The position numbers and the translations under genes were made by a program. The notes below the pieces were generated by a model. It worked only from the letters and a program-made list of their open reading frames with translations, made no database searches and was not told where the DNA came from. A stretch of 64,000 nt of DNA. Source: Azospirillaceae bacterium. Its GTDB lineage: Bacteria; Pseudomonadota; Alphaproteobacteria; Azospirillales; Azospirillaceae. The stretch is from positions 558,001 to 622,000 of the forward strand of contig JAPWJW010000001.1 of the NCBI GenBank assembly GCA_028283825.1, read 5' to 3'. Shown here in pieces: positions 1 to 64,000 of the stretch. Position 1 is the stretch's first letter. Each line of letters opens with the position of its first letter.

Positions 1-70
1 AAGATGGATGCGGGCTTGCTCATGCGGGCAAGCTTATCATGGATGACGGTGCGGCGCCATTCACGGCCGC

Positions 71-3000
71 TCACACCCCGCCCTGGATCAGGTTCAGCAG
101 GTCGGCGTCGGACAGGCGGCCGGCGGTGTCCGCATCCTCCAGCAGGGCGTCGGCCAGGTCGCGCTTGCGGCCGTGCAGGGCCAGGATGCCTTCCTCGATG
201 GTGCCTTTGACGATCAGGCGATAGATGGTCACCGGCCGGCGCTGGCCGATGCGGTGGGCGCGGTCGGACGCCTGGTCCTCCACCGCCGGGTTCCACCACG
301 GGTCCAGGTGGATGACATAGTCGGCCGCCGTCAGGTTCAGGCCCGTGCCGCCGGCTTTCAGGCTGATCAGGAACAGGTCGCCCTCCCCCGCCTGGAAGGC
401 GGCCACCCGGCGTTGCCGCTCCACCGCCGGTGTGCCGCCGTCCAGGGTCTGGTAATGCACGCCGGCGGCGTCCAGGGCGGCGCGCACGCGGGACAGGTGG
501 CCGACGAACTGGCTGAACACCAGGGCGCGGTGGCCGCCGTCGCGCAACTCATCCACCAGTTCCAGGAAGGCGTCCAGCTTGGCCGAGGGCAGGCCCAGAT
601 CGGGTGACACCAGGTCGGGGTGGCAGCAGGCCTGCCGCAGGCGCGTGATCTCCGCCAGGATGTGCAGGCGCGACCGCTCGCCGGACATTCCCTCCAGCTT
701 TTCCAGCGCCCGGCGGCGCAGGGCCTCGTAAAAGGCGCCTTCCTCCGCCCCCCGGTCGATCAGCAGGGTCTGTTCCGTGCGGGGCGGCAGCTCCGCCAGA
801 ACGGCGGTCTTGGTCCGGCGCAGCAGGAAGGGCCGTACCAGCGCGCGCAGGGCCGCCCGTGCATGGGGGTTCTTGGCCACCTGTATGGGCGTGGCGAAGC
901 GTTTGGTGAAGGCATCGCGGCTGCCCAGCAGGCCGGGGTTGATGAACTGGAACAGGCTCCACAGTTCATCCAGGTCGTTTTCCACCGGCGTGCCGGTCAT
1001 GGCCAGGCGGAAGGCCGCATTCAGCGACCGGGCGGCCTGGGCCCGGCGCGTATCGGCATTCTTGATGGCCTGCGCCTCGTCCAGCACGGCCATGGCCCAG
1101 GGCACGGCGGCCAGCGGTGCCTCCTCCCGCACCAGCAGGCCATAGCTGGTGACCAGCACATGGCCGGGGCCCAGGGCCTTCAGCGCGTCGGCGCGGCTGT
1201 CGGTTTCGGCCAAGGGAACGACTGTCAGGCCCGGCGCGAAGCGGGCCAATTCCAGTTGCCAGTTGCCACAGACCGACGTGGGCGCCACCACCAGGATGGG
1301 ACCGTCCACCGCCATGGCCGCCATGACGGATATCGCCTGCACCGTCTTGCCCAGCCCCATATCGTCGGCCAGCAGGGCGCCGGCCCCCCAGCGGGCCAGG
1401 CGGGACATCCAGGCGTAGCCTTGGACCTGATAGTCGCGCAACTCCGCCGTCAGGCCGTTGGGCAGGCGCGGTTCCCAGGCCTCCGCCTCATCCAGCTGGC
1501 GGACGAATTTCCGCCAGGACGCGTCCAGCGCGGCGCTGCCGGCGTCTTCCACCAGGTCGCGCAGGGCGGCACCAGCCGCGCGCGGCACCTTCGTGCCGCC
1601 CAGGCGATGCAAACGTTCCAGTTGCTGGCGGAAACGCTGGTCCAGGGCGATGAAACCGCCGTCGTCCAGGGCCAGGAAACGACCGTGCATGCCTTCCAGC
1701 CGCGCCAGCACGTCCTTCAGGTCCAAGACCAGTCCTTCATCCACGGTGACACTGCCGGACAGGGCGAACCAGCTCTCGCCGCTCTTGATCGACATCTTGA
1801 AGGCACCGGCGCTCACCTCACCCCGCAGCGCCAGCGATTCCCCCTCCGGCCATTCCAGGGTGGGCGGTTGGGGCAGGGTCCGCAATTCGGTCAGGAGTTC
1901 CAGGCAGGCGCCCAGGCTGTCCAACTCCCATTCGACCCAGTCCAGGCTGCTGTCGTCGTTGTCGCCGCCGTCGCCTCCCAGGCTGGGACAGGCATCGACC
2001 AGGGCCTGGGCCCGTCGTTTCTCTTCCTCCAGGTCGCGGCGCGCGCGCCGGCCACCCCCCGTCACCCCCCTGGCGCCGGCGCCGGGCAGGAAGTGCGGGC
2101 CGTCGGCCCCCAGCGGGCGCACCACCAGCGACACCTTCAGCCCCTGGCCCAGCGGGCTCAGGCGCACCACCGGTGCCGGATCGCCCTCCTCCGTCAGGCC
2201 ATCGTCCAGGTCGGACGTATCGATCCGCACCGGCAGGTCCGGCATGCGCAACCGGGCCAGGGCGGTCAGCCGGTCGCGCGCGGCGGGTGGCACGACGATG
2301 CCGTGCAGGCCCAGGACCTTGGCGGCGGCCACCGCCTTCTCATCGATCACCACCACCCGCCAGCGACCGGGCGTCTCCACCTCGATGACGACATCGGGCT
2401 CCGCCGCCGGATGCGACAGCGCCAGGCGGAAGCCGTCGGCGCAACCGGCCAGCACCAGTTCCGCCCGTCCCTCCACCAATTCCACCGGCTGATCGGGGTG
2501 GTGGGGGTCGAACACACGTGGATGGCCGACCAGCAACGGCAGGGCCGCGCGGGGGGGAACGGTATAGTCATAGCCGCTGTGGCCGCTGCCCCAGCCGCCG
2601 TTGTAATGCTGCTTGATGGTCTTGATGACGCGCTGGTCCAGATCATCCAGATAGGTCAGGCGGGCGTCGCCCTGGTACAGGCGCTTCAGCGCCACGGTCT
2701 TGCCGCCGCTCCACCCCTGGGTGGGGCTTTTGGTCGGCGCCCGCTGTTGCACCTGTTCCACCGGCGTGATCTCGCCGGATTCGGCATCGACCAGCCAGGC
2801 CAGGCGCTTGCCGCCGGTGGCCTTCTGCGCCGTGGCCGGCGGCTCCAGCATGGCCTCCAGGCTTTCCAGGGCCCGTTCCCATGGTTCCTTCATTGGCAGC
2901 AACGCGGTGAAGCGCTGCCGCACTTCGCGGTCGGGGCGGGTCAGATGGGCGCGATAGGGGCCGGCGTCGCCGGCCTTCTGCTTCACCGCCTTGTCCAAGG

Positions 3001-4216
3001 CCTCGGCCAGCAGGTCGGCGGCCAGTGGCATGGCGGTCGCCAGGCGGCGGAACTGTGCCGCCCAGACCTCCATCCGCGGCTTGATCTGTGCCGGATCCAC
3101 CACCGCCGTGGCGATGGCCAACAGCCCCAGGCTGAACGGCGACGGCGGGTTCATCTTGTCCGCCGCACCCAGGCCCCAGCGAAGGCCGGCCTGGGCCGTG
3201 TCCGTGTTGTTGCGGGCCAGGTCGAACAGGGCCTCCACCGCGATCTGGCCCAGAGAGGCTTGCCAGGCCGCCTGACCCTTGATTTGCAGCAAGGCTTCGA
3301 TAGCCGGATACTGGGCGGCGTCGCCGGCGGCCAGCAGGGCGCAGACGTGCAGCAGGCCCATATAGCCGGGCAGGCCGCCCTTGCGGGTGCGGGTGGCCTT
3401 GCGGTAAAGCGCCAGGGCCTGGGTGAACAGCGCCACGGCCTTGCCGGTGTCGCCGGCAAGGAAGGCGGCGGCGGCGGCGAAGGCCATGGGGGCATTGGCC
3501 GGCACATCCGCCGGCGCCGCGGCGATCAGTTGTTCCAGGTCCGCCAGCCGGCCGCTCAGCAGGGTGAAATCCGCCAGCATGGGGAAACAGGCGGCCAGCA
3601 GGGCGGGGTCCTGGCGACAATGCGCCATCAGATCCGCATGATCGGGCGCCATCAGCCCGGTCGCCACCCAATGGCTGTTCTTCACGATCATCAACGCCTG
3701 CTGCAAGGCGGGCGTCCGGCTGGCCAGCCAGTCCACGCCCAAAGGCACGGTGGCGAAGTACCGGGTGAATTGGTCTGGCAGGGCAGCCACCGGTCCCTTG
3801 GACAGGGGCAGGACCCGCGCGAATTCGGCCTCATCGTTCAGCAACACGGATAGCCGCAGGCTGCGGGAGACATCGATCTCCACCTGGCGCAGGTCCCAAT
3901 AATTCTTGGATTCGGCCGGCAACCGGGCGCGGACCGCCGCTGCCAGCGCCCGCCCCTCCGGCGTCGCCAATGTCGCCACCGCCACCTGTTGGGCCACATG
4001 GGGCGGACAGTTCAGCTTGTCGTCCAGCAGGCGCGCGCGACGCAGGTCTTCCAGCACCGGCGCCAGGGTCTTGGATGTCCATGTCCGGCCGATGCGCGCC
4101 TGGGTCAGGCAGTCCAGAAAGGACTTGGGCGTGCCCGCCGGACCGATCAAGGCCTTCAGCCAGAGGACGGGCCGCGCGGTGGGATGCGTGTCGGGGATGG
4201 CGGGGGTCAGGGACAT
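71..4216 (-). CDS. SNF2-family DEAD/DEAH-box helicase
   Basis: A 1381-residue protein of the SWI2/SNF2 (RapA/HepA-like) ATPase family, expected to be a cytoplasmic DNA translocase that remodels protein-DNA or polymerase complexes. The motor occupies roughly residues 930-1381. It contains the Walker A motif DDMGLGKT (about residue 949), the Walker B motif DEAQ (about 1045), motif III MTGTPVEN, and the C-terminal helicase lobe with LKAGGTGLNLT, DPWWNP and RAHRIGQ. The first 900 residues are not recognised in detail and carry an alpha-rich part. The start ATG at 4216 has no strong ribosome binding site. The gene stands alone; a TTAACCAT motif lies at 4252-4259 just upstream. The family call is secure, the biological target is unknown. 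Confidence 0.93.
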   Translation of the reverse strand: MSLTPAIPDTHPTARPVLWLKALIGPAGTPKSFLDCLTQARIGRTWTSKTLAPVLEDLRRARLLDDKLNCPPHVAQQVAVATLATPEGRALAAAVRARLPAESKNYWDLRQVEIDVSRSLRLSVLLNDEAEFARVLPLSKGPVAALPDQFTRYFATVPLGVDWLASRTPALQQALMIVKNSHWVATGLMAPDHADLMAHCRQDPALLAACFPMLADFTLLSGRLADLEQLIAAAPADVPANAPMAFAAAAAFLAGDTGKAVALFTQALALYRKATRTRKGGLPGYMGLLHVCALLAAGDAAQYPAIEALLQIKGQAAWQASLGQIAVEALFDLARNNTDTAQAGLRWGLGAADKMNPPSPFSLGLLAIATAVVDPAQIKPRMEVWAAQFRRLATAMPLAADLLAEALDKAVKQKAGDAGPYRAHLTRPDREVRQRFTALLPMKEPWERALESLEAMLEPPATAQKATGGKRLAWLVDAESGEITPVEQVQQRAPTKSPTQGWSGGKTVALKRLYQGDARLTYLDDLDQRVIKTIKQHYNGGWGSGHSGYDYTVPPRAALPLLVGHPRVFDPHHPDQPVELVEGRAELVLAGCADGFRLALSHPAAEPDVVIEVETPGRWRVVVIDEKAVAAAKVLGLHGIVVPPAARDRLTALARLRMPDLPVRIDTSDLDDGLTEEGDPAPVVRLSPLGQGLKVSLVVRPLGADGPHFLPGAGARGVTGGGRRARRDLEEEKRRAQALVDACPSLGGDGGDNDDSSLDWVEWELDSLGACLELLTELRTLPQPPTLEWPEGESLALRGEVSAGAFKMSIKSGESWFALSGSVTVDEGLVLDLKDVLARLEGMHGRFLALDDGGFIALDQRFRQQLERLHRLGGTKVPRAAGAALRDLVEDAGSAALDASWRKFVRQLDEAEAWEPRLPNGLTAELRDYQVQGYAWMSRLARWGAGALLADDMGLGKTVQAISVMAAMAVDGPILVVAPTSVCGNWQLELARFAPGLTVVPLAETDSRADALKALGPGHVLVTSYGLLVREEAPLAAVPWAMAVLDEAQAIKNADTRRAQAARSLNAAFRLAMTGTPVENDLDELWSLFQFINPGLLGSRDAFTKRFATPIQVAKNPHARAALRALVRPFLLRRTKTAVLAELPPRTEQTLLIDRGAEEGAFYEALRRRALEKLEGMSGERSRLHILAEITRLRQACCHPDLVSPDLGLPSAKLDAFLELVDELRDGGHRALVFSQFVGHLSRVRAALDAAGVHYQTLDGGTPAVERQRRVAAFQAGEGDLFLISLKAGGTGLNLTAADYVIHLDPWWNPAVEDQASDRAHRIGQRRPVTIYRLIVKGTIEEGILALHGRKRDLADALLEDADTAGRLSDADLLNLIQGGV

Positions 4217-4291
4217 GGGCGCTCAGGATCGGCAGGCAGGTCGCAAGGGTCTTAACCATACGGACGGGTGGGCGTTAAGGACAGCCCCCGA

Positions 4292-5365
4292 TCACATCGC
4301 CAGGCTTAACAGGGCCTTGGCGATGCGCACCGCCCCCTGGCCATCCACCGCCTGGCCGTCATCGCTGCGGGCGATGGCCAGGCTCAGGTTCGCGCGGGCT
4401 TGTGCGTCGGCCCATAACGCCAGGGTGGCATTCACGGTGCGGTCGGCGACGGCGGCCTTGTCGGCGCCGCCTGAAATGATGCCGCGCGCGTCGATCACCT
4501 GGGCCTTGCCCGCCGCCGCCACGGCCCCGGCGCTGCTGACCTGGTTGTCCACCACGACCACCAGCAGGGTGGGTACGGCCAGGCAGGCCAGTTCGCCCAG
4601 GGTGTTGCCGGCGGCCGACAGGGCCAGGCCGGCGTCGCGCATCAATTCCGCCATACGCGGCGTTTCCACGTGCACGGTCACATTGGGATGCCGTGCGCCC
4701 GCCGCCTGAATGCAGGCGGTGTTGGGGTTGCTGCCGCCCACCACCACGTCCAGCCCCACCTCCGGCAGGGCGGGCGCCAGTCGCTTCAGGCAGGGCAGGG
4801 TAAGGCCGGCGGGGTCGGTGCCACCGAAGGTCAGCAGCAGGCGCCGGCGCTGGTCCAGGGGCGGCAGGGCCGCCCCCCGTGCCCGGCGGAACTCCGCCCG
4901 CAAGGGGGCATAGGCGGGGCCCAGCAGCAGGGCGGCATCCGGGTTGGCGGTGCCATAGGCGGTGGCGTCGATCACGGCACCCGGGTTGACCACCAGGCTG
5001 GCGTGCAGCGGCCGGGTGCCGGGCCCGTCGTCGAAGGCCATGACGGGCTGGCCACGCGTCGCCAGGGCGGCGCGATAGGGCTCAAGGAAATGGTAACCGT
5101 CCAGGATGACGGCACCGGCCCCGGTTTCCCGGGCGAGGTCGGCCAGGGCCTGTGCATCCGTCCCGGTCGCCGCCGGTCCCGGCAGGGCATCGACGGTGAA
5201 ACCGGCCGCCGCCAGCCGCTGGGTCAGGGCGGGGGGTAGGTCCACGGCGGCGAAGCGGGGTGCGGCCCCCAGTTCCACCAGCGCCTCCGCCACCGCCAGG
5301 CAGCGCATGACGTGGCCGGTGCCCATGGATGGGGTGGCGTCGGCGCGGATCAGGATGGTGGTCAA
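4292..5365 (-). CDS. pseG: PseG, UDP-2,4-diacetamido-2,4,6-trideoxy-beta-L-altropyranose hydrolase
   Basis: A 357-residue GT-B-like hydrolase that removes UDP from the 2,4-diacetamido sugar in the pseudaminic acid pathway. The family N-terminus is clear: IRADATPSMGTGHVMRC, with the conserved GTGHVMRC loop, then DGYHF and AFDDG further on, and the C-terminal nucleotide-binding loop SAAGNTLGELACL. The start is TTG at 5365, chosen because the RADA strand begins four residues later and an AAAGG lies about 7 bases upstream. It is divergent from the ketoacyl synthase gene at 5443, with only 77 bases between them. Its pathway partners PseB and PseC are encoded 40 kb away at 43.1-45.4 kb, and a PseH-like gene lies at 10.9 kb. 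Confidence 0.9.
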   Translation of the reverse strand: MTTILIRADATPSMGTGHVMRCLAVAEALVELGAAPRFAAVDLPPALTQRLAAAGFTVDALPGPAATGTDAQALADLARETGAGAVILDGYHFLEPYRAALATRGQPVMAFDDGPGTRPLHASLVVNPGAVIDATAYGTANPDAALLLGPAYAPLRAEFRRARGAALPPLDQRRRLLLTFGGTDPAGLTLPCLKRLAPALPEVGLDVVVGGSNPNTACIQAAGARHPNVTVHVETPRMAELMRDAGLALSAAGNTLGELACLAVPTLLVVVVDNQVSSAGAVAAAGKAQVIDARGIISGGADKAAVADRTVNATLALWADAQARANLSLAIARSDDGQAVDGQGAVRIAKALLSLAM

Positions 5366-5442
5366 CAGAGGGCCTTTGGCATCGGGACCGGAATGGCCAT
5401 ACTATAGCACTCTAGCAAAGACTTTTTCTGGGGCGGGTTGCT

Positions 5443-6525
5443 GTGAAGGCCATCGTCGAAGGCGTGCGGATCAAGGGCTTCCGGGCCGTGGTGCCGAAGG
5501 AACGGCATTCCTATCTGGAAGACCACAGCCTGTTCACGGAAGAAGAATCCAGGAAGCTGTACGCCACCATCGGCGTGGCGGAACGCCGCCTGCTGCCCCG
5601 GCCCTACATGGCGTCCGACATGTGCGTGGCGGCGGCCGAGGGCCTGCTGAAACAGTTGGACTGGGACCCGGCCTCCGTCGATCTGCTGATCTTCGTCAGC
5701 CAGGACGCCGACTATGTCCTGCCCGTCACCGCGGCGGTCATCCAGCGGCGCCTGGGTTTGCCCACGACGGCCGCGGCGTTCGACGTGCCGCTGGGCTGTT
5801 CCGGCTTTGCCTACGGTACCTGGATGGCGGCCCGCCTGCTGGGCGGCAGTACGGCGCGGCGTGCCCTGGTGCTGGCCGGCGACAACTCCGCCCGCTGGCT
5901 GCGCCCCGATGACCGCGCCACCCTGCCGCTGTTCGGTGACGCCGGCAGCGCCACGGCGCTGGAAATCGATCCGGATGCCCCGCCCATCCACGCCATCCTG
6001 GGCACCGACGGGTCGGGGGCGAAGCACATCTTCGTCAAGGCCGGCGGCAAGCGTGACTGCCTGATCCCCAATGCGGAGCCTGTTTCGGCCGAAGAACATC
6101 AGCGCCTGTACCGCGACGCCCGCTTGCACCTGAACGGGGCGGAGGTGTTCACCTTCACCCTGCGGTCCGTCCCGCCGCTGCTGCGCGACGCGATGGAACA
6201 CGCCGGCGTGACCCTGGACGACATCGACATGATCGTGCCGCACCAGGCCAACCGCATGATGCTGGACCATATCCGCAAGAAGATCGGGGCGTCGCCCGAA
6301 CGCTTCCTGATCGACATGGAAAAGTTCGGCAACACCAGCTCCGCCTCCGTGCCGCTGGCCATCTGCCACAAGCTGGGCCCCATGCTGGCCGAGGGGCCGA
6401 AGAAGCTGCTGATGGCCGGTTTCGGTGTCGGCTGGTCCTGGGGCACCCTGGTGGCCGAGGTCGGTCCCATCGCCCAGCCCACCCTGGCCGAACTGCCCGA
6501 CGACTTCGCGCCGCTGGAAGTCTAG
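5443..6525 (+). CDS. 3-oxoacyl-ACP synthase III family protein (FabH-like)
   Basis: A 360-residue thiolase-fold ketoacyl-ACP synthase III. The catalytic triad is visible: Cys in PLGCSGFAYG (about residue 119), His in VPHQANRMM (about 267) and Asn in FGNTSSASVP (about 296). The C-terminal GFGVGWSWGT is typical of the family. It starts with GTG at 5443 behind GGGGCGGG; the TTG/CTG alternatives nearby are less well placed. It is slightly longer than housekeeping FabH (about 320 residues). Its position beside pseG and 3 bases ahead of the next gene suggests a specialised role, perhaps making an acyl group for an amino sugar, rather than bulk fatty acid synthesis; that role is inference. Confidence 0.88.
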   Translation: MKAIVEGVRIKGFRAVVPKERHSYLEDHSLFTEEESRKLYATIGVAERRLLPRPYMASDMCVAAAEGLLKQLDWDPASVDLLIFVSQDADYVLPVTAAVIQRRLGLPTTAAAFDVPLGCSGFAYGTWMAARLLGGSTARRALVLAGDNSARWLRPDDRATLPLFGDAGSATALEIDPDAPPIHAILGTDGSGAKHIFVKAGGKRDCLIPNAEPVSAEEHQRLYRDARLHLNGAEVFTFTLRSVPPLLRDAMEHAGVTLDDIDMIVPHQANRMMLDHIRKKIGASPERFLIDMEKFGNTSSASVPLAICHKLGPMLAEGPKKLLMAGFGVGWSWGTLVAEVGPIAQPTLAELPDDFAPLEV

Positions 6526-6528
6526 GGG

Positions 6529-7443
6529 GTGCCGGCCGGTTTGCCGCCGGAACAGCCGTGCTGGCCCTTCGATGGCGGCGACTGGCGCATGGCCATGGGG
6601 TTGATGAGCCTGGACCCCGTCCGCTGGCTGATGGTGGATGCGACCTGCCCTGCCTTGCTGGCGGAACGCCGGGATCTGCTGGCCACCCGGCACGATGCCG
6701 TCACCGCCTTTCTGCCGGGTTCACACGCGGCGCAAAGTGAGGTGCTGGCCCTGGTGGCCGACCACCTGCCCCGCCATTTTCCCCAGGCCAATGCCCGCGA
6801 CGGCCGCCACCTTACCTGCCATTTGACGGGAGAGGTCTGGGACCTGGCGCTTCCCGGCGACAACCCGCTGGAACTGGCGGGCCGGCTGGTGGCGGAGGAT
6901 CTGTGCCTGCTGCTGCCGGGGCCGGACGGCGCGCCCATCCTGGCCGCCGGCGTACTGTGTTTCCCCAACCGCTGGCGCCTGCATGAGAAGGTGGGGCGGC
7001 CCATGGCCGGCATCCACGGGCCTGTGGCGCAATACGCGCAAAGGCTGGGGCGGCCGGTGGACCGCTTCCTGGAAACACTGACGCCCGACCGGCCGGTGTG
7101 GCGCATGAACTGGGGCCTGAACGATGATCCCGCCCTGTTCCAGCCGGATGAGGTGGCGCACGACCCCGCCGATCAGGCCATCACTGGCGACAACGCGGGA
7201 CGGCGCCTCACCCTGCGTATCGAACGCCAGACCTTGCGGCGCCTGCCCGAAACCGGCGCCATCCTGTTCACCATCCGCACCTACCAACGGGCGCTGGCCG
7301 ACCTGGACGCCGCGCAGGCGGCGGACTTCGCCCAGGTGTTGCGCACCGTGCCCGACGATGTCGCGCGCTATAAGGGCCTGCATCGCACCGCTGGGCCGGC
7401 GCTGGCCTTTTTTCAACGGGCGTCCGCCTCAAGCGATCCTTGA
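6529..7443 (+). CDS. DUF3445 / heme-dependent oxidative N-demethylase-like protein
   Basis: A 304-residue protein resembling DUF3445, the family of heme-dependent oxidative N-demethylase catalytic subunits. The support is family-like pattern: CFPNRWRLHEK in the middle, GPVAQYAQRLGRPVDRFLE, NWGLNDDP, and RIERQTLRRLPETGAILFTIRTY near the C-terminus, with a total length typical of the family. It begins with GTG at 6529, three bases after the stop of the ketoacyl synthase, so the two are probably cotranscribed. GGAAG about 8 bases upstream may serve as the ribosome binding site, lying inside the preceding gene. The true substrate is unknown; members have been linked to dimethylamine-type demethylation. 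Confidence 0.8.
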   Translation: MPAGLPPEQPCWPFDGGDWRMAMGLMSLDPVRWLMVDATCPALLAERRDLLATRHDAVTAFLPGSHAAQSEVLALVADHLPRHFPQANARDGRHLTCHLTGEVWDLALPGDNPLELAGRLVAEDLCLLLPGPDGAPILAAGVLCFPNRWRLHEKVGRPMAGIHGPVAQYAQRLGRPVDRFLETLTPDRPVWRMNWGLNDDPALFQPDEVAHDPADQAITGDNAGRRLTLRIERQTLRRLPETGAILFTIRTYQRALADLDAAQAADFAQVLRTVPDDVARYKGLHRTAGPALAFFQRASASSDP

Positions 7444-7533
7444 GAAAATTCAAACCAGCCCTGCCTTGACAGGCCGGCCCCGCCGGTCGTCCTATCGCCC
7501 TTGGCCGCCCGGCGCCACCGGGCGGTCACATGC

Positions 7534-7697
7534 TTGTTCTCAGGGCAGGGTGAAAATCCCGACCGGCGGTATTCCCTTGAAGGCTTCGGCTGACGGGGGA
7601 GAGCCCGCGAGCGCCCGGGGGCGGAAACGCCCACGGGGTCAGCAGACCCGGTGAAACGCCGGGGCCGACGGTACAGTCCGGATGGAAGAGGATGAGC
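7534..7697 (+). ncRNA. FMN riboswitch (RFN element)
   Basis: A complete RFN element ahead of ribB. The conserved opening TCAGGGCAGGGTGAAA is at 7540-7555, followed by CCGACCGGCGGT, the internal AGCCCGCGAGCG block near 7602-7613, GTCAGCAGACCCGGTG, and the closing ACAGTCCGGATGGAAGAG at 7673-7690. These are the signature blocks of the FMN aptamer. About 150 bases separate it from the ribB start. A weak stem (GGGTGAT with ATTGCCC) followed by CTCTTTTTG near 7806 could be part of the expression platform, but this is uncertain. The element should repress ribB when FMN is plentiful. Confidence 0.96.
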
Positions 7698-7854
7698 CGG
7701 CCCGCATGACGGGCGTTCCCGCCAGGGGTCCGTGTGGATGCCATGTGCGGGGTCGCGTCTGTCCGCAGGTCAGCCTAAGGGTGATCCGGTGATTGCCCGC
7801 CGTCTCTTTTTGCCCTGATTCAGGCTCGCCCGATCTTGCAACGGAGTGAGTTCC

Positions 7855-8532
7855 TTGAGTCAGATTGCCAATACCGTTTCGTCCGATGAAGATCTGCTGG
7901 CCCGGTTCGGCGATGCCGAAACCCGGGTGGCCCGCGCCGTGGCCGCCATCCAGGCGGGCCAGGGCGTCATCGTGGTCGATGATGCCGACCGCGAGAACGA
8001 AGGCGATATCATTTTCGCCGCCGACAGCCTGACCGTCGAGCAGATGGCCCTGTTGATCCGCGATTGCAGTGGCATCGTCTGCCTGGTGCTGACCGATGAA
8101 CGGGCCCGTGCCCTGGACCTGCCGCCCATGGTGGGCGCCAACTCCTCGCGCTACGGCACCGCCTTCACCGTCACCATCGAGGCCAAGGTGGGGGTGACCA
8201 CCGGCGTGTCGGCCGCCGACCGCGTCACCACCATCAAGACCGCCGTCGCCGCCGATGCCAAGCCCGAGGATCTGGCCCGCCCCGGCCATGTCTTCCCCTT
8301 GCGCGCCCATCCCGGCGGCCTGGCCGCCCGGCGCGGCCATACCGAGGCCACCATCGACCTGGTGCGCCGGGCCGGCCGTGTGGACGCCGGCGTGCTGTGC
8401 GAGGTGACCAACCCCGACGGCAGCATGGCCCGCCTGCCCGAACTGGTGGTCTATGCCGAGGCCAAGGGCATGCCCCTGGTCAGCATTGAGGACCTGGTGG
8501 CGGTGGCCGCCGATCAGCGCGCCGTGGCCTGA
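7855..8532 (+). CDS. ribB: 3,4-dihydroxy-2-butanone-4-phosphate synthase
   Basis: A 225-residue enzyme converting ribulose 5-phosphate to 3,4-dihydroxy-2-butanone 4-phosphate in riboflavin synthesis. Signature segments are [15 protein letters not shown] (acidic active-site loop), [12 protein letters not shown] and [11 protein letters not shown]. It is a stand-alone RibB without a GTP cyclohydrolase II domain. I chose the TTG start at 7855 because GGAG at 7843-7846 is correctly spaced for it; a GTG at 7846 in the same frame overlaps that ribosome binding site and would add three residues. Expression should be controlled by the FMN riboswitch at 7534-7697. Confidence 0.95.
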
Positions 8533-8554
8533 TTTCCGGTGGCGGGGAAAAGAT

Positions 8555-8684
8555 CAGCGTCATGAGAGTTCGGCTCATGACGCTGTAGGCTGCGACCGCA
8601 GCCGCCGGAGCCTTTTGGGGAGTGTAGCGGACCGAAAGGCGAGGAAGCCCAAGCCGGCGGATGCCGGCGCCCGGCGATTGAGGG
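8555..8684 (+). repeat. Structured intergenic repeat, copy A
   Basis: First copy of a dispersed repeat. It starts with a perfect 12-bp hairpin (CAGCGTCATGAG at 8555-8566 with its complement at 8574-8585). The core then has helix P1 GGCTGC-GACC-GCAGCC (8588-8603), a long-range helix P2 (GCCTTT pairing with AAAGGC near 8610-8640) and P3 GCCGGC-GGAT-GCCGGC (8653-8668), ending in CGATTGAGGG. It begins 22 bases after the ribB stop. Confidence 0.85.
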
Positions 8685-8722
8685 AACCTCTGGCACATAC
8701 CGCTTGCCGGGAACGGGAATTA

Positions 8723-8761
8723 ATTGTACCAATCGGTAAAGTCAGTACCGATTGGTACAAT
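8723..8761. promoter_or_regulatory. Palindromic operator, probable TetR-family site
   Basis: A perfect 16-bp inverted repeat: ATTGTACCAATCGGTA (8723-8738), a 7-base spacer, and its exact complement at 8746-8761. Each arm itself holds a smaller palindrome (TACC-N4-GGTA), so it could bind two dimers. It ends 22 bases before the DUF1348 start, and a TetR regulator is encoded immediately after that gene, which makes autoregulation likely. Confidence 0.7.
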
Positions 8762-8783
8762 CCCTTTCCCTTGGAGGTGTCCC

Positions 8784-9260
8784 ATGTCGCAATCGACCGC
8801 CCGCCCACCCTTGCCGCCCTTCACCCTTGAAACCGCCATCCAGAAGGTGCGCGCGGCGGAGGATGGCTGGAACAGCCGCGATCCCGCCAAGGTGGCGCTG
8901 GCCTATACGGTGGACAGCCGCTGGCGCAACCGGGCGGAATTCGTCACCGGCCGGGCGGACATCCAGGCCTTCCTGGCCCGCAAATGGGCGCGGGAACTGG
9001 ACTACCGCCTGATCAAGGAAATCTGGGCGCATGACGGCAACCGCATCGCCGTGCGCTTCGCCTACGAATACCGGGACGACAGCGGCACCTGGTTCCGCGC
9101 CTATGGTAATGAGAACTGGGAATTCGAGGGCGACGGCCTGATGCGCGCCCGCCACGCCAGCATCAACGAACACCCCATCGCCGAAGGGGACCGCAAGTTC
9201 CATTGGCCGCTGGGCCGCCGCCCCGACGACCATCCCGGTCTCAGCGATCTGGGCCTCTAA
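8784..9260 (+). CDS. DUF1348 family protein, SnoaL/NTF2-like fold
   Basis: A 158-residue nuclear transport factor 2-like protein of the DUF1348 type. The N-terminal [17 protein letters not shown], the central [13 protein letters not shown] and [17 protein letters not shown], and [20 protein letters not shown] are typical of the family; members are small, cytoplasmic and of uncertain enzymatic function. The ATG at 8784 is set by a strong GGAGGT at 8773-8778, and an earlier in-frame TTG lies inside the operator and is rejected. The TetR gene follows after 4 bases, so these form a two-gene regulated unit. Confidence 0.88.
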
Positions 9261-9264
9261 CCCC

Positions 9265-9813
9265 ATGGCGCGCAGCGTCGCCGACCGCCAGGACGTCATC
9301 CCCGTCCTGGCGGAAGTCTTCCGTGAAAATGGGTACGAGGGCACCAGCCTGTCGGCCATCACCCAGCGCACCGGCCTGGGCAAGGGCAGCCTCTACAACT
9401 TCTTCCCCGGCGGGAAGGATGAGATGGCCGCCGCCGTGCTGGCGCATATCGACGGCTGGTTCCAGACCCACGTTTTTCGGCCCTTGGCGGAAGGGGGCGA
9501 CGACGCCGTGGACGCTATGTTCCGCGCCGTGGACGACTATTTCCGTTCCGGCCGGCGGGTATGCGTGGTCGGGGTGTTCGCCCTGGGTGACGCCCGTGAC
9601 CGCTTCACCACTCAGGTCCACGGCTATTTCGCGGCGTGGGTGATGGCATTGACAGCGGCGCTGGCGCGCGCCGGCAGGGATGCCGACGTAGCGCAGTCCC
9701 AGGCGGAAGAGGTGGTGGCCGGCATCCAGGGTGCTCTGGTCCTGGCCCGGGCCCTGGACGACACCGGAGTCTTCACCCGCACGCTGGCCCGACTGCGCCA
9801 CGGTCTGGCCTGA
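9265..9813 (+). CDS. TetR/AcrR family transcriptional regulator
   Basis: A 182-residue repressor. The N-terminal helix-turn-helix is clear: VFRENGYEGTSLSAITQRTG followed by KGSLYNFFPGGKDEM, the usual TetR recognition helix. The C-terminal ligand-binding part resembles the LmrA/YxaF-like subgroup. It starts 4 bases after the DUF1348 gene and is probably translated with it. The large palindrome at 8723-8761 is the likely operator. Its stop codon directly abuts the stop of the convergent RgpF-like gene, with no intergenic base. Confidence 0.92.
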   Translation: MARSVADRQDVIPVLAEVFRENGYEGTSLSAITQRTGLGKGSLYNFFPGGKDEMAAAVLAHIDGWFQTHVFRPLAEGGDDAVDAMFRAVDDYFRSGRRVCVVGVFALGDARDRFTTQVHGYFAAWVMALTAALARAGRDADVAQSQAEEVVAGIQGALVLARALDDTGVFTRTLARLRHGLA

Positions 9814-10782
9814 TCAGGCGGCGCGCACCCGGCGCGCGGCGGCGAAGACCGGTACGCCCAGGACGCGGACGTAGCACAGCCACCAGCGTAAATCCCGGCT
9901 GTACTTCGTACGCACGTACGTGGCCGGCAGGGCGGTCAGGCGCGTACGCTCCTGCCGCCAGGGCAGGTCGTGGCAGGGGGGATGGGCGCTGCCGCACAGG
10001 CGGGCCACGTGCGCCTCGATCATGGCCACGGGATAGTACTGGGACAGCTGGTCCAGCCGGTCGCGCAGGCGGGCCACCCGTTCCTGGTTGTGGTGGAACA
10101 CCGCCACCTTCACCAGGGGCATCTGGTGCGCCTCCAGATACTCATCGAAATAGACGTCGGAATAGAGTTCCTTGGCCACGAAGGCGTGGGGCAGGTAGCG
10201 GCCGGGCTTGAACCCCAGGGCCATCAGCCGCTGGCTGAGGCCGATCTCATATTCGCGGCAGACGGCGGCCTTGCTGGGCTGGCGTGTCACCCCTGCCCAA
10301 AAGGCGGCGAAGTCGGCATGCGCCGTGACAGGCCGGCGGAACACCAGGAAATTGCTGGTCAGGTAACGGGTGTCGCCATCCACCAGGCCGTCGGTCAGGC
10401 CCCAGAAGTCGCAGTCGTCATCCGCCATTTTCTGGAAGACGGGCGCGAAGGGGAAGACGGGGCCGTAGCAGCTGTCGTTGGCGACCACGACCTCGTCATA
10501 CAGGGCCAGGTCATCGCCCAGCGCCCGGAAGGCGATCTGCCAACTGCCGAAATCATAGGCGCCGTGGCGGCCGGCGTGCACCAGTTCCGCCACATCGCCC
10601 AGCCGTTCCGCCTGCCCTTCCATCAGGGCGCCGTCGGACACGAACAGGATGCGCTCCGCCACCGAACGCAGGCCGCGCAGGTAATACAGAACGTGGTCGT
10701 CGACCTGGCCGTCGCGGTCGAAATGCGCGAACAGCACGACGCGGCGCGGGGTGGTCGAGAGGGGGGTATCGGTTCGTGTCAT
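9814..10782 (-). CDS. Rhamnan synthesis F (RgpF)-like glycan protein
   Basis: A 322-residue protein of the RgpF family, which acts in assembly of rhamnose-rich or related surface polysaccharides. Matching segments are VVLFAHFDRDGQVDDHVLYY, the acidic VVVANDSCYGPVFPF block, DFWGLTDG, and the later REYEIGLSQRL and KELYSDVYFDEYL. No signal peptide or membrane segment is seen, so it is probably cytoplasmic. It is the last of four minus-strand genes (13562 to 9814), 80 bases after the PseH-like acetyltransferase gene; a TTAACCAT motif lies in that gap at 10830-10837. Confidence 0.85.
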   Translation of the reverse strand: MTRTDTPLSTTPRRVVLFAHFDRDGQVDDHVLYYLRGLRSVAERILFVSDGALMEGQAERLGDVAELVHAGRHGAYDFGSWQIAFRALGDDLALYDEVVVANDSCYGPVFPFAPVFQKMADDDCDFWGLTDGLVDGDTRYLTSNFLVFRRPVTAHADFAAFWAGVTRQPSKAAVCREYEIGLSQRLMALGFKPGRYLPHAFVAKELYSDVYFDEYLEAHQMPLVKVAVFHHNQERVARLRDRLDQLSQYYPVAMIEAHVARLCGSAHPPCHDLPWRQERTRLTALPATYVRTKYSRDLRWWLCYVRVLGVPVFAAARRVRAA

Positions 10783-10862
10783 TGGGGCCGGGCCCTTAGG
10801 AACTGGTCATCTGTTCCTTTGCACGATTGTTAACCATCAATCCTGGCGCTGGCCACGGTTCT

Positions 10863-11426
10863 TTAGGCAGGGGGCCAGATGCGGCCGTCCCAGTCGGCGT
10901 ATTCCTTGAATTTCAGGCGCTTGGCCGCCCAGTCCGCCGCCGACATCTCAAACAGGTGGACATCGTATGCCTGCCCCCCCTTCACCGCATGGTCGCGCAA
11001 GACCCCGACGTGGCGATAGCCCAGCAGGGTCTGGCCGCGCAGCACGCGGTCGTTGTCGGCCATGATCTGGTTGACCACCTTGCGCAGGCTCAGGGCGTAA
11101 AAGACATGGTTCAGGGCGTGGGTGAAGTTCAGCGGCCCGGCCCCGGTGCGCCCCCGCCGGTCGGCCATGTAGGCGCCCAGGGTGGCGATGCCCCAGCCGG
11201 CGTGGGTGACGGTGATGGAGGCGTAGCCCACCGGCACCCCGTCCACCATCATGATGCGGTGGTGATAGTCGTCGCGGCCGTTGCTGCGCGCCAGCCAGGC
11301 GCGCTGCTTGTCGATGTCGTCCTCGACCTGGGTGAACAGGTGCTGGGCGATGTCGGGCCGCAGGCGCCAGTCCAGCAGCAGGCGGGCGTCATCCGGCGTG
11401 GGGATGCGGTAGCTGAGGCCGCTCAT
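10863..11426 (-). CDS. GNAT N-acetyltransferase, PseH-like
   Basis: A 187-residue GNAT acetyltransferase. The early LLLDWRLRPDIAQHLFTQ and KQRAWLA segments, and VDGVPVGYASI, follow the pattern of PseH, which acetylates the 4-amino group of UDP-4-amino-4,6-dideoxy-N-acetyl-beta-L-altrosamine before PseG acts. The acetyl-CoA loop is in the GAYMADRRGRTGAG region. The presence of pseB, pseC and pseG in the window supports this assignment, but a different amino-sugar acetyltransferase is possible. It lies 19 bases after the Rieske oxygenase gene in the same operon; a GGAG is about 10 bases before the ATG. Confidence 0.72.
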   Translation of the reverse strand: MSGLSYRIPTPDDARLLLDWRLRPDIAQHLFTQVEDDIDKQRAWLARSNGRDDYHHRIMMVDGVPVGYASITVTHAGWGIATLGAYMADRRGRTGAGPLNFTHALNHVFYALSLRKVVNQIMADNDRVLRGQTLLGYRHVGVLRDHAVKGGQAYDVHLFEMSAADWAAKRLKFKEYADWDGRIWPPA

Positions 11427-11445
11427 GCTGGGTTTTCTCCGGCGG

Positions 11446-12792
11446 TCAGTAGGGCGCGTCGGCCGGGCGGACCGGCTGGTCCAGGCCCAGGGCTTGGGCC
11501 CAGGCGTGGTGGAAATCGGCGATGCGGCGTTCGCGGCGGCCCAGGATGCCCGGCCCCGTGGCGGCGGCGCGCGCCTGCTGCACCCGTTCGCACAGGGGCT
11601 GGTCCTCCAGCACCACGGTGCGGGCGGATTGGGACAGCATGGTGGTCAGCGACCGGCGGAAGGCGGCGGTGGCCGGCCGGTCAGGCTGCGCCACCGGCAG
11701 GAAGGTGCGCCAGGACAGGCGGGTGCGGTCCACCGCCAGCGGGTCCAGGGTGTGGATGATGACCATGGCACCAAAGAAGCTGGCCACGTATAGGTCGGGG
11801 AAGACGAAACAATGGTCATAGCGCGGCTGGTCGTGCACCCGGCGCAAGGTAGCCTTGGCGTCGATGCGCCGCCACCAGTCGGCGGTGGTGTCGCTCATCA
11901 GCCAGCTGGAGCGGCTGTGCCGGCCGAACCGCTCGGTTTCCAGGTGGGTCTGCCAGTCGGGGTGGACGGCGGGGTGGATGGTGTCGGGATGGACGGTGGA
12001 ACCGTGGAAGTCGTCCATGGTGTTTTCCACCAGCGCCTTCCAGTTGGCGCCGAATTCCACCTGGTCCTGGGCCACCGGCTGGTCGCATTGGCCGGACAGC
12101 CGGGCCAGGTGATCCGCCACCGGGCCCAGGAAGGCCGCCAGCGACAGGCTGTCACCGCCGTCGGCGCGGGCGAACACCAGGTTACCGCAGGTATCCACGG
12201 TGAGGGGCCGCCCAGCCTCATCCCGGCCCGTCAGGTCGGGCGCCACGGTCAGGCTGGTGTCCAGCAGGGCGCGGGTGATGGGGCCGGCCTCAAGGTCCAG
12301 GCGCGTGCCGACGTAACGCCATTGGCGGCGGAAGGCGGCGATTTCGTCGGCCAGGCTCTGGGGTTCCGTGAACCAGCGGGCGGGCAGCAGTTCGCCGGTC
12401 TCGATCATTGCCGCCGGGTCGGCATGCACCCACACCCGGCCACCCTCCAGCCGCAGGCCCACGGGCGTCAGGGCCAGCCGGCGGCAGGCCTCACGGTCCA
12501 GCTGGAAATCGCTGTCGTTGAAGGGAATGCCCGTGGGCACGCCATCCGCGTCATAGACCCAGGCATGATAGGGACAGCGCAGCAGGCCCCGGCCGCTGGG
12601 CTGGTCCTGCATCAGGGCGTAACGGTGGGAACAGACGTTGCGGAAGGCCTTGGGCGTTCCCCGGAAATTCTGCACCACCACCGGGATGGCGGCGCCATCG
12701 GCGCCGGGAATATCCCCGGTCAGATAGTCGCCATGCTCCGCCACGGCCGAGGCCGGGCCCAGATTCACCCAAGGGGCGATGGGCGCGCTCAC
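11446..12792 (-). CDS. Rieske [2Fe-2S] aromatic-ring-hydroxylating-type oxygenase, alpha subunit
   Basis: A 448-residue Rieske non-heme iron oxygenase. The Rieske cluster ligands are CSH (about residue 51) and CPYH (about 72), spaced as usual. The mononuclear iron site is ENTMDDFHGSTVH (about residues 257-269), with the conserved Asp and two His. The start is GTG at 12792, overlapping the stop of the preceding SDR gene as GTGA, so translation is coupled; a longer reading frame upstream is only the shadow of the SDR gene. No ferredoxin or reductase gene is adjacent. The substrate is unknown; its sugar-gene context (PseH-like and RgpF-like genes) makes a glycan precursor possible. Confidence 0.88.
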   Translation of the reverse strand: MSAPIAPWVNLGPASAVAEHGDYLTGDIPGADGAAIPVVVQNFRGTPKAFRNVCSHRYALMQDQPSGRGLLRCPYHAWVYDADGVPTGIPFNDSDFQLDREACRRLALTPVGLRLEGGRVWVHADPAAMIETGELLPARWFTEPQSLADEIAAFRRQWRYVGTRLDLEAGPITRALLDTSLTVAPDLTGRDEAGRPLTVDTCGNLVFARADGGDSLSLAAFLGPVADHLARLSGQCDQPVAQDQVEFGANWKALVENTMDDFHGSTVHPDTIHPAVHPDWQTHLETERFGRHSRSSWLMSDTTADWWRRIDAKATLRRVHDQPRYDHCFVFPDLYVASFFGAMVIIHTLDPLAVDRTRLSWRTFLPVAQPDRPATAAFRRSLTTMLSQSARTVVLEDQPLCERVQQARAAATGPGILGRRERRIADFHHAWAQALGLDQPVRPADAPY

Positions 12793-13562
12793 GCCGTGCG
12801 CCCGCCATCGACCGTCAGCGCCGTGCCGGTGATCCAGCGGCCGGTGTCGGCCAGCAGATAGGCGATGGCGTGAGCGATGTCGTCGACATGGCCGAAGCCC
12901 AGGGGCTGCAGCCTTTCCAGATGATCGATCTGTTCCTGGCTCAGCTTTTCGAACCCGCGCTCGATCAGGTCGGTCATGACGATGCTGGGCACCACGCAAT
13001 TGACGCGGATGCCGTCGGGCAGCAGTTCCGCCGACAGGCCCTTGGTCGCCGCGATGATGCCGCCCTTGGCGGCGGCGTAGACGATGTTGGCGGGCGAGGC
13101 GGCGGTGGCGGCGGTGGAGGAGATGAACACCATGGCCGACCGCTCGGCCCGCACGCCCTTCTGCCGCAGGCCCTTGGCCAGGGCCAGGCAGGAACCCAGG
13201 TTCACCCGCATCACCTGGTCGAAGAAGTCCTGGGAAAAGATGCGGATGGGCCGCAGCGTCTGGATGCCGGCGCAATGCGCCACCCCGTGGAAGGGGCCGG
13301 ACAGGGCCGCCTGTTCCTTCATCCAGGCCGGAATGGCGTCCAGGTCGCCCATGTCGAAGGGGGCGACGCGGTGGCCCTGGCCCTCCAGCCGCGACAGGGT
13401 GTCGGCCAGCCGCCCCTCGTCCCGGCCGTTCAGCGTCACCCGGGCCCCCAGGCGTGACAGCATCACCGCCGTGGCCTGGCCGATGCCGGCCGAAGCGCCC
13501 GTCACCAGCAGGGACCGGCCCGCCAGGCTCATGGGGTTATGGATCGCGGGGGCGTCGGTCAT
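12789..13562 (-). CDS. Short-chain dehydrogenase/reductase (SDR)
   Basis: A 257-residue classical SDR oxidoreductase. Cofactor loop TGASAGIG, the HCAG motif, active site SST with YAAAK, and C-terminal ALTVDGG are all present. The ATG at 13562 is preferred over an upstream in-frame start because AGGAAG lies 7 bases ahead of it. It is the first gene of a minus-strand operon (SDR, Rieske oxygenase, GNAT, RgpF-like) and is divergent from the PadR regulator; the PadR palindrome at 13675-13699 sits between them and could control both directions. The partner oxygenase suggests the pair oxidises one substrate in two steps. Confidence 0.9.
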   Translation of the reverse strand: MTDAPAIHNPMSLAGRSLLVTGASAGIGQATAVMLSRLGARVTLNGRDEGRLADTLSRLEGQGHRVAPFDMGDLDAIPAWMKEQAALSGPFHGVAHCAGIQTLRPIRIFSQDFFDQVMRVNLGSCLALAKGLRQKGVRAERSAMVFISSTAATAASPANIVYAAAKGGIIAATKGLSAELLPDGIRVNCVVPSIVMTDLIERGFEKLSQEQIDHLERLQPLGFGHVDDIAHAIAYLLADTGRWITGTALTVDGGRTA

Positions 13563-13674
13563 GGGGGTGCTTCCTGAAAGGCCGTTGAGCCGACTATCCG
13601 GGGCCGGCCCGCCGCCCGTCAATGCGCCAGTGCAAATTTGTCGATGAGGGGGGATTGACGTGAGAGTGAGTCGA

Positions 13675-13699
13675 GATATATCTTACAACAAGATATATC
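13675..13699. promoter_or_regulatory. PadR operator palindrome
   Basis: A perfect 10-bp inverted repeat GATATATCTT / AAGATATATC with a 5-base spacer, strikingly AT-rich in this GC-rich DNA. It lies 31 bases before the PadR ATG and about 110 bases upstream of the divergent SDR start. PadR-family proteins commonly bind such dyads and repress their own gene. Confidence 0.75.
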
Positions 13700-13730
13700 G
13701 CGTAACAGACTAGATAGGACGAATAACGCT

Positions 13731-14357
13731 ATGCGTATCTTCAATCATCATCGCGGCGAAGGCCGCCGCCACGCCCGCGACCGCCGCGACGGCGATGGCT
13801 TCTGGGGTTCCTTCGGCGGTGGGGCCGGGGGCCGGGGCGAAGGCCGTTGGGGTTTCGGCGACCGCATGGAACGGGAAATGGGCCGCGGCCGGGGTGCGGC
13901 GCGCATCTTCGAGAACGGCGACCTGCGCTTCCTGTTCCTGGACCTGATCCGGGAAAAGCCCCGCTATGGCTATGAGATCATCAAGGCCATCGAGGAAAAG
14001 GTCGGCGGCGGCTACAGCCCCAGCCCCGGCGTGGTCTATCCCACCCTGACCCTGCTGGAGGAAATGGGCCACACCGTCGTCTCATTGGGCGAGGGCGGCA
14101 AGAAACTCTACACCCTCACCGACAGCGGTGCCGCCTTCCTGGAAGAGAATCGCCGCTTGCTGGACGCCATCAAGGCGCGGCTGGAAAAGATCAGCGCGTC
14201 GCGGGGGTGGGAGCCGCCGACCGCCGTGGTGCGCGCCCTGCATAACCTGAAGATGGCGGTGCACATGAAGCTGCGCGGCCAGACGCTGACGGAAGACCAG
14301 GCGCGGGCCATCGCCCAGGCCCTGGACAATGCCGCCCAGGCCATCGAACAGGCCTGA
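13731..14357 (+). CDS. PadR family regulator, YqjI-like
   Basis: A 208-residue PadR regulator. The winged helix spans about residues 62-130 (FLDLIREKPRYGYEIIKAIE, then SPSPGVVYPTLTLLEEMG), followed by a C-terminal helical dimerisation arm. The first 55 residues are Gly, Arg and His rich (HHRGEGRRHARD), like the metal-binding extension of E. coli YqjI, a nickel-responsive regulator of a ferric reductase; however there are few His and no Cys here, so metal sensing is only a possibility. It is probably autoregulated through the palindrome at 13675-13699. Confidence 0.88.
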   Translation: MRIFNHHRGEGRRHARDRRDGDGFWGSFGGGAGGRGEGRWGFGDRMEREMGRGRGAARIFENGDLRFLFLDLIREKPRYGYEIIKAIEEKVGGGYSPSPGVVYPTLTLLEEMGHTVVSLGEGGKKLYTLTDSGAAFLEENRRLLDAIKARLEKISASRGWEPPTAVVRALHNLKMAVHMKLRGQTLTEDQARAIAQALDNAAQAIEQA

Positions 14358-14376
14358 CCGATCGGGGGGACCCTCC

Positions 14377-14553
14377 ATGCCTCATCATGAACTGACCCGC
14401 AGCGACATCCGGGGCCGGCTGCTGGCCCTGTCCCGGACCAAGGCCCTGGGGGCCCGGGTATCCCATACCGACCTGGATGCGCCCCGGGATGTCCGTCAGG
14501 ACGCTCCGCGCCCGCCGTCCCGGCGTGAGCAGGATCAAGGTGGCAACCGTTAA
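14377..14553 (+). CDS. Small hypothetical protein
   Basis: A 58-residue reading frame starting at ATG 14377, 19 bases after the PadR gene, with a purine-rich GGGGGGA at 14364-14370 as a possible ribosome binding site. The product is strongly charged (MPHHELTRSDIRGRLLALSR at the N-terminus, then an Arg/Asp/Pro-rich tail) with no membrane segment. I do not recognise a family. The position and ribosome binding site suggest cotranscription with padR; it could also be a chance frame. Confidence 0.4.
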   Translation: MPHHELTRSDIRGRLLALSRTKALGARVSHTDLDAPRDVRQDAPRPPSRREQDQGGNR

Positions 14554-14631
14554 GGTGGTGCACCGTTGACGCGGGGTGGCGCCAACCCCATCCTGGGTTG
14601 CTGAATCAATCCCAGGGCTCGGTCTCCCACC

Positions 14632-15819
14632 ATGCGTCCCGAAGACCGCCTGCCGATGCGCCGCCTGACGGTCGCCTACGTCGCCGCCCTGTCGCTGATC
14701 GCCCTGCTGTCGGGTGCCGTGCACCTGCTGCTGGACCACGTCATTACCCAGCAGCGCGACAGCGGCACCATCATCAACGTCGCCGGCCGCCAGCGCATGC
14801 TGTCACAGCGCATCGGCCTGCTGGCCGGTGATTATTACCAGGGCCGTGACGAACGTGCGGCAGCGCCGCTGTTGCAGGCGGCGGCGGCGATGGAGCGGGC
14901 GCAGCACGCCCTGCTGTCCGGGGATGGCGCGCTGGGCATCGGCCATGGCCTGTCCGACGCCGCCCGCGCGCTCTATTTCTCCCCGCCCGTCGACCTGGAC
15001 CGGCGCACCCGCGACCTGGTGCTGTCGGTCCGCCTGCTGACGGGGGCGGCGGGCCCCGTGGCGGACCCAGCGGCCAGCGACGCGGCCACGGCCGATGTCC
15101 GCCGCCAGGCCTTCACCGACATCCAGCGCCAGACGCGCGATGAGATCCTGCCCCTGCTGGACCAGGCCGTCAGCCTGTTCGAGGCCGAGGGCGCGGCCCG
15201 CATCGAATGGCTGCGCCACGCGCAGCAGGGCGTGCTGGCCATCCTGCTGACCACCCTGCTGGCGGAGGCCATGTTCATCTTCCGCCCGCTGGTCGGGCGG
15301 CTGAGGGCCTATACCAGGCGCCTGTACGATTTGGCCACCCGCGATGCCCTGACCGGCCTGCCCAACCGCCACCATTTCCTTGAGATGGGCGGCCGCACGC
15401 TGTCGCTGGTACAGGATGCGCGCCAGCCCCTGGCGCTGATGATGGTGGATGTCGACCACTTCAAGGCCATCAACGACACCTTCGGGCATGAGGCGGGCGA
15501 CCACGTGCTGCGCCGTTTCGGCCAATTGATCCAAGGCTGGCTGGCCGCGTCTGCCGTCGCCGGCCGCATCGGCGGCGAGGAATTCGCCATCCTGCTGCCC
15601 GACACCGACGCGCTGGACGCCGTGGCGGCGGGCGAAAGCCTGCGTCAGGTGGTGGAGGCGGCCTGTGGCGACGGCCCCGCCTGGACGATCAGCATCGGCA
15701 TCGCCACCCTGGCGCCGGAAGATTTCGAGCTGGCTGATGTGATGCGCCGCGCCGACCTGGCGCTGTATGCCGCCAAGTCGGCCGGCCGCAACCAGGTGCG
15801 GCTCAGCCCAGACCGGTGA
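14632..15819 (+). CDS. Membrane-bound diguanylate cyclase with PilJ-type sensor
   Basis: A 395-residue inner-membrane enzyme making cyclic di-GMP. The N-terminal membrane helix (about residues 9-32) is followed by NVAGRQRMLSQRIGLLAG, the hallmark of the type IV pili methyl-accepting (PilJ/NIT-like) periplasmic sensor, a second helix near 205-220, then a GGDEF domain with GRIGGEEF (about residue 314), DVDHFKAIND and LTGLPNR. The product-inhibition I-site RxxD is absent (AASA in its place), so feedback inhibition by c-di-GMP is unlikely. Its last 17 bases overlap the convergent histidine kinase gene. Confidence 0.92.
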   Translation: MRPEDRLPMRRLTVAYVAALSLIALLSGAVHLLLDHVITQQRDSGTIINVAGRQRMLSQRIGLLAGDYYQGRDERAAAPLLQAAAAMERAQHALLSGDGALGIGHGLSDAARALYFSPPVDLDRRTRDLVLSVRLLTGAAGPVADPAASDAATADVRRQAFTDIQRQTRDEILPLLDQAVSLFEAEGAARIEWLRHAQQGVLAILLTTLLAEAMFIFRPLVGRLRAYTRRLYDLATRDALTGLPNRHHFLEMGGRTLSLVQDARQPLALMMVDVDHFKAINDTFGHEAGDHVLRRFGQLIQGWLAASAVAGRIGGEEFAILLPDTDALDAVAAGESLRQVVEAACGDGPAWTISIGIATLAPEDFELADVMRRADLALYAAKSAGRNQVRLSPDR

Positions 15820-17551
15820 GGTTTTCCGCCGGGGGCGGCAGCACGCGCGCCGCCGGCAGGCGGATTTCCGCCACGGTGCCCACGCCCACCGCGCTGAACA
15901 GGCGCAAGCTGCCCTGGTGCAGTTCCACCAGGCGCTTGGTCAGCGGCAGGCCCAGGCCGGTGCCCTGCGCCGCCCCTTGGCCCGCCACCTGCTGGAACGG
16001 TTCCAGCACGCGGGCCAAATCCTCCGCCGCGATGCCGATGCCGGTGTCCTCCACCCGCAGGACGGCTTCACCCGCCCCGCCGGGATATGCCCGGAAGACC
16101 ACCTTGCCGCCAGCCCGCGTGAACTTCACGGCGTTGCCGAACAGGTTGACCAGTATCTGGCGCAGCCGCGTCTCATCCGCCAACAGCCGGCCCACGCGGG
16201 CGTCGATGTCGGCGGACAGCAGCACGCCGCCCTCCCGTGCCTTGGGCGCCAGCATGTCGATGGCGAAGCGCGCGGCGGCGTCCACGTCCACGGGTGATTC
16301 ATGCAGGTCGACCTGTCCGGCCTCCGCCTTGGCGTGGTCCAGGATGTCGTTGATCAGGTTCAGCAGGTGGCGGCCGCTCTCGCGGATGGCGACCGCCTGG
16401 TCGCGGTATTGCGGCGTGCCCAGCGGGCCCAGCGTTTCCGCCGCCATCAGCCCGGAATAGCCGATGACGGCGGTCAACGGCGTGCGCAGCTCATGACTCA
16501 AATTGGCCAGGAAGGCGGCCCGGTCGGCGGCCGACGCCTCGGCAGCACGACGCGACGCCTCCTCCACATCGCGGTCGTGCAACGCCTGGGCCAGGGCCTG
16601 GTGCTGGTTTTCATGCCGCGCCAGCAGGGCGACGGCCCCCCAGGCCAGGGCCAGGATGGCCAGTGCCGAACCGGCCGCGATGGCGGCGGTGGCGACTGAC
16701 CGGTCGCGCCAGCTGCGCATCACCACATCCCGGTCCACCCCGGCCAGGATGACCAGGCCGTAATCAGGCAGGCTGTCGTAGGCCGCGATGCGCATGCGGC
16801 CGTCCAGCATCGACGTTGAATCGAAGTAACCTTGGGGGCTGCGGACGAATTCCCGGGTCAGCAACTGGCCGCCTTTGATGCTCTGCCCGACATGGCGGAT
16901 CATGTCGGGCCGGCGCCCGACCACGGCGCCACCAGTCTGGTAGATGCCCAGCAGGGGGTTGCGGTCAAAGGCGATCATGTCGGCGAAGTCCATCAGTTCC
17001 GCCGTGGACAGGGACGCCATCAGGACACCACCGAAGCGGCCGTCGGCGGTCTTGAGGGGCAGGCTGATGGTGAAGGCGATCTGCTGGGTCAGGCGGGTGA
17101 TGATGGCCGGCCCGACATAGACGTCGTCACGCCCGTCCCGGTGATGGTGGAAATAATCGCGGTCCGACACGTTCAGGTCGGGTGCGGGGAAGGCGACGGT
17201 GGTCAGCACCGCGCGGCCGTCCGCATCCACGATCCATAGCGATTGCGGGCCGTACAGTCCGCCCGGCAGGCTGGCCGCCAGCAGCTTCAGCTGCCGCCAG
17301 GCCTCCGCATCCGTCCGGATCTTCTCCAGGCCGCCCGAGTCGGCCACCAGGGCCGACGCCTGGTTCAGCACCGCGGCGGTGGTGGCGACCGTGGCCCGGG
17401 TATGCCGCGTCATGGCGTCGGCCATTTCGCGCGCGAAGGTGCGCTGCTGTCCGTATTGCTGGTCGTGATCCAGGCGAATGAACAGGGCGACGCCCGCCGC
17501 CAGCAGGACCAGGACCACGGCCACCAGGATCAACAACAACCTGCGGGCCAT
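15803..17551 (-). CDS. Sensor histidine kinase with periplasmic Cache domain
   Basis: A 582-residue membrane kinase. An N-terminal helix (about 4-24), a periplasmic dCache-like sensor with NVSDRDYFHHH and YVGPAI, and a second membrane helix (about 287-307) precede a HisKA domain with the phospho-acceptor His in NLSHELRTPL (about residue 353). A HATPase_c domain follows (NLFGNAVKFT, DTGIGI, GTGLGL). There is no receiver domain and no response regulator gene next to it, so the partner is elsewhere. The Cache fold suggests sensing of a small extracellular molecule such as a carboxylate or amino acid. Confidence 0.92.
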   Translation of the reverse strand: MARRLLLILVAVVLVLLAAGVALFIRLDHDQQYGQQRTFAREMADAMTRHTRATVATTAAVLNQASALVADSGGLEKIRTDAEAWRQLKLLAASLPGGLYGPQSLWIVDADGRAVLTTVAFPAPDLNVSDRDYFHHHRDGRDDVYVGPAIITRLTQQIAFTISLPLKTADGRFGGVLMASLSTAELMDFADMIAFDRNPLLGIYQTGGAVVGRRPDMIRHVGQSIKGGQLLTREFVRSPQGYFDSTSMLDGRMRIAAYDSLPDYGLVILAGVDRDVVMRSWRDRSVATAAIAAGSALAILALAWGAVALLARHENQHQALAQALHDRDVEEASRRAAEASAADRAAFLANLSHELRTPLTAVIGYSGLMAAETLGPLGTPQYRDQAVAIRESGRHLLNLINDILDHAKAEAGQVDLHESPVDVDAAARFAIDMLAPKAREGGVLLSADIDARVGRLLADETRLRQILVNLFGNAVKFTRAGGKVVFRAYPGGAGEAVLRVEDTGIGIAAEDLARVLEPFQQVAGQGAAQGTGLGLPLTKRLVELHQGSLRLFSAVGVGTVAEIRLPAARVLPPPAENLTGLG

Positions 17552-17639
17552 ACACCCCGCCTCCCTGGATGGCTAAGTCGTCGCCACGATACACCATCGC
17601 GGCCGCTTGCCAACCCGGGGCCTGGCCAAGGGCTACGCC

Positions 17640-17793
17640 AGCGGCGTGAGGTTCGCATGCCGCTATAGGCTGCGACCGCAGCCGCCGGAGCTTTCCGGGG
17701 AACGAAGTGGACTGGAAAGCGAGGACGAGCCCAGCCAGCGGATGCTGGCGCCCGGCGTTTGAGGGGGCATTTGATCACGCAAGATCAAATGCC
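17640..17793 (+). repeat. Structured intergenic repeat, copy B
   Basis: Second copy of the dispersed repeat. The 5' hairpin is AGCGGCGTG (17640-17648) with CATGCCGCT (17656-17664). Core helices are P1 GGCTGC-GACC-GCAGCC (from 17668), P2 GCTTTCC pairing with GGAAAGC, and P3 GCCAGC-GGAT-GCTGGC (17734-17749). A perfect 11-bp 3' hairpin follows (GGCATTTGATC at 17766-17776 with its complement at 17783-17793). It fills most of the gap between the histidine kinase and the next gene. Confidence 0.87.
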
Positions 17794-17802
17794 GCGCCTA
17801 CA

Positions 17803-18330
17803 TCAGGCGTCGTAGCGGCCGGGAACCATGGTGCGCTCGATGCCGATGGGCCGCACCGGCAGGGCCAGGCCGTGGACACCCAGGGCGCCGACCATGGCGC
17901 GGGTGGCCACCAGCAGGCCGTCGGTGGTGCCGGGCTGCATCAGGTGCTCCATCAGGGCGTAGAACCGCGCCCGGCGGGTGGGGTCGTCCGACGGCTGCGC
18001 CAGGGACAAGAGGCGCAGCAACTGGCGTTCGTCCGGGGTCAGGTCCTGGCAGCCGGGGCAGCCGATGCGCGGCCGCTGCCGGGCCGACCGGCCGTACAGC
18101 AGCAGGAAGGCGCGGAAGGTGGCCATCACCTCGTCCGCGTCCTCGCCGCAGGCTTGCAGGAAGGCGTGGCGGATCATGGGACAGCCCCGGTGGGCGGGGG
18201 CGTGGCCGGCATAGGGTTGCGCCATGTGGCGCAGGCTCCACACCAGCAGCCTTTCCCCGGCGCTCAGTGTTTCCAGCGGGGCGGGCAGGGGCAGGCTGTC
18301 GCGGTGCAGGGCAAGCATGTCGTCGGGCAT
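17803..18330 (-). CDS. Hypothetical protein downstream of a Fur-like box
   Basis: A 175-residue soluble protein that I do not recognise. It contains RGCPMIRHAFLQACG and IGCPGCQDLTPDERQLLRLL, with a CPGC pair and other Cys that could bind metal or a cluster. No signal peptide or membrane segment is visible. I prefer ATG at 18330; an in-frame GTG at 18351 would add seven residues but would leave almost no leader after the 7-1-7 palindrome at 18370-18384. That palindrome resembles an iron-regulator box, so an iron-related role is possible but not shown. Confidence 0.7.
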   Translation of the reverse strand: MPDDMLALHRDSLPLPAPLETLSAGERLLVWSLRHMAQPYAGHAPAHRGCPMIRHAFLQACGEDADEVMATFRAFLLLYGRSARQRPRIGCPGCQDLTPDERQLLRLLSLAQPSDDPTRRARFYALMEHLMQPGTTDGLLVATRAMVGALGVHGLALPVRPIGIERTMVPGRYDA

Positions 18331-18369
18331 GTCGGGGTTCCCAGAGGTCACATCCAGGAAAGACGATAG

Positions 18370-18384
18370 TGCGAGTCACTCGCA
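18370..18384. promoter_or_regulatory. 7-1-7 palindrome, Fur-like box
   Basis: TGCGAGT-C-ACTCGCA is a perfect 7-1-7 inverted repeat with TG and CA ends, the architecture of Fur-family boxes. It lies 39 bases upstream of the preferred ATG at 18330. The half-site sequence differs from the classical TGATAAT, so the regulator could be another Fur paralogue. Confidence 0.5.
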
Positions 18385-18547
18385 ATCGCAAGCCGACATG
18401 GATCAAATCGACCGGAGTTTCCGCCACCCCTTTTGGCTGAGGCGCGCGGGATTTGACGGAACGTTAACCTATTCCCCCGATGGTGGGCGTAATGGCCGCA
18501 ACTAGACCGGGGGCGGGGACGCCATCCGGGACCGGAGGATATGGACG

Positions 18548-21064
18548 ATGCGTGATAACGGGCCGGTGACCAATCGCGAGGTCGAGTTCGGGAAGGATGA
18601 GTTGCTGGTGTCCCGCACCGACCCGTCGGGCCGCATCACCTACGCCAACCGCGCCTTCGTCCGCGTCAGCGGTTATGAGTCGGACGAACTGATCGGCGCG
18701 CCGCACAACCTGGTCCGCCATCCCGACATGCCCAAGGCCGCCTTCGCCGATTTGTGGGCCACCATCCGCGCCGGCCGCCCCTGGGACGGCCTGGTCAAGA
18801 ACCGCACCAAGCAAGGTGACTACTACTGGGTGCGCGCCAACGTCACCCCGGTGATGGAAGGCGGCCTGCTGGCCGGCTACGTCTCCATCCGCAGCAAGCC
18901 CAGCCGGGAAGAGGTGCGGGCCGCCGAATCGGTGTACGCCGAACTGCGCGCCGGCCGGGGCGCCCTGAAGGACGGCGCCGTCATCGCCACCGGCCTGGCC
19001 GCCCGCGCCCGCCGATTCGTGGACAGCGTGCGGGGCCGCATGATCCTGACCATGGGCACGCTGATCGCCTGCACCCTGGTGGCCGGCGGCCTGCGTTTCA
19101 TGGGTCTGGGCGGTGGTGCCGAATCCGGCGACCACGCCGCCTGGCTGTGGGCCAATGGCGCCATCATCCTGGTGTCGCTGCTGGCCTCCGTCATCGGCGG
19201 CAGCGTGGTGATGGCGACCCTGCGCCGCGCGCTCGCCCGGCAGGAGGCGCACTTCACCGCCGTGGCCGCCGGTGACTTCGGCCATGCCATCCCGGCCGAC
19301 CCCACGGCCGAATTCCAGACCCTGACCAGCGCCATGCGCGCCCTGCGCGCCCGCCTGGCCTTCAGCCTGGACCAGCGGGGCGAGTTGACCGAACGCGCAC
19401 GGGAAGAGGCGCGCATGGCGCTGCTGGAAACCTGCCGCGCGATCGAGGCCGACCTGAACGCCACCTGGATGGGCGTGGAACGGGGCAGCCGCCGCGCCGT
19501 CGCGGGGGTGGAACAGCTGAAGCACGCCATGGTGGTGGTGCGTGAGAACACCGTGGCGGTATCGGCCGCCGCCGAACAGGCCAGCGGCAACGCCGGCAAC
19601 GTCGCCGCCGCCACCGAACAGCTGAGTGCCGCGGGGGATGAGATCGCCCGCCAGGCCGCCCGGTCCAGCGATGTCGCCCGCCGCGCGGTCGACAGCGCCC
19701 AGCAGGCCGCCGGTGCGGTGGAGCGGATGGAGGAGGCGACCCGCCAGATCGGCAGTGTCACCGACCTGATCGCCAACATCGCCGGGCAGACCAACCTGCT
19801 GGCCCTGAACGCCACCATCGAGGCGGCACGCGCGGGTGAGGCCGGCAAGGGCTTCGCCGTCGTGGCGCATGAGGTCAAGTCGCTGTCCGGCCAGACGCAA
19901 CGGGCGACGGACGAGATCGGCGCCCAGGTGTCGGGCCTGCGCGGCGCCGTGGCCGCCAGTGTCGATGCCATCCGCGCCGTCATCACCGTGATCGGCGAAA
20001 TCAACGAGGCCTCGGCCTCCACTGCCGCGGCGGTGGAGGAGCAGTCGGCCGCCAACGCGGAAATCGGCCGCAGCGCGTCGGAGTCCGCTGGTGCCGCGCA
20101 GCAGGTGTCGCACAGCGTGGGTGGCATCCGCGGCCAGTCGGATGAGATCGCGTCTATCGCCGCCGCCCTGGACATGCGCGTGGGCGAGACGCAAAGCGCG
20201 GTGGAGGATCTGAAGCGCCGCATGACCATCGCGCTACGCCAATCGCTGGCCGGTGACCGCCGCGCCGCCGACCGCGTGCCCTGCGACGTGCCGGCGACGC
20301 TGGAGGTGGCGGGCCGCCGCTTGGGCGGCCGCCTGCAGGATATCTCGTCCCGCGGCGCCCTGGTCCTGGTGGACGACCTGCCCACCCTGTCCGACCAGCA
20401 GGAGGTGGCGTTGACCATCGACGGCCCCGGCACCCTGGCGGCCACCGTGGCGGGCATCAGCGAACTGGGCCTGCACCTGTGCTTCGTCCATGTCGACCTT
20501 GCCACGCAGGACCGGCTGAACACCCTGCTGACCGATGTCGTCGAACGCCACCGGTCCTTTATCGAACTGGCGCAGAACGCCGCCGGCCGCATGGCGATGG
20601 CGCTGCAGGCGGCAGTGGATGGCGGTGAGATCAGCGAGGACGACCTGTTCTCCCCGCAGTTGGAGGCCGTCAGCGGCACCGACCCGCAGCAATATATGGC
20701 GCCTTACACCGACCTGACCGACCGGGTGTTCCCGGGCATCCAGGAACCGGTGGCGGCTGGCGATCCGCGCATCCAGTTCTGTGCCGCCGTGGTGCCCTCA
20801 GGCTATCTGCCCACCCACATGAAGCGCGTGTCGCAGGCCCAACGCCCGGGCGAATACGATTGGAACGTGGCCAACAGCCGCAACCGCCGCCTGTTCAACG
20901 ACCGCGCCGGCCTGGCCGCCGGCCGCAACACCGGCGACTATCTGGTCCAGTCCTATCCCCGGGACATGGGCGGCGGCGTCACCGTGCGCCTGACCGAGGT
21001 CGATGCCCCCATCCGGGTGCACGGCCGGGTCTGGGGCAACGTCCGAATCGCCTTCAAGGACTGA
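18548..21064 (+). CDS. PAS-MCP-PilZ chemoreceptor (aerotaxis-like)
   Basis: An 838-residue chemotaxis transducer. An Aer-like PAS domain sits at the N-terminus ([37 protein letters not shown]), followed by two membrane helices (about 160-180 and 197-220) and a HAMP-like linker. The MCP signalling domain contains the hairpin [20 protein letters not shown] (about residues 415-435). A PilZ domain follows (about 568-665; RRAADRVPC and DISSRGALV), which should bind c-di-GMP. The C-terminal 150 residues contain [20 protein letters not shown], a conserved tail whose function I do not know. GGAGG at 18534-18538 selects ATG 18548. A TTAACCTA motif lies at 18464. Confidence 0.92.
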
Positions 21065-21184
21065 AAAGTTCGCTTTGAGGTGTTGGGTTAAAATTTTTGG
21101 CAAGCCGTCAATATTAAAACGGTCGAGGCGGGGGCGCCGCCGCCATGCGGGAATCGGGACGGTTCCCGCCTTTACGCCAGGGCC

Positions 21185-21223
21185 GGCCGGCTTTACAGGG
21201 GACGCGAAACTGTAAAGCCGGCC
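21185..21223. promoter_or_regulatory. 14-bp inverted repeat upstream of XRE-cupin gene
   Basis: GGCCGGCTTTACAG (21185-21198) and its exact complement (21210-21223) with an 11-base spacer. It lies 78 bases before the XRE regulator ATG and 120 bases after the chemoreceptor stop, without a T-run. It may be an operator (CTTTACAG half-sites) or a hairpin ending the upstream transcript. Confidence 0.5.
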
Positions 21224-21301
21224 ACGCACCCAGGGACCCCGCCGCAACGGGAGAAGGCCTGAAGGGGGAAAGCGGGCCGGGGGCCGACAGGGGGCTTTCC
21301 C

Positions 21302-21922
21302 ATGCAGATTGCGACCACGACCGAACGCCGGCGGCAGATGCCCATGGGCGACCGCATCCGCGCCCGCCGCAAGGCGCTGGGCCTGACCTTGCAGCAGGTG
21401 GCCGCACGCTCTGGCCTGTCCGCCCCCTTCATCAGCCAGGCGGAACGGGATCTCAGCGTGCCGTCGCTGGTGTCGCTGCTGGCGCTGGCCGACGCGCTGA
21501 CCGTGGAACTCAGCTATTTCATGGAGGTGCCGGACAGCGGCGCCATCGTCCACCGCGCCGCCAAGCCCAACCGCATCACGGTGGACAGCCCCGTCGATTA
21601 CATCGACCTGGCGTCCAACCTGGAAGACCGCAAGCTGGACATTATCCTGATGCGGGTGCCGCCGGGCCACGCCTTCCCCACCGACCAGCGCAGCGGTGAG
21701 GATTTCCTGTACGTCATCGAGGGCGAGATGACCGGCGTGGTGGGCAAGACCAAGGCCAAGCTGGGCGCCGGCGACAGCCTGCATTTCGACAGCATGCAAG
21801 CGCACAGCGCCCGCAATACCTCGGACGAAGAAGTACTGCTGCTGTACGTCGGCACGCCGTCGATGTTCGCGAAGACGGTGCATAGCGTCATCGCGCCTGA
21901 GGCGGATGACGACCAGGACTGA
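21302..21922 (+). CDS. XRE-family regulator with cupin sensor domain
   Basis: A 206-residue regulator. The N-terminal helix-turn-helix is RIRARRKALGLTLQQVAARS with GLSAPFISQAERDLSVPSL, and the C-terminal cupin (about residues 115-195) contains GEDFLYVIEGEMTG and GDSLHFDSMQAHSARN. This architecture is shared by PuuR/SutR-like repressors that sense small metabolites with the cupin. It is transcribed toward the prolyl oligopeptidase gene, which starts 125 bases later and may be a target. The 14-bp inverted repeat at 21185-21223 is a candidate operator. Confidence 0.92.
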   Translation: MQIATTTERRRQMPMGDRIRARRKALGLTLQQVAARSGLSAPFISQAERDLSVPSLVSLLALADALTVELSYFMEVPDSGAIVHRAAKPNRITVDSPVDYIDLASNLEDRKLDIILMRVPPGHAFPTDQRSGEDFLYVIEGEMTGVVGKTKAKLGAGDSLHFDSMQAHSARNTSDEEVLLLYVGTPSMFAKTVHSVIAPEADDDQD

Positions 21923-22047
21923 TATCGGCGGCATTCATGGCGCAGGCATATTGAATCCGATCCCCTCCTGCCCCACTACTAAGGGCAACGATGGATGGCG
22001 GCGCCGCATCCCGGGGGCAGCCGGGTGGCCGCCACGGATGGGGTTAC

Positions 22048-24174
22048 ATGAAACACACGTTGCGCGCCTTGCTGCTGTCCCCCGGCCTGTTGCTGGGGGC
22101 GGTTCCCGCCTTTGCCGAAACCCCCGTCCCCCCGGCCAACGGCATCCCCGACGATCCCCGGTCGTGGATGGAGGATATGGCCAATCCCCAGGCGCTGGAC
22201 TGGGCCAAGGCGGAAACCGACCGTTCCACCGCCGTGCTGCAGGCCGACCCGCGTTATCCCACCTTGCTGGCGGAGGCGACGGCCATCGCCGAGTCGCGTG
22301 ATCGGGTTCCGGGCGTCAGTTTCCGGGGCGATGCCGTCTATAATTTCTGGCAGGACGCGACCCACGTGCAGGGCATCTGGCGCACCACCACGCTGGACAG
22401 CTTCCGCAAAACCGAACCGGCTTGGCAGGCCGTGCTGGACGTGGACGCCCTGGCCAAGGCCGAGGGCGTGAAATGGGTGTTCAAGGGGACCGACTGTGAT
22501 GAGGAAACCCACCGCCACTGCATGATCCAGCTGTCGGATGGCGGCGAGGACGCGGTCATCCTGCGGGAATTCGACCTGAAGACCCGCTCCTTCGTCCACG
22601 GCGGCTTCACCCTGCCGCGCGGCAAGCAGTCGGTCACCTGGGCCGACCCCGACACCCTGCTGGTGGCCCGCGAGTGGGGCCCCGACACCCTGACGCCGTC
22701 GGGCTATCCCTACATCGTGAAGGCGCTGAAGCGCGGTCAGCCACTGGACCAGGCGCGTGATGTCTTCCGGGGCGAGAAGACGGACATGAGCGTGGGCGCG
22801 GAAACCTTCCGTGACGCCCAGGGCCGCCAGGCGGTGGTCATCGTCCGCAACCGCAGCTTCTTCGAGGCGGAACAATATCTGGTGGCGGGCGGTGATGTGA
22901 AACGCCTGGCGCTGCCCCTGAAATCCCGCATCCATGGCCTGCACGATGGCCAGATGATCGTGGAGGTGAAGGAAGACTGGGATGCCGGTGGCACCCATGT
23001 CACCCAGGGTAGCGTCGTGGCCCTGGACCTGGCGGCGCTGGCGGCCGATCCCGATCATCCCCACCCGGCGGTGGTCTATGCCCCGACACCGCGGGAGGGC
23101 CTGACCGATATCGACTTCACCCGCCATCACCTGCTGCTGGGCCTGACCGACAATGTGAAGGGTCGCGTGTACGTGGCCGATCGCAATGCCGACGGCACCT
23201 GGCGCCGCGCCCAGCTGCAGCTGCCGGATAACGCCGCCATCAGCATCACGGGTGCCGACCGCGACCATGACCGCATCTTCGTCACCGTTGCGGGTTTCCT
23301 GGATCCGCTGACCCTGTCCCTGGTCGACACCAACACCGGTGCGGTGGAAAAGCTGAAATCCACCCCGCCGCAGTTCGACGCGTCCAAGGCGGTGGTGGAA
23401 CAGCGCGAGGCCGTGTCCAGCGACGGCACGCGCGTGCCCTATTTCGTGGTGCGGCCGCGCGACTTGGCCTTCGACGGGTCCACGCCCACCCTGCTGTACG
23501 CATACGGCGGATTCGAAGTCCCGATGCTGCCGCGCTACCTGGGCGCCACCGGCAAGCTGTGGCTGGAACGGGGCGGCGCTTACGTCCTGGCCAACATCCG
23601 CGGCGGCGGCGAATTCGGCCCCGCCTGGCATGAGGCCGGGCTGAAGACCAAGCGCCAGGTCATCTATGACGACTTCGCCGCCGTCGCCCGCGACCTGATC
23701 GCCACCAAGCTGACCAGCACGCGGCGCTTAGGGATTGAGGGCGGTTCCAACGGCGGTCTGCTGATGGGGGTGGAGTTCACCCAGCATCCGGAGCTGTGGC
23801 GTGCCGTCGTCATCCAGGTGCCCTTGCTGGACATGCTGCGGTTCCCCGTCATCGGCGCCGGTGCCTCATGGGTGGGGGAATATGGCGATCCGTCCGTACC
23901 GGAGGAGCGCGCCTTCCTGGCCGGCATCTCGCCCTACAATAATATCAAGGCAGGGGTGAGTTATCCGGAACCCTTGTTCGTGACTTCCGCCAAGGATGAC
24001 CGGGTCAATCCCGGCCACGCCCGCAAAATGGCGGCCAAGATGAAGGACATGGGCCTACCCTACCTCTATTACGAAAATACCGAGGGCGGTCACGCGGCCA
24101 GCGCCAACCTGAAGGAAACCGCCAGGCGGCAAGCGCTGGAGTTCACCTACCTTTTACGGAAACTCAAGGATTAG
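22048..24174 (+). CDS. Prolyl oligopeptidase family serine peptidase (S9), secreted
   Basis: A 708-residue S9A peptidase. The ATG at 22048 starts a good signal peptide (MKHTLRALLLSPGLLLGAVP, cleavage near AFA-E), so the enzyme is periplasmic or exported. A seven-bladed propeller precedes the alpha/beta hydrolase domain with nucleophile GGSNGG (about residue 567), Asp in DDRVNPGHA (about 650) and His in EGGHAA (about 681). GGAEYV-type family features such as ANIRGGGEFGPAWH are present. It resembles bacterial prolyl endopeptidases that cleave short Pro-containing peptides. A second, broken homologue follows directly. Confidence 0.93.
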   Translation: MKHTLRALLLSPGLLLGAVPAFAETPVPPANGIPDDPRSWMEDMANPQALDWAKAETDRSTAVLQADPRYPTLLAEATAIAESRDRVPGVSFRGDAVYNFWQDATHVQGIWRTTTLDSFRKTEPAWQAVLDVDALAKAEGVKWVFKGTDCDEETHRHCMIQLSDGGEDAVILREFDLKTRSFVHGGFTLPRGKQSVTWADPDTLLVAREWGPDTLTPSGYPYIVKALKRGQPLDQARDVFRGEKTDMSVGAETFRDAQGRQAVVIVRNRSFFEAEQYLVAGGDVKRLALPLKSRIHGLHDGQMIVEVKEDWDAGGTHVTQGSVVALDLAALAADPDHPHPAVVYAPTPREGLTDIDFTRHHLLLGLTDNVKGRVYVADRNADGTWRRAQLQLPDNAAISITGADRDHDRIFVTVAGFLDPLTLSLVDTNTGAVEKLKSTPPQFDASKAVVEQREAVSSDGTRVPYFVVRPRDLAFDGSTPTLLYAYGGFEVPMLPRYLGATGKLWLERGGAYVLANIRGGGEFGPAWHEAGLKTKRQVIYDDFAAVARDLIATKLTSTRRLGIEGGSNGGLLMGVEFTQHPELWRAVVIQVPLLDMLRFPVIGAGASWVGEYGDPSVPEERAFLAGISPYNNIKAGVSYPEPLFVTSAKDDRVNPGHARKMAAKMKDMGLPYLYYENTEGGHAASANLKETARRQALEFTYLLRKLKD

Positions 24175-24190
24175 GGATCAACCTCGGACA

Positions 24191-24213
24191 GGGGCCGGAA
24201 GTTCCGCCCCCTT
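24191..24213 (+). terminator. Possible intrinsic terminator after prolyl oligopeptidase
   Basis: GGGGCCGGA and TCCGCCCC form a GC-rich hairpin 17 bases after the stop codon. There is no T-run, so this is a weak call. Confidence 0.3.
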
Positions 24214-24326
24214 CCACCGTTCCGGGTTGCCGGCAGGTGCCGGCCCCGGATCGGGTTCCTGATCCGCCCGAGGCCCCGCGTCCCATGCCGTCCGTTTCGT
24301 TTCTCGCATCCGCTCGTTCCAAGGCT

Positions 24327-24453
24327 CCCTCAAGCGCCGGGCGCCAGCATCCGCTGGCTTGGCTGATCCTCGCTTTCCAGTCCGCCTTCGGCTCCCCGGA
24401 AAGCTCCGGCGGCCCCGGTCGGGGCCTAGGGTGTCACGGTTCAAAATACCGTG
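24327..24453 (-). repeat. Structured intergenic repeat, copy C (inverted)
   Basis: Third copy, on the minus strand. On that strand the 5' hairpin is CACGGT-ATTTTGA-ACCGTG (24453-24435), P1 is GGCCCC-GACC-GGGGCC (a different stem from copies A and B, with pairing kept), P2 is GCTTTCC with GGAAAGC, and P3 is GCCAGC-GGAT-GCTGGC. It ends just before the start of the broken prolyl oligopeptidase, which therefore lacks a recognisable ribosome binding site. Confidence 0.87.
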
Positions 24454-24461
24454 CCGTCGCC

Positions 24462-26611
24462 ATGGTTCCCACCGCACTTCTGGCGTTGTCGCTGGCTGCC
24501 TGCGCGCAAGGCCCCCGGGATGAGGCGGCGCCGCCACTGTCCGGCCTGTCCTCCACCTACACCGATCCCTACGCTTGGCTGGAAACCCCGGAATCGCCCG
24601 ACGCGCTGGCCTGGGTGGCGCAGCAGAACAAGCGCACGCTGGCGGCGCTGAGCCAGGACGCGCCCCTGGCCGACTTCACCACCACCGCCACCAGCCTGGT
24701 CCATGAGGCCGGCGTGGAAGAGGGCGGCGTGGGCGGCGGCCAGCCCTCGGCCGGGGCGGTGGACGGCAAGGATCCCGCCGTCACCACCATCGACGGCGTG
24801 CGCCATGTCTATGCCGGTTCCAACTGCTACGGCACCGTGGACCCCGATGCGCCCATGGTCGCCGGGGCCGATCCGGTGATTTCCGGCCGCACCTGCCTCA
24901 TCTCCCTGTCGCGCACCGGCGAGGACGCGGTGGAGGTGCGGGAATACGATCCGGTGGCCAAGGTTTACGTGCCCGGCGGTTTCCACCTGCCCTACGCCAA
25001 GCAGACGGTGGTGTGGCTGGACCATGACACCCTGCTGGTCGCCCGGGGGTCTGAAGGGAATGAGGGCGGCCTGACCACCTCCGGCTACCCCTATGTCGTC
25101 AAGGTGGTGGAGCGCGGCCAGAACCTGGCGAACGCGCACGAGATTTTCCGCGGCCGCGTCACCGACACCTCCGTCAGCCCGGCCATCCTGCGTGACCGCC
25201 AGGGCCACCGCGCCATCGTCCTGGTGCGGCGTCCCAGCTACTTCACCACCGAACATTATTTGGTGGAAGGCCGCCGCACGCTGAGGCTGGGCCTGCCGCC
25301 CCTGGCGGAACTGGCCGTGCTGGCCAACGGCCAGCTGGTGGTGAAGCTGGGCCAGGACTGGCAGACGGCCGACGGCCACACCTTCCCCGGCGGGTCCTAT
25401 GTCTCCGTCGACCTGGACGCCGCGCGACGCGACCCGACCCGCCTGCGCGCCTCGATCGTCTATCAGCCGGGGCCGCATGAGGCGGTGACCAACCTGGTGA
25501 AGGCCCGGTCGCACCTGGTGGTGACCAGTGATGAGAACGTGCGCGGCCGCCTGACGGTGCTGACCCGCACCGATGACGCCTGGAAATCGGCGCGCGTGGC
25601 CCTGCCCGACATGTCCGCCGTCAGCATCAAGACCAGCAGTGAGGATAAGGACAGGGTGACGGTCACCGTCGCCGGCTTCCTGTCGCCCACGGCGCAATGG
25701 TCGGTGGATCTGGACAGCGCCACCGCCACCCTGGCCAAGGCCGGCGCCCCAGGCTTCGACGCCGGCCCCTACACCGTGGACCAGTGGCAGGCGGTGTCCG
25801 TCGACGGCACGCGCGTGCCCTAAATTTCATCGTCCACCGCCGCGACATGCCGCTGAACGGCGACAACCCGACCCTGCTGACCGCCTATGGCGGGTTCAAC
25901 CTGTCGCGCCTGCCGACATATTCCGCCACCATCGGCCGACTGTGGCTGGACCGGGGCGGGGTCTACGTCGTGGCCAACATCCGGGGTGGTGGCGAGTTCG
26001 GTCCCGCCTGGCACGACGCGGCGCTGAAGACCCATCGGCAGAAGTCGTTCGACGATTTCACCGCCGTGGCGCGCGACCTGATCGGCCGCCAGGTGACGCG
26101 GTCGGCCCGCCTGGGCATCAGCGGCGGGTCCAACGGCGGCCTGCTGATGGGCGTGGAACTGACCCAGCACCCCGAGCTGTGGGGGGCGGTCGCCATCAAG
26201 GTGCCGCTCCTGGACATGCTGCGTTATGAGGCCATCGCCGCTGGTTCGTCCTGGGTGGCGGAATACGGCAGCGTGGCGGTGCCGGAGGAACGGGCCTTCC
26301 TGGCCAGTTATTCCCCCTACCAGCGACTGGACCCGACCAAGGCCTATCCCGAAACCCTGATCATGACCGCCACCCATGACGATCGCGTGGGGCCGGGCCA
26401 CGCCCGCAAGTTCGCGGCGCGGATGGAGGCGCTGGGCAAGCCCGTGCTGTTCTATGAAAGTGACGAGGGCGGCCACGGCACGCGCGGCCTGGACGACGCG
26501 GCCCGCGCCCGGGGGCCCGCCCTGGAACTGGCCTATTTCGCCGCCCGCCTGATGCCGCAGCGGCGTGAGGCCCTGCCGGCCGGTCAAGTCGTGGCGGGTG
26601 CGGGTAACTGA
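24462..26611 (+). pseudogene. Prolyl oligopeptidase (S9) lipoprotein gene, frameshifted
   Basis: A second S9A peptidase, tandem paralogue of the gene at 22048. The N-terminus at ATG 24462 is a lipoprotein signal (LLALSLAAC). The first frame runs in register with the paralogue through VSVDGTRVP and then stops at 25821-25823; the peptidase domain continues in another frame from FIVHRRD with GGSNGG, DDRVGPGHA and EGGHG intact to 26611. Two extra bases (or one missing) in CCCTAAATTTC explain the break. If real, only a truncated propeller is made. Inverted repeat copies C and D lie immediately on each side. A sequencing error cannot be excluded. Confidence 0.85.
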
Positions 26612-26615
26612 TGCC

Positions 26616-26778
26616 AGCGGCACGGGGTTCTGACTCGTGCCGCTGTAGGCTGCGACGGCAGCCGCCGGAAGTTTCCGGGGAACGAAGTGGATTGGAAACT
26701 GAGGATCAGCCAAGGGCGCGGATGCGCCCGCCCGGCGCCTGAGGGGCGGCATATGAACGGTCACGTTCAAGTGCCGCT
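26616..26778 (+). repeat. Structured intergenic repeat, copy D
   Basis: Fourth copy, beginning 5 bases after the stop of the broken peptidase. The 5' hairpin is AGCGGCACG (26616-26624) with CGTGCCGCT (26636-26644). P1 is GGCTGC-GACG-GCAGCC, P2 is AGTTTCC pairing with GGAAACT, and P3 is GGGCGC-GGAT-GCGCCC (26714-26729). The 3' hairpin joins GCGGCA..TGAAC (26746-26758) with GTTCA..TGCCGC (26765-26777). The outermost AGCGGCAC and GTGCCGCT also form terminal inverted repeats. Confidence 0.88.
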
Positions 26779-26859
26779 GATATGAGTCCTCTCCCTCCGC
26801 ACCATGGACGGGGCGCGTGACGGGTGCGACAACAGGCGATGGCTGGTGGGGGAGACGGC

Positions 26860-31197
<4,338 letters not shown>

Positions 31198-31228
31198 TGT
31201 CTGATCACCGTTTTATGGAGAGCAGGGC

Positions 31229-31615
31229 ATGAGCAAGGGCGCCATCGTATTCGCCGAGGACGAGCCGACCCTACGCGCCATGATCGGCACGTTGCTGAAG
31301 ACCGGCGGCTATACGCCCGTGCCCGTCTCCGATGGGGCCGAATGCCTGCGGATGCTGAGCCAAGTGCAGCCCCGCGCCCTGCTGCTGGATATCGCCATGC
31401 CCACCATGGACGGGTTGCAGACCCTGAAGGCCGTGCGGGGCAGCCACGCCCTCTCCTCCATCCCCGTCATCATGGTGACCAGCCACGCCGAGGCCGACGT
31501 GCTGCAGGAAGCCCTGCGCGGCGGGGCGGCCGGCGTCATCCTGAAGCCGTTCAAGCCCAGCGAGTTCGTCATCCGCATGGAACGCTGCATGGCGCAGGCG
31601 CGGGGGCGGCGGTAA
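31229..31615 (+). CDS. Single-domain response regulator (CheY-like)
   Basis: A 128-residue stand-alone receiver. The acidic pair is EDE near residue 10, the phospho-acceptor Asp is in LLLDIAMP (about residue 54), the conserved Thr/Ser is VTSH and the Lys is in LKPF. No output domain is present. It begins 31 bases after the hybrid kinase and is probably the downstream partner of its HPt domain, or feeds back on motility as CheY-like proteins do. Confidence 0.93.
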   Translation: MSKGAIVFAEDEPTLRAMIGTLLKTGGYTPVPVSDGAECLRMLSQVQPRALLLDIAMPTMDGLQTLKAVRGSHALSSIPVIMVTSHAEADVLQEALRGGAAGVILKPFKPSEFVIRMERCMAQARGRR

Positions 31616-31673
31616 TAGGGCGCGGTCGCCGCGAATGGGTGCCGGTGCCATAAAGCATGATGCGGCCGCCCGG

Positions 31674-31739
31674 CAGGCGGTCCCGGATGAACCGACCGCC
31701 TGAACACACGCCGCTGCCCCCGGGGAAGGGCGGGCAGCG
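31674..31739. terminator. Two tandem inverted repeats between convergent genes
   Basis: CAGGCGGTC (31674-31682) pairs with GACCGCCTG (31694-31702), and CGCTGCCC (31712-31719) pairs with GGGCAGCG (31732-31739). They sit between the convergent receiver and PhyH genes and could end transcription from both sides, although neither has a T-run. Confidence 0.45.
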
Positions 31740-31754
31740 CGCGGACCCGATTCA

Positions 31755-32498
31755 TCACCCCTTGGGGGCGATGACGGTCCAGGTCTGACAGTCGAGATGA
31801 TGCTTGGTCGAATGGCTGCCGGCGCCAAAAAATCGAAAATCGATGCTGAGCCGGGTCCGGCTTGACCGGTTCGGGACCGATTCATGGACGATCCAGCGGT
31901 TGAGAAGCAGGACGTCCCCGGGACGCATCGGTTGGCACACGACCCGGGTGGCGGGATCGGCATCCACGGGGCGCAACCATAGCTCCCGGCTGAAGTCGTT
32001 CAGCAATTCCGTGGTCGATTGCGTGCCCTCATACACCGCCACCCCACCGCAATCGGCGTCAATATCGACCAGCGGGACCCAGCAGGTCAGGAAGTCCGAC
32101 AGGTGATGGTTATAGCTCACGTCCTGGTGCGGCGGGACGGCGGCGGGGGCGTGGCCGGGATCGACGAAGCGCGCCGTCGGCGGCATGTGCATGAGCAGGT
32201 CCGGCGAGTTCAAGGCGCTGAGCAGAAGCGACCGCAAGGTCGGGTCGCGCGGAATGTCCCACAAGGCCGGGGACAGTCGCGCCGCCAGCGGGAAGTGGCC
32301 GGACTGGATTTGGCTGTCCTGCGCCGTCTCGGGCCCCGCGTTCCGCAACCGGGCCATTTCGTCCCGCAGGAACCTGGCGACCCGATCCACGGACGCCGGT
32401 GCGATGACGTCGCGACAGACCATGTAGCCCTGCTCGAAAAAGAACGGGCAATCGATCGCTCCCGCGGGGGTTTCCGGGCGCGTGGTTTCCGGGCTCAT
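31755..32498 (-). CDS. Phytanoyl-CoA dioxygenase (PhyH) family protein
   Basis: A 247-residue Fe(II)/2-oxoglutarate oxygenase. The iron facial triad appears as HQD in VPPHQDVSYNHH and the distal His in WIVHESVPNRS, with the 2-oxoglutarate-binding Arg in SSRTRLSID. It overlaps the TylF-like gene by 4 bases and is the last gene of the long minus-strand carbohydrate cluster, so it most likely hydroxylates a sugar or a sugar-linked group. The substrate cannot be read from the sequence. Confidence 0.87.
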   Translation of the reverse strand: MSPETTRPETPAGAIDCPFFFEQGYMVCRDVIAPASVDRVARFLRDEMARLRNAGPETAQDSQIQSGHFPLAARLSPALWDIPRDPTLRSLLLSALNSPDLLMHMPPTARFVDPGHAPAAVPPHQDVSYNHHLSDFLTCWVPLVDIDADCGGVAVYEGTQSTTELLNDFSRELWLRPVDADPATRVVCQPMRPGDVLLLNRWIVHESVPNRSSRTRLSIDFRFFGAGSHSTKHHLDCQTWTVIAPKG

Positions 32499-33259
32499 GG
32501 CTTCACCAGATAGGCGGCGGGCGCGTTGGTCCAGTCGAAGGTCCGCAGGCGCACATGCGGCTTGTCGGCGAAAAACTCATCGACGGCCTGGGTTTCGCCG
32601 GGCCATTCCTTGATCGCGTACTCGTCGAACATCATGACGCCACCGCGCGACAGGATGGGCCAAAAGGCCTCCAGCGCCGCCTTGGTCGGTGCGTACAGGT
32701 CGCAATCGAAATGCACCAGGGACAACCTCACGCCGGGATTCTGTTCACGGAAGACCGTGACGGTTTCCTCGATATTTCCTTCGACCAGCTTGATGCGCGG
32801 CTTGCCGGGGATGAACCTGTCGGAATCGAATATCGCGATGGCGTCACACAACTCCTCGTAATGTTCCGCCGGGGAAAAGCCGCCCGGGACCTTGTGCGAT
32901 GATGCGTCGTCGTTGCCGTCCTCGGGCGTGAACCCGGTGAAACCCTTCCAGTTGTCAAAGCCGTAGACCACCTTCGTCCGGTCACCGACGCAGTAGGCCT
33001 CCAGCAGATTGGCCCACGTCATCAGGCCCATGCCGCGAAACACGCCGAGTTCCGCGATGTCCCCCGGCACGTCCTGCGTCATCCGGAAAAGTTCCACATG
33101 GGCCAGGAAACGCTTCAGGTTCTGGCGGCGGGCCAGGACGGGAAAATGTTTCAGCGAGTCCAGGGGTGAACGGCCGTAACGCTGGCAATGCTCGGCGATG
33201 CGGGCCTCGACATCGTTATCCAGTACGGTCTTGCGAAATCCATCGAACGGTTGGGTCAT
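32495..33259 (-). CDS. TylF/MycF-family O-methyltransferase
   Basis: A 254-residue SAM-dependent methyltransferase of the macrocin-O-methyltransferase (TylF) family. Supporting motifs are IAELGVFRGMGLMTWA (SAM loop), VYGFDNWKGF, LVHFDCDLYAPTKAAL (metal-binding Asp residues) and MMFDEYAIKEWPGE. The family methylates sugar hydroxyls on macrolides and glycans. It shares a 4-base overlap with the PhyH gene, so both probably tailor the same sugar. Confidence 0.9.
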   Translation of the reverse strand: MTQPFDGFRKTVLDNDVEARIAEHCQRYGRSPLDSLKHFPVLARRQNLKRFLAHVELFRMTQDVPGDIAELGVFRGMGLMTWANLLEAYCVGDRTKVVYGFDNWKGFTGFTPEDGNDDASSHKVPGGFSPAEHYEELCDAIAIFDSDRFIPGKPRIKLVEGNIEETVTVFREQNPGVRLSLVHFDCDLYAPTKAALEAFWPILSRGGVMMFDEYAIKEWPGETQAVDEFFADKPHVRLRTFDWTNAPAAYLVKP

Positions 33260-33362
33260 GTGCCGGCACGGCTCCTTGCCGTTGGCGGGCCTGGATGCCC
33301 GCTGATTTGCAACTATTTACCGAAGGCTGGACGATATGGTCAATGCGCCGGCCCCTGGCCCG

Positions 33363-34523
33363 TCACCAGGGCGGCGGGTGGATGATCGTGGCTTCCGGCG
33401 CCCGCGCCGCCAGGTGTTCGGCCGTCTTGGCCGTGAATTCCGGTGTATGGGCCATCATCACGCGTGCCCCCGCGGGCAAGGCGCCGGGATGAAGGATGGG
33501 GCGGCCCAGGTGGGTGCCCCCAACCCGCTTGATGTCTTCGTCGACGAAAAACGCCAAGTTGTCCGAGGCGTCGGCCGCCGCCCAGGTTGCGGCGATGGCG
33601 GTGCCGAAAATGCCATAGGGGCCGGCCGCGTCCACGGTGCGCATCTGGCCCCAAAGACGTTCCAGCCAATCGACATGCCGCTCGACCATTGCCAGGGAGA
33701 CCGCGGGATCGGCCCCTTCCGGCGGGGACCCGGTGGTACAATCGTCTTCAAGACCCGGAATACCCACGGCCGCGATCTCACGCGGGAACCAGTCGGTACC
33801 GACGGTCGGTACGTGCAGGCCCGCGGCCGCCATCACCTGCCGTAGCGAGGCCGGGGTGAAATGGGTGGCGTGGTCGACGATCAGCAGATCGAAGGGATTC
33901 TGCTGAACGTCGGGCACCTGGATGATCAGGTGGCCACCGCGCCCCACCTTGGATCCCAGGGTGGCCAGCGTCGCTGCCGGATTTTCCAAATGTTCGATGA
34001 CATGGACGGCTGTCAGCAGGTCGAAACCGCCGGGCAGGTCGGCCGGGTCGCCGCTATGGAAGGCGCCGGCCCCGGCGATGGCCTCGATTTCCGCCCGTCG
34101 GTTTTCGCTCAACTCGGCACCGGCACATTGCCAACCCGGCAGCAGGGCACGGGCGTTGCGCAGCAGGCTGCCATCGCCGCAGCCGAAATCCAGTAGCCGG
34201 CCGGCCGTGGGCAGGGCCAAGGTGTCGCGCGCGCCGCGCAACAGCCGCTGGGACCGCGCCTCCCCCGCCCCGGCCGCGGTGAATACCGTCTGCTCGCTGC
34301 CGTCGTTGACGCGATAGACCACATAGCTGGCGTAGATCGATCCGCAATCCGCCCGCCACGCCGCCGTGGTCGGCTTTTGCACGGCGCCGCAATCGGCACA
34401 AACCGCCAGCTGCCCGCCGGCCGGCCATACCCGGACGTCAGAGGTGATGCGTGGCAACCGCGCATAGGGATCGACATGCACCAGCCGGCCGGTCCGGCAT
34501 ACATGACAGGGAATGCTCGTCAT
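33363..34523 (-). CDS. SAM-dependent methyltransferase with N-terminal zinc-binding domain
   Basis: A 386-residue methyltransferase of the sugar C-methyltransferase type (TylCIII/NovU-like layout). The N-terminal zinc finger uses CHVC and CADC, the SAM domain contains LLDFGCGDGSLL, HVIEHLENP and GGHLIIQVP, and the C-terminal domain (GIFGTAIAATW, FFVDED) matches the usual third domain of these enzymes. Its start overlaps the SDR stop by 4 bases. It is probably a nucleotide-sugar C-methyltransferase, but could be an O-methyltransferase. A 103-base gap separates it from the TylF gene and contains a GCGGGC/GCCCGC hairpin at 33285-33302. Confidence 0.85.
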   Translation of the reverse strand: MTSIPCHVCRTGRLVHVDPYARLPRITSDVRVWPAGGQLAVCADCGAVQKPTTAAWRADCGSIYASYVVYRVNDGSEQTVFTAAGAGEARSQRLLRGARDTLALPTAGRLLDFGCGDGSLLRNARALLPGWQCAGAELSENRRAEIEAIAGAGAFHSGDPADLPGGFDLLTAVHVIEHLENPAATLATLGSKVGRGGHLIIQVPDVQQNPFDLLIVDHATHFTPASLRQVMAAAGLHVPTVGTDWFPREIAAVGIPGLEDDCTTGSPPEGADPAVSLAMVERHVDWLERLWGQMRTVDAAGPYGIFGTAIAATWAAADASDNLAFFVDEDIKRVGGTHLGRPILHPGALPAGARVMMAHTPEFTAKTAEHLAARAPEATIIHPPPW

Positions 34524-35479
34524 CGCTTGCCACGGATCCGGACGTTGGGGGCTGACGGTGCCGGCAGGCAGGCGGACAGGGCCGCCTCGGCGCCCGGCGG
34601 CATAATACCGGTCAGGCGGCGCAGACGGCCGGTCGCCATGATGGTGTGGCGCGGCGGCTGTTCACGGAGATAACCGGCGGCCACGCTGTCCACCGCCTGC
34701 ATCAGGCCCGCGTCGGCCCCCTGGCGCCGCGCCACGAAGGCGGCCGCCTCGGCATAGGAAATCTCATCCGTCGCCGACAGGTGGAAGATGCCGGGGACGG
34801 CCGCCGGGTCTTCCCGCCCGCGGTCGGCCAGAGCCAGCATGGCCTCCACCACCAGATCCACCGTGACCGGGGCCAGGGCCATGTCGCGGGCCGGGCGCAC
34901 CACCCGGCCCGCCGCCAGTTGATCGATCCAGCCGGTGAACAGCGGCATGCCCGGATGGATCACCTTGGTCAGGCGCAGGATGGTGGCGGCCGGCCGGCCC
35001 GGCGGCGGGACCAGGGCCAGCAGGCTGCGCTCGGCCTCGGCCTTTTGCGCGCCATAGGTATTGGCCGGCGATACCGGCGCGTCCTCGGCCGGTGACGGCG
35101 CGTCGCCCTTGAACACCTGGTTGCTGGACAGGTGAATGACGTGGGCACCCTGTGCCATCAGACGGCGGGCCAGTTCCACCGTGCCCGTTACGTTGACGCG
35201 GGCGGAACCTTCGGGATCGATATGGCAGGCGTCCAGCCGGGCGACGGCGGCGCATAGGAAAACGGTGGCGACCCGCAGATCCGCCACCCAGCCCCAACCG
35301 CCCGGATCGGCCAGATCCAAAGGAAGGGTCTGCGGCGTGTCCATGCCCGGGCGCCGCGTTGTAACGACAACGCGCAGTCCCCGGGCGCGGGCGGCCTTGG
35401 CCGCCGCCGTACCGATCATGCTGTCGCCGCCCACCACCAGCAGGTCGGCTTCACTCGAAAAAGATGAAGCCATGGTCAC
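34520..35479 (-). CDS. RmlD-like sugar-nucleotide reductase/epimerase (extended SDR)
   Basis: A 319-residue extended SDR. The Rossmann segment is LLVVGGDSMIGTAAAKAA, a somewhat divergent glycine loop, followed by LSSNQVFKG and the active-site YGAQKAEAE. It resembles RmlD-type 4-keto reductases. The start overlaps the previous methyltransferase gene by 29 bases and the Rossmann strand begins 11 residues after the ATG, so a later start is unlikely. In the cluster it would reduce a keto-sugar intermediate. Confidence 0.82.
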   Translation of the reverse strand: MTMASSFSSEADLLVVGGDSMIGTAAAKAARARGLRVVVTTRRPGMDTPQTLPLDLADPGGWGWVADLRVATVFLCAAVARLDACHIDPEGSARVNVTGTVELARRLMAQGAHVIHLSSNQVFKGDAPSPAEDAPVSPANTYGAQKAEAERSLLALVPPPGRPAATILRLTKVIHPGMPLFTGWIDQLAAGRVVRPARDMALAPVTVDLVVEAMLALADRGREDPAAVPGIFHLSATDEISYAEAAAFVARRQGADAGLMQAVDSVAAGYLREQPPRHTIMATGRLRRLTGIMPPGAEAALSACLPAPSAPNVRIRGKR

Positions 35480-36116
35480 CCTGATAGCCGCAGCGGTCGT
35501 AAATCCACTTCCAGTCGTCCACGTCGTGGAAGCTCTGGCAGGTCAGCTGCCAGTACAGCAGGTTGGCCTTCTCACGTTCATTACGCCAGGATTCCACCAT
35601 GATGTACTTGGCGGCACCCTTGCCCACGCGCTCGATCTCGCCCACCGCGCCGAACAGGTCGCCCACACCCAGATTGTGCAGGGTGCCCAAGGACACGACG
35701 AAGTCGAATTCATCGTCGCTGTAAGGCAGGGACCGGCAGTCACCGGCCTTCAGGAAAGGCCGCACTTCCTCCTTGGCGTTGGCGATGCCGTAGTCGGAAA
35801 TGTCGATGCCGGCGATCTGGATGCCGGGTACCACCTGGGTGAATTCGTACAGCAGGAAACCCTTGCCGCAGCCCACGTCCAGGATACGGTCGCCGGCCTT
35901 CAGGCCGTAGTGCGCGGCCATGCGCGTCGCCACCGGGCGCCAGCGGCCGTCATAACGATAGCCGCCATAGCCATAGCGGCGGTCGCCGTCCCAGTAGTCG
36001 GCGCCGAATTGGCGGGCGACCTCGGCGCTCTCGGCCTTGTCGTGCGCCACCACCCGCTGGACATAATTGCGCTTGGTGCTGGAATGCAGGTTCTGGATGA
36101 AGTCGATGCGCGCCAT
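35451..36116 (-). CDS. Class I SAM-dependent methyltransferase
   Basis: A 221-residue methyltransferase. Motifs are ILDVGCGKGFLLYEF (SAM loop), IDISDYGI, and FDFVVSLGTLHNL. The N-terminal FIQNLHSSTKRNYVQRV and the unusual Tyr/Gly-rich WDGDRRYGYGGYRYDGRWR precede the SAM fold. ATG 36116 is preferred over longer frames because the upstream part is the shadow of the preceding gene. It sits 10 bases after the LIC12192-type gene; similar methyltransferases accompany that family in other surface-carbohydrate loci. The target is unknown. Confidence 0.86.
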   Translation of the reverse strand: MARIDFIQNLHSSTKRNYVQRVVAHDKAESAEVARQFGADYWDGDRRYGYGGYRYDGRWRPVATRMAAHYGLKAGDRILDVGCGKGFLLYEFTQVVPGIQIAGIDISDYGIANAKEEVRPFLKAGDCRSLPYSDDEFDFVVSLGTLHNLGVGDLFGAVGEIERVGKGAAKYIMVESWRNEREKANLLYWQLTCQSFHDVDDWKWIYDRCGYQGDHGFIFFE

Positions 36117-36126
36117 GGGTGGGGCC

Positions 36127-36564
36127 TCAGGCGATGGGATGGGAAAGGTTGAGCGTCGGACCCGCCCGGACCATGGCCTGCTGCACCAGCCACACGTCCT
36201 CCAGCCGGCCGATGTCGGCGGCCTCGCGCAGCACCATGCCTTCCACGGCGGTATGCAGGACGGCACCCTGATCCAGCACGGTCTGGTAGACGGCACGCCG
36301 GCGTTCGCGCCGCTGGGGCAGCATGAACAGGGAATACAGGATCACGCCCTCCAGCCGGGGCAGTTCCGCCAGCACCTGATGCAGCATGATATAGCAGGCG
36401 GGCATGGCGTATTCGGTGGCTGACAGCTTGTAGGCCAGCTTGTTGCGGGCGGCGTAGTCGCGGATGACCAGGTTCTGCACCGCCTGCGGCGCGCGGTTGC
36501 CGAAGACGGGGCGTGCGCCGACATAGCCGCGATAGCCGTGACGGGTGAAGGGCTCCTCGCTCAT
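36127..36564 (-). CDS. Sporadic carbohydrate cluster protein, LIC12192 family
   Basis: A 145-residue protein matching the sporadically distributed LIC12192 family, named from Leptospira surface-sugar loci. Conserved features are GYRGYVGARPVFGNRAPQAV near the start, QNLVIRDYAARN, LSATEYAMPACYIMLHQVL, and ILYSLFMLPQRRERR. Members occur only inside certain carbohydrate clusters and the molecular activity is not established. The ATG at 36564 overlaps the stop of the 2-oxoglutarate oxygenase gene (ATGA). Confidence 0.85.
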   Translation of the reverse strand: MSEEPFTRHGYRGYVGARPVFGNRAPQAVQNLVIRDYAARNKLAYKLSATEYAMPACYIMLHQVLAELPRLEGVILYSLFMLPQRRERRRAVYQTVLDQGAVLHTAVEGMVLREAADIGRLEDVWLVQQAMVRAGPTLNLSHPIA

Positions 36565-37379
36565 TCCTCGAACTCCCCGGGCAAGCGGTAGTCCAGGCCC
36601 ACGCGGCTGGCGGGGCGCAGGGTGATGGGCTCGAAAAACTCGCCCAGCTTCTTGTCGGCATAGGGGGTGAACACGCCCTTGAACCGGCAGTTCATGGTCC
36701 AGCGCGCGTCCTTTTCCCGGTTCAGGCGGTTGCCGTGCGCCAGGTTCTGGTTGAACAGCAGGAAGCTGCCGTAGGGCACGTCCATCCAGGCCAGATCCTT
36801 CTCGATCGCCTGGTACATGGCGTCCACGCTGTGCGCCGACCAGCGGCCGAAATCCCGCTCCAGCGCCGCGTTGGGACCGGGCGGCAGCAGGAACATGCTC
36901 TTGCTGCGGTAACAGTCCACCAGGGGGATCCACAGCACGATCTCGAACGGGCTGTCGCCCGACCAGGTGTCGGCATGGATGGGCAGCAGGGAACTGTCAT
37001 CGTCCGGCAGCTGGATGGACAGGTTCACCCGCCGCTGCATGCACAACTCGCTGCCCACGATGGCCTCGACCGCCGTGCGCGCCACGCTGAAATAGGCGGC
37101 GCGCAGCCAGGGTGCGGCGTTCATGCCGCCGATGACGGCCAGGCGGAAATCGTTCAGGCGGGCGGGCGGGACCTGGCCGCCGATGTCGTTCAGGAAACGG
37201 TCGGCGTCCGCCGGCTTGGGCTGGCCCAGCCAATCGGCGGCGATGCCCGCCACCAGATCACGGATGGCGTCCAGGGCGGACCGATCCTCCGCCGGGGCGA
37301 TGATATAGCCGTCGCCCAGGAAGCGGTCGGCCAGCGCCTGCTCGGCCGGTTTCTGGAAACTGAAGTGGGGTGTGGTCAT
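36561..37379 (-). CDS. Sporadic carbohydrate cluster 2OG-Fe(II) oxygenase
   Basis: A 272-residue Fe(II)/2-oxoglutarate oxygenase of the type paired with LIC12192 proteins. Iron ligands are in LPIHADTW (His and Asp), with the distal His in NLAHGNRLNREKDARW; ARWTMNCRFKGVF carries the likely 2-oxoglutarate Arg region. It is translationally coupled on both sides (4-base overlaps). The enzyme probably oxidises a sugar precursor made by the adjacent transketolase. Confidence 0.87.
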   Translation of the reverse strand: MTTPHFSFQKPAEQALADRFLGDGYIIAPAEDRSALDAIRDLVAGIAADWLGQPKPADADRFLNDIGGQVPPARLNDFRLAVIGGMNAAPWLRAAYFSVARTAVEAIVGSELCMQRRVNLSIQLPDDDSSLLPIHADTWSGDSPFEIVLWIPLVDCYRSKSMFLLPPGPNAALERDFGRWSAHSVDAMYQAIEKDLAWMDVPYGSFLLFNQNLAHGNRLNREKDARWTMNCRFKGVFTPYADKKLGEFFEPITLRPASRVGLDYRLPGEFEE

Positions 37380-38302
37380 TTGCGGCCCTCCAGCGCCTTG
37401 GTCACGGCGCCGGTGATGCCGTCAACCGTCAGGCCGGCCAGGGACAGCAAATTGTCCTGGCTGCCGTAACCCTCGGGGAAGGCGTCGGGCAGGGCCAGGC
37501 GCAGCAGGCGGGGGGCGCCGTCGGTTTCGGCCAGCAGTTCGGCCACGGCGCTGCCCAGGCCGCCGATGCGGGTGTGCTCCTCCACCGTCACGATCAGGCC
37601 GGTGCCGGCCGCGGCTTCCAGCACGGCGGCATCGTCCAGCGGCTTCACCGTATGCATGTGCAGGACGGATGCCGAGATGCCCTGGGTTTCCAGCTGTTCG
37701 GCGGCGGCGAGGGCGCGGCCGGTCATGATGCCGGTGCCGATGAGGGTGACGTCGCCGCCCTGCCGCATGGCGATGGCCTTGCCGATGGCGAAACCCGCCT
37801 CGGCCCGGCTCACCACTGGGTCGCCGCCCTTGGCCAGGCGGATGTACAGCGGCCCCTTCCAGTCCAGCGACGCCCGCATCAGGCGTTCCATCTCCGGTGC
37901 GTCCACCGGTGCCGCGATGGCCATGTTGGGAAGGGTGCGCAGCAGGCCCATGTCCTCGAACGCCAGGTGGGTGGGCCCCAGGGGCGCGTAGACCAGGCCG
38001 CCGCCGCTGGCGATCAGGCGCACCGGCAGGTTTTCCAGGCAGACGTCGATGGCGATCTGGTCGAAACAGCGGCGCGTGAGGAAGGTGGCGATGGTGTTGA
38101 TATAGGGGATGTACCCCTCCATCGCCATGCCGGCGGCCATGCCGATGATGTGCTGCTCGGCCACGCCCTCCATGAAGAAGCGGTCCGGCATGTCGGCCTT
38201 CATGTTCTTCAGGAGGCCCGGGCCCAGGTCCGATCCGATGAAGACGACGCGATCGTCCTGGCGGGCCAGAGTTTCGACCATGTTGACGGCGACTTGTCTC
38301 AT
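37376..38302 (-). CDS. Transketolase, C-terminal (pyrimidine-binding and C) subunit
   Basis: A 308-residue half-transketolase with the pyrimidine-binding domain (FMEGVAEQHIIGMAAGMAM, including the catalytic Glu) and the C-terminal domain (GTGIMTGRALAAAEQL, VEEHTRIGGLGSA). It pairs with the N-terminal half encoded directly upstream, 5 bases away. Split transketolases in glycan clusters transfer two-carbon units to build unusual sugars rather than running the pentose phosphate pathway. Confidence 0.93.
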   Translation of the reverse strand: MRQVAVNMVETLARQDDRVVFIGSDLGPGLLKNMKADMPDRFFMEGVAEQHIIGMAAGMAMEGYIPYINTIATFLTRRCFDQIAIDVCLENLPVRLIASGGGLVYAPLGPTHLAFEDMGLLRTLPNMAIAAPVDAPEMERLMRASLDWKGPLYIRLAKGGDPVVSRAEAGFAIGKAIAMRQGGDVTLIGTGIMTGRALAAAEQLETQGISASVLHMHTVKPLDDAAVLEAAAGTGLIVTVEEHTRIGGLGSAVAELLAETDGAPRLLRLALPDAFPEGYGSQDNLLSLAGLTVDGITGAVTKALEGRK

Positions 38303-38307
38303 GGGGT

Positions 38308-39120
38308 TCAGGCCCTTTCCAGCGCTTCGCGCATGCGCGCCACGTCGGGCGCCTCCACCCGGGCCTTGTGGTGCCAGGTGGCCTGGTGTTCGGCGAAGTC
38401 GAAACCCTTGCCCTTCACCGTGTGGCAGATCAGGACGGACGGCTTGCCCGCTTCGAACGGCAGGGTGGACAACTGGGCCCGCAGGGCGTCGACGTCATGG
38501 CCGTCCACCTCTTTCACGCCCCAGCCGAAGGCGCGCCACTTGTCGGCTAGCGGCTCCAGGTCCAGCACTTCCTTCACCGGGCCATAGGACTGCAGCTTGT
38601 TGTAATCGACCAGGGCCACCAGGTTTTCCAGGCGGTGCTTGCCGGCGTGCATCGCCGCCTCCCACACCGATCCCTCGTCCAGTTCGCCGTCGCCCGTGAT
38701 GACGAAGACGCGCGACGGGCGCTTCTGCATGCGGGCGGCGATGGCCATGCCGGTACCGATGGACAGGCCGTGGCCCAGCGATCCGGTGGATGCCTCCACG
38801 CCTGGGATGTGGGCGCGCTCCGGGTGGCCGCCCAGCATGGCGCCGGCCCGGCACTGGCGCAGCAGTTCCTCTTTGGGGAAGAAACCCTTGTCCGCCAGCA
38901 CGGCGTACCAGGTCAGGCAGCCGTGGCCCTTGGACAGGATGCAGCGGTCGCGGTCGGGCCAGCGCGGGTCGTCGGGCCGCACGTCCAGCACGTCGTCGTA
39001 CAAGACGCGCAGAATCTCCACCAACGACATCGACGATCCGATATGGCCGCGCCCGCCGCCCTCAAGGGCATCGATCACCAGCCGCCGCAAATATTTGGAA
39101 CGGTCATCCATCAGCGTCAT
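38308..39120 (-). CDS. Transketolase, N-terminal (thiamine diphosphate-binding) subunit
   Basis: A 270-residue half-transketolase. The thiamine diphosphate motif begins at GDGELDEGSVWEAAMHAGKH with the N in DYNKLQSYG, and the early GGRGHIGSSMSLVEILRVLY and KGHGCLTWYA are classical. It overlaps the phosphotransferase gene stop by 4 bases. Together with the C-terminal half it makes a complete two-subunit enzyme. Confidence 0.93.
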   Translation of the reverse strand: MTLMDDRSKYLRRLVIDALEGGGRGHIGSSMSLVEILRVLYDDVLDVRPDDPRWPDRDRCILSKGHGCLTWYAVLADKGFFPKEELLRQCRAGAMLGGHPERAHIPGVEASTGSLGHGLSIGTGMAIAARMQKRPSRVFVITGDGELDEGSVWEAAMHAGKHRLENLVALVDYNKLQSYGPVKEVLDLEPLADKWRAFGWGVKEVDGHDVDALRAQLSTLPFEAGKPSVLICHTVKGKGFDFAEHQATWHHKARVEAPDVARMREALERA

Positions 39121-40232
39121 CCTGAGGGCAAAAGCGTAAGGTCAAGGTCGTCGCCCGCATCGGTCATGCTGTCCAGCAGGGCGGCGACCGCCGCGATGCG
39201 GGCGCCGGCACGGCGCAACTGCGCGGCCTTGGCGGCCGGCCAATCGGCCGTCGTGCCAGCGTAGACGCGACGCTGCCAGCGGTCGGGCAGGAATTCATTG
39301 AGCATGATCAAGGCCCAGCGCAGGCCGTACAGCGGCAGCTGGGCGCTGAGCCGCGCCGGGAAGGCCGCGTCGTCGCCTGCGAACGTCGCCGCCATGCCTT
39401 GCCACCAGCGATCCCGCTCCCGGACTGTCAGCGTCATGGCCGGGTGCCACAGGAAATCGGCCGCCAGTTTTACCGGGTCGTCCCAGCCGAAATACTCGAA
39501 ATCAATAAACACCAATCGGCCGTCGGCCTGGGTTATGGCGTTGTGGAAACCGAAATCCGATGGCGACAGGGTGCGCAGATGGTGGGGCAGGGCGGCATTG
39601 GCGCGCAGGCCGATGCCGTCATACAGGCGGTGCAGCCGCTGGGCCGCGCGCACCAGCGTGGGCCACAGCTCCCCTTCCAGCAGGGCCGCCAACTCCGGCT
39701 CTCCGGAGTCCGGCGCTTCGGCCACAGTTTTCAAGCGGTCCAGCCGCCCGCGAATTTGCGCTGTCAGATTGATGGCCGCCAGGCAGGATTCCGCCGCTTC
39801 ACCCAGGGTGTCGGCGCCCGGCATCCCGCAGGCCGTGTGCAGGCGGGCGACGAAGGCGACAGCCTGCTCAATCGCGCCGGCATCCCGGCCGGCCGTGTCC
39901 CGGGCCGCGGGCACGCCATCGATCCACTGGTACAAACCCAGCCGTTCCCCGGTATCGGCGGCCAGGGCCCGCGGCACCGCCGTTTCCCCCGCCTGTTCCA
40001 GGAAACGCAGGCCGCCGAACTCCCGCTCCAGCCGATGCGACTGCGCGTCCGCCGATCCGCTGTCATAGCATTTCAGGGCGGCCGCCCCGGTGGCGGTGGT
40101 GATGCGGTACAGGCGGTTGTTGCCGCCGCCGGCCACGTGCTCCAGCCCCAGGACGGGCGTGCCCAGCAGGCGGGTGGCTGACTCCGCCAGTGTATCGGTC
40201 GCCTCAGGCGGCATGACGGTTGAGCAGCGCAT
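39117..40232 (-). CDS. Aminoglycoside/choline-kinase-like phosphotransferase
   Basis: A 371-residue kinase-fold protein. The nucleotide loop is HVAGGGNNRLYRI, the catalytic loop LSPSDFGFHNAI (an SD variant of HxD) and the metal Asp is in FIDFEYFGWDDP. AGGAG seven bases before ATG 40232 selects this start over ATG 40214. It lies inside the carbohydrate operon, overlapping both neighbours, so a small sugar, a polyol or a sugar alcohol is a likelier substrate than an antibiotic. Confidence 0.82.
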   Translation of the reverse strand: MRCSTVMPPEATDTLAESATRLLGTPVLGLEHVAGGGNNRLYRITTATGAAALKCYDSGSADAQSHRLEREFGGLRFLEQAGETAVPRALAADTGERLGLYQWIDGVPAARDTAGRDAGAIEQAVAFVARLHTACGMPGADTLGEAAESCLAAINLTAQIRGRLDRLKTVAEAPDSGEPELAALLEGELWPTLVRAAQRLHRLYDGIGLRANAALPHHLRTLSPSDFGFHNAITQADGRLVFIDFEYFGWDDPVKLAADFLWHPAMTLTVRERDRWWQGMAATFAGDDAAFPARLSAQLPLYGLRWALIMLNEFLPDRWQRRVYAGTTADWPAAKAAQLRRAGARIAAVAALLDSMTDAGDDLDLTLLPSG

Positions 40233-40854
40233 CGCCGATCTCCTGCCAGGTGGCGCACCCGGTCCAGGGCCCGCCGCGTTCGTGCGGATGGGGACCGCCG
40301 GGCGTGTACAGATATTGCCGCACCGCGGGGGGGAAGTCCTTTTCCTGGAACACTTCTACCAGATCGTCGACGAAGTCGGTGCAGCCGGCGTCGATGATGC
40401 GGGTGATCTTTTCCTCCCGTGTCGGCAGGAAATGAATGTCGGCGGCCTGGATGCCGAAACGGTCCGTCAGGCCGTGCCGCGCGATCCAGCCGCGGGCCGC
40501 CTCACGCAGGTTCATGCCGTCGGGCTCGGCCGCCGCGAATTCCGTCTTGTGGCTGACGATGCTCAGGCGCCAGCCGGCGGCGGCCAAGCGGCCCAGCGCG
40601 TCGAACAGGCCGGGGGCCGGCACGGCGCGCTTGATGCCGGGGCCGTAGACCTTGGCCTGAAGGGCCGTCCACTTGGCTTCGCCCTGGGGCAGGGCACGGA
40701 TATGGGCGCGCACGGCCCCCTTGCCACCGGCGAACCCCAATGGCAACAGGCCAGCCTCCCGGCCCAGATCGGCGAAGACCGCGTCGTACAGCACGATGGT
40801 GTTGTCGAAATCCAGGCCGATATGGCGTGTGGGTTTGGCGGCGGGGATGGTCAC
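40204..40854 (-). CDS. HAD-superfamily hydrolase (sugar phosphatase-like)
   Basis: A 216-residue haloacid-dehalogenase-fold protein. Motif I is GLDFDNTIV with the two catalytic Asp (residues about 14-16), motif II is LSIVSHKTEF, and an acidic pair is in CTDFVDDLVEVF. It starts with GTG at 40854, overlapping a 39-residue frame upstream, and ends 29 bases inside the phosphotransferase gene. Beside the kinase-nucleotidyltransferase fusion it could play the GmhB role of removing a phosphate between kinase and nucleotidyl transfer. Confidence 0.83.
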   Translation of the reverse strand: MTIPAAKPTRHIGLDFDNTIVLYDAVFADLGREAGLLPLGFAGGKGAVRAHIRALPQGEAKWTALQAKVYGPGIKRAVPAPGLFDALGRLAAAGWRLSIVSHKTEFAAAEPDGMNLREAARGWIARHGLTDRFGIQAADIHFLPTREEKITRIIDAGCTDFVDDLVEVFQEKDFPPAVRQYLYTPGGPHPHERGGPWTGCATWQEIGDALLNRHAA

Positions 40855-40970
40855 TTCAGCCCGATCTCCTGCATCTTCTTGATGTTGAAGTGGCGGGGGG
40901 CGCTTAAAGAGTCCGGCACCTGGCTGGCGCCGCCGGTGACGAGGACATGCCAGGTACGGGGGGTGGTCAT
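40851..40970 (-). CDS. 39-residue frame coupled to the HAD gene; possible SDR relic
   Basis: A short frame from ATG 40970 to TGA 40853-40851, overlapping the HAD start by four bases (GTGA), which suggests it is translated. It begins TWHVLVTGGAS, exactly like the first strand and glycine loop of a sugar-nucleotide SDR, and then diverges (PRHFNIKKMQEIGLK). It may be a leader or the remains of a deleted epimerase. Its ribosome binding site is weak. No known family is recognised. Confidence 0.4.
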   Translation of the reverse strand: MTTPRTWHVLVTGGASQVPDSLSAPRHFNIKKMQEIGLK

Positions 40971-40997
40971 GGGGGCGTTTCCAGTCTCAGGCGAGGA

Positions 40998-42581
40998 TCA
41001 TTTCAGGATAGCGGTCAGGAACTTCACCAGCGGGGCCTTCTCCACCGACTGGCGATGGCCGACGATGCCCACCTTGATGGCGCCGGCGGCATTGCCGATA
41101 AAGGCCACCAAATCCATGTCCACCCCGGCGGCCACCAGGGGCGAACTGACGGCCAGGAAGGCGTCGCCCGCCCCCACCGTGTCCACCACCATGTTGGTGA
41201 AGGCCGGGATGCGGCAGGTGCCGGTGGTGGCGTTATAGGCCACGCACCCCAGCTTGCCCTGGGTGATGATCAACCGGTCGCACTCCATGCGCTGGGGCAG
41301 CTTTTCCGAGGCGATGATGGCGATGTCGCTGAACTTGTCGGACAGGGCCAGCCGGGCCTCCGGCGCGTCGATGCAGATGTAGTCGGCGCGGGGATAACGG
41401 GTGATCAGGTTATAGCCGACGTTGGCGCTGTTGGTCTGGGTGTTGACCGCCAGGAAGCGGGCATGCCGCGTTAGCGCGTCGATCACCGGTTCGGTGATCA
41501 TGCCGTGGCCGAAATCGGTGGCGATGACCAGGTCGTAATCGCCGGCCCGCTCCTCGATCAGGCGCGTCAGGCTACCCGCCTCCGCCTCATCCAGGGGGGT
41601 GTCGTCCATCTCATAGACTTCGAACAGCTTGCGCATGTAGCCGGTCTCGACGAACCGGGTCTTGCGCGTGGTGGGCTTGCCCGGGCGGGTGACGGTGTCC
41701 ACCCGCACGTTGGGCTTCAGGCTGGCGCGTACCAGGTCGTCGAAGGAATGCGTCTCACCCAGGCAGGTCAGCACGTCCACTTGCCGGCAGAAGGCCGCCA
41801 CGTGGTTGGCCGCCGCGATGACGCCGCCCGCGAACGTCTCCTTGTCGCGGAACAGGGTGGCGATCATGTTTTCCTTGGGCGACTTCGACATCGGCAGGAC
41901 GTGGCGATATTCGTCGATGATGGTATCGCCCACCAGCAGGACCTTGAAATCCTTTACCGATTCGATGGCTGCCAGCAGCCGGGGCAGTATGTCCCGCTCC
42001 CGCGCGCCTTCCAGATAGGTCTGAAGCTCGGCGTCGTAGACGCCCAGGTACTTGTTGATCAGGGACGATGAACTGAAGGTGATGTCGTCGGTGAAGGCGA
42101 CGCGGCCGCCGTGGGCCTCCACCGCGTTGCGCTCATCGATGATGCCGCCGGTGACGTCGTCGGCGTCGTTGGCGTATTCCGATCCCTTCACATAGATGGA
42201 CGGGCGGATGGTGTGCAGCACGTTGACGGCGGTCTGTTCCGTGCTGATGGCGACCAGGTCCACATGCTCCATCGCCGCGACCATCTGGGCGCGCAGCTGC
42301 TCGGAAAAGACGGGGCGGCCGGGGCCCTTGTTGACCTGCCGGTCGGCCGTCAGCGTCACCACCAGCATGTCGCCCAGGCGGCGTGCCTCTTCCAGGTGGC
42401 GGACATGGCCCAGGTGCAACAGGTCGAACACGCCGTGCGCCAGCACCACGCGCCGGCCTTCGGCGCGGGTCTGGGCCGCGATGGCCGCGACCTCATCCAG
42501 GGTGCGAACCTTGTCCCGCGTGGGGCGCCGGGACAAGGGGGCCTTCTGCCCTTCCGCGCCCAGCTCTTTAGCGTCGGTCAT
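40998..42581 (-). CDS. Nucleotidyltransferase-PfkB sugar kinase fusion (HldE-like, reversed order)
   Basis: A 527-residue bifunctional enzyme. The N-terminal part is a cytidylyltransferase-like nucleotidyltransferase (LAHGVFDLLHLGHVRHLEEA, the HxGH site at about residue 60; ISTEQTAVNVLHTIRPSIYV). The C-terminal part is a PfkB/ribokinase fold (VLLVGDTIIDEY, CLGETHS, catalytic DTVGAGDAF near residue 470). The heptose enzyme HldE has these two domains in the opposite order, so this is a distinct fusion. ATG 42581 is chosen because the frame ahead of it is the relic of an epimerase gene. It would phosphorylate and then nucleotidylate a sugar. Confidence 0.87.
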   Translation of the reverse strand: MTDAKELGAEGQKAPLSRRPTRDKVRTLDEVAAIAAQTRAEGRRVVLAHGVFDLLHLGHVRHLEEARRLGDMLVVTLTADRQVNKGPGRPVFSEQLRAQMVAAMEHVDLVAISTEQTAVNVLHTIRPSIYVKGSEYANDADDVTGGIIDERNAVEAHGGRVAFTDDITFSSSSLINKYLGVYDAELQTYLEGARERDILPRLLAAIESVKDFKVLLVGDTIIDEYRHVLPMSKSPKENMIATLFRDKETFAGGVIAAANHVAAFCRQVDVLTCLGETHSFDDLVRASLKPNVRVDTVTRPGKPTTRKTRFVETGYMRKLFEVYEMDDTPLDEAEAGSLTRLIEERAGDYDLVIATDFGHGMITEPVIDALTRHARFLAVNTQTNSANVGYNLITRYPRADYICIDAPEARLALSDKFSDIAIIASEKLPQRMECDRLIITQGKLGCVAYNATTGTCRIPAFTNMVVDTVGAGDAFLAVSSPLVAAGVDMDLVAFIGNAAGAIKVGIVGHRQSVEKAPLVKFLTAILK

Positions 42582-42601
42582 TTTTGTACCGTCCAATCCG
42601 A

Positions 42602-43086
42602 TCAGCCTTTGATGTACCGGAACCAGTCCTTTGTCGCGTCGGCGATGGTGCCGGTGGTCCGCACCGGCGCATCTTGCCAATAGTTGAGATTTCGCAAAAG
42701 TCGGGCCACACCATTCTTCAATGGCAACGGCCGGCGCTCGGCCCAGTTCGATGGTTTATCTTGGCGATGTCCGCGAAGGTGCAGTCGGGCGCACCCGGGC
42801 GCTTGGGTGGGCCCGGGTGCCTTAGCAGGAGCCGGAGGCAGCGTACATCATGCGGCGAACTCCGGCGGCCCACGCCGCCTCCGCCATGGAGAAATCGCCA
42901 TTGATGTCGCCCTCGACAAAGCGGAAGGCCGGGTTGTCCTGATGCTGGGCAAGATTTGCCAGCCGGCCGGCGGCAAGATTGTCCATGGCCACGATCCGGC
43001 GGCCCGCCGCCGGCGGGGCATCGGTCAGGTGGCTACCCATAAAGCCGGCCCCCCCCGATGACGATGTCGAAGCTCTGGTCGGCCAT
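42602..43086 (-). pseudogene. NAD-dependent epimerase/dehydratase relic
   Basis: Decayed extended SDR. The intended start is MADQSFDIVIGG at ATG 43086; a run of eight G (43049-43056 as C on the plus strand) shifts the frame by one, after which AGFMGSHLTD and AMDNLAAGRLANLAQHQDNP follow. An internal deletion joins FVEGDI to AAGVRRMMYAASGSC and a stop at 42822. Further on, another frame encodes the family C-terminus (RLLRNLNYWQDAPV, TIADATKDWFRYIKG) ending at 42602. It lies between pseC and the fusion gene. The two ends match the two ends of one family, so it is a single dead gene with a missing middle. Confidence 0.8.
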
Positions 43087-43138
43087 GATCGGATGTCCCG
43101 TTGCAAAAGCGTTTTGCCAAGGTGGCCGGGCGATGCGG

Positions 43139-44349
43139 TCAGTCGGCCGCCCGGCTGACCGCCGCGACCACCCGGTCCACATCCCCGTCCGTCATGGCGG
43201 GGTATAGCGGCAGCGACAGGCAGGCGCCATACCAGCCCTCGGCGCCGGCCAAGTCCAGGGCGCCGTAGCGCGCCCGATAATAGGGCTGGCGGTGCACCGG
43301 AATGTAGTGAACCTGTGTACCGACGCCCGCGTTCCGCAGCCGGCCCATGATCGCGGCACGGTCCTGGCCCAGGCGCTCGAAATCGAACAGCGCCACGTAC
43401 AGGTGCCAGGCCGGTTCCCCGCCGCTGCGCCCGGCGGGGCGAATGGTGGGGGCCAGGGGGGCCAGCGCCGCATCATAGCGCGCCACCAGGTCGCGCCGGC
43501 GCCGGGCGAAGCGGTCCAGCTTGGCCATCTGGCTCAGGCCCAGGGCCGCCTGGATGTCCGTCAGCCGATAATTGTACCCCGGCTCCGGCATCTCATAATA
43601 CCAGGGGTTGGCCGCCCCCTTGGCGTCGAAGGCGGCTTCGCCGTCCTGGAACTGGGCGGCGTCGCGCACCATGCCGTGGCTGACATAACGGCGCAGGGCC
43701 TGGGCCAGCGCGTCGTCGTTGGTGGTGACCATGCCGCCCTCGCCGGCGGCGATGGTCTTGACCGGATGGAAGGAAAAGCACGCCATCGCCGACCGGTCGC
43801 AGGCACCGATGGCGACCGGCTGGCCGTCGGTACCGGTCAGGCTGCTGCCCACGGCGTGGCAGGCATCCTCCACAATGGCCAGGCCGCGCTCGTGCGCCAA
43901 TGCCGCCAGGCTGGCCATGTCCGCCGCCTGGCCGGCCAAGTGCACGGGGGCCAGGGCGCGGACACGCCAACCCCGCGCCTCGGCCCGCGCGATGGCGGTC
44001 TCCGCCTGGGCGCGGCCCATCAGGCCGGTTTGCGCGTCGACGTCGGCAAACGCCACCTCCGCCCCGCAGTAACGCGCGGCGTTGGCCGTGGCCAGGAAGG
44101 TGACGGTAGGCACGACCACGGCATCGCCGGGCTCCAGGTTCAGCGCCATGAAGGCCAGGTGCAGCGCTGCCGTGCCATTGGCGCAGGCCACGGCGTGCCG
44201 TGCGCCGACCGCGTCGGCGAAGGCCTGTTCGAACCGGGTGACGGTGGGGCCTTGCGTCAGCCAATCGCCGCGCAGCACGGCGGTGACGGCGGCGATGTCA
44301 TCCTCGTCGATCGCCTGCCGGCCATAGGGCAGGAAGGGCTGCGTGGACA

Positions 44350-44350
<1 letters not shown>
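43139..44350 (-). CDS. pseC: PseC, UDP-4-amino-4,6-dideoxy-N-acetyl-beta-L-altrosamine transaminase
   Basis: A 403-residue PLP-dependent DegT/DnrJ/EryC1 aminotransferase, second step of pseudaminic acid synthesis. Features: FLPYGRQAIDEDDIAAV, ACANGTAALHLAFMAL, VPTVTFLATANAARYCGAEV, EDACHAVGS, the PLP Lys in SFHPVKTIAAGEGG (about residue 198), PGYNYRLTDIQAALGLSQ and VHYIPVHRQPYY. All of these are characteristic of PseC. Its ATG (44350-44348) overlaps the pseB stop codon by one base, so the two genes are coupled. Confidence 0.93.
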
Positions 44351-45373
<1,023 letters not shown>

Positions 45374-45694
45374 GACAGCCCCTGCTTCCGAGGGATAGGT
45401 GCCCCCGGCCTGAAAGATCTTGGAGATCGCCCTCATACTATCGCCCCCCGCGCGGGCCGCGTAGCCAAACCGTAGCCTTGTAGCCTTTTCCCCAGCTTAC
45501 CCATGGCGCCTGCCGTGCCTTAAGGTTGGGCTCATGAATTCGTGGTCGGACTATAGCGCCAACAGGGCTGCAAGTATCAACAATCTGTGGGATTTATGTA
45601 ATCACTACACAACTGCTACTCTTGCGCGGCAGTGCGGGCCGGACCGCGGGGCGGCCCCCGCAACCCTCCGGCAAAAGCCCTTAACAGGTGGTGA
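45374..45694. promoter_or_regulatory. Divergent intergenic region between pseB and the TPR-glycosyltransferase gene
   Basis: A 321-base region between two divergent glycan genes, more AT-rich around 45540-45620 than its surroundings, so it probably holds both promoters. It contains a short frame from 45534 that runs into the next gene and is not believed. No clear operator or riboswitch was found. Confidence 0.4.
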
Positions 45695-48600
45695 ATGGTC
45701 CGGGACCGGTCCAGTGAAGTCGGTGTGGGGAAGGGCGGCGGCGGTATCGGCCCCTTGCTGAACCAGGCCATGGACCGGCATCGCGTCGGCGACCTGGCCG
45801 GGGCCGAGGGGCTGTATCGCCGCGTCCTGGCCTTGGATCCGATGCAGGCCGACGCGCTGAACCTGTGTGGCGTCGCGTGCCATCAGCAGGGGCGCTCGGA
45901 CGAAGGCCGCGTCCTGTTGGAACGGGCGCTGGCGCTCCGGCCCAATGATGTGGCCACGCTGGAAAATCTGGGCCTGTTGCTGGTCGAACGGTTCCTGCCG
46001 GATGAGGCGGCGCCTTTGCTGAGGCGCGCGGTGCGCCTGGCGCCCCGGTCGGTCGCCGCCTGGATGTCGCTGGCCATGGCGCACCGCCAGGCGGGCGACA
46101 TGGCAAATGCGGAAGCGGCTTACCGCACCCTGCTGTCGCTGGCGCCCGACAATGTCGGGGCCATGCTGAACTTCAGCGACGTGCTGCGCCTGACGGGCCG
46201 TGCGCCGGCGGCCGAGACGCTGATGCGCCGCGCGCTGGCACTTCAGCCGAACAGCGTGCAGGCCCGCGTCAACCTGGGTCTGGCCCTGCAATGGCAGGGA
46301 AACCTGTCCTCGGCCCAAGTCGAACTCAGTCGCGCCGTTGATCTGGCCCCGGGCGATCCGGTCGCCCATTGGAACCGCGCCCTGGTGCGGTTGGCCCTGG
46401 GCGACCTGGCGGGCGGATGGCCGGATTACAAATATCGTTTTGGATCCGGAACAGTGAATGCCCGCCGCGACCCCCGGGGCCCGGTGTGGGGGGGCGATGC
46501 CCTGCGGGGGCGCCGCTTGATGATCTGGCGGGAACAGGGGCTGGGGGATGAGTTCATGTTCTCCCCCCTCTACGCCCCAGCCCTGCGGGCGGCGCTATCG
46601 GGTGGGGGAAGTGTCGTTTTCGACGTGGAACCCCGGCTGGTGGGGCTGATGTCCCGCTACGTGGCCCGCGTCGCCGCCGGCTTGCCGGGTCTGGCCGAGG
46701 TCCGGGCCGAGCGGCTGAATGCTGCGGATTTCGACGTGCATCTGCCGGCGGGGGACCTGCCGGGCCTGTTCGCCGCAACCCTGTCAGGCTTCGCCGAGGG
46801 GGGGGGCAATGGGGGCGGCAATGCCGGATGGCTGACGGCGGATCCGCCAGCCGTCGCCGTCTGGCGGCAACGGCTGGCGGATTTGGGGCCGGCCCTGAAG
46901 GTGGGCGTGTGTTGGACCTCCGGCCTTCAGGCGCATGAGCGCGGCGGCAACTATCTGGGCCTCGCCCAATGGGCCGGCCTGTTGGCCGTGCCGGGCGTCG
47001 TGTGGATCGACCTGCAATACAATGACGTCACGGCGGAACGGGCGGCGACGGCCGCCCTGGGCCTGCCGGTGCCCCACCGCTTCGCCGACCTGGACATGCG
47101 CAACGACATTGAAGGCGTCACCGCCCTGATGTCGGCCCTGGACCTGGTGATCACGGCACCCACCTCGGTCGGCGAAATGGCGGCGGCCATGGGGGTACCG
47201 ACCTGGCGGGTGTCGCCGCGGGGTGACTGGTCCATGCTGGGCACCCCGGTCAGGCCTTGGTACCCGGCGATGCGTATCTTCAGTGGCGATCTGGCGCACG
47301 CGCTGGGCGCCGCCCGGCAGACGCTGATCAACCTTGCTGATTTCGATATCGAAATAAGGACGATCACCCCCCCTGTGCGGCTGGCGGCGATACCAGAACC
47401 CACCCCGGCGCCCACCCGGCCGGCCCGGCTGCCGACACTGGTCGAGGCCTATGACCTGATGACGGCGGGGCGCGCCGCCGACGCCGTGGCGGCATTCGAT
47501 GCCTTGCTGCAATGGGGCGATCTGGCGCCGACGGCGCGGGGCCAAGCCTTGCACCTGCTGGGACTGGCCCGGTACCAGACCGGCGACGGCGTGGGGGCGG
47601 TGGACGCCATCGGCGATGCGCTGGCGCTGCTGGCGCCCGGGCAGGCGGCCATGCCGGCGAACAATCTGGGCAACATCCTGCGCCATCTGGGCCGGCTGGA
47701 TGAGGCCGAGGCCGCCTATCGCCGCGCCATCGCGGCGGATCCGGCGCTGGTGGCGGCGGCCTCCAACCTGGGGGCCCTGCTGCGGGACAAGGGGGATTTG
47801 CCGGCGGCCGAAGCGATGCTGACCGACGCCCTGCGGCGGGAGCCCGACCGGGCCGAGACCTTGGTGAACCTATCGGGCGTGCTGACGGCGCGGGGCCGGT
47901 GGACAGAGGCGGAGGCCATGGCCCGCCGGGCGGTCGTGCTGGATCCGGACATGGCGCTGGCCCACGCCAACCTGGGAACGGCACTGGTGGCACAAGGGCG
48001 TCTGGCGGCGGCGGAGCCTTGCTTCACGGCGGCGCTGGCGTGCGACCCGGGTCTGGGGCTGGCCCGCTTCAATCTGGGATTGGCCCACCTGGTCCGGGGC
48101 GACCTTGGTGAAGGCTGGCGGGGTTATGCGGAGCGTTTCTCCGTGCGGGCGGGGGCTTCCCCCGCTTTGCCCGGCCCCGTGTGGCGTGGACAGGATTTGG
48201 CCGGCCGCAGCCTGCTGGTCCGTCGTGAACAGGGCCTGGGTGACGAACTGCTGTTCGCCGGCCTTTATGAAGACCTGCGGCACCGGGTCGGCCGGCTGGC
48301 CATCGAATGCGATCCCCGTCTTGTCCGCCTGTTCCTGCGGGCCTTTCCCGATGCGGCCATCGTTCCCGCCGGCACCCCCCTGCCGGCCACCGATGCCGCC
48401 ATCTGGGCGGGTGACCTGCCCGGATTGTTGCGCCCCACCCTGGCCGACTTCAGCCGGACGCCGGTCGCCAGCCTGACGGCCGATGCCGGCTTGGCCGATG
48501 GCTGGGAGGGGCGCCTTGCCGCCCTAGGCCCGGGCCTGAAGGTGGGCTTGTGCTGGCGTAGCGGCCTGATGGTGGAAGAACGGCGCGGCCTGTATCCGCC

Positions 48601-49381
48601 CTTGGCCGACTGGGCGCCGCTGTTGCGCTTGGCCGGTCTCCACCTCGTCACCCTGCAATACGATGCGGTGGTGGCTGAGACCGAGATCGCGGAGGTCGAG
48701 GCGCGGTTGGGCGTCCGCATCCATCGCTGGCCCGATCTGGATTTGCGCGACGACCTGGATGGCCTGGCGGCGCTGATGTCCCGGCTGGATCTGGTCGTCT
48801 CCGCCGGGACGGCGGTGTCGGAGATGGCCGGGGCCTTGGGCGTATCCTGCTGGCGGCTGGGCCCGACGGAGGAATGGACGCGCCTGGGCACCGCCGTGCG
48901 GCCCTGGTTCCCGGCCCAACGCTCATTCCATCCCCCGCGCGGTATGGCCATCGCCCAGGTCCTGCCCGATCTGGCGGCGCAATTGGCCCTGCTGGCGGAC
49001 ACGCGCCCGTCCCTTCCTGAGACGTCGCCGGATAGCGATGCCTTGTATCGGCAGGGGATGGCATCCCGCGACGCGGGGCAAATGGATCAAGCTGCGGTCT
49101 TGCTGGGCCAGGCGGCGGATGGCGGGCATGAGAACGCCCTGGCGGCCTTGGCCGGCCTGCTGCGCCGGGAAGAGCGCTGGGCCGAGGCCGCGGAGCGTTA
49201 TCGCCAGCTGCTGGGGCGGCAGCCCGGCAATGCCGACGCCCTGTCCGGCCTGGGGCTGGTCCTGCTGGGCCAGGGGCAGGGGGCGGACGCCCTGCGTTGC
49301 CACGACCGCGCCGTGCGGATGGCGCCGCGATCGTGCGCCCCTGCACGCCAACCGGGGCCTGACGCTGGCGGCGCTGGGTGA
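45695..49381 (+). CDS. Giant TPR-glycosyltransferase (FlmG-like), first part: modules 1-2 and start of module 3
   Basis: A 1228-residue frame holding two complete modules of TPR repeats followed by a GT-B-like glycosyltransferase domain. Each glycosyltransferase begins GW..Y..RF then WREQGLGDE (46520 and 48223) and ends at a conserved LGTPVRPWYPAMRIF-type segment (about 47280 and 48930). TPR units such as NPGLGLARFNLGLAHL-like segments and ALNLCGVACHQQGR surround them. Caulobacter FlmG, which attaches pseudaminic acid to flagellin, has the same TPR plus glycosyltransferase layout. The frame is interrupted at 49328 by one extra base; the meaningful protein continues in the next feature. Confidence 0.85.
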   Translation: MVRDRSSEVGVGKGGGGIGPLLNQAMDRHRVGDLAGAEGLYRRVLALDPMQADALNLCGVACHQQGRSDEGRVLLERALALRPNDVATLENLGLLLVERFLPDEAAPLLRRAVRLAPRSVAAWMSLAMAHRQAGDMANAEAAYRTLLSLAPDNVGAMLNFSDVLRLTGRAPAAETLMRRALALQPNSVQARVNLGLALQWQGNLSSAQVELSRAVDLAPGDPVAHWNRALVRLALGDLAGGWPDYKYRFGSGTVNARRDPRGPVWGGDALRGRRLMIWREQGLGDEFMFSPLYAPALRAALSGGGSVVFDVEPRLVGLMSRYVARVAAGLPGLAEVRAERLNAADFDVHLPAGDLPGLFAATLSGFAEGGGNGGGNAGWLTADPPAVAVWRQRLADLGPALKVGVCWTSGLQAHERGGNYLGLAQWAGLLAVPGVVWIDLQYNDVTAERAATAALGLPVPHRFADLDMRNDIEGVTALMSALDLVITAPTSVGEMAAAMGVPTWRVSPRGDWSMLGTPVRPWYPAMRIFSGDLAHALGAARQTLINLADFDIEIRTITPPVRLAAIPEPTPAPTRPARLPTLVEAYDLMTAGRAADAVAAFDALLQWGDLAPTARGQALHLLGLARYQTGDGVGAVDAIGDALALLAPGQAAMPANNLGNILRHLGRLDEAEAAYRRAIAADPALVAAASNLGALLRDKGDLPAAEAMLTDALRREPDRAETLVNLSGVLTARGRWTEAEAMARRAVVLDPDMALAHANLGTALVAQGRLAAAEPCFTAALACDPGLGLARFNLGLAHLVRGDLGEGWRGYAERFSVRAGASPALPGPVWRGQDLAGRSLLVRREQGLGDELLFAGLYEDLRHRVGRLAIECDPRLVRLFLRAFPDAAIVPAGTPLPATDAAIWAGDLPGLLRPTLADFSRTPVASLTADAGLADGWEGRLAALGPGLKVGLCWRSGLMVEERRGLYPPLADWAPLLRLAGLHLVTLQYDAVVAETEIAEVEARLGVRIHRWPDLDLRDDLDGLAALMSRLDLVVSAGTAVSEMAGALGVSCWRLGPTEEWTRLGTAVRPWFPAQRSFHPPRGMAIAQVLPDLAAQLALLADTRPSLPETSPDSDALYRQGMASRDAGQMDQAAVLLGQAADGGHENALAALAGLLRREERWAEAAERYRQLLGRQPGNADALSGLGLVLLGQGQGADALRCHDRAVRMAPRSCAPARQPGPDAGGAG

Positions 49382-52300
49382 CAAGGCCGGGGCGGCCTCG
49401 GCGCATCGGCGGGCCGTCGTCGCCGATCCCGGCTGGGCGGGCGGATGGGTGAACCTGGGCGTGGCCCTGGCGGAGATGGAACAGGTAGCCGAGGCGGCGG
49501 ACGCCTTCGGCCACGCCTTGACGCTGGAACCCGGCCTGCCCGCCGCCCATATCGGTCTGGCCAACCTCGCCCTGCTGCAACGCCGGCCATCGACGGCCTT
49601 GTCGCACCTGCGGTCGGTTCTGGCGGTCCAGCCGGACAATGCCGACGCCCACCTGAACCTGGGCATGGCCCTGGCCGACCTGCGCCGCCTGCCCGAGGCC
49701 ATGGACCAGTACCGGCATGCCCTGACCTTGCGTCCCGGCTGGGGCCTGGCCCGGTGGAACCTGGCGCTGATCGCGCTGGAAATCGGTGATCTGGACACCG
49801 GTTGGCGGTTTTATCCCGGCCGCTTCGCCACCGAGTCCGTGCCGCCCCGGCCCGACCTGGTCCTGCCCGCCTGGGCGGGTGAAAACGTACGTGGCCGGAC
49901 GCTGCTGGTCTGGCGGGAACAGGGCTTGGGCGACGAGATCCTGTTCGCCAGTTGCCTGCCCGACCTGGTGCGCTGGCTGGCGGCGCGCGGTGCCCATCGC
50001 CTGGTGGTCGAACTGGATGCGCGCCTGGTCGGGCTGGTCGCGCGCGCGCTGGTCCCCCTGATTCTGAATGGGCCGGGCTCCCCGGACTTGGTCGTGGAGG
50101 TACGGGCACCCACCGATACGCCGCGTGATGCCGACTGCCATGTGCCGCTGGGGGGATTGCCGGCCCTGCTGCGCCCCCGGCTGTCGGACTTTCCGACGGA
50201 CGGCGCGCCCTGGCTGGTGCCTGATCCCGATCTGGCGGCGCGCTGGCGGGGGCGGTTGGATGCCCTGGGTCCCGGCCTGAAGGTCGGTTTGTGCTGGCGC
50301 AGCGGCTTGCGCACCCTGGCGCGCGAGGGGCTGTATCTGGCCCTGGCCGATCTGGTGCCACTGCTGTCGCTTGCGGGCGTGCACTTCATCGTCTTGCAGT
50401 ACGACGCGCGGGAAGGCGATGCCCAGGCGGAAATCGCCGAGGTCGCGGCCGTGGCCGGCGTCACCCTGCACCTGTGGGACGACCTGGATCTGAGACGGGA
50501 CCAGGAAGGGGTGGCGGCCCTGATGGCCGGCCTGGACCTGGTGATATCCGCCGGCACGGCGGTGGGTGAGTTGTCGGCGGCCTTGGGCGTGCCTACCTGG
50601 CGTTTCCAGGGCAATCCCAACTGGGCCAACCTGGGTGCCGGCCAGCGACCCTGGTTCCCGGCCCAACGGTTATGGCTGACAGCGGGCGGCCCGCTGGCGC
50701 CCGTGGTGCCGGCCATGCGCGCGGCGCTGACGGCGATGGCGGCCGATGCCCGCCCGGTACCGGCGGCCGTCGTCCCCGCCACGCTGGAGGCCGGCATGGC
50801 GGCACACCGCGCCGGCGATTTGGCGGCGGCCGAGGCGATTTACCAAAAGGTCCTGGCGGCGGCGCCGGATGACGTTGATGGCTTGCACCTGTTGGGGCTG
50901 GCCCGGGTGCAGCGCGGGCAGCCCGAGGATGGCGTGCTTTTGCTGCACCGGGCGGTGCGGTTGGATCCGACTTTCGCGCAGGCCCACAACAGCCTGGGCA
51001 GCGCCCTGCGCATTCTGGGCGATGGGCCGGGGGCGCTGGCCGCCTTCACCCGTGCCGTCGAGCTGGCGCCCGATTATGCCGAGGCCTGGTCCAACCTGGG
51101 GGGAACCCTGGTGGAACAGCGGCGGTGGAAAGACGGCCTCGCGGCGGCCGACCGGGCTCTGGCGCTGCGCCCCGGCTATGCCAAGGCGCTGGCCGACCGT
51201 GCCCAGGCGTTGGTCAACATGGGTGATGCCGCCGGTGCCCTCGCCTCCGCGCGGCAGGCGGTGGTGGCGGAGGAAACGCCCTTCACCCGGACCAACCTGG
51301 GCATGGTGCTGGTGGCGGTCGAATTGCTGGATGAGGCACGTTCGCAGCACGAACGGGCTCTGGTCCTGGACCCCACCTTCGCCGAGGCCGCCAACAATCT
51401 GGGCTTGGCCTGGATGGCCGATGACAAACCCGGTGCGCTTGATGGCGCCCGCGCCGCGTTTGATCGTGCCCTGGCCATCCGGCCCGATTTCCCGTCCACC
51501 CGCTACAACGCGGCCCTGCTGGACCTGGCGGACGGCCGTCTGGCCGCCGGCTGGGCGAAGTACGACAGCCGTTTCGCCGCGGGGCAGGCGAAACCGGACC
51601 GGCGGTTCCAGATCCCCCAGTGGGACGGCCGCGACTTGACCGGCCGCACCCTGCTGGTCTGGCGCGAGCAGGGTTTGGGGGACGAACTGATGTTCGCCAG
51701 CGTGTACCCCGATCTGATCAAGGCGCATCCCGGTGCCCGGTTTGTGCTGGAATGCGATCCCCGATTGGCCGGCTTCTTCACCCGGGCCTTCGTCGGTGGG
51801 GCTGATGGCCGGGTGACCCTGGCCGATGTGGCTGATCCGGTGGCGGCGGGTGCCGATTTGCACATCCCGGCCGGTGGCCTGCCGGGCATGCTGCGACAGG
51901 GGGCCGCCCGTTTCCAGGGCGCCCCGTACCTGACGCCGGACCCCGCCCGTGCGGGCTTCTGGCGGGACCGACTGGATACGCTGGGCCCCGGCCTGCGGGT
52001 GGGTCTATGCTGGCAAAGCATGGTGCGCGATGTCTCGCGCGACAGCGCCTATACCCAGCTGGCCGATTGGGCGCCGCTGGTGCGCCTGCCGGGCATCATC
52101 CCCGTGCTGCTGCAATATGGCGACGTGAAGGATGAGGTAGGGGAGGTCGAGGCCCGGTTGGGCATCACCGTGCACCGTTGGGCCGATACCGACCTGCGCC
52201 TGGACCTGGAGGCTGTCGGCGCCCTGATGTGCGGCCTGGATCTGGTGATCACGGCCCCCACCTCCGTCGGCGAAATGGCGGGTGCCCTGGGCGTGCCGGT

Positions 52301-54224
52301 CTGGCGGGTGGGCACGCGGCGGGACTGGTCCATGTTGGGCACGGCCGTGCGGCCCTGGTTCACCAGCATGCGCATCTTTTCCCAGCCCCATGGCAGCCGG
52401 CGGGCGCGGTCCGTGATCGGGGCGGTGGTGGGGACGCTGAAGGCCCTGGGCGCGGTGCCGGCCGCGGCTTCACCATCGGCGTCCGACGTGTCCCGCGAAG
52501 GGATCCCTGCTGCCGCCCAAGATGGGGAAAGCTTGCTGGCGGATGCCGCGGCCCGGCACCAGGGGGGCGACGCGGCGGGCGCCTTGCCGCTGTACCGCGC
52601 CGTTCTGGACCGCCAGCCGGACCAGCCGGTGGCCCTGCACCTCATGGGCCTGGCGCTCAGCCAACTGGGCCGGCCGGCGGCGGGCCTGCCCTTCCTGCAG
52701 CGCGCTGTGGGTGTGGCCCCCGACTATGCCGTGGCCCAGTCCAACCTGGGCAACGTCCTCCAATCCCTGGGCCGTCCGGCGGAGGCGGAGGCGCACTACC
52801 GCCAGGCCCTGGCGCATGGGCCGGATCGGGCGGATGTGCTGACCAACCTGGGCAACGCCTTGCTGGCGCAGGGGCGGCCGGACGCGGCGGTGGCGTGCCA
52901 CGAGCAGGCCCTGGTGCTGGATCCCGCCCTGGCGGCGGCTGCCTCCAACCTGGGGTCGGCGCTGCTGGCGCTGGATCGGCCGGGGGATGCCGCCCTGGCT
53001 TTCCGTCGCGCGCTGGGTGCGGCCGGTTTGCCCGGGGACGGAATTGATGCCCTCACGGGGATGGGTGACGCCTTGCGCCTGCTGGGCGATGCCGAGGCCG
53101 GCCTTGCCTGGCAGGATCGGGCCCTGGCCGTGGCGCCGAACGAGGCGATGGTCTGGAACAACCGGGGCCGCTGCCTGGCCGACCTGGGGCGCACGGACGC
53201 GGCGGCGGAAAGTTACGGCCGGGCCGTGGCGCTGGACCCCAACCTGGCCACGGCGCATTTCAACCGCAGCCTGCTGGACTTGGCGGCCGGCCGGTTGGAT
53301 GCCGGTTGGCAGGGCTATGCCTGGCGCTTCGCGGCGGAGGGCAAGCAACCGGTGCCCCGCTTCGATCGGCCGGCCTGGCGCGGCGAAAGTTTGGGCGGCC
53401 GCCGCCTGCGGGTATGGCGCGAACAGGGGCTGGGGGACGAACTGCTGTTCGCGGCCCTGTATCCCGCCTTGCAGGCGCGGGCCGAACGTGAGGGAGCCCG
53501 CGAACTGCTGGTCGATTGCGACCCACGCCTGCTGCCGCTGTTCCAGCGCAGTTTCCCAGCCATCCGCTTCCTGCCCCGGGTACCCGGCCAGGCATCGGCC
53601 GGGCTGGAGGCCGCGGAGGCGGATTTCGTGGCGGCGGCGGGTGATCTGGCCGGCCTGCTGGGTGGTGGCCTGACCGATTTCGCGCCAGCCCCCCTGGTGC
53701 CCGACCCTGAGCGCGTGGATCATTGGCGCGGCCGCCTGGCGGCCCTGTCGCCGGGGCCGGCCCTCACCCTGGGCATTGGCTGGCGGTCGGGCCAACTGGG
53801 CACCGAACGGTCGCGCGTCTATTCCACCCTGTCGGACTGGCGCGGGCTGCTGGCGCTGCCCGGCCTGCGCGTGGTCAGCCTGCACTACCAGCCGGCGGAG
53901 GAGGAGATCGCGGCCTTCCACCGTGAAACCGGCCTGACCATCCACCGCTTCGCCGATGCCGACCTGTTCAACGACCTGGAAACTGCGGCCGCCCTGACGG
54001 CCGCCTGCGACCTGGTGATCACGCCGGCCACCTCCACCGGCGAACTGGCGGGTGCCGTCGGCACGCCTTGCTGGCGTTTCGCGCCGCGCGACTGGACCAC
54101 GTTGGGCACCGCTGTCCGGCCCTGGTTCCCGTCGCAGCGGCTGTACGCCTTGGACCGGCCGGGCGGCGCGGGCGGGGCGCTGTCCGCCATGGTCGCCGAC
54201 CTGCGCCGCCTGCTGCGGGCGTGA
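49329..54224 (+). CDS. Giant TPR-glycosyltransferase (FlmG-like), continuation: modules 3-5
   Basis: Continuation in another frame of the gene starting at 45695. From GAT at 49329 (DRAPLHANRGLTLAALGD) it gives the rest of module 3 TPRs and three glycosyltransferase domains with WREQGLGDE at about 49913, 51662 and 53416 and ends (LG..VRPWF) near 50676, 52395 and 54150. About 1630 residues are encoded. Reading upstream of 49329 in this frame is a shadow of the first part, so no own start is convincing. The whole intended product would be about 2,840 residues with five catalytic modules. Nothing else in the window has this repeat count. Confidence 0.85.
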   Translation, partial: DRAPLHANRGLTLAALGDKAGAASAHRRAVVADPGWAGGWVNLGVALAEMEQVAEAADAFGHALTLEPGLPAAHIGLANLALLQRRPSTALSHLRSVLAVQPDNADAHLNLGMALADLRRLPEAMDQYRHALTLRPGWGLARWNLALIALEIGDLDTGWRFYPGRFATESVPPRPDLVLPAWAGENVRGRTLLVWREQGLGDEILFASCLPDLVRWLAARGAHRLVVELDARLVGLVARALVPLILNGPGSPDLVVEVRAPTDTPRDADCHVPLGGLPALLRPRLSDFPTDGAPWLVPDPDLAARWRGRLDALGPGLKVGLCWRSGLRTLAREGLYLALADLVPLLSLAGVHFIVLQYDAREGDAQAEIAEVAAVAGVTLHLWDDLDLRRDQEGVAALMAGLDLVISAGTAVGELSAALGVPTWRFQGNPNWANLGAGQRPWFPAQRLWLTAGGPLAPVVPAMRAALTAMAADARPVPAAVVPATLEAGMAAHRAGDLAAAEAIYQKVLAAAPDDVDGLHLLGLARVQRGQPEDGVLLLHRAVRLDPTFAQAHNSLGSALRILGDGPGALAAFTRAVELAPDYAEAWSNLGGTLVEQRRWKDGLAAADRALALRPGYAKALADRAQALVNMGDAAGALASARQAVVAEETPFTRTNLGMVLVAVELLDEARSQHERALVLDPTFAEAANNLGLAWMADDKPGALDGARAAFDRALAIRPDFPSTRYNAALLDLADGRLAAGWAKYDSRFAAGQAKPDRRFQIPQWDGRDLTGRTLLVWREQGLGDELMFASVYPDLIKAHPGARFVLECDPRLAGFFTRAFVGGADGRVTLADVADPVAAGADLHIPAGGLPGMLRQGAARFQGAPYLTPDPARAGFWRDRLDTLGPGLRVGLCWQSMVRDVSRDSAYTQLADWAPLVRLPGIIPVLLQYGDVKDEVGEVEARLGITVHRWADTDLRLDLEAVGALMCGLDLVITAPTSVGEMAGALGVPVWRVGTRRDWSMLGTAVRPWFTSMRIFSQPHGSRRARSVIGAVVGTLKALGAVPAAASPSASDVSREGIPAAAQDGESLLADAAARHQGGDAAGALPLYRAVLDRQPDQPVALHLMGLALSQLGRPAAGLPFLQRAVGVAPDYAVAQSNLGNVLQSLGRPAEAEAHYRQALAHGPDRADVLTNLGNALLAQGRPDAAVACHEQALVLDPALAAAASNLGSALLALDRPGDAALAFRRALGAAGLPGDGIDALTGMGDALRLLGDAEAGLAWQDRALAVAPNEAMVWNNRGRCLADLGRTDAAAESYGRAVALDPNLATAHFNRSLLDLAAGRLDAGWQGYAWRFAAEGKQPVPRFDRPAWRGESLGGRRLRVWREQGLGDELLFAALYPALQARAEREGARELLVDCDPRLLPLFQRSFPAIRFLPRVPGQASAGLEAAEADFVAAAGDLAGLLGGGLTDFAPAPLVPDPERVDHWRGRLAALSPGPALTLGIGWRSGQLGTERSRVYSTLSDWRGLLALPGLRVVSLHYQPAEEEIAAFHRETGLTIHRFADADLFNDLETAAALTAACDLVITPATSTGELAGAVGTPCWRFAPRDWTTLGTAVRPWFPSQRLYALDRPGGAGGALSAMVADLRRLLRA

Positions 54225-54228
54225 GGCC

Positions 54229-54297
54229 GGCGGCATTTATGCCGCCATAGGCCCCGGCCGAGCATAGCCAAAGGGCGGATGCCCGCCGGCGCCTGAG
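54229..54297 (+). repeat. Structured intergenic repeat, copy E (short)
   Basis: Shortened fifth copy, starting 5 bases after the giant gene. It keeps a perfect 8-bp 5' hairpin (GGCGGCAT-TT-ATGCCGCC, 54229-54246), a reduced P1 (GGCC-CC-GGCC), and P3 with the invariant loop (GGGC-GGAT-GCCC, 54273-54284) followed by GGCGCCTGAGG. The P2 region is missing. Confidence 0.75.
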
Positions 54298-54309
54298 GCG
54301 GCGAAAAGT

Positions 54310-55317
54310 TCAGCGCGTCAGGATGTTGGCGGCCTCGAACAGGCCCAGGATGTGGCGGGCGCGCACCTCCCAGGTGTGGTGGGTGGCGGCTTGGCGGAAG
54401 CCCGCCCGTGCCACGTCCGCCAGGCCGTCCGGGTCGGCCAGCGCCGCCTCGATGCGGGCCGGCAGGTCGGCCAGGGCGCTCCAGCGGTAGAACAGCATGT
54501 CGCGCCCATCGGCATAGTGGCGGTCGTAATAGCGGCTGGTGTCCGACACCACGGCGGCGCCGTTGACCTGCGCTGCGAACACCCGCTCATGGCCGCCGGC
54601 CACGAAGTTGTTGTTGCTGTTCAACACCAGGCGGGTCCGGCGCAGCAGGCCCAGGGTTTCCTCGAAACTGCCCTCGCCCCGCCAGTCGAAGGCGGGGAAG
54701 GGCCCGTTTTCCCACCCCTTGCCATAGACCACCAGCGGCACGCCGGCGGCGTTCAGGGTTTCCAGCAGGCGGTGGCGGCGATACGCCTCGACATACTGAT
54801 AGACCTCACGCGACCGGCGGATCAGCTGGGTGCGGCTGGCGGGCGCCAGGCTGACGTCGCGGGCGGCCACCACCTGATCGATGGCCTCTTCCATCGCCAG
54901 GGTGTCGTGGCTCAGCGCCAGGTCGGCGGCATCGTCGAACAGGGTGGTGACGAAGTTGCGCTCCGCTTGGCGCCAGCGCCGATCGGGGGTGCCGCGGTAG
55001 GTGCCGGTGAACAGCAGGGGGATGTCGCGCCGGGCGGTCCAGTCGCGGAACAGGTCGTCCTCCACCGGCATGACGGGGGGGATGCTGGTGTTGGCCCCCG
55101 GCGGCATCAGCGACAATGCCGCGAAATGGTCGGGCGGGAAGGCGTCGCGCACCAGCTTCACGTGCGTCGCATCCAGGAAACTGACGATGAAACGGCGGTC
55201 CATCTTGGTTTCCAGCCGTTCCCACAGATGCACCGGGTGGTCGACATGCAGGGTGATGAACAGCGCGTCCGCCCTGTCGTACAGCGACCCATCGCCTGAG
55301 CGCAGGTCCACGCCCAT
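54310..55317 (-). CDS. CgeB-family glycosyltransferase (main part, frameshifted gene)
   Basis: A 335-residue frame with the family pattern of CgeB-like glycosyltransferases: ALFITLHVDHPVHLWERL, PLLFTGTYRGTPDRRW, LVVYGKGWENGPF, and the C-terminal VAGGHERVFAAQVNGAAVVSD, DMLFYRWSALADLPARI. The ATG at 55317 is internal to the family, because the missing N-terminus lies in another frame at 55323-55511. Reading through a two-base surplus (or one-base loss) in GCGCGC at about 55320-55328 would restore a single gene of about 400 residues. It sits downstream of repeat E and convergent with the giant gene. Confidence 0.82.
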   Translation of the reverse strand: MGVDLRSGDGSLYDRADALFITLHVDHPVHLWERLETKMDRRFIVSFLDATHVKLVRDAFPPDHFAALSLMPPGANTSIPPVMPVEDDLFRDWTARRDIPLLFTGTYRGTPDRRWRQAERNFVTTLFDDAADLALSHDTLAMEEAIDQVVAARDVSLAPASRTQLIRRSREVYQYVEAYRRHRLLETLNAAGVPLVVYGKGWENGPFPAFDWRGEGSFEETLGLLRRTRLVLNSNNNFVAGGHERVFAAQVNGAAVVSDTSRYYDRHYADGRDMLFYRWSALADLPARIEAALADPDGLADVARAGFRQAATHHTWEVRARHILGLFEAANILTR

Positions 55318-55322
55318 GCTGT

Positions 55323-55511
55323 TCAGCGCGCGTAGAAGAACTGCACCGGCCGGGCCAGTGCGGCGTTCAGCCGCGCCACGCCGTCGTCCGCCGCCAGGTC
55401 GACGATGATCGCCTCATGCCCCAGCGCCGTGAAGGCCGTCGCCAGCTGGTCGATGTGCAGACGAAGCGAGCCGTACTGCGACTGACCCTTGAACAAGACG
55501 ATACGCATCAT
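55323..55511 (-). CDS. N-terminal fragment of the CgeB-family glycosyltransferase
   Basis: A 62-residue frame that starts with the first Rossmann strand of the glycosyltransferase (MMRIVLFKGQSQYGSLRLHI, DQLATAFTALGHEAIIVDL) and runs into a stop at 55323. Its end (PVQFFYAR) joins naturally with NSMGVDLRSGD in the frame of the next gene. It is therefore the 5' part of the same disrupted gene rather than an independent small protein. Confidence 0.7.
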   Translation of the reverse strand: MMRIVLFKGQSQYGSLRLHIDQLATAFTALGHEAIIVDLAADDGVARLNAALARPVQFFYAR

Positions 55512-55912
55512 GCCTCCCCACGGGCGCCCGGCGCGCCGGCCCTAAGGTGCACCAGCCGCCGCCGGCGCGCCAGCGTTGGTCGCAAATCTGCAGGCGGTCA
55601 TGAATCGTTAACCAATATGTCGCCGGACTTTCAAGCACTTGGCGTATGCGGCAGGGGTCCGTCACCGGCCTTGGCCGCCACCATGCCCTGCCGCCCCTGC
55701 TGTCGGGGCGTCGCCAGGGTAAAGGGCGCCAAGGCTGCACGTGGTGAAATTGCCACACCGTTGCCAGTAAACATATCGGTCATCACAGTGTCGTTAAATA
55801 TTCATATGACGCTGTTAATCAGCGGCGTCCATCAAACCGGCAAAAGATAAGCGTATCACTTTCGCATATTTGTCGGACGGGGAAGATTTTAAATAAATCG
55901 AAGGGGGATTTG
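55512..55912. promoter_or_regulatory. 401-base intergenic region upstream of the TonB-dependent receptor
   Basis: The part from about 55780 is distinctly AT-rich (TCGTTAAATATTCATATG, AATAAATCG), as expected for a promoter of the receptor gene. A TTAACCAA motif is at 55608-55615. No cobalamin or thiamine riboswitch motif and no 7-1-7 Fur-type palindrome was found. A frame at 55414-55758 on the minus strand looks spurious. Confidence 0.5.
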
Positions 55913-58201
55913 ATGTTTAAGAGCCGTCTTCTGGCGGGTGTCTCGCTGCTTATCATGGGCCTTTCGGCTTCGGCCCTGGCGCAGCAGGCGCCGGCCGCCG
56001 CCGATGCCGCCGACGCGTCGGGTGACCTGCAGGAGATCGTGGTCTATGGCCGGGGTGAAACCCGTCAGGTGCAGGCCATCACGCCCATGGACATGGCGAT
56101 CGCCATTCCCGGCGCCAGCCCCATCAAGGTGATTTCCAAGCTGCCGGGCGTGAACTACCAGGCCGCCGACCCCTACGGCGCCTATGAGTGGGCCGTGCGC
56201 ATCTCCGTGCGCGGCTTCAACCAGAACCAGCTGGGCTTCACGCTGGACGACATTCCGCTTGGCGACATGAGCTACGCCAACGACAACGGCCTGCACATCA
56301 GCCGCGCCATCTCGTCGGAAAACCTGGGCGTCACCCAGATGGCCCAGGGCACCGGCGCCCTGGACACGGCGTCCACTTCCAATCTGGGCGGCACGCTGAA
56401 GTTCACCTCCATCGATCCGTCGCGCGATCCCGGCGGCGAAGTCAACGTCGCCTACGGTAGCGATTCCACCGTGCGCACCTTCGGCCGCATTGAGACGGGT
56501 GAGCTGCCCGGCGGCGGTCGTGGCTACGTCAGCTATGACTACCAGCACGGCGACAAATGGAAGGGTGATGGCGAGCAGTGGCAGCAGCAGGCCAACGGCA
56601 AGTTCGTCCAGCCGGTGGGCGACGGCACCTGGACCACGATGTTCAACTATTCCGACCGGCATGAGAACGACTACCAGGACCTGTCCCTGGCCCTGATCGG
56701 CAAGTTCGGCTACAAGCTGGACAACATCTCCGACAACTACAAGCTGGCGGAGGCCATCGGCACGGCCTACCAGACGGGCGCCCCCATCCCGGCCCCCTAC
56801 AGCACGCCCGACGACGTCTATTACAACGGCGCCGGCAACCGCGAAGACCTGTTGGGCTCCACCAAGCTGGAATACCCGATCAACGACCATCTGACCCTGA
56901 AGGCGATGGTCTACGGCCATCACGACAAGGGCATGGGCACCTGGGTCACCCCCTACACGCCCACCCCGGCGGCAGCCGGCGGTTCGCCCCTGTCCATGCG
57001 CACCACCGAATACACGGTGTCGCGCATCGGCACGGTGGACAGCCTGACCTACACGGCCGGCAGCCACACCATCGAAGCCGGCCTGTGGTTTGAGAACAAC
57101 GACTTCGACCAGGCCCGCCGCTACTACGGCCTGGGCATCGACAGCCCCGGCCGCACGGCCGATGAGTTCCAGAGCAACCCCTTCTATACGCAGTGGCAGT
57201 ACACGTTTAACACCAAGACCTACGTCGGCCATGTGCAGGACACCTGGCAGGTGCTGGATGACCTGAAGGTCAACTATGGCTTCAAGGCCATGCGGGTGGA
57301 GAACGAAAGCCAGACGCAGGTCTATTCGGCGGCCAGCGACATCATCAACGGCTCCATCGACACCACCAAGGGCTTCCTGCCGCAGATCGGCCTGAACTTC
57401 ACGCTGAACGACAATAGCGAGCTGTTCGCCGACTATGCCAAGAACGCCCGCGCCTTCGTCAGCTCGCACACCGACGGTCCGTTCTCCACCACCCAGGCCG
57501 GTTTCAACGCCATCAAGGACACGCTGAAGCCTGAGACCTCGGACACCTTCGAACTGGGCTACCGCGCCCATGTCGATAATTTCGAGGCGGTGGCCGCCGG
57601 CTACTACACCAGCTTCCACGACCGCCTGCTGGCCACCACGGTGGGCACCGGGATCCAGGGCCTGGCGTCGGCCCTGGCCAACGTCGGCGGCGTCACCTCC
57701 AAGGGCGTGGAACTGGCCGGCACCTGGAAGTTCGTGAAGAACTGGTCGCTGTACGGCTCCTACTCCTACAACGACAGCACCTACGACAACGACACCATCA
57801 GCGGTGCCGGCACCAGTTCCCAGGTGGTCTACGCCACCAAGGGCAAGACCACGGTCGACAGCCCGAAGAACATGGTGAAGGCCGAGCTGGCCTTCGACGA
57901 CGGCATGATCTTCGGCGCCGTGTCGGGCAACTACATGAGCGAGCGGTATTACACCTACATCAACGACGGCAAGGTCCCGGGCTACGCCACCGTGGACCTG
58001 ACCCTGGGCTACCGCTTCCAGGGCGGCGGCTGGCAGCGTGACCTGGAAATCCAGGGCAACGCCACCAACCTGTTCAACCGCCACTACATCTCGTCCATCG
58101 GCACCAACGGCTATGTGATGAGCGACAGCACCGGTACCTTCCAGACCCTGCAGGCCGGTGCGCCGACCGCCCTGTTCATCTCCCTGCGCAAGAAGTTCTG
58201 A
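55913..58201 (+). CDS. TonB-dependent outer-membrane receptor
   Basis: A 762-residue outer-membrane beta-barrel receptor. A signal peptide (MFKSRLLAGVSLLIMGLSAS, cleavage after ALA) precedes the TonB-box-like LQEIVVYGRGE, the plug domain (VISKLPGVNYQAADPYG, VRGFNQNQLGFTLDDIPLG), and a barrel ending in aromatic LRKKF. The ATG at 55913 follows AAGGGGGA; a TTG one codon earlier is less likely. The substrate is not evident. Such receptors import siderophores, vitamins or carbohydrates; the sugar-rich neighbourhood favours carbohydrate, but that is inference. A strong terminator follows. Confidence 0.92.
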   Translation: MFKSRLLAGVSLLIMGLSASALAQQAPAAADAADASGDLQEIVVYGRGETRQVQAITPMDMAIAIPGASPIKVISKLPGVNYQAADPYGAYEWAVRISVRGFNQNQLGFTLDDIPLGDMSYANDNGLHISRAISSENLGVTQMAQGTGALDTASTSNLGGTLKFTSIDPSRDPGGEVNVAYGSDSTVRTFGRIETGELPGGGRGYVSYDYQHGDKWKGDGEQWQQQANGKFVQPVGDGTWTTMFNYSDRHENDYQDLSLALIGKFGYKLDNISDNYKLAEAIGTAYQTGAPIPAPYSTPDDVYYNGAGNREDLLGSTKLEYPINDHLTLKAMVYGHHDKGMGTWVTPYTPTPAAAGGSPLSMRTTEYTVSRIGTVDSLTYTAGSHTIEAGLWFENNDFDQARRYYGLGIDSPGRTADEFQSNPFYTQWQYTFNTKTYVGHVQDTWQVLDDLKVNYGFKAMRVENESQTQVYSAASDIINGSIDTTKGFLPQIGLNFTLNDNSELFADYAKNARAFVSSHTDGPFSTTQAGFNAIKDTLKPETSDTFELGYRAHVDNFEAVAAGYYTSFHDRLLATTVGTGIQGLASALANVGGVTSKGVELAGTWKFVKNWSLYGSYSYNDSTYDNDTISGAGTSSQVVYATKGKTTVDSPKNMVKAELAFDDGMIFGAVSGNYMSERYYTYINDGKVPGYATVDLTLGYRFQGGGWQRDLEIQGNATNLFNRHYISSIGTNGYVMSDSTGTFQTLQAGAPTALFISLRKKF

Positions 58202-58225
58202 TCCCGGCGACGGATCGGAAAATCG

Positions 58226-58260
58226 AGGGGGCTCCGCCGGGTGACCGGCGGGGCCCTTTT
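58226..58260 (+). terminator. Rho-independent terminator of the TonB receptor gene
   Basis: GGGGCTCCGCCGG, loop GTGA, and CCGGCGGGGCCC form a strong GC-rich hairpin ending in TTTT (58257-58260), 25 bases after the stop. Confidence 0.85.
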
Positions 58261-58301
58261 CATTTTCAAGCAGCCGCCTTTTGGGGGACAGTTGGCATCC
58301 C

Positions 58302-58865
58302 ATGCCGACGGAAGATCTCCACACGCGCCTGCGCGGCCTCATCCTGGCGGACACGGTCCGCCTACCCCTGCTGCACAAGGTGCGCTCGCTGGGCCTGCCC
58401 GATTGCTGGATCGGCGCCGGTTTCGTGCGCAACGCCGTATGGGATCATCTGCACCACTGGGAATCCGACGTGGCGGGTGATGTGGACGTCGTCTGGTTCG
58501 ACGCTGCGCGCACCGCCATCGCGCTGGACCGGGAACTGACCGACCGGCTGCTGGCGCTGGCCCCCGCCGTGACCTGGTCGGTGAAGAACCAGGCGCGCAT
58601 GCATGGCCGCAACGGCGACGTCCCTTATGCCGATACCGAAGACGCCCTGCGCCATTGGCCGGAAACGGCCACCGCCGTGGCGGTGCGCCTGGATGCCGAC
58701 GATGGCCTGGACATCCTGGCGCCCTACGGCCTGGACGATCTGTTCGGCCGCGTCATCCGGCCCACGCCCGGCTTTCGCGCCGCCAAGCTGGATATCGTGC
58801 GCCAGCGGGTGCGGGACAAGCGTTGGCTGGACCGCTGGCCCCTGCTGCGGGTGGCGGAGGATTGA
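58302..58865 (+). CDS. Nucleotidyltransferase family protein (DUF925/COG3575)
   Basis: A 187-residue protein of the DUF925 nucleotidyltransferase-like family. Typical features are CWIGAGFVRNAVWDHLHHW, the acidic DVDVVWFD (DxD-like metal site), NQARMHGRNGDVPY and TATAVAVRLDADDGLDILAP. It is soluble. The ATG at 58302 is preferred over an upstream TTG in the same frame. The substrate is unknown; these proteins are thought to have minimal nucleotidyltransferase folds. A hairpin with T-run at 58893-58916 probably ends the transcript. Confidence 0.87.
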   Translation: MPTEDLHTRLRGLILADTVRLPLLHKVRSLGLPDCWIGAGFVRNAVWDHLHHWESDVAGDVDVVWFDAARTAIALDRELTDRLLALAPAVTWSVKNQARMHGRNGDVPYADTEDALRHWPETATAVAVRLDADDGLDILAPYGLDDLFGRVIRPTPGFRAAKLDIVRQRVRDKRWLDRWPLLRVAED

Positions 58866-58892
58866 GGCCGTGGCCGCCGGCTCCACGTCAAG

Positions 58893-58916
58893 CCGCCCGG
58901 CGGGCGGGGCTGGTTT
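58893..58916 (+). terminator. Probable terminator after the DUF925 gene
   Basis: CCGCCC and GGGCGG (58893-58907) form a short hairpin followed by GGCTGGTTTT. The stem is only 6 bp and the T-run is 6 bases away, so moderate confidence. Confidence 0.45.
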
Positions 58917-58997
58917 TCGCGACTAACCGTTTTCTATTTGCCGGATAGCCGGTAGTGAAGGGGACCCACCTGCCCTTCGTCCCCCCGTGAGGCCCCG

Positions 58998-60215
58998 ATG
59001 TCCGTGTCATCGTCCGCTGGTTCCGGCGCGTCCACCGGGTTGTCCGCCGCGCTGACTTGGCTGTTCGCCGTCACCTGCGGGGCGGTGGTGGCCAACATCT
59101 ATTACGTCCAGCCCCTGCTGGCCGACATCGCCGCCAGTTTCCATGTGGGCGTGGCGCGGGCCGGCATCCTGGTGACGGTGACCCAGGTGGGCTATGCGCT
59201 GGGCCTGCTGCTGGTGGTGCCGCTGGGCGACACCCATGACCGCAAGCGCCTGATCCTCACCCTGCTGGGCCTGTGCATCGTCATGCTGGTCGCCGCGGCG
59301 CTCAGCCCCAGCTTCATGACCTTCGCCGCCGCTTCCCTGGGCATGGGCGTGCTGTCCTGCGCCGCCCAGGTGGCGGTGCCCTTCGCCGCCAGCCTGGCGC
59401 CCGACAGCAGCCGGGGCCGTACCGTCGGCACGGTGATGAGCGGCCTGATCCTGGGCATCCTGCTGGCCCGCACCATCGCGGGCGAGATCGCGCATTATGC
59501 GGGCTGGCGGGCGGTCTACCTCACGGCCGCCGCCGTCATGGTCGTGCTGGGGGCGCTGCTGGTCCGCGCCCTGCCGGCCGATCCCGCCCGGCCCAGCATC
59601 CCCTATGGCCGCCTGATGGCGTCCGTCCTGCACCTGGCGCGCACCGATGCGGTGCTGCGCTGGCGGTCGCTGATGGGTGCCCTCGGGTTCGCCGGGTTCA
59701 GCGTGCTGTGGACGGGCATCACCTTCGTGCTCAGCGACGCGCCCTATCATTTCGACGAGGCCACCATCGGCCTGTTCGGCCTGGCGGGCCTGGCCGGCGC
59801 CTTGGCCGCCAGCCGGGCGGGGCGCCTGGCCGACAAGGGGCACGCGCATCTGGCCACCGGCCTGTTCGCCGCCGCCATCCTGGTGTCCTGGGGCCTGATG
59901 GGTCTGACGTCCGTCCTGCCCATGACGGTGTCCCTGGTGGCGCTGACCGCCGGCATCCTGCTGCTGGACATCGGCGTCCAGGGCCTGCAGATCACCAACC
60001 AGAGCATCATCTACAGCAGCAACCACGGCGCCCGCGGCCGCGTCACCACCGTCTACCTCACCACCTACTTCGTGGGCGGCGCCTCGGGCTCGGCGGTGGC
60101 CAGCCTGGCGTGGGAACTGGGCGGCTGGCCGGCGGTCTCGGCCACGGGTGGCGCCATCGGCCTGGCGCTGCTGGCCTGCTGGCTGATTTCCCACAGCCGC
60201 CGCCAGGACGTCTGA
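58998..60215 (+). CDS. Major facilitator superfamily transporter
   Basis: A 405-residue inner-membrane transporter with about 12 hydrophobic segments. The N-terminal ANIYYVQPLLADIA, the loop GDTHDRKRLIL (the MFS motif A) and the C-terminal part YSSNHGARGRVTTVYLTTYF are typical of drug/sugar efflux-type MFS members. It is not fused to other domains. The substrate is unknown. It starts at ATG 58998 and is followed 95 bases later by a TPR-glycosyltransferase gene. Confidence 0.9.
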   Translation: MSVSSSAGSGASTGLSAALTWLFAVTCGAVVANIYYVQPLLADIAASFHVGVARAGILVTVTQVGYALGLLLVVPLGDTHDRKRLILTLLGLCIVMLVAAALSPSFMTFAAASLGMGVLSCAAQVAVPFAASLAPDSSRGRTVGTVMSGLILGILLARTIAGEIAHYAGWRAVYLTAAAVMVVLGALLVRALPADPARPSIPYGRLMASVLHLARTDAVLRWRSLMGALGFAGFSVLWTGITFVLSDAPYHFDEATIGLFGLAGLAGALAASRAGRLADKGHAHLATGLFAAAILVSWGLMGLTSVLPMTVSLVALTAGILLLDIGVQGLQITNQSIIYSSNHGARGRVTTVYLTTYFVGGASGSAVASLAWELGGWPAVSATGGAIGLALLACWLISHSRRQDV

Positions 60216-60310
60216 AGCCTGCGCGCCTAAGCATTCCTTGATCCCGGCCCGTCCCATGGCCGACACTGCGCCGCCGGGCCAGGTCCGGTAAACGAAGGCG
60301 GGGAACGGGC

Positions 60311-62779
60311 GTGGCGACAATCGCGGAGGCGCTGCAGGCGGCCTTGGACCACCACCAGGCGGGCCGGGGGGCGGAGGCGCGCGTCCTGTACGGCCGCATC
60401 CTGGCGGCGGCACCCGACACGGCCGACGCCCATTACCTGCTGGGCATGCTGGACGCGCAGGAGGGGCGGTTCGCCGAGGCCGCGGCCGGGCTGCAACGCG
60501 CGGTGGACCTGCGGCCGCAATCGCTGCCCTACCGTCTGAACCTGGCCAAGGCCCTGTCCGCCGGCGGCCAGGTCTTCTCCGCCCTGCACCAGTTCCGCGC
60601 CGTGCTGGCGCAGCAGCCCGACCAGGCGGAGGCCCTGACCGCTGCCGCCCGCCTGCTGCTGGACGGCGTGCCGGAGGATGGCCAGGACCGGGCGGCCGAG
60701 GCCGCGGATTTGTTCGACCGCGCCGCCCGCCTGTTGCCCATCGACGCCGCTCTGGCGCTGGACCAGGCGCGCTGCCTGCAGCGCTTGGACCGCTTGACCG
60801 AGGCGGCGGTGGCGGCCGCCCGGGCCGTCGCCCACGCGCCCACGCCCAATCGCCGGGCCGCCGCCCACATCCTGCTGGCCCGGGTGCTGGAGGCACAGGG
60901 CCGGACGGAAGAGGCCCTGGCCGCCTATGAGGCCGGACTGCCCGATGCCGACCCCGCCCTGGCGCCCCAGGCGCATCAGGCGCGGGGCGCCCTGTTGCAA
61001 GCGGCCGGGCGTTCGGCGGAGGCGCTGCCGGCCTACCGTGCGGCATTGGATCTGCAACCCGACCTGCTGCCCGCCCGCTTCGGCCTGGGGCAGGTGCTGA
61101 ACGATCTGGGCCGGGACGACCCGGCGGCCGACTGTTTCCAGCAAGTCCTGGACCGCGACCCCGGCCAGATCATGGCGTATGAGGCCCTGGCTCAGCTGCG
61201 CGCCCGGCAGGGGCGGCCGGACCTGGCGGCCGACATCCTGGCTGCGGCCCTGGCGGTGGATCCGGGCCGGGCGGATTTGCGCTTCGCCTGGGGGCGGCAT
61301 CTACAGGCGGACCAGCGGCCGGGACCGGCACTGGCGGCCTATGCCGCCGTGGTGGCGGACGGGACGGTGGCGGACGACATGCGTGCCGCGGCCGCCTGCA
61401 ACCGCGCCCTGCTGCTGGTGGCGGAAGGGGATTTGGCCGGTGCGGCCGAGCTTTTGCCCCTGGTCACGGCCTTGCGGCCCGGCGAGGGGGCTGAGGGTGA
61501 GGCCGACTGCCGGCGCCTGGCGACGCTGTTGTCGGACCTGGCGCTGGTACGCGACGACGCCTGGGATCATCTGGGGCGGCTGATCGCCTGGATTGCGGCC
61601 GAGTGGCGGGTCCGGGGCTATTTCTGGAAGACGGCCTATTACGTGGCGCTGGAGACCGGTAATCGCCTGCTGGACCAGATGGAAGATGAGGCGCGGCGGG
61701 CCATCGCCCATGACGCCCTGCGCCGGCTGGTGGAGACGGTCGTCACCACGGCCATAGGCATCGATCCCCTGCTGGACCCCTGGTTCGTCTTCCTGGAGGG
61801 GTGCGTGGCGCTGCGCCTGGGTGAGGGGGAACGGGCGCGGGCACTGTTCGCCGGCCTGGCCCCGGCGCTGCCCTTCACGGCGCACATTCCCTTCGGCGAC
61901 GATTTCGCCCGCTGGACCGCCGAGGCGGCCGCCGTGCGGGGCGCCTTTGCCCAGGGGCTGACTTGGGGGCCGTTGGCGCCGGGCGCCGGCCACGAACCGG
62001 TGGTGCTGGTGGCGGCGGACAGCGCTTATGTCCGGCGTTTCCTGCCCGTCCTGGCGGCGTCCATCGCGTCGGCAGCACCGGGCGCGCGCCTGCATGTCCA
62101 TGTCTGCGATCCGGTGCCGGGGGATATCGATTTTATCCGAGCGCAGGCCGGCGCCGCACCGGCCCTGCGGCTGGGCTGGTCGACGGAGGTGCTGGACGCC
62201 GCCCTGGCCGGCCCGTCGCGGACCACCTATCTGACGGCCGCGCGTTTCCTGCGCCTGCCCGACATCCTGGAGCGCTATGCCGCACCCCTGGTGGTGGCGG
62301 ACATCGATGCCGCCTTCCTGACCGATCCCGCCCGCTTCGTGGCGGCGCTGGATGCCGGCCGGCCGGTGGCCACCACGTGGGGGCCGGGCAATCTGGCCGG
62401 CCCCTATGACGCCGCCGGCGGCGGGCTGGTGGTGCTGGCCGACCACGCCCGCGCCCGGGACTTCGCCCGGGGTGTGGCGGATTTCCTGCTGTACCATGTC
62501 GACCGGGCCCGGCGGCACGGCGTGCCCCTGGGCTATTTCCTGGACCAGGTGGCCTTGATCGCCACCATCAACGCGGTGCTGAAACCGGCGCATCTGCGCC
62601 CCATCCCCATGGACGGCCGCGTGCACCGCCTGGGGGGGGAGGGTCCGGAGGAAGGCGCCTTCGTGCAAATCCTGCCGGAAAAGGCGATGGCCGATTTCGA
62701 CGAGCGCATGGCCCGGGTGGTGGCGCGGCTGCGCACCGGGGAAGGGCCGCGCCCGCTGGAGGAATTCTTCCGCCTGTGA
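60311..62779 (+). CDS. TPR protein with C-terminal GT8-like glycosyltransferase domain
   Basis: An 822-residue protein. Residues 1-400 are TPR repeats (ALDHHQAGRGAEARVLYGRI, ALPAYRAALDLQPDLLPARF). The C-terminal 250 residues resemble a glycosyltransferase: LHVHVCDPVPGDIDFIRAQ, TYLTAARFLRLPDIL and VVADIDAAFLTD, where DID is a DxD metal/nucleotide-sugar site. It has no signal peptide. The start is GTG at 60311. The C-terminal domain is unlike that of the giant gene, so this is a different TPR-glycosyltransferase type. Confidence 0.82.
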   Translation: MATIAEALQAALDHHQAGRGAEARVLYGRILAAAPDTADAHYLLGMLDAQEGRFAEAAAGLQRAVDLRPQSLPYRLNLAKALSAGGQVFSALHQFRAVLAQQPDQAEALTAAARLLLDGVPEDGQDRAAEAADLFDRAARLLPIDAALALDQARCLQRLDRLTEAAVAAARAVAHAPTPNRRAAAHILLARVLEAQGRTEEALAAYEAGLPDADPALAPQAHQARGALLQAAGRSAEALPAYRAALDLQPDLLPARFGLGQVLNDLGRDDPAADCFQQVLDRDPGQIMAYEALAQLRARQGRPDLAADILAAALAVDPGRADLRFAWGRHLQADQRPGPALAAYAAVVADGTVADDMRAAAACNRALLLVAEGDLAGAAELLPLVTALRPGEGAEGEADCRRLATLLSDLALVRDDAWDHLGRLIAWIAAEWRVRGYFWKTAYYVALETGNRLLDQMEDEARRAIAHDALRRLVETVVTTAIGIDPLLDPWFVFLEGCVALRLGEGERARALFAGLAPALPFTAHIPFGDDFARWTAEAAAVRGAFAQGLTWGPLAPGAGHEPVVLVAADSAYVRRFLPVLAASIASAAPGARLHVHVCDPVPGDIDFIRAQAGAAPALRLGWSTEVLDAALAGPSRTTYLTAARFLRLPDILERYAAPLVVADIDAAFLTDPARFVAALDAGRPVATTWGPGNLAGPYDAAGGGLVVLADHARARDFARGVADFLLYHVDRARRHGVPLGYFLDQVALIATINAVLKPAHLRPIPMDGRVHRLGGEGPEEGAFVQILPEKAMADFDERMARVVARLRTGEGPRPLEEFFRL

Positions 62780-62970
62780 ACGCCCCGACGCACCCTAACC
62801 TTTTGCACCCGGCGGCGACGGCGCCTTTCCTGGCTTTGTGCGCGGCAAGCGCGGCCGGAGCGTCGCCGGTGGCGAGGATTTGGTAATGATTTACCGTTAA
62901 CCATTCTGGGGTAGGGGCCGCCCGGCGTGAGGGCGGGCCGGATCACGAAGGGGATGGACTGCATCGGACC

Positions 62971-64000
62971 ATGATCGGACGGTGTTTTCTGCGGACCATG
63001 GTGCGGGGTATGGGGATGGTGCGGCGGCTGGGGCCGGCCGTGCTGATGGCCTATGCGTTGGCGCAGGGCGTTGCCTCTGCCGCCGCCCCCACATCAGCAC
63101 CCCCGGTGGCCGCCGATCCCTGGGCCCCGTTCCATAGCCCGGAATTCACCCATTTTCCCGATGGCCTGCGGTTGCCCAGCGATGTGGTGACCAGCCTGGC
63201 GCAAAGCCGGGACGGGCCCATCTGGTTCGGGACATTGGGCGGTCTGGTACGCTTCGACGGGTATCGGGCGCAGATCTACCGGGGCGCCGCCGACATGCGG
63301 GCGGTATTGTCCGGACCCGGCCCTGCGGCCTCGGCCACGTCGTCTCCGCTGTCACCCGTCCTGCCCGACGCCTATGTCCGCAGCCTGCTGGTGCTGGCCG
63401 ATGGTACCTTGCTGGTGGGCACCAACAGCGGTGGACTGGTCCGTTTCGATCCCGACGCCAACGGTTTCCGGCCGGTGCCGATCTTCCGTCGCGAGGTGGC
63501 GGTCCGCATCACGGCGCTGGCCCCGGCGCGCGATGGTGGCGCCTGGGTGGTATCGGACCGGGGACTGGACCATTATGATCCACGCGGCGGCGCGGTGACG
63601 CCCCTGCCCATGGGGGACGTTGACGGCGTCGGTGCCCGCCTGTTCAGCGTGCTGGAGGACAGCCACGGCACCCTGTGGGTGGGCGGTCATCCCGGCCTGT
63701 TCCGTCGTGCCGCCGGGGAGGCCGGTTTCAGCCGCATCGCGGCGGACGATGGGGACAAGCCCCTGCAAGGGGCGCTGAACGACGATGTCTGGTCCCTTTA
63801 CCAGGATTCGGCAGGGCGCTTGTGGGTGGGCACCGGCGAGACCGGGGCCTATGTCCTGGATCCCGAAACCGGCCGGCCGCAGGCCATCCCCGGGTTGACC
63901 GGCCTGGACGGGGCGGTCAACCATCACACGGTCCGGGCCATCATCGAGGCCCCGGACGGCGACGGGTCCGGGAAAGCGGGTGGGCCGATATGGCTGGCCA
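62971..64000 (+). CDS. Beta-propeller (two-component regulator propeller) sensor protein, partial
   Basis: Frame open to the window end, at least 343 residues, start at ATG 62971 with GGGGATGG upstream. A basic start and hydrophobic stretch (VLMAYALAQGVASA) form a signal peptide. Repeats of the Reg_prop type are visible: SLAQSRDGPIWFGTLGGLVR, LLVLADGTLLVGTNSGGLVR, VLEDSHGTLWVGGHPGLFR and SLYQDSAGRLWVGTGETGAY. Such propellers usually precede a Y_Y_Y domain, a membrane helix and a histidine kinase or GGDEF domain, but that part lies outside the window. A TTAACCAT motif is at 62897-62904. Confidence 0.85.
   Translation, partial: MIGRCFLRTMVRGMGMVRRLGPAVLMAYALAQGVASAAAPTSAPPVAADPWAPFHSPEFTHFPDGLRLPSDVVTSLAQSRDGPIWFGTLGGLVRFDGYRAQIYRGAADMRAVLSGPGPAASATSSPLSPVLPDAYVRSLLVLADGTLLVGTNSGGLVRFDPDANGFRPVPIFRREVAVRITALAPARDGGAWVVSDRGLDHYDPRGGAVTPLPMGDVDGVGARLFSVLEDSHGTLWVGGHPGLFRRAAGEAGFSRIAADDGDKPLQGALNDDVWSLYQDSAGRLWVGTGETGAYVLDPETGRPQAIPGLTGLDGAVNHHTVRAIIEAPDGDGSGKAGGPIWLA

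Follow-up and report, generated by a model that had tools for sequence, protein, structure and literature searches.

The 64-kb stretch of an Azospirillaceae genome analyzed here (the window) contains, between its genes, several copies of a sequence that folds into hairpins around a loop GGAT. This raises the question of what the sequence is, and of whether its fold acts as RNA or as DNA. An earlier note had listed five intergenic copies in the window; all of them were present at the positions given, and the stems that it quoted were confirmed by reading and by alignment. The copies consist of the following features, with cores scored by the model R1 and palindromes read from the sequence.

8555-8585, + strand: left palindrome of copy 1 (arms 8555-8566 and 8574-8585, 12/12 complementary)
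8586-8685, + strand: core of copy 1 (R1, 112.9 bits)
17640-17665, + strand: left palindrome of copy 2
17666-17766, + strand: core of copy 2 (R1, 122.2 bits)
17766-17793, + strand: right palindrome of copy 2 (GGCATTTGATC..GATCAAATGCC)
24326-24428, - strand: core of copy 3, inverted (R1, 116.3 bits)
24429-24453, - strand: left palindrome of copy 3, imperfect, judged by eye
26616-26645, + strand: left palindrome of copy 4
26646-26746, + strand: core of copy 4 (R1, 117.8 bits)
26746-26777, + strand: right palindrome of copy 4 (arms 26746-26759 and 26764-26777, 86% complementary)
54229-54297, + strand: copy 5, internally deleted (left palindrome, P1/P2 remnant, GGAT hairpin and tail, without P3)

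A complete core of about 100 nt was found in four of the five copies (R1, 112.9 to 122.2 bits). Copy 5, in which the long hairpin is absent, gave no R1 match at E<=0.1, and no right palindrome was evident by reading in copy 1. The window also contains a long, operator-like inverted repeat around TACCGATTGGTA (8712-8772), which lies directly before the ORF at 8784-9260.

A seed search with copy 2 as query gave 334 candidates in the 7.16-Mb, five-contig genome, and 40/40 of those scored were matches. The window and 20 stretches of 19.9 kb around these matches (462,020 bases) were then treated as one set, in which the density of copies is biased because the stretches were chosen around matches. 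This biased set yielded 71 profile matches, of which 61 at E<1e-15 were kept and ten weaker ones dropped. The best 58 of the 61 copies, all from one genome, form alignment A2.

The core reads, in order, TAG, P1, a helix P2 that encloses P3 and P4, the segment CGCCCGGCG, two nucleotides NN and TGAGG. The P1 hairpin has a loop GACC, GACT or similar, P3 consists of 7 pairs plus a small inner helix, P4 carries the GGAT loop, and a segment GAGGA..GCCAAG lies between P3 and P4 (+ orientation). In A2, five helices were counted, core length was 98-103 nt, and the loops and linkers were near-constant across the aligned copies. The pairing and covariation that the earlier note had described for its P1, P2 and P3 were upheld, its P2 and P3 being P3 and P4 in the present naming; the closing helix GCCGG/CCGGC (our P2) is an addition that it had not listed. 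Its further claim, that variable hairpins flank each copy, held for the left side, and for the right side in part of the copies only. Among the 61 copies, a stem of at least 7 pairs abutted TAGG on the left in 50, compared with 15.3 expected by shuffling; on the right, a fold below -12 kcal/mol was present in 36/61 (11 expected) and a TTTGA..TCAAA hairpin in 23/61. GTAG precedes P1 in at least 48 of the 61 copies, and its G can pair inside the left palindrome. A second form of the core, which scores weakly, has a GAGTGAGCACCGCAGGGCG-like segment in place of P3. Subfamily B (L135-L139, L141, L153 and others) has other forms of P1 and P3, with GGAG in several copies; it was found at main-form orthologous sites as well.

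The earlier note had proposed a statistical test of covariation, and by this test pairing exceeded expectation, with a covariation score in A2 of 0.423 compared with 0.136 (sd 0.008) after shuffling and at most 0.069 when partner columns were slid by 1-3. Compensatory change across copies was likewise confirmed: 98.1% of the 1504 stem cells were paired, 15 of 26 pairs had changed on both sides, and there were 211 cells with both-sided changes against 55.7 in shuffled data. P2 shows no double changes and contributes nothing to the covariation. Mutual information, computed on a larger collection of 113 model-fitted matches (111 distinct), was 0.667 bits across paired columns, compared with 0.108 within one arm, 0.026 between helices and 0.024 in shuffled data. 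Judged by stem haplotype, P1 appears independent of P3 (p=0.10) and P3 of P4 (p=0.055), and P1 slightly linked with P4 (p=0.009).

An even sample of the genome (20 evenly spaced stretches of 20 kb, 400 kb in all) contained 19 strong matches (E<1e-8) and a further three that were weaker (E<=0.1). This corresponds to about 340 strong copies per genome, a lower bound because the second, GAGTGAGCACCGCAGGGCG-bearing form scores weakly; a whole-genome model search returned at least 150 matches. Copies lie preferentially at gene 3' ends. With genes called by a home-made caller, weak matches counted and gaps of at least 100 nt considered, copies in the even sample occupied 11/24 convergent, 10/84 tandem and 0/43 divergent gaps (Fisher tests: convergent versus tandem, p=0.0007; convergent versus divergent, p=2e-6), and one weak match overlapped a called gene. 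In the biased set, all 61 copies were intergenic, with 35 in convergent, 22 in tandem and 4 in divergent gaps; 9 of the 22 in tandem gaps were on the gene strand, and many copies began or finished a few bases from a stop codon. The orientation bias with GC skew was weak (72/118 listed matches, p=0.02, one contig only). Conventional hairpin-plus-T terminators adjoin some copies (L024, L026).

Relatives of the repeat were found well beyond this genome. In a family sample of 79 genomes, 27 had at least one match; all seven genomes of the genus, own included, had at least 51 each, and the others were 11/11 genomes of g12, 3/5 of g5 and six of g11. In g12, g5 and g11 the relative usually measures 74-81 nt; its P1 loop, GCCAAG, GGAT loop and tail are those of the repeat. 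An exact pattern with four P4 pairs left free detected at least 120 stretches in genome contigs and 24 in viral contigs; AAG, CGGATG, CGCCCGGCG and TGAGG were fixed in this pattern, so that their conservation in the resulting set is no evidence. Among the matches listed were Nitrospirillum, Niveispirillum, Azospirillum, Oleisolibacter, Telmatospirillum, Magnetospirillum and Novispirillum, also Roseomonas, Falsiroseomonas, Roseococcus and Rhodovarius, and also Sphingorhabdus, Aquisediminimonas and uncultured Sphingomonadaceae. Relatives occur in Rhodospirillales, Acetobacteraceae and sphingomonads, and the repeat extends through several orders of Alphaproteobacteria. All four free P4 pairs were standard in 158 of the 174 distinct exact matches listed (shuffled mean 21.8, highest 36), GCC, which was free in the pattern, stood before AAG in 163/174, and at least two upstream hairpins were present in 122/174, compared with 38 after shuffling. 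The loci around these listed matches, which were selected around matches and include some Nitrospirillum, comprised 100 tandem, 45 convergent and 3 divergent positions and 10 overlapping a called gene. Inverted pairs whose starts are separated by 166-212 nt numbered 17 among the 218 relaxed matches listed, and the ten pairs shown in full end outwards in CCTCA..TGAGG. Head-to-tail arrays, in which the core recurs about every 108 nt, were seen at L339, L354 and L355 (one viral contig) and at G023:C20 near 22291-22692, and at L343 and L345 inverted core pairs sit amid phage capsid and tail genes and related ones. A blastn search with copy 2 against collections of plasmids and phages gave no match; the tool may miss near records. 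Many further copies were thus found both in the genome and in its relatives, where the earlier note had suggested looking. Since further copies exist and pairing is above expectation, neither of the two outcomes that it had named as counting against its reading was found.

The element moves, as its presence and orientation differ between species. Three regions were compared with those of six congeners (84-89% identical), absence being defined as no profile match at E<=0.001 and long gaps being read in part. Ten of the 12 complete copies inside these regions were comparable, the other two having no comparable flank, and eight of the ten were absent from every congener with pairable flanking genes (1 to 6 congeners each). 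The copy L022:9952 was absent in five of six congeners, the sixth having a 1.4-kb gap with a weak copy on the other strand, and L022:8381 was common to five congeners, with a remnant in the sixth. At the site of one copy, only 7 nt separate the genes in five of six congeners. No target-site duplication was readable from the empty sites, which are too diverged. Orthologous places in G014 and G029, genomes that are 92-96% and 92-95% identical, respectively, in the three regions, were located for 16 of 17 copies of the genome G020. A core in the same orientation was present at 12/16 of these places in G014 and at 6/16 in G029. At two of the 16 sites, the same gap held a core in the opposite orientation (L168 in G014, L170 in G029). 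The remaining 3 places in G014 and 9 in G029 were empty, deleted, under the score limit or, in the case of L180 in G029, not alignable.

Stems also changed in place. Flanks differed by 1.0-9.7% across 24 pairwise comparisons of cores in the same place and orientation, for which unpaired positions were counted without eight gappy columns. Seven comparisons showed no stem change and five were intermediate. In the other 12, 4-7 of 21-26 pairs were altered on both sides and 0-3 on one, with flanks 2.0-9.7% different; a subfamily-B core (L182 in G029), whose P3 alignment is questionable, enters into two of these 12. At L172, the P1 and P3 stems differ among the three species, and P4 differs also in G020, with flanks 4-5% different. 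Stepwise compensation is unlikely to have produced multi-stem change at this speed; exchange between copies or repeated insertion in the same place would be needed. We favor exchange because L172 in G029 and in G014 has a common left palindrome and different cores; stem alleles have probably been swapped between copies.

What form, then, does the fold take? The earlier note had left this as RNA or single-stranded DNA, and the scarcity of G-U pairs points more to DNA. In alignment A3 (own genome), 2856 cells comprised 2752 Watson-Crick, 59 G-U, 14 A-C and 31 other combinations, with 27 of the 59 G-U cells at a single pair, the P3 tip. For the free P4 pairs elsewhere, the 696 cells from the matches listed comprised 668 Watson-Crick, 4 G-U, 4 A-C and 20 other, compared with 55 G-U in 659 pairs of 29 predicted tRNAs from the same material, a control in which some predictions may be false and allowed pairs alone are marked. 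Such rarity of G-U leans towards DNA hairpins, or towards correction of one arm by the other. In the opposite direction, G-U outside the P3 tip pair exceeds A-C in A3 by 32 to 14 (p=0.011), an excess in the own genome that points towards RNA or one folded strand; G-U pairing has been taken as a sign of REP transcription (PMC3733652). Rfam gave no family match for the repeat. In the window it returned the FMN riboswitch alone (RF00050, 103 bits, 7532-7697, upstream of the ORF at 7846-8532), and for copy 2 at E<=5 it returned two matches, both far under the gathering score. A known Rfam RNA was accordingly ruled out, as no match for the repeat reached the gathering score. The suggestion that the GGA loop is a CsrA-type site found no support, since PF02599 was detected in 0/20 genomes (own plus 19 relatives) and in 3/14 control genomes.

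These data allow the rival explanations to be weighed. The repeat could be an RNA in 3' UTRs, acting as a two-way terminator, a protector of transcript ends or a guard between convergent genes, with its fold kept by host selection. This we consider unlikely. Its position at gene 3' ends suits such a role: almost half of the convergent gaps sampled contain it, and many copies begin or finish only a few bases from a stop codon. The G-U excess in the own genome also fits, as does the small difference among species between unswapped common cores, although these had been picked out for their lack of stem change. However, most comparable copies are missing from the same gene ends in congeners, 9 of 22 on the gene strand amounts to no strand preference, G-U is no commoner than A-C in P4 elsewhere and far rarer than in the predicted tRNAs, and ordinary terminators already stand beside some copies. 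A covariation that is mutational, in which template switching corrects the arms of imperfect palindromes without selection for the fold, would agree with the scarcity of one-sided intermediates, the many G-C to C-G flips and the even G-U and A-C counts of P4 elsewhere, but it explains neither the near-constant loops and linkers, nor the multi-stem exchange at L172 between little-diverged flanks, nor mobility, and we regard it as very improbable.

The remaining rival concerns the moving enzyme. The Y1 transposase (PF01797; RAYT/IS200) was not detected in the own genome or in any of the seven congeneric genomes, own included (0/7); positive controls were detected, and PF01797 was present in 21/79 genomes of the family sample. 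On this sample, a recognizable RAYT/IS200 mobilizer was rejected for the genus. The repeat might instead be an ordinary MITE moved at TA by an IS630-type (DDE) transposase, with the core as a passenger, an account that we find doubtful. In its favor, several full-length copies read CCAGCGGC..GCCRCTGG with TA on either side, the right-end pattern with at most 3 mismatches gave 54 + 62 matches on the two strands compared with 1 + 0 for a reversed control, and relatives in other genera end in ATACC..GGTAT. The own genome has 12 DDE_3 (IS630-type) matches, 10 above the cut-off, and contains two IS630 elements, one in six (L154-L159) and one in three (L160-L162) nearly identical copies. The ends of the three-copy element, ATACCA/TGGTAT, are common with the repeat, but these are only six letters and the second element has different ends. 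Moreover, the right palindrome is missing from many copies, the ends of inverted pairs elsewhere are CCTCA..TGAGG, a TA duplication is not readable from such diverged empty sites, and the core covariation is left unexplained. From these terminal letters, an IS630-type transposase is a possible candidate for the full-length copies ending in ATACC..GGTAT, a lead rather than proof. A search for an autonomous partner covered seven candidate intervals between inverted cores (L339, L343, L345). Five of the nine different ORFs there were scanned and comprised two phage capsid proteins, a tail completion protein, a DUF6127 protein and one without a family, with no transposase among them; the scan left out L343:5415-5633, L343:8274-9221, L345:7595-8002 and L345:10852-11160.

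Mobility and the keeping of shape are established by these data. The explanation that we prefer, and to which we give an even chance, is a new family of short, non-coding, mobile multi-hairpin repeats of REP/MITE-like kind that are folded as DNA and whose alleles are shuffled by recombination. The working form would be a Watson-Crick hairpin in single-stranded or extruded DNA; a trans-acting enzyme would recognize its shape together with the fixed letters of loops and linkers; insertion or survival would be favored immediately after stop codons; and recombination between copies would swap stem alleles. A bolder version, which we hold only tentatively, is an ancient, Alphaproteobacteria-wide element whose folded single DNA strand is read by shape and moved by an as yet unrecognized kind of enzyme, with stems exchanged as modules between copies, so that several stems of an orthologous site can change together, and with loops and linkers fixed. 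If the preferred explanation is true, a widespread, high-copy family of structured mobile repeats exists without the transposase that lies behind REPs. Hundreds of natural variants in one genome that keep the shape make the requirements of the recognizer readable and testable, and stem modules change between sister species faster than the flanks. The repeat also serves as a warning that strong covariation by itself is no proof of RNA.

No description of the repeat itself was found in the literature searched, with most subscription journals outside that search. The earlier note had likened it to dispersed mobile structured intergenic repeats of the REP/MITE kind, a view borne out by its many copies, by pairing above expectation and by presence that differs among congeners. 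Like REPs and REPINs (PMC3733652), it is high in copy number, intergenic, located mainly in convergent or unidirectional gaps, and composed of hairpins and inverted pairs. REPs have an unpaired GTAG or CGTC tag at one end of the palindrome, and the GTAG-like sequence at the foot of the first hairpin of the repeat, with its G able to pair, may be a counterpart; GTAG and CGTC are also the superfamilies of REP/REPIN elements and RAYT transposases (PMC3733652). Compensatory changes have been reported for REPINs (PMC3116915). The repeat is thus REP-like in copy number, extragenic position and preference for gene 3' ends, the last of which proves little because REPs with other mechanisms likewise favor gene 3' ends (PMC3733652). 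Unlike a REP, which is a single hairpin of 20-40 bp, it has a core that spans about 100 nt, comprises four or five helices and contains GCCAAG, GGAT and CGCCCGGCG..TGAGG as fixed elements, and neither the own genome nor the six congeners have a Y1 transposase. It cannot be counted as a REP, because core size and the absent Y1 transposase set it apart.

Correia and RUP elements are MITEs of the IS630 type. The repeat is similarly short and non-coding, has TA-flanked palindromic ends in full-length copies and resides in a genome with IS630 transposases, but its ends vary, one of them is absent from many copies, and the fold of its core is kept by compensation. ERIC elements, like the repeat, are structured and intergenic, with dozens of copies or more and no known transposase. 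Integron attC sites are folded single-strand sites with integrase core motifs. Rhizobial RIME/ABC repeats are likewise described as structured and intergenic, with dozens of copies or more and no known transposase (PMC2573895). The comparison with ERIC, RIME/ABC and Correia is one of description rather than of sequence. In its behavior, the repeat is nearest to REPs/REPINs and MITEs.
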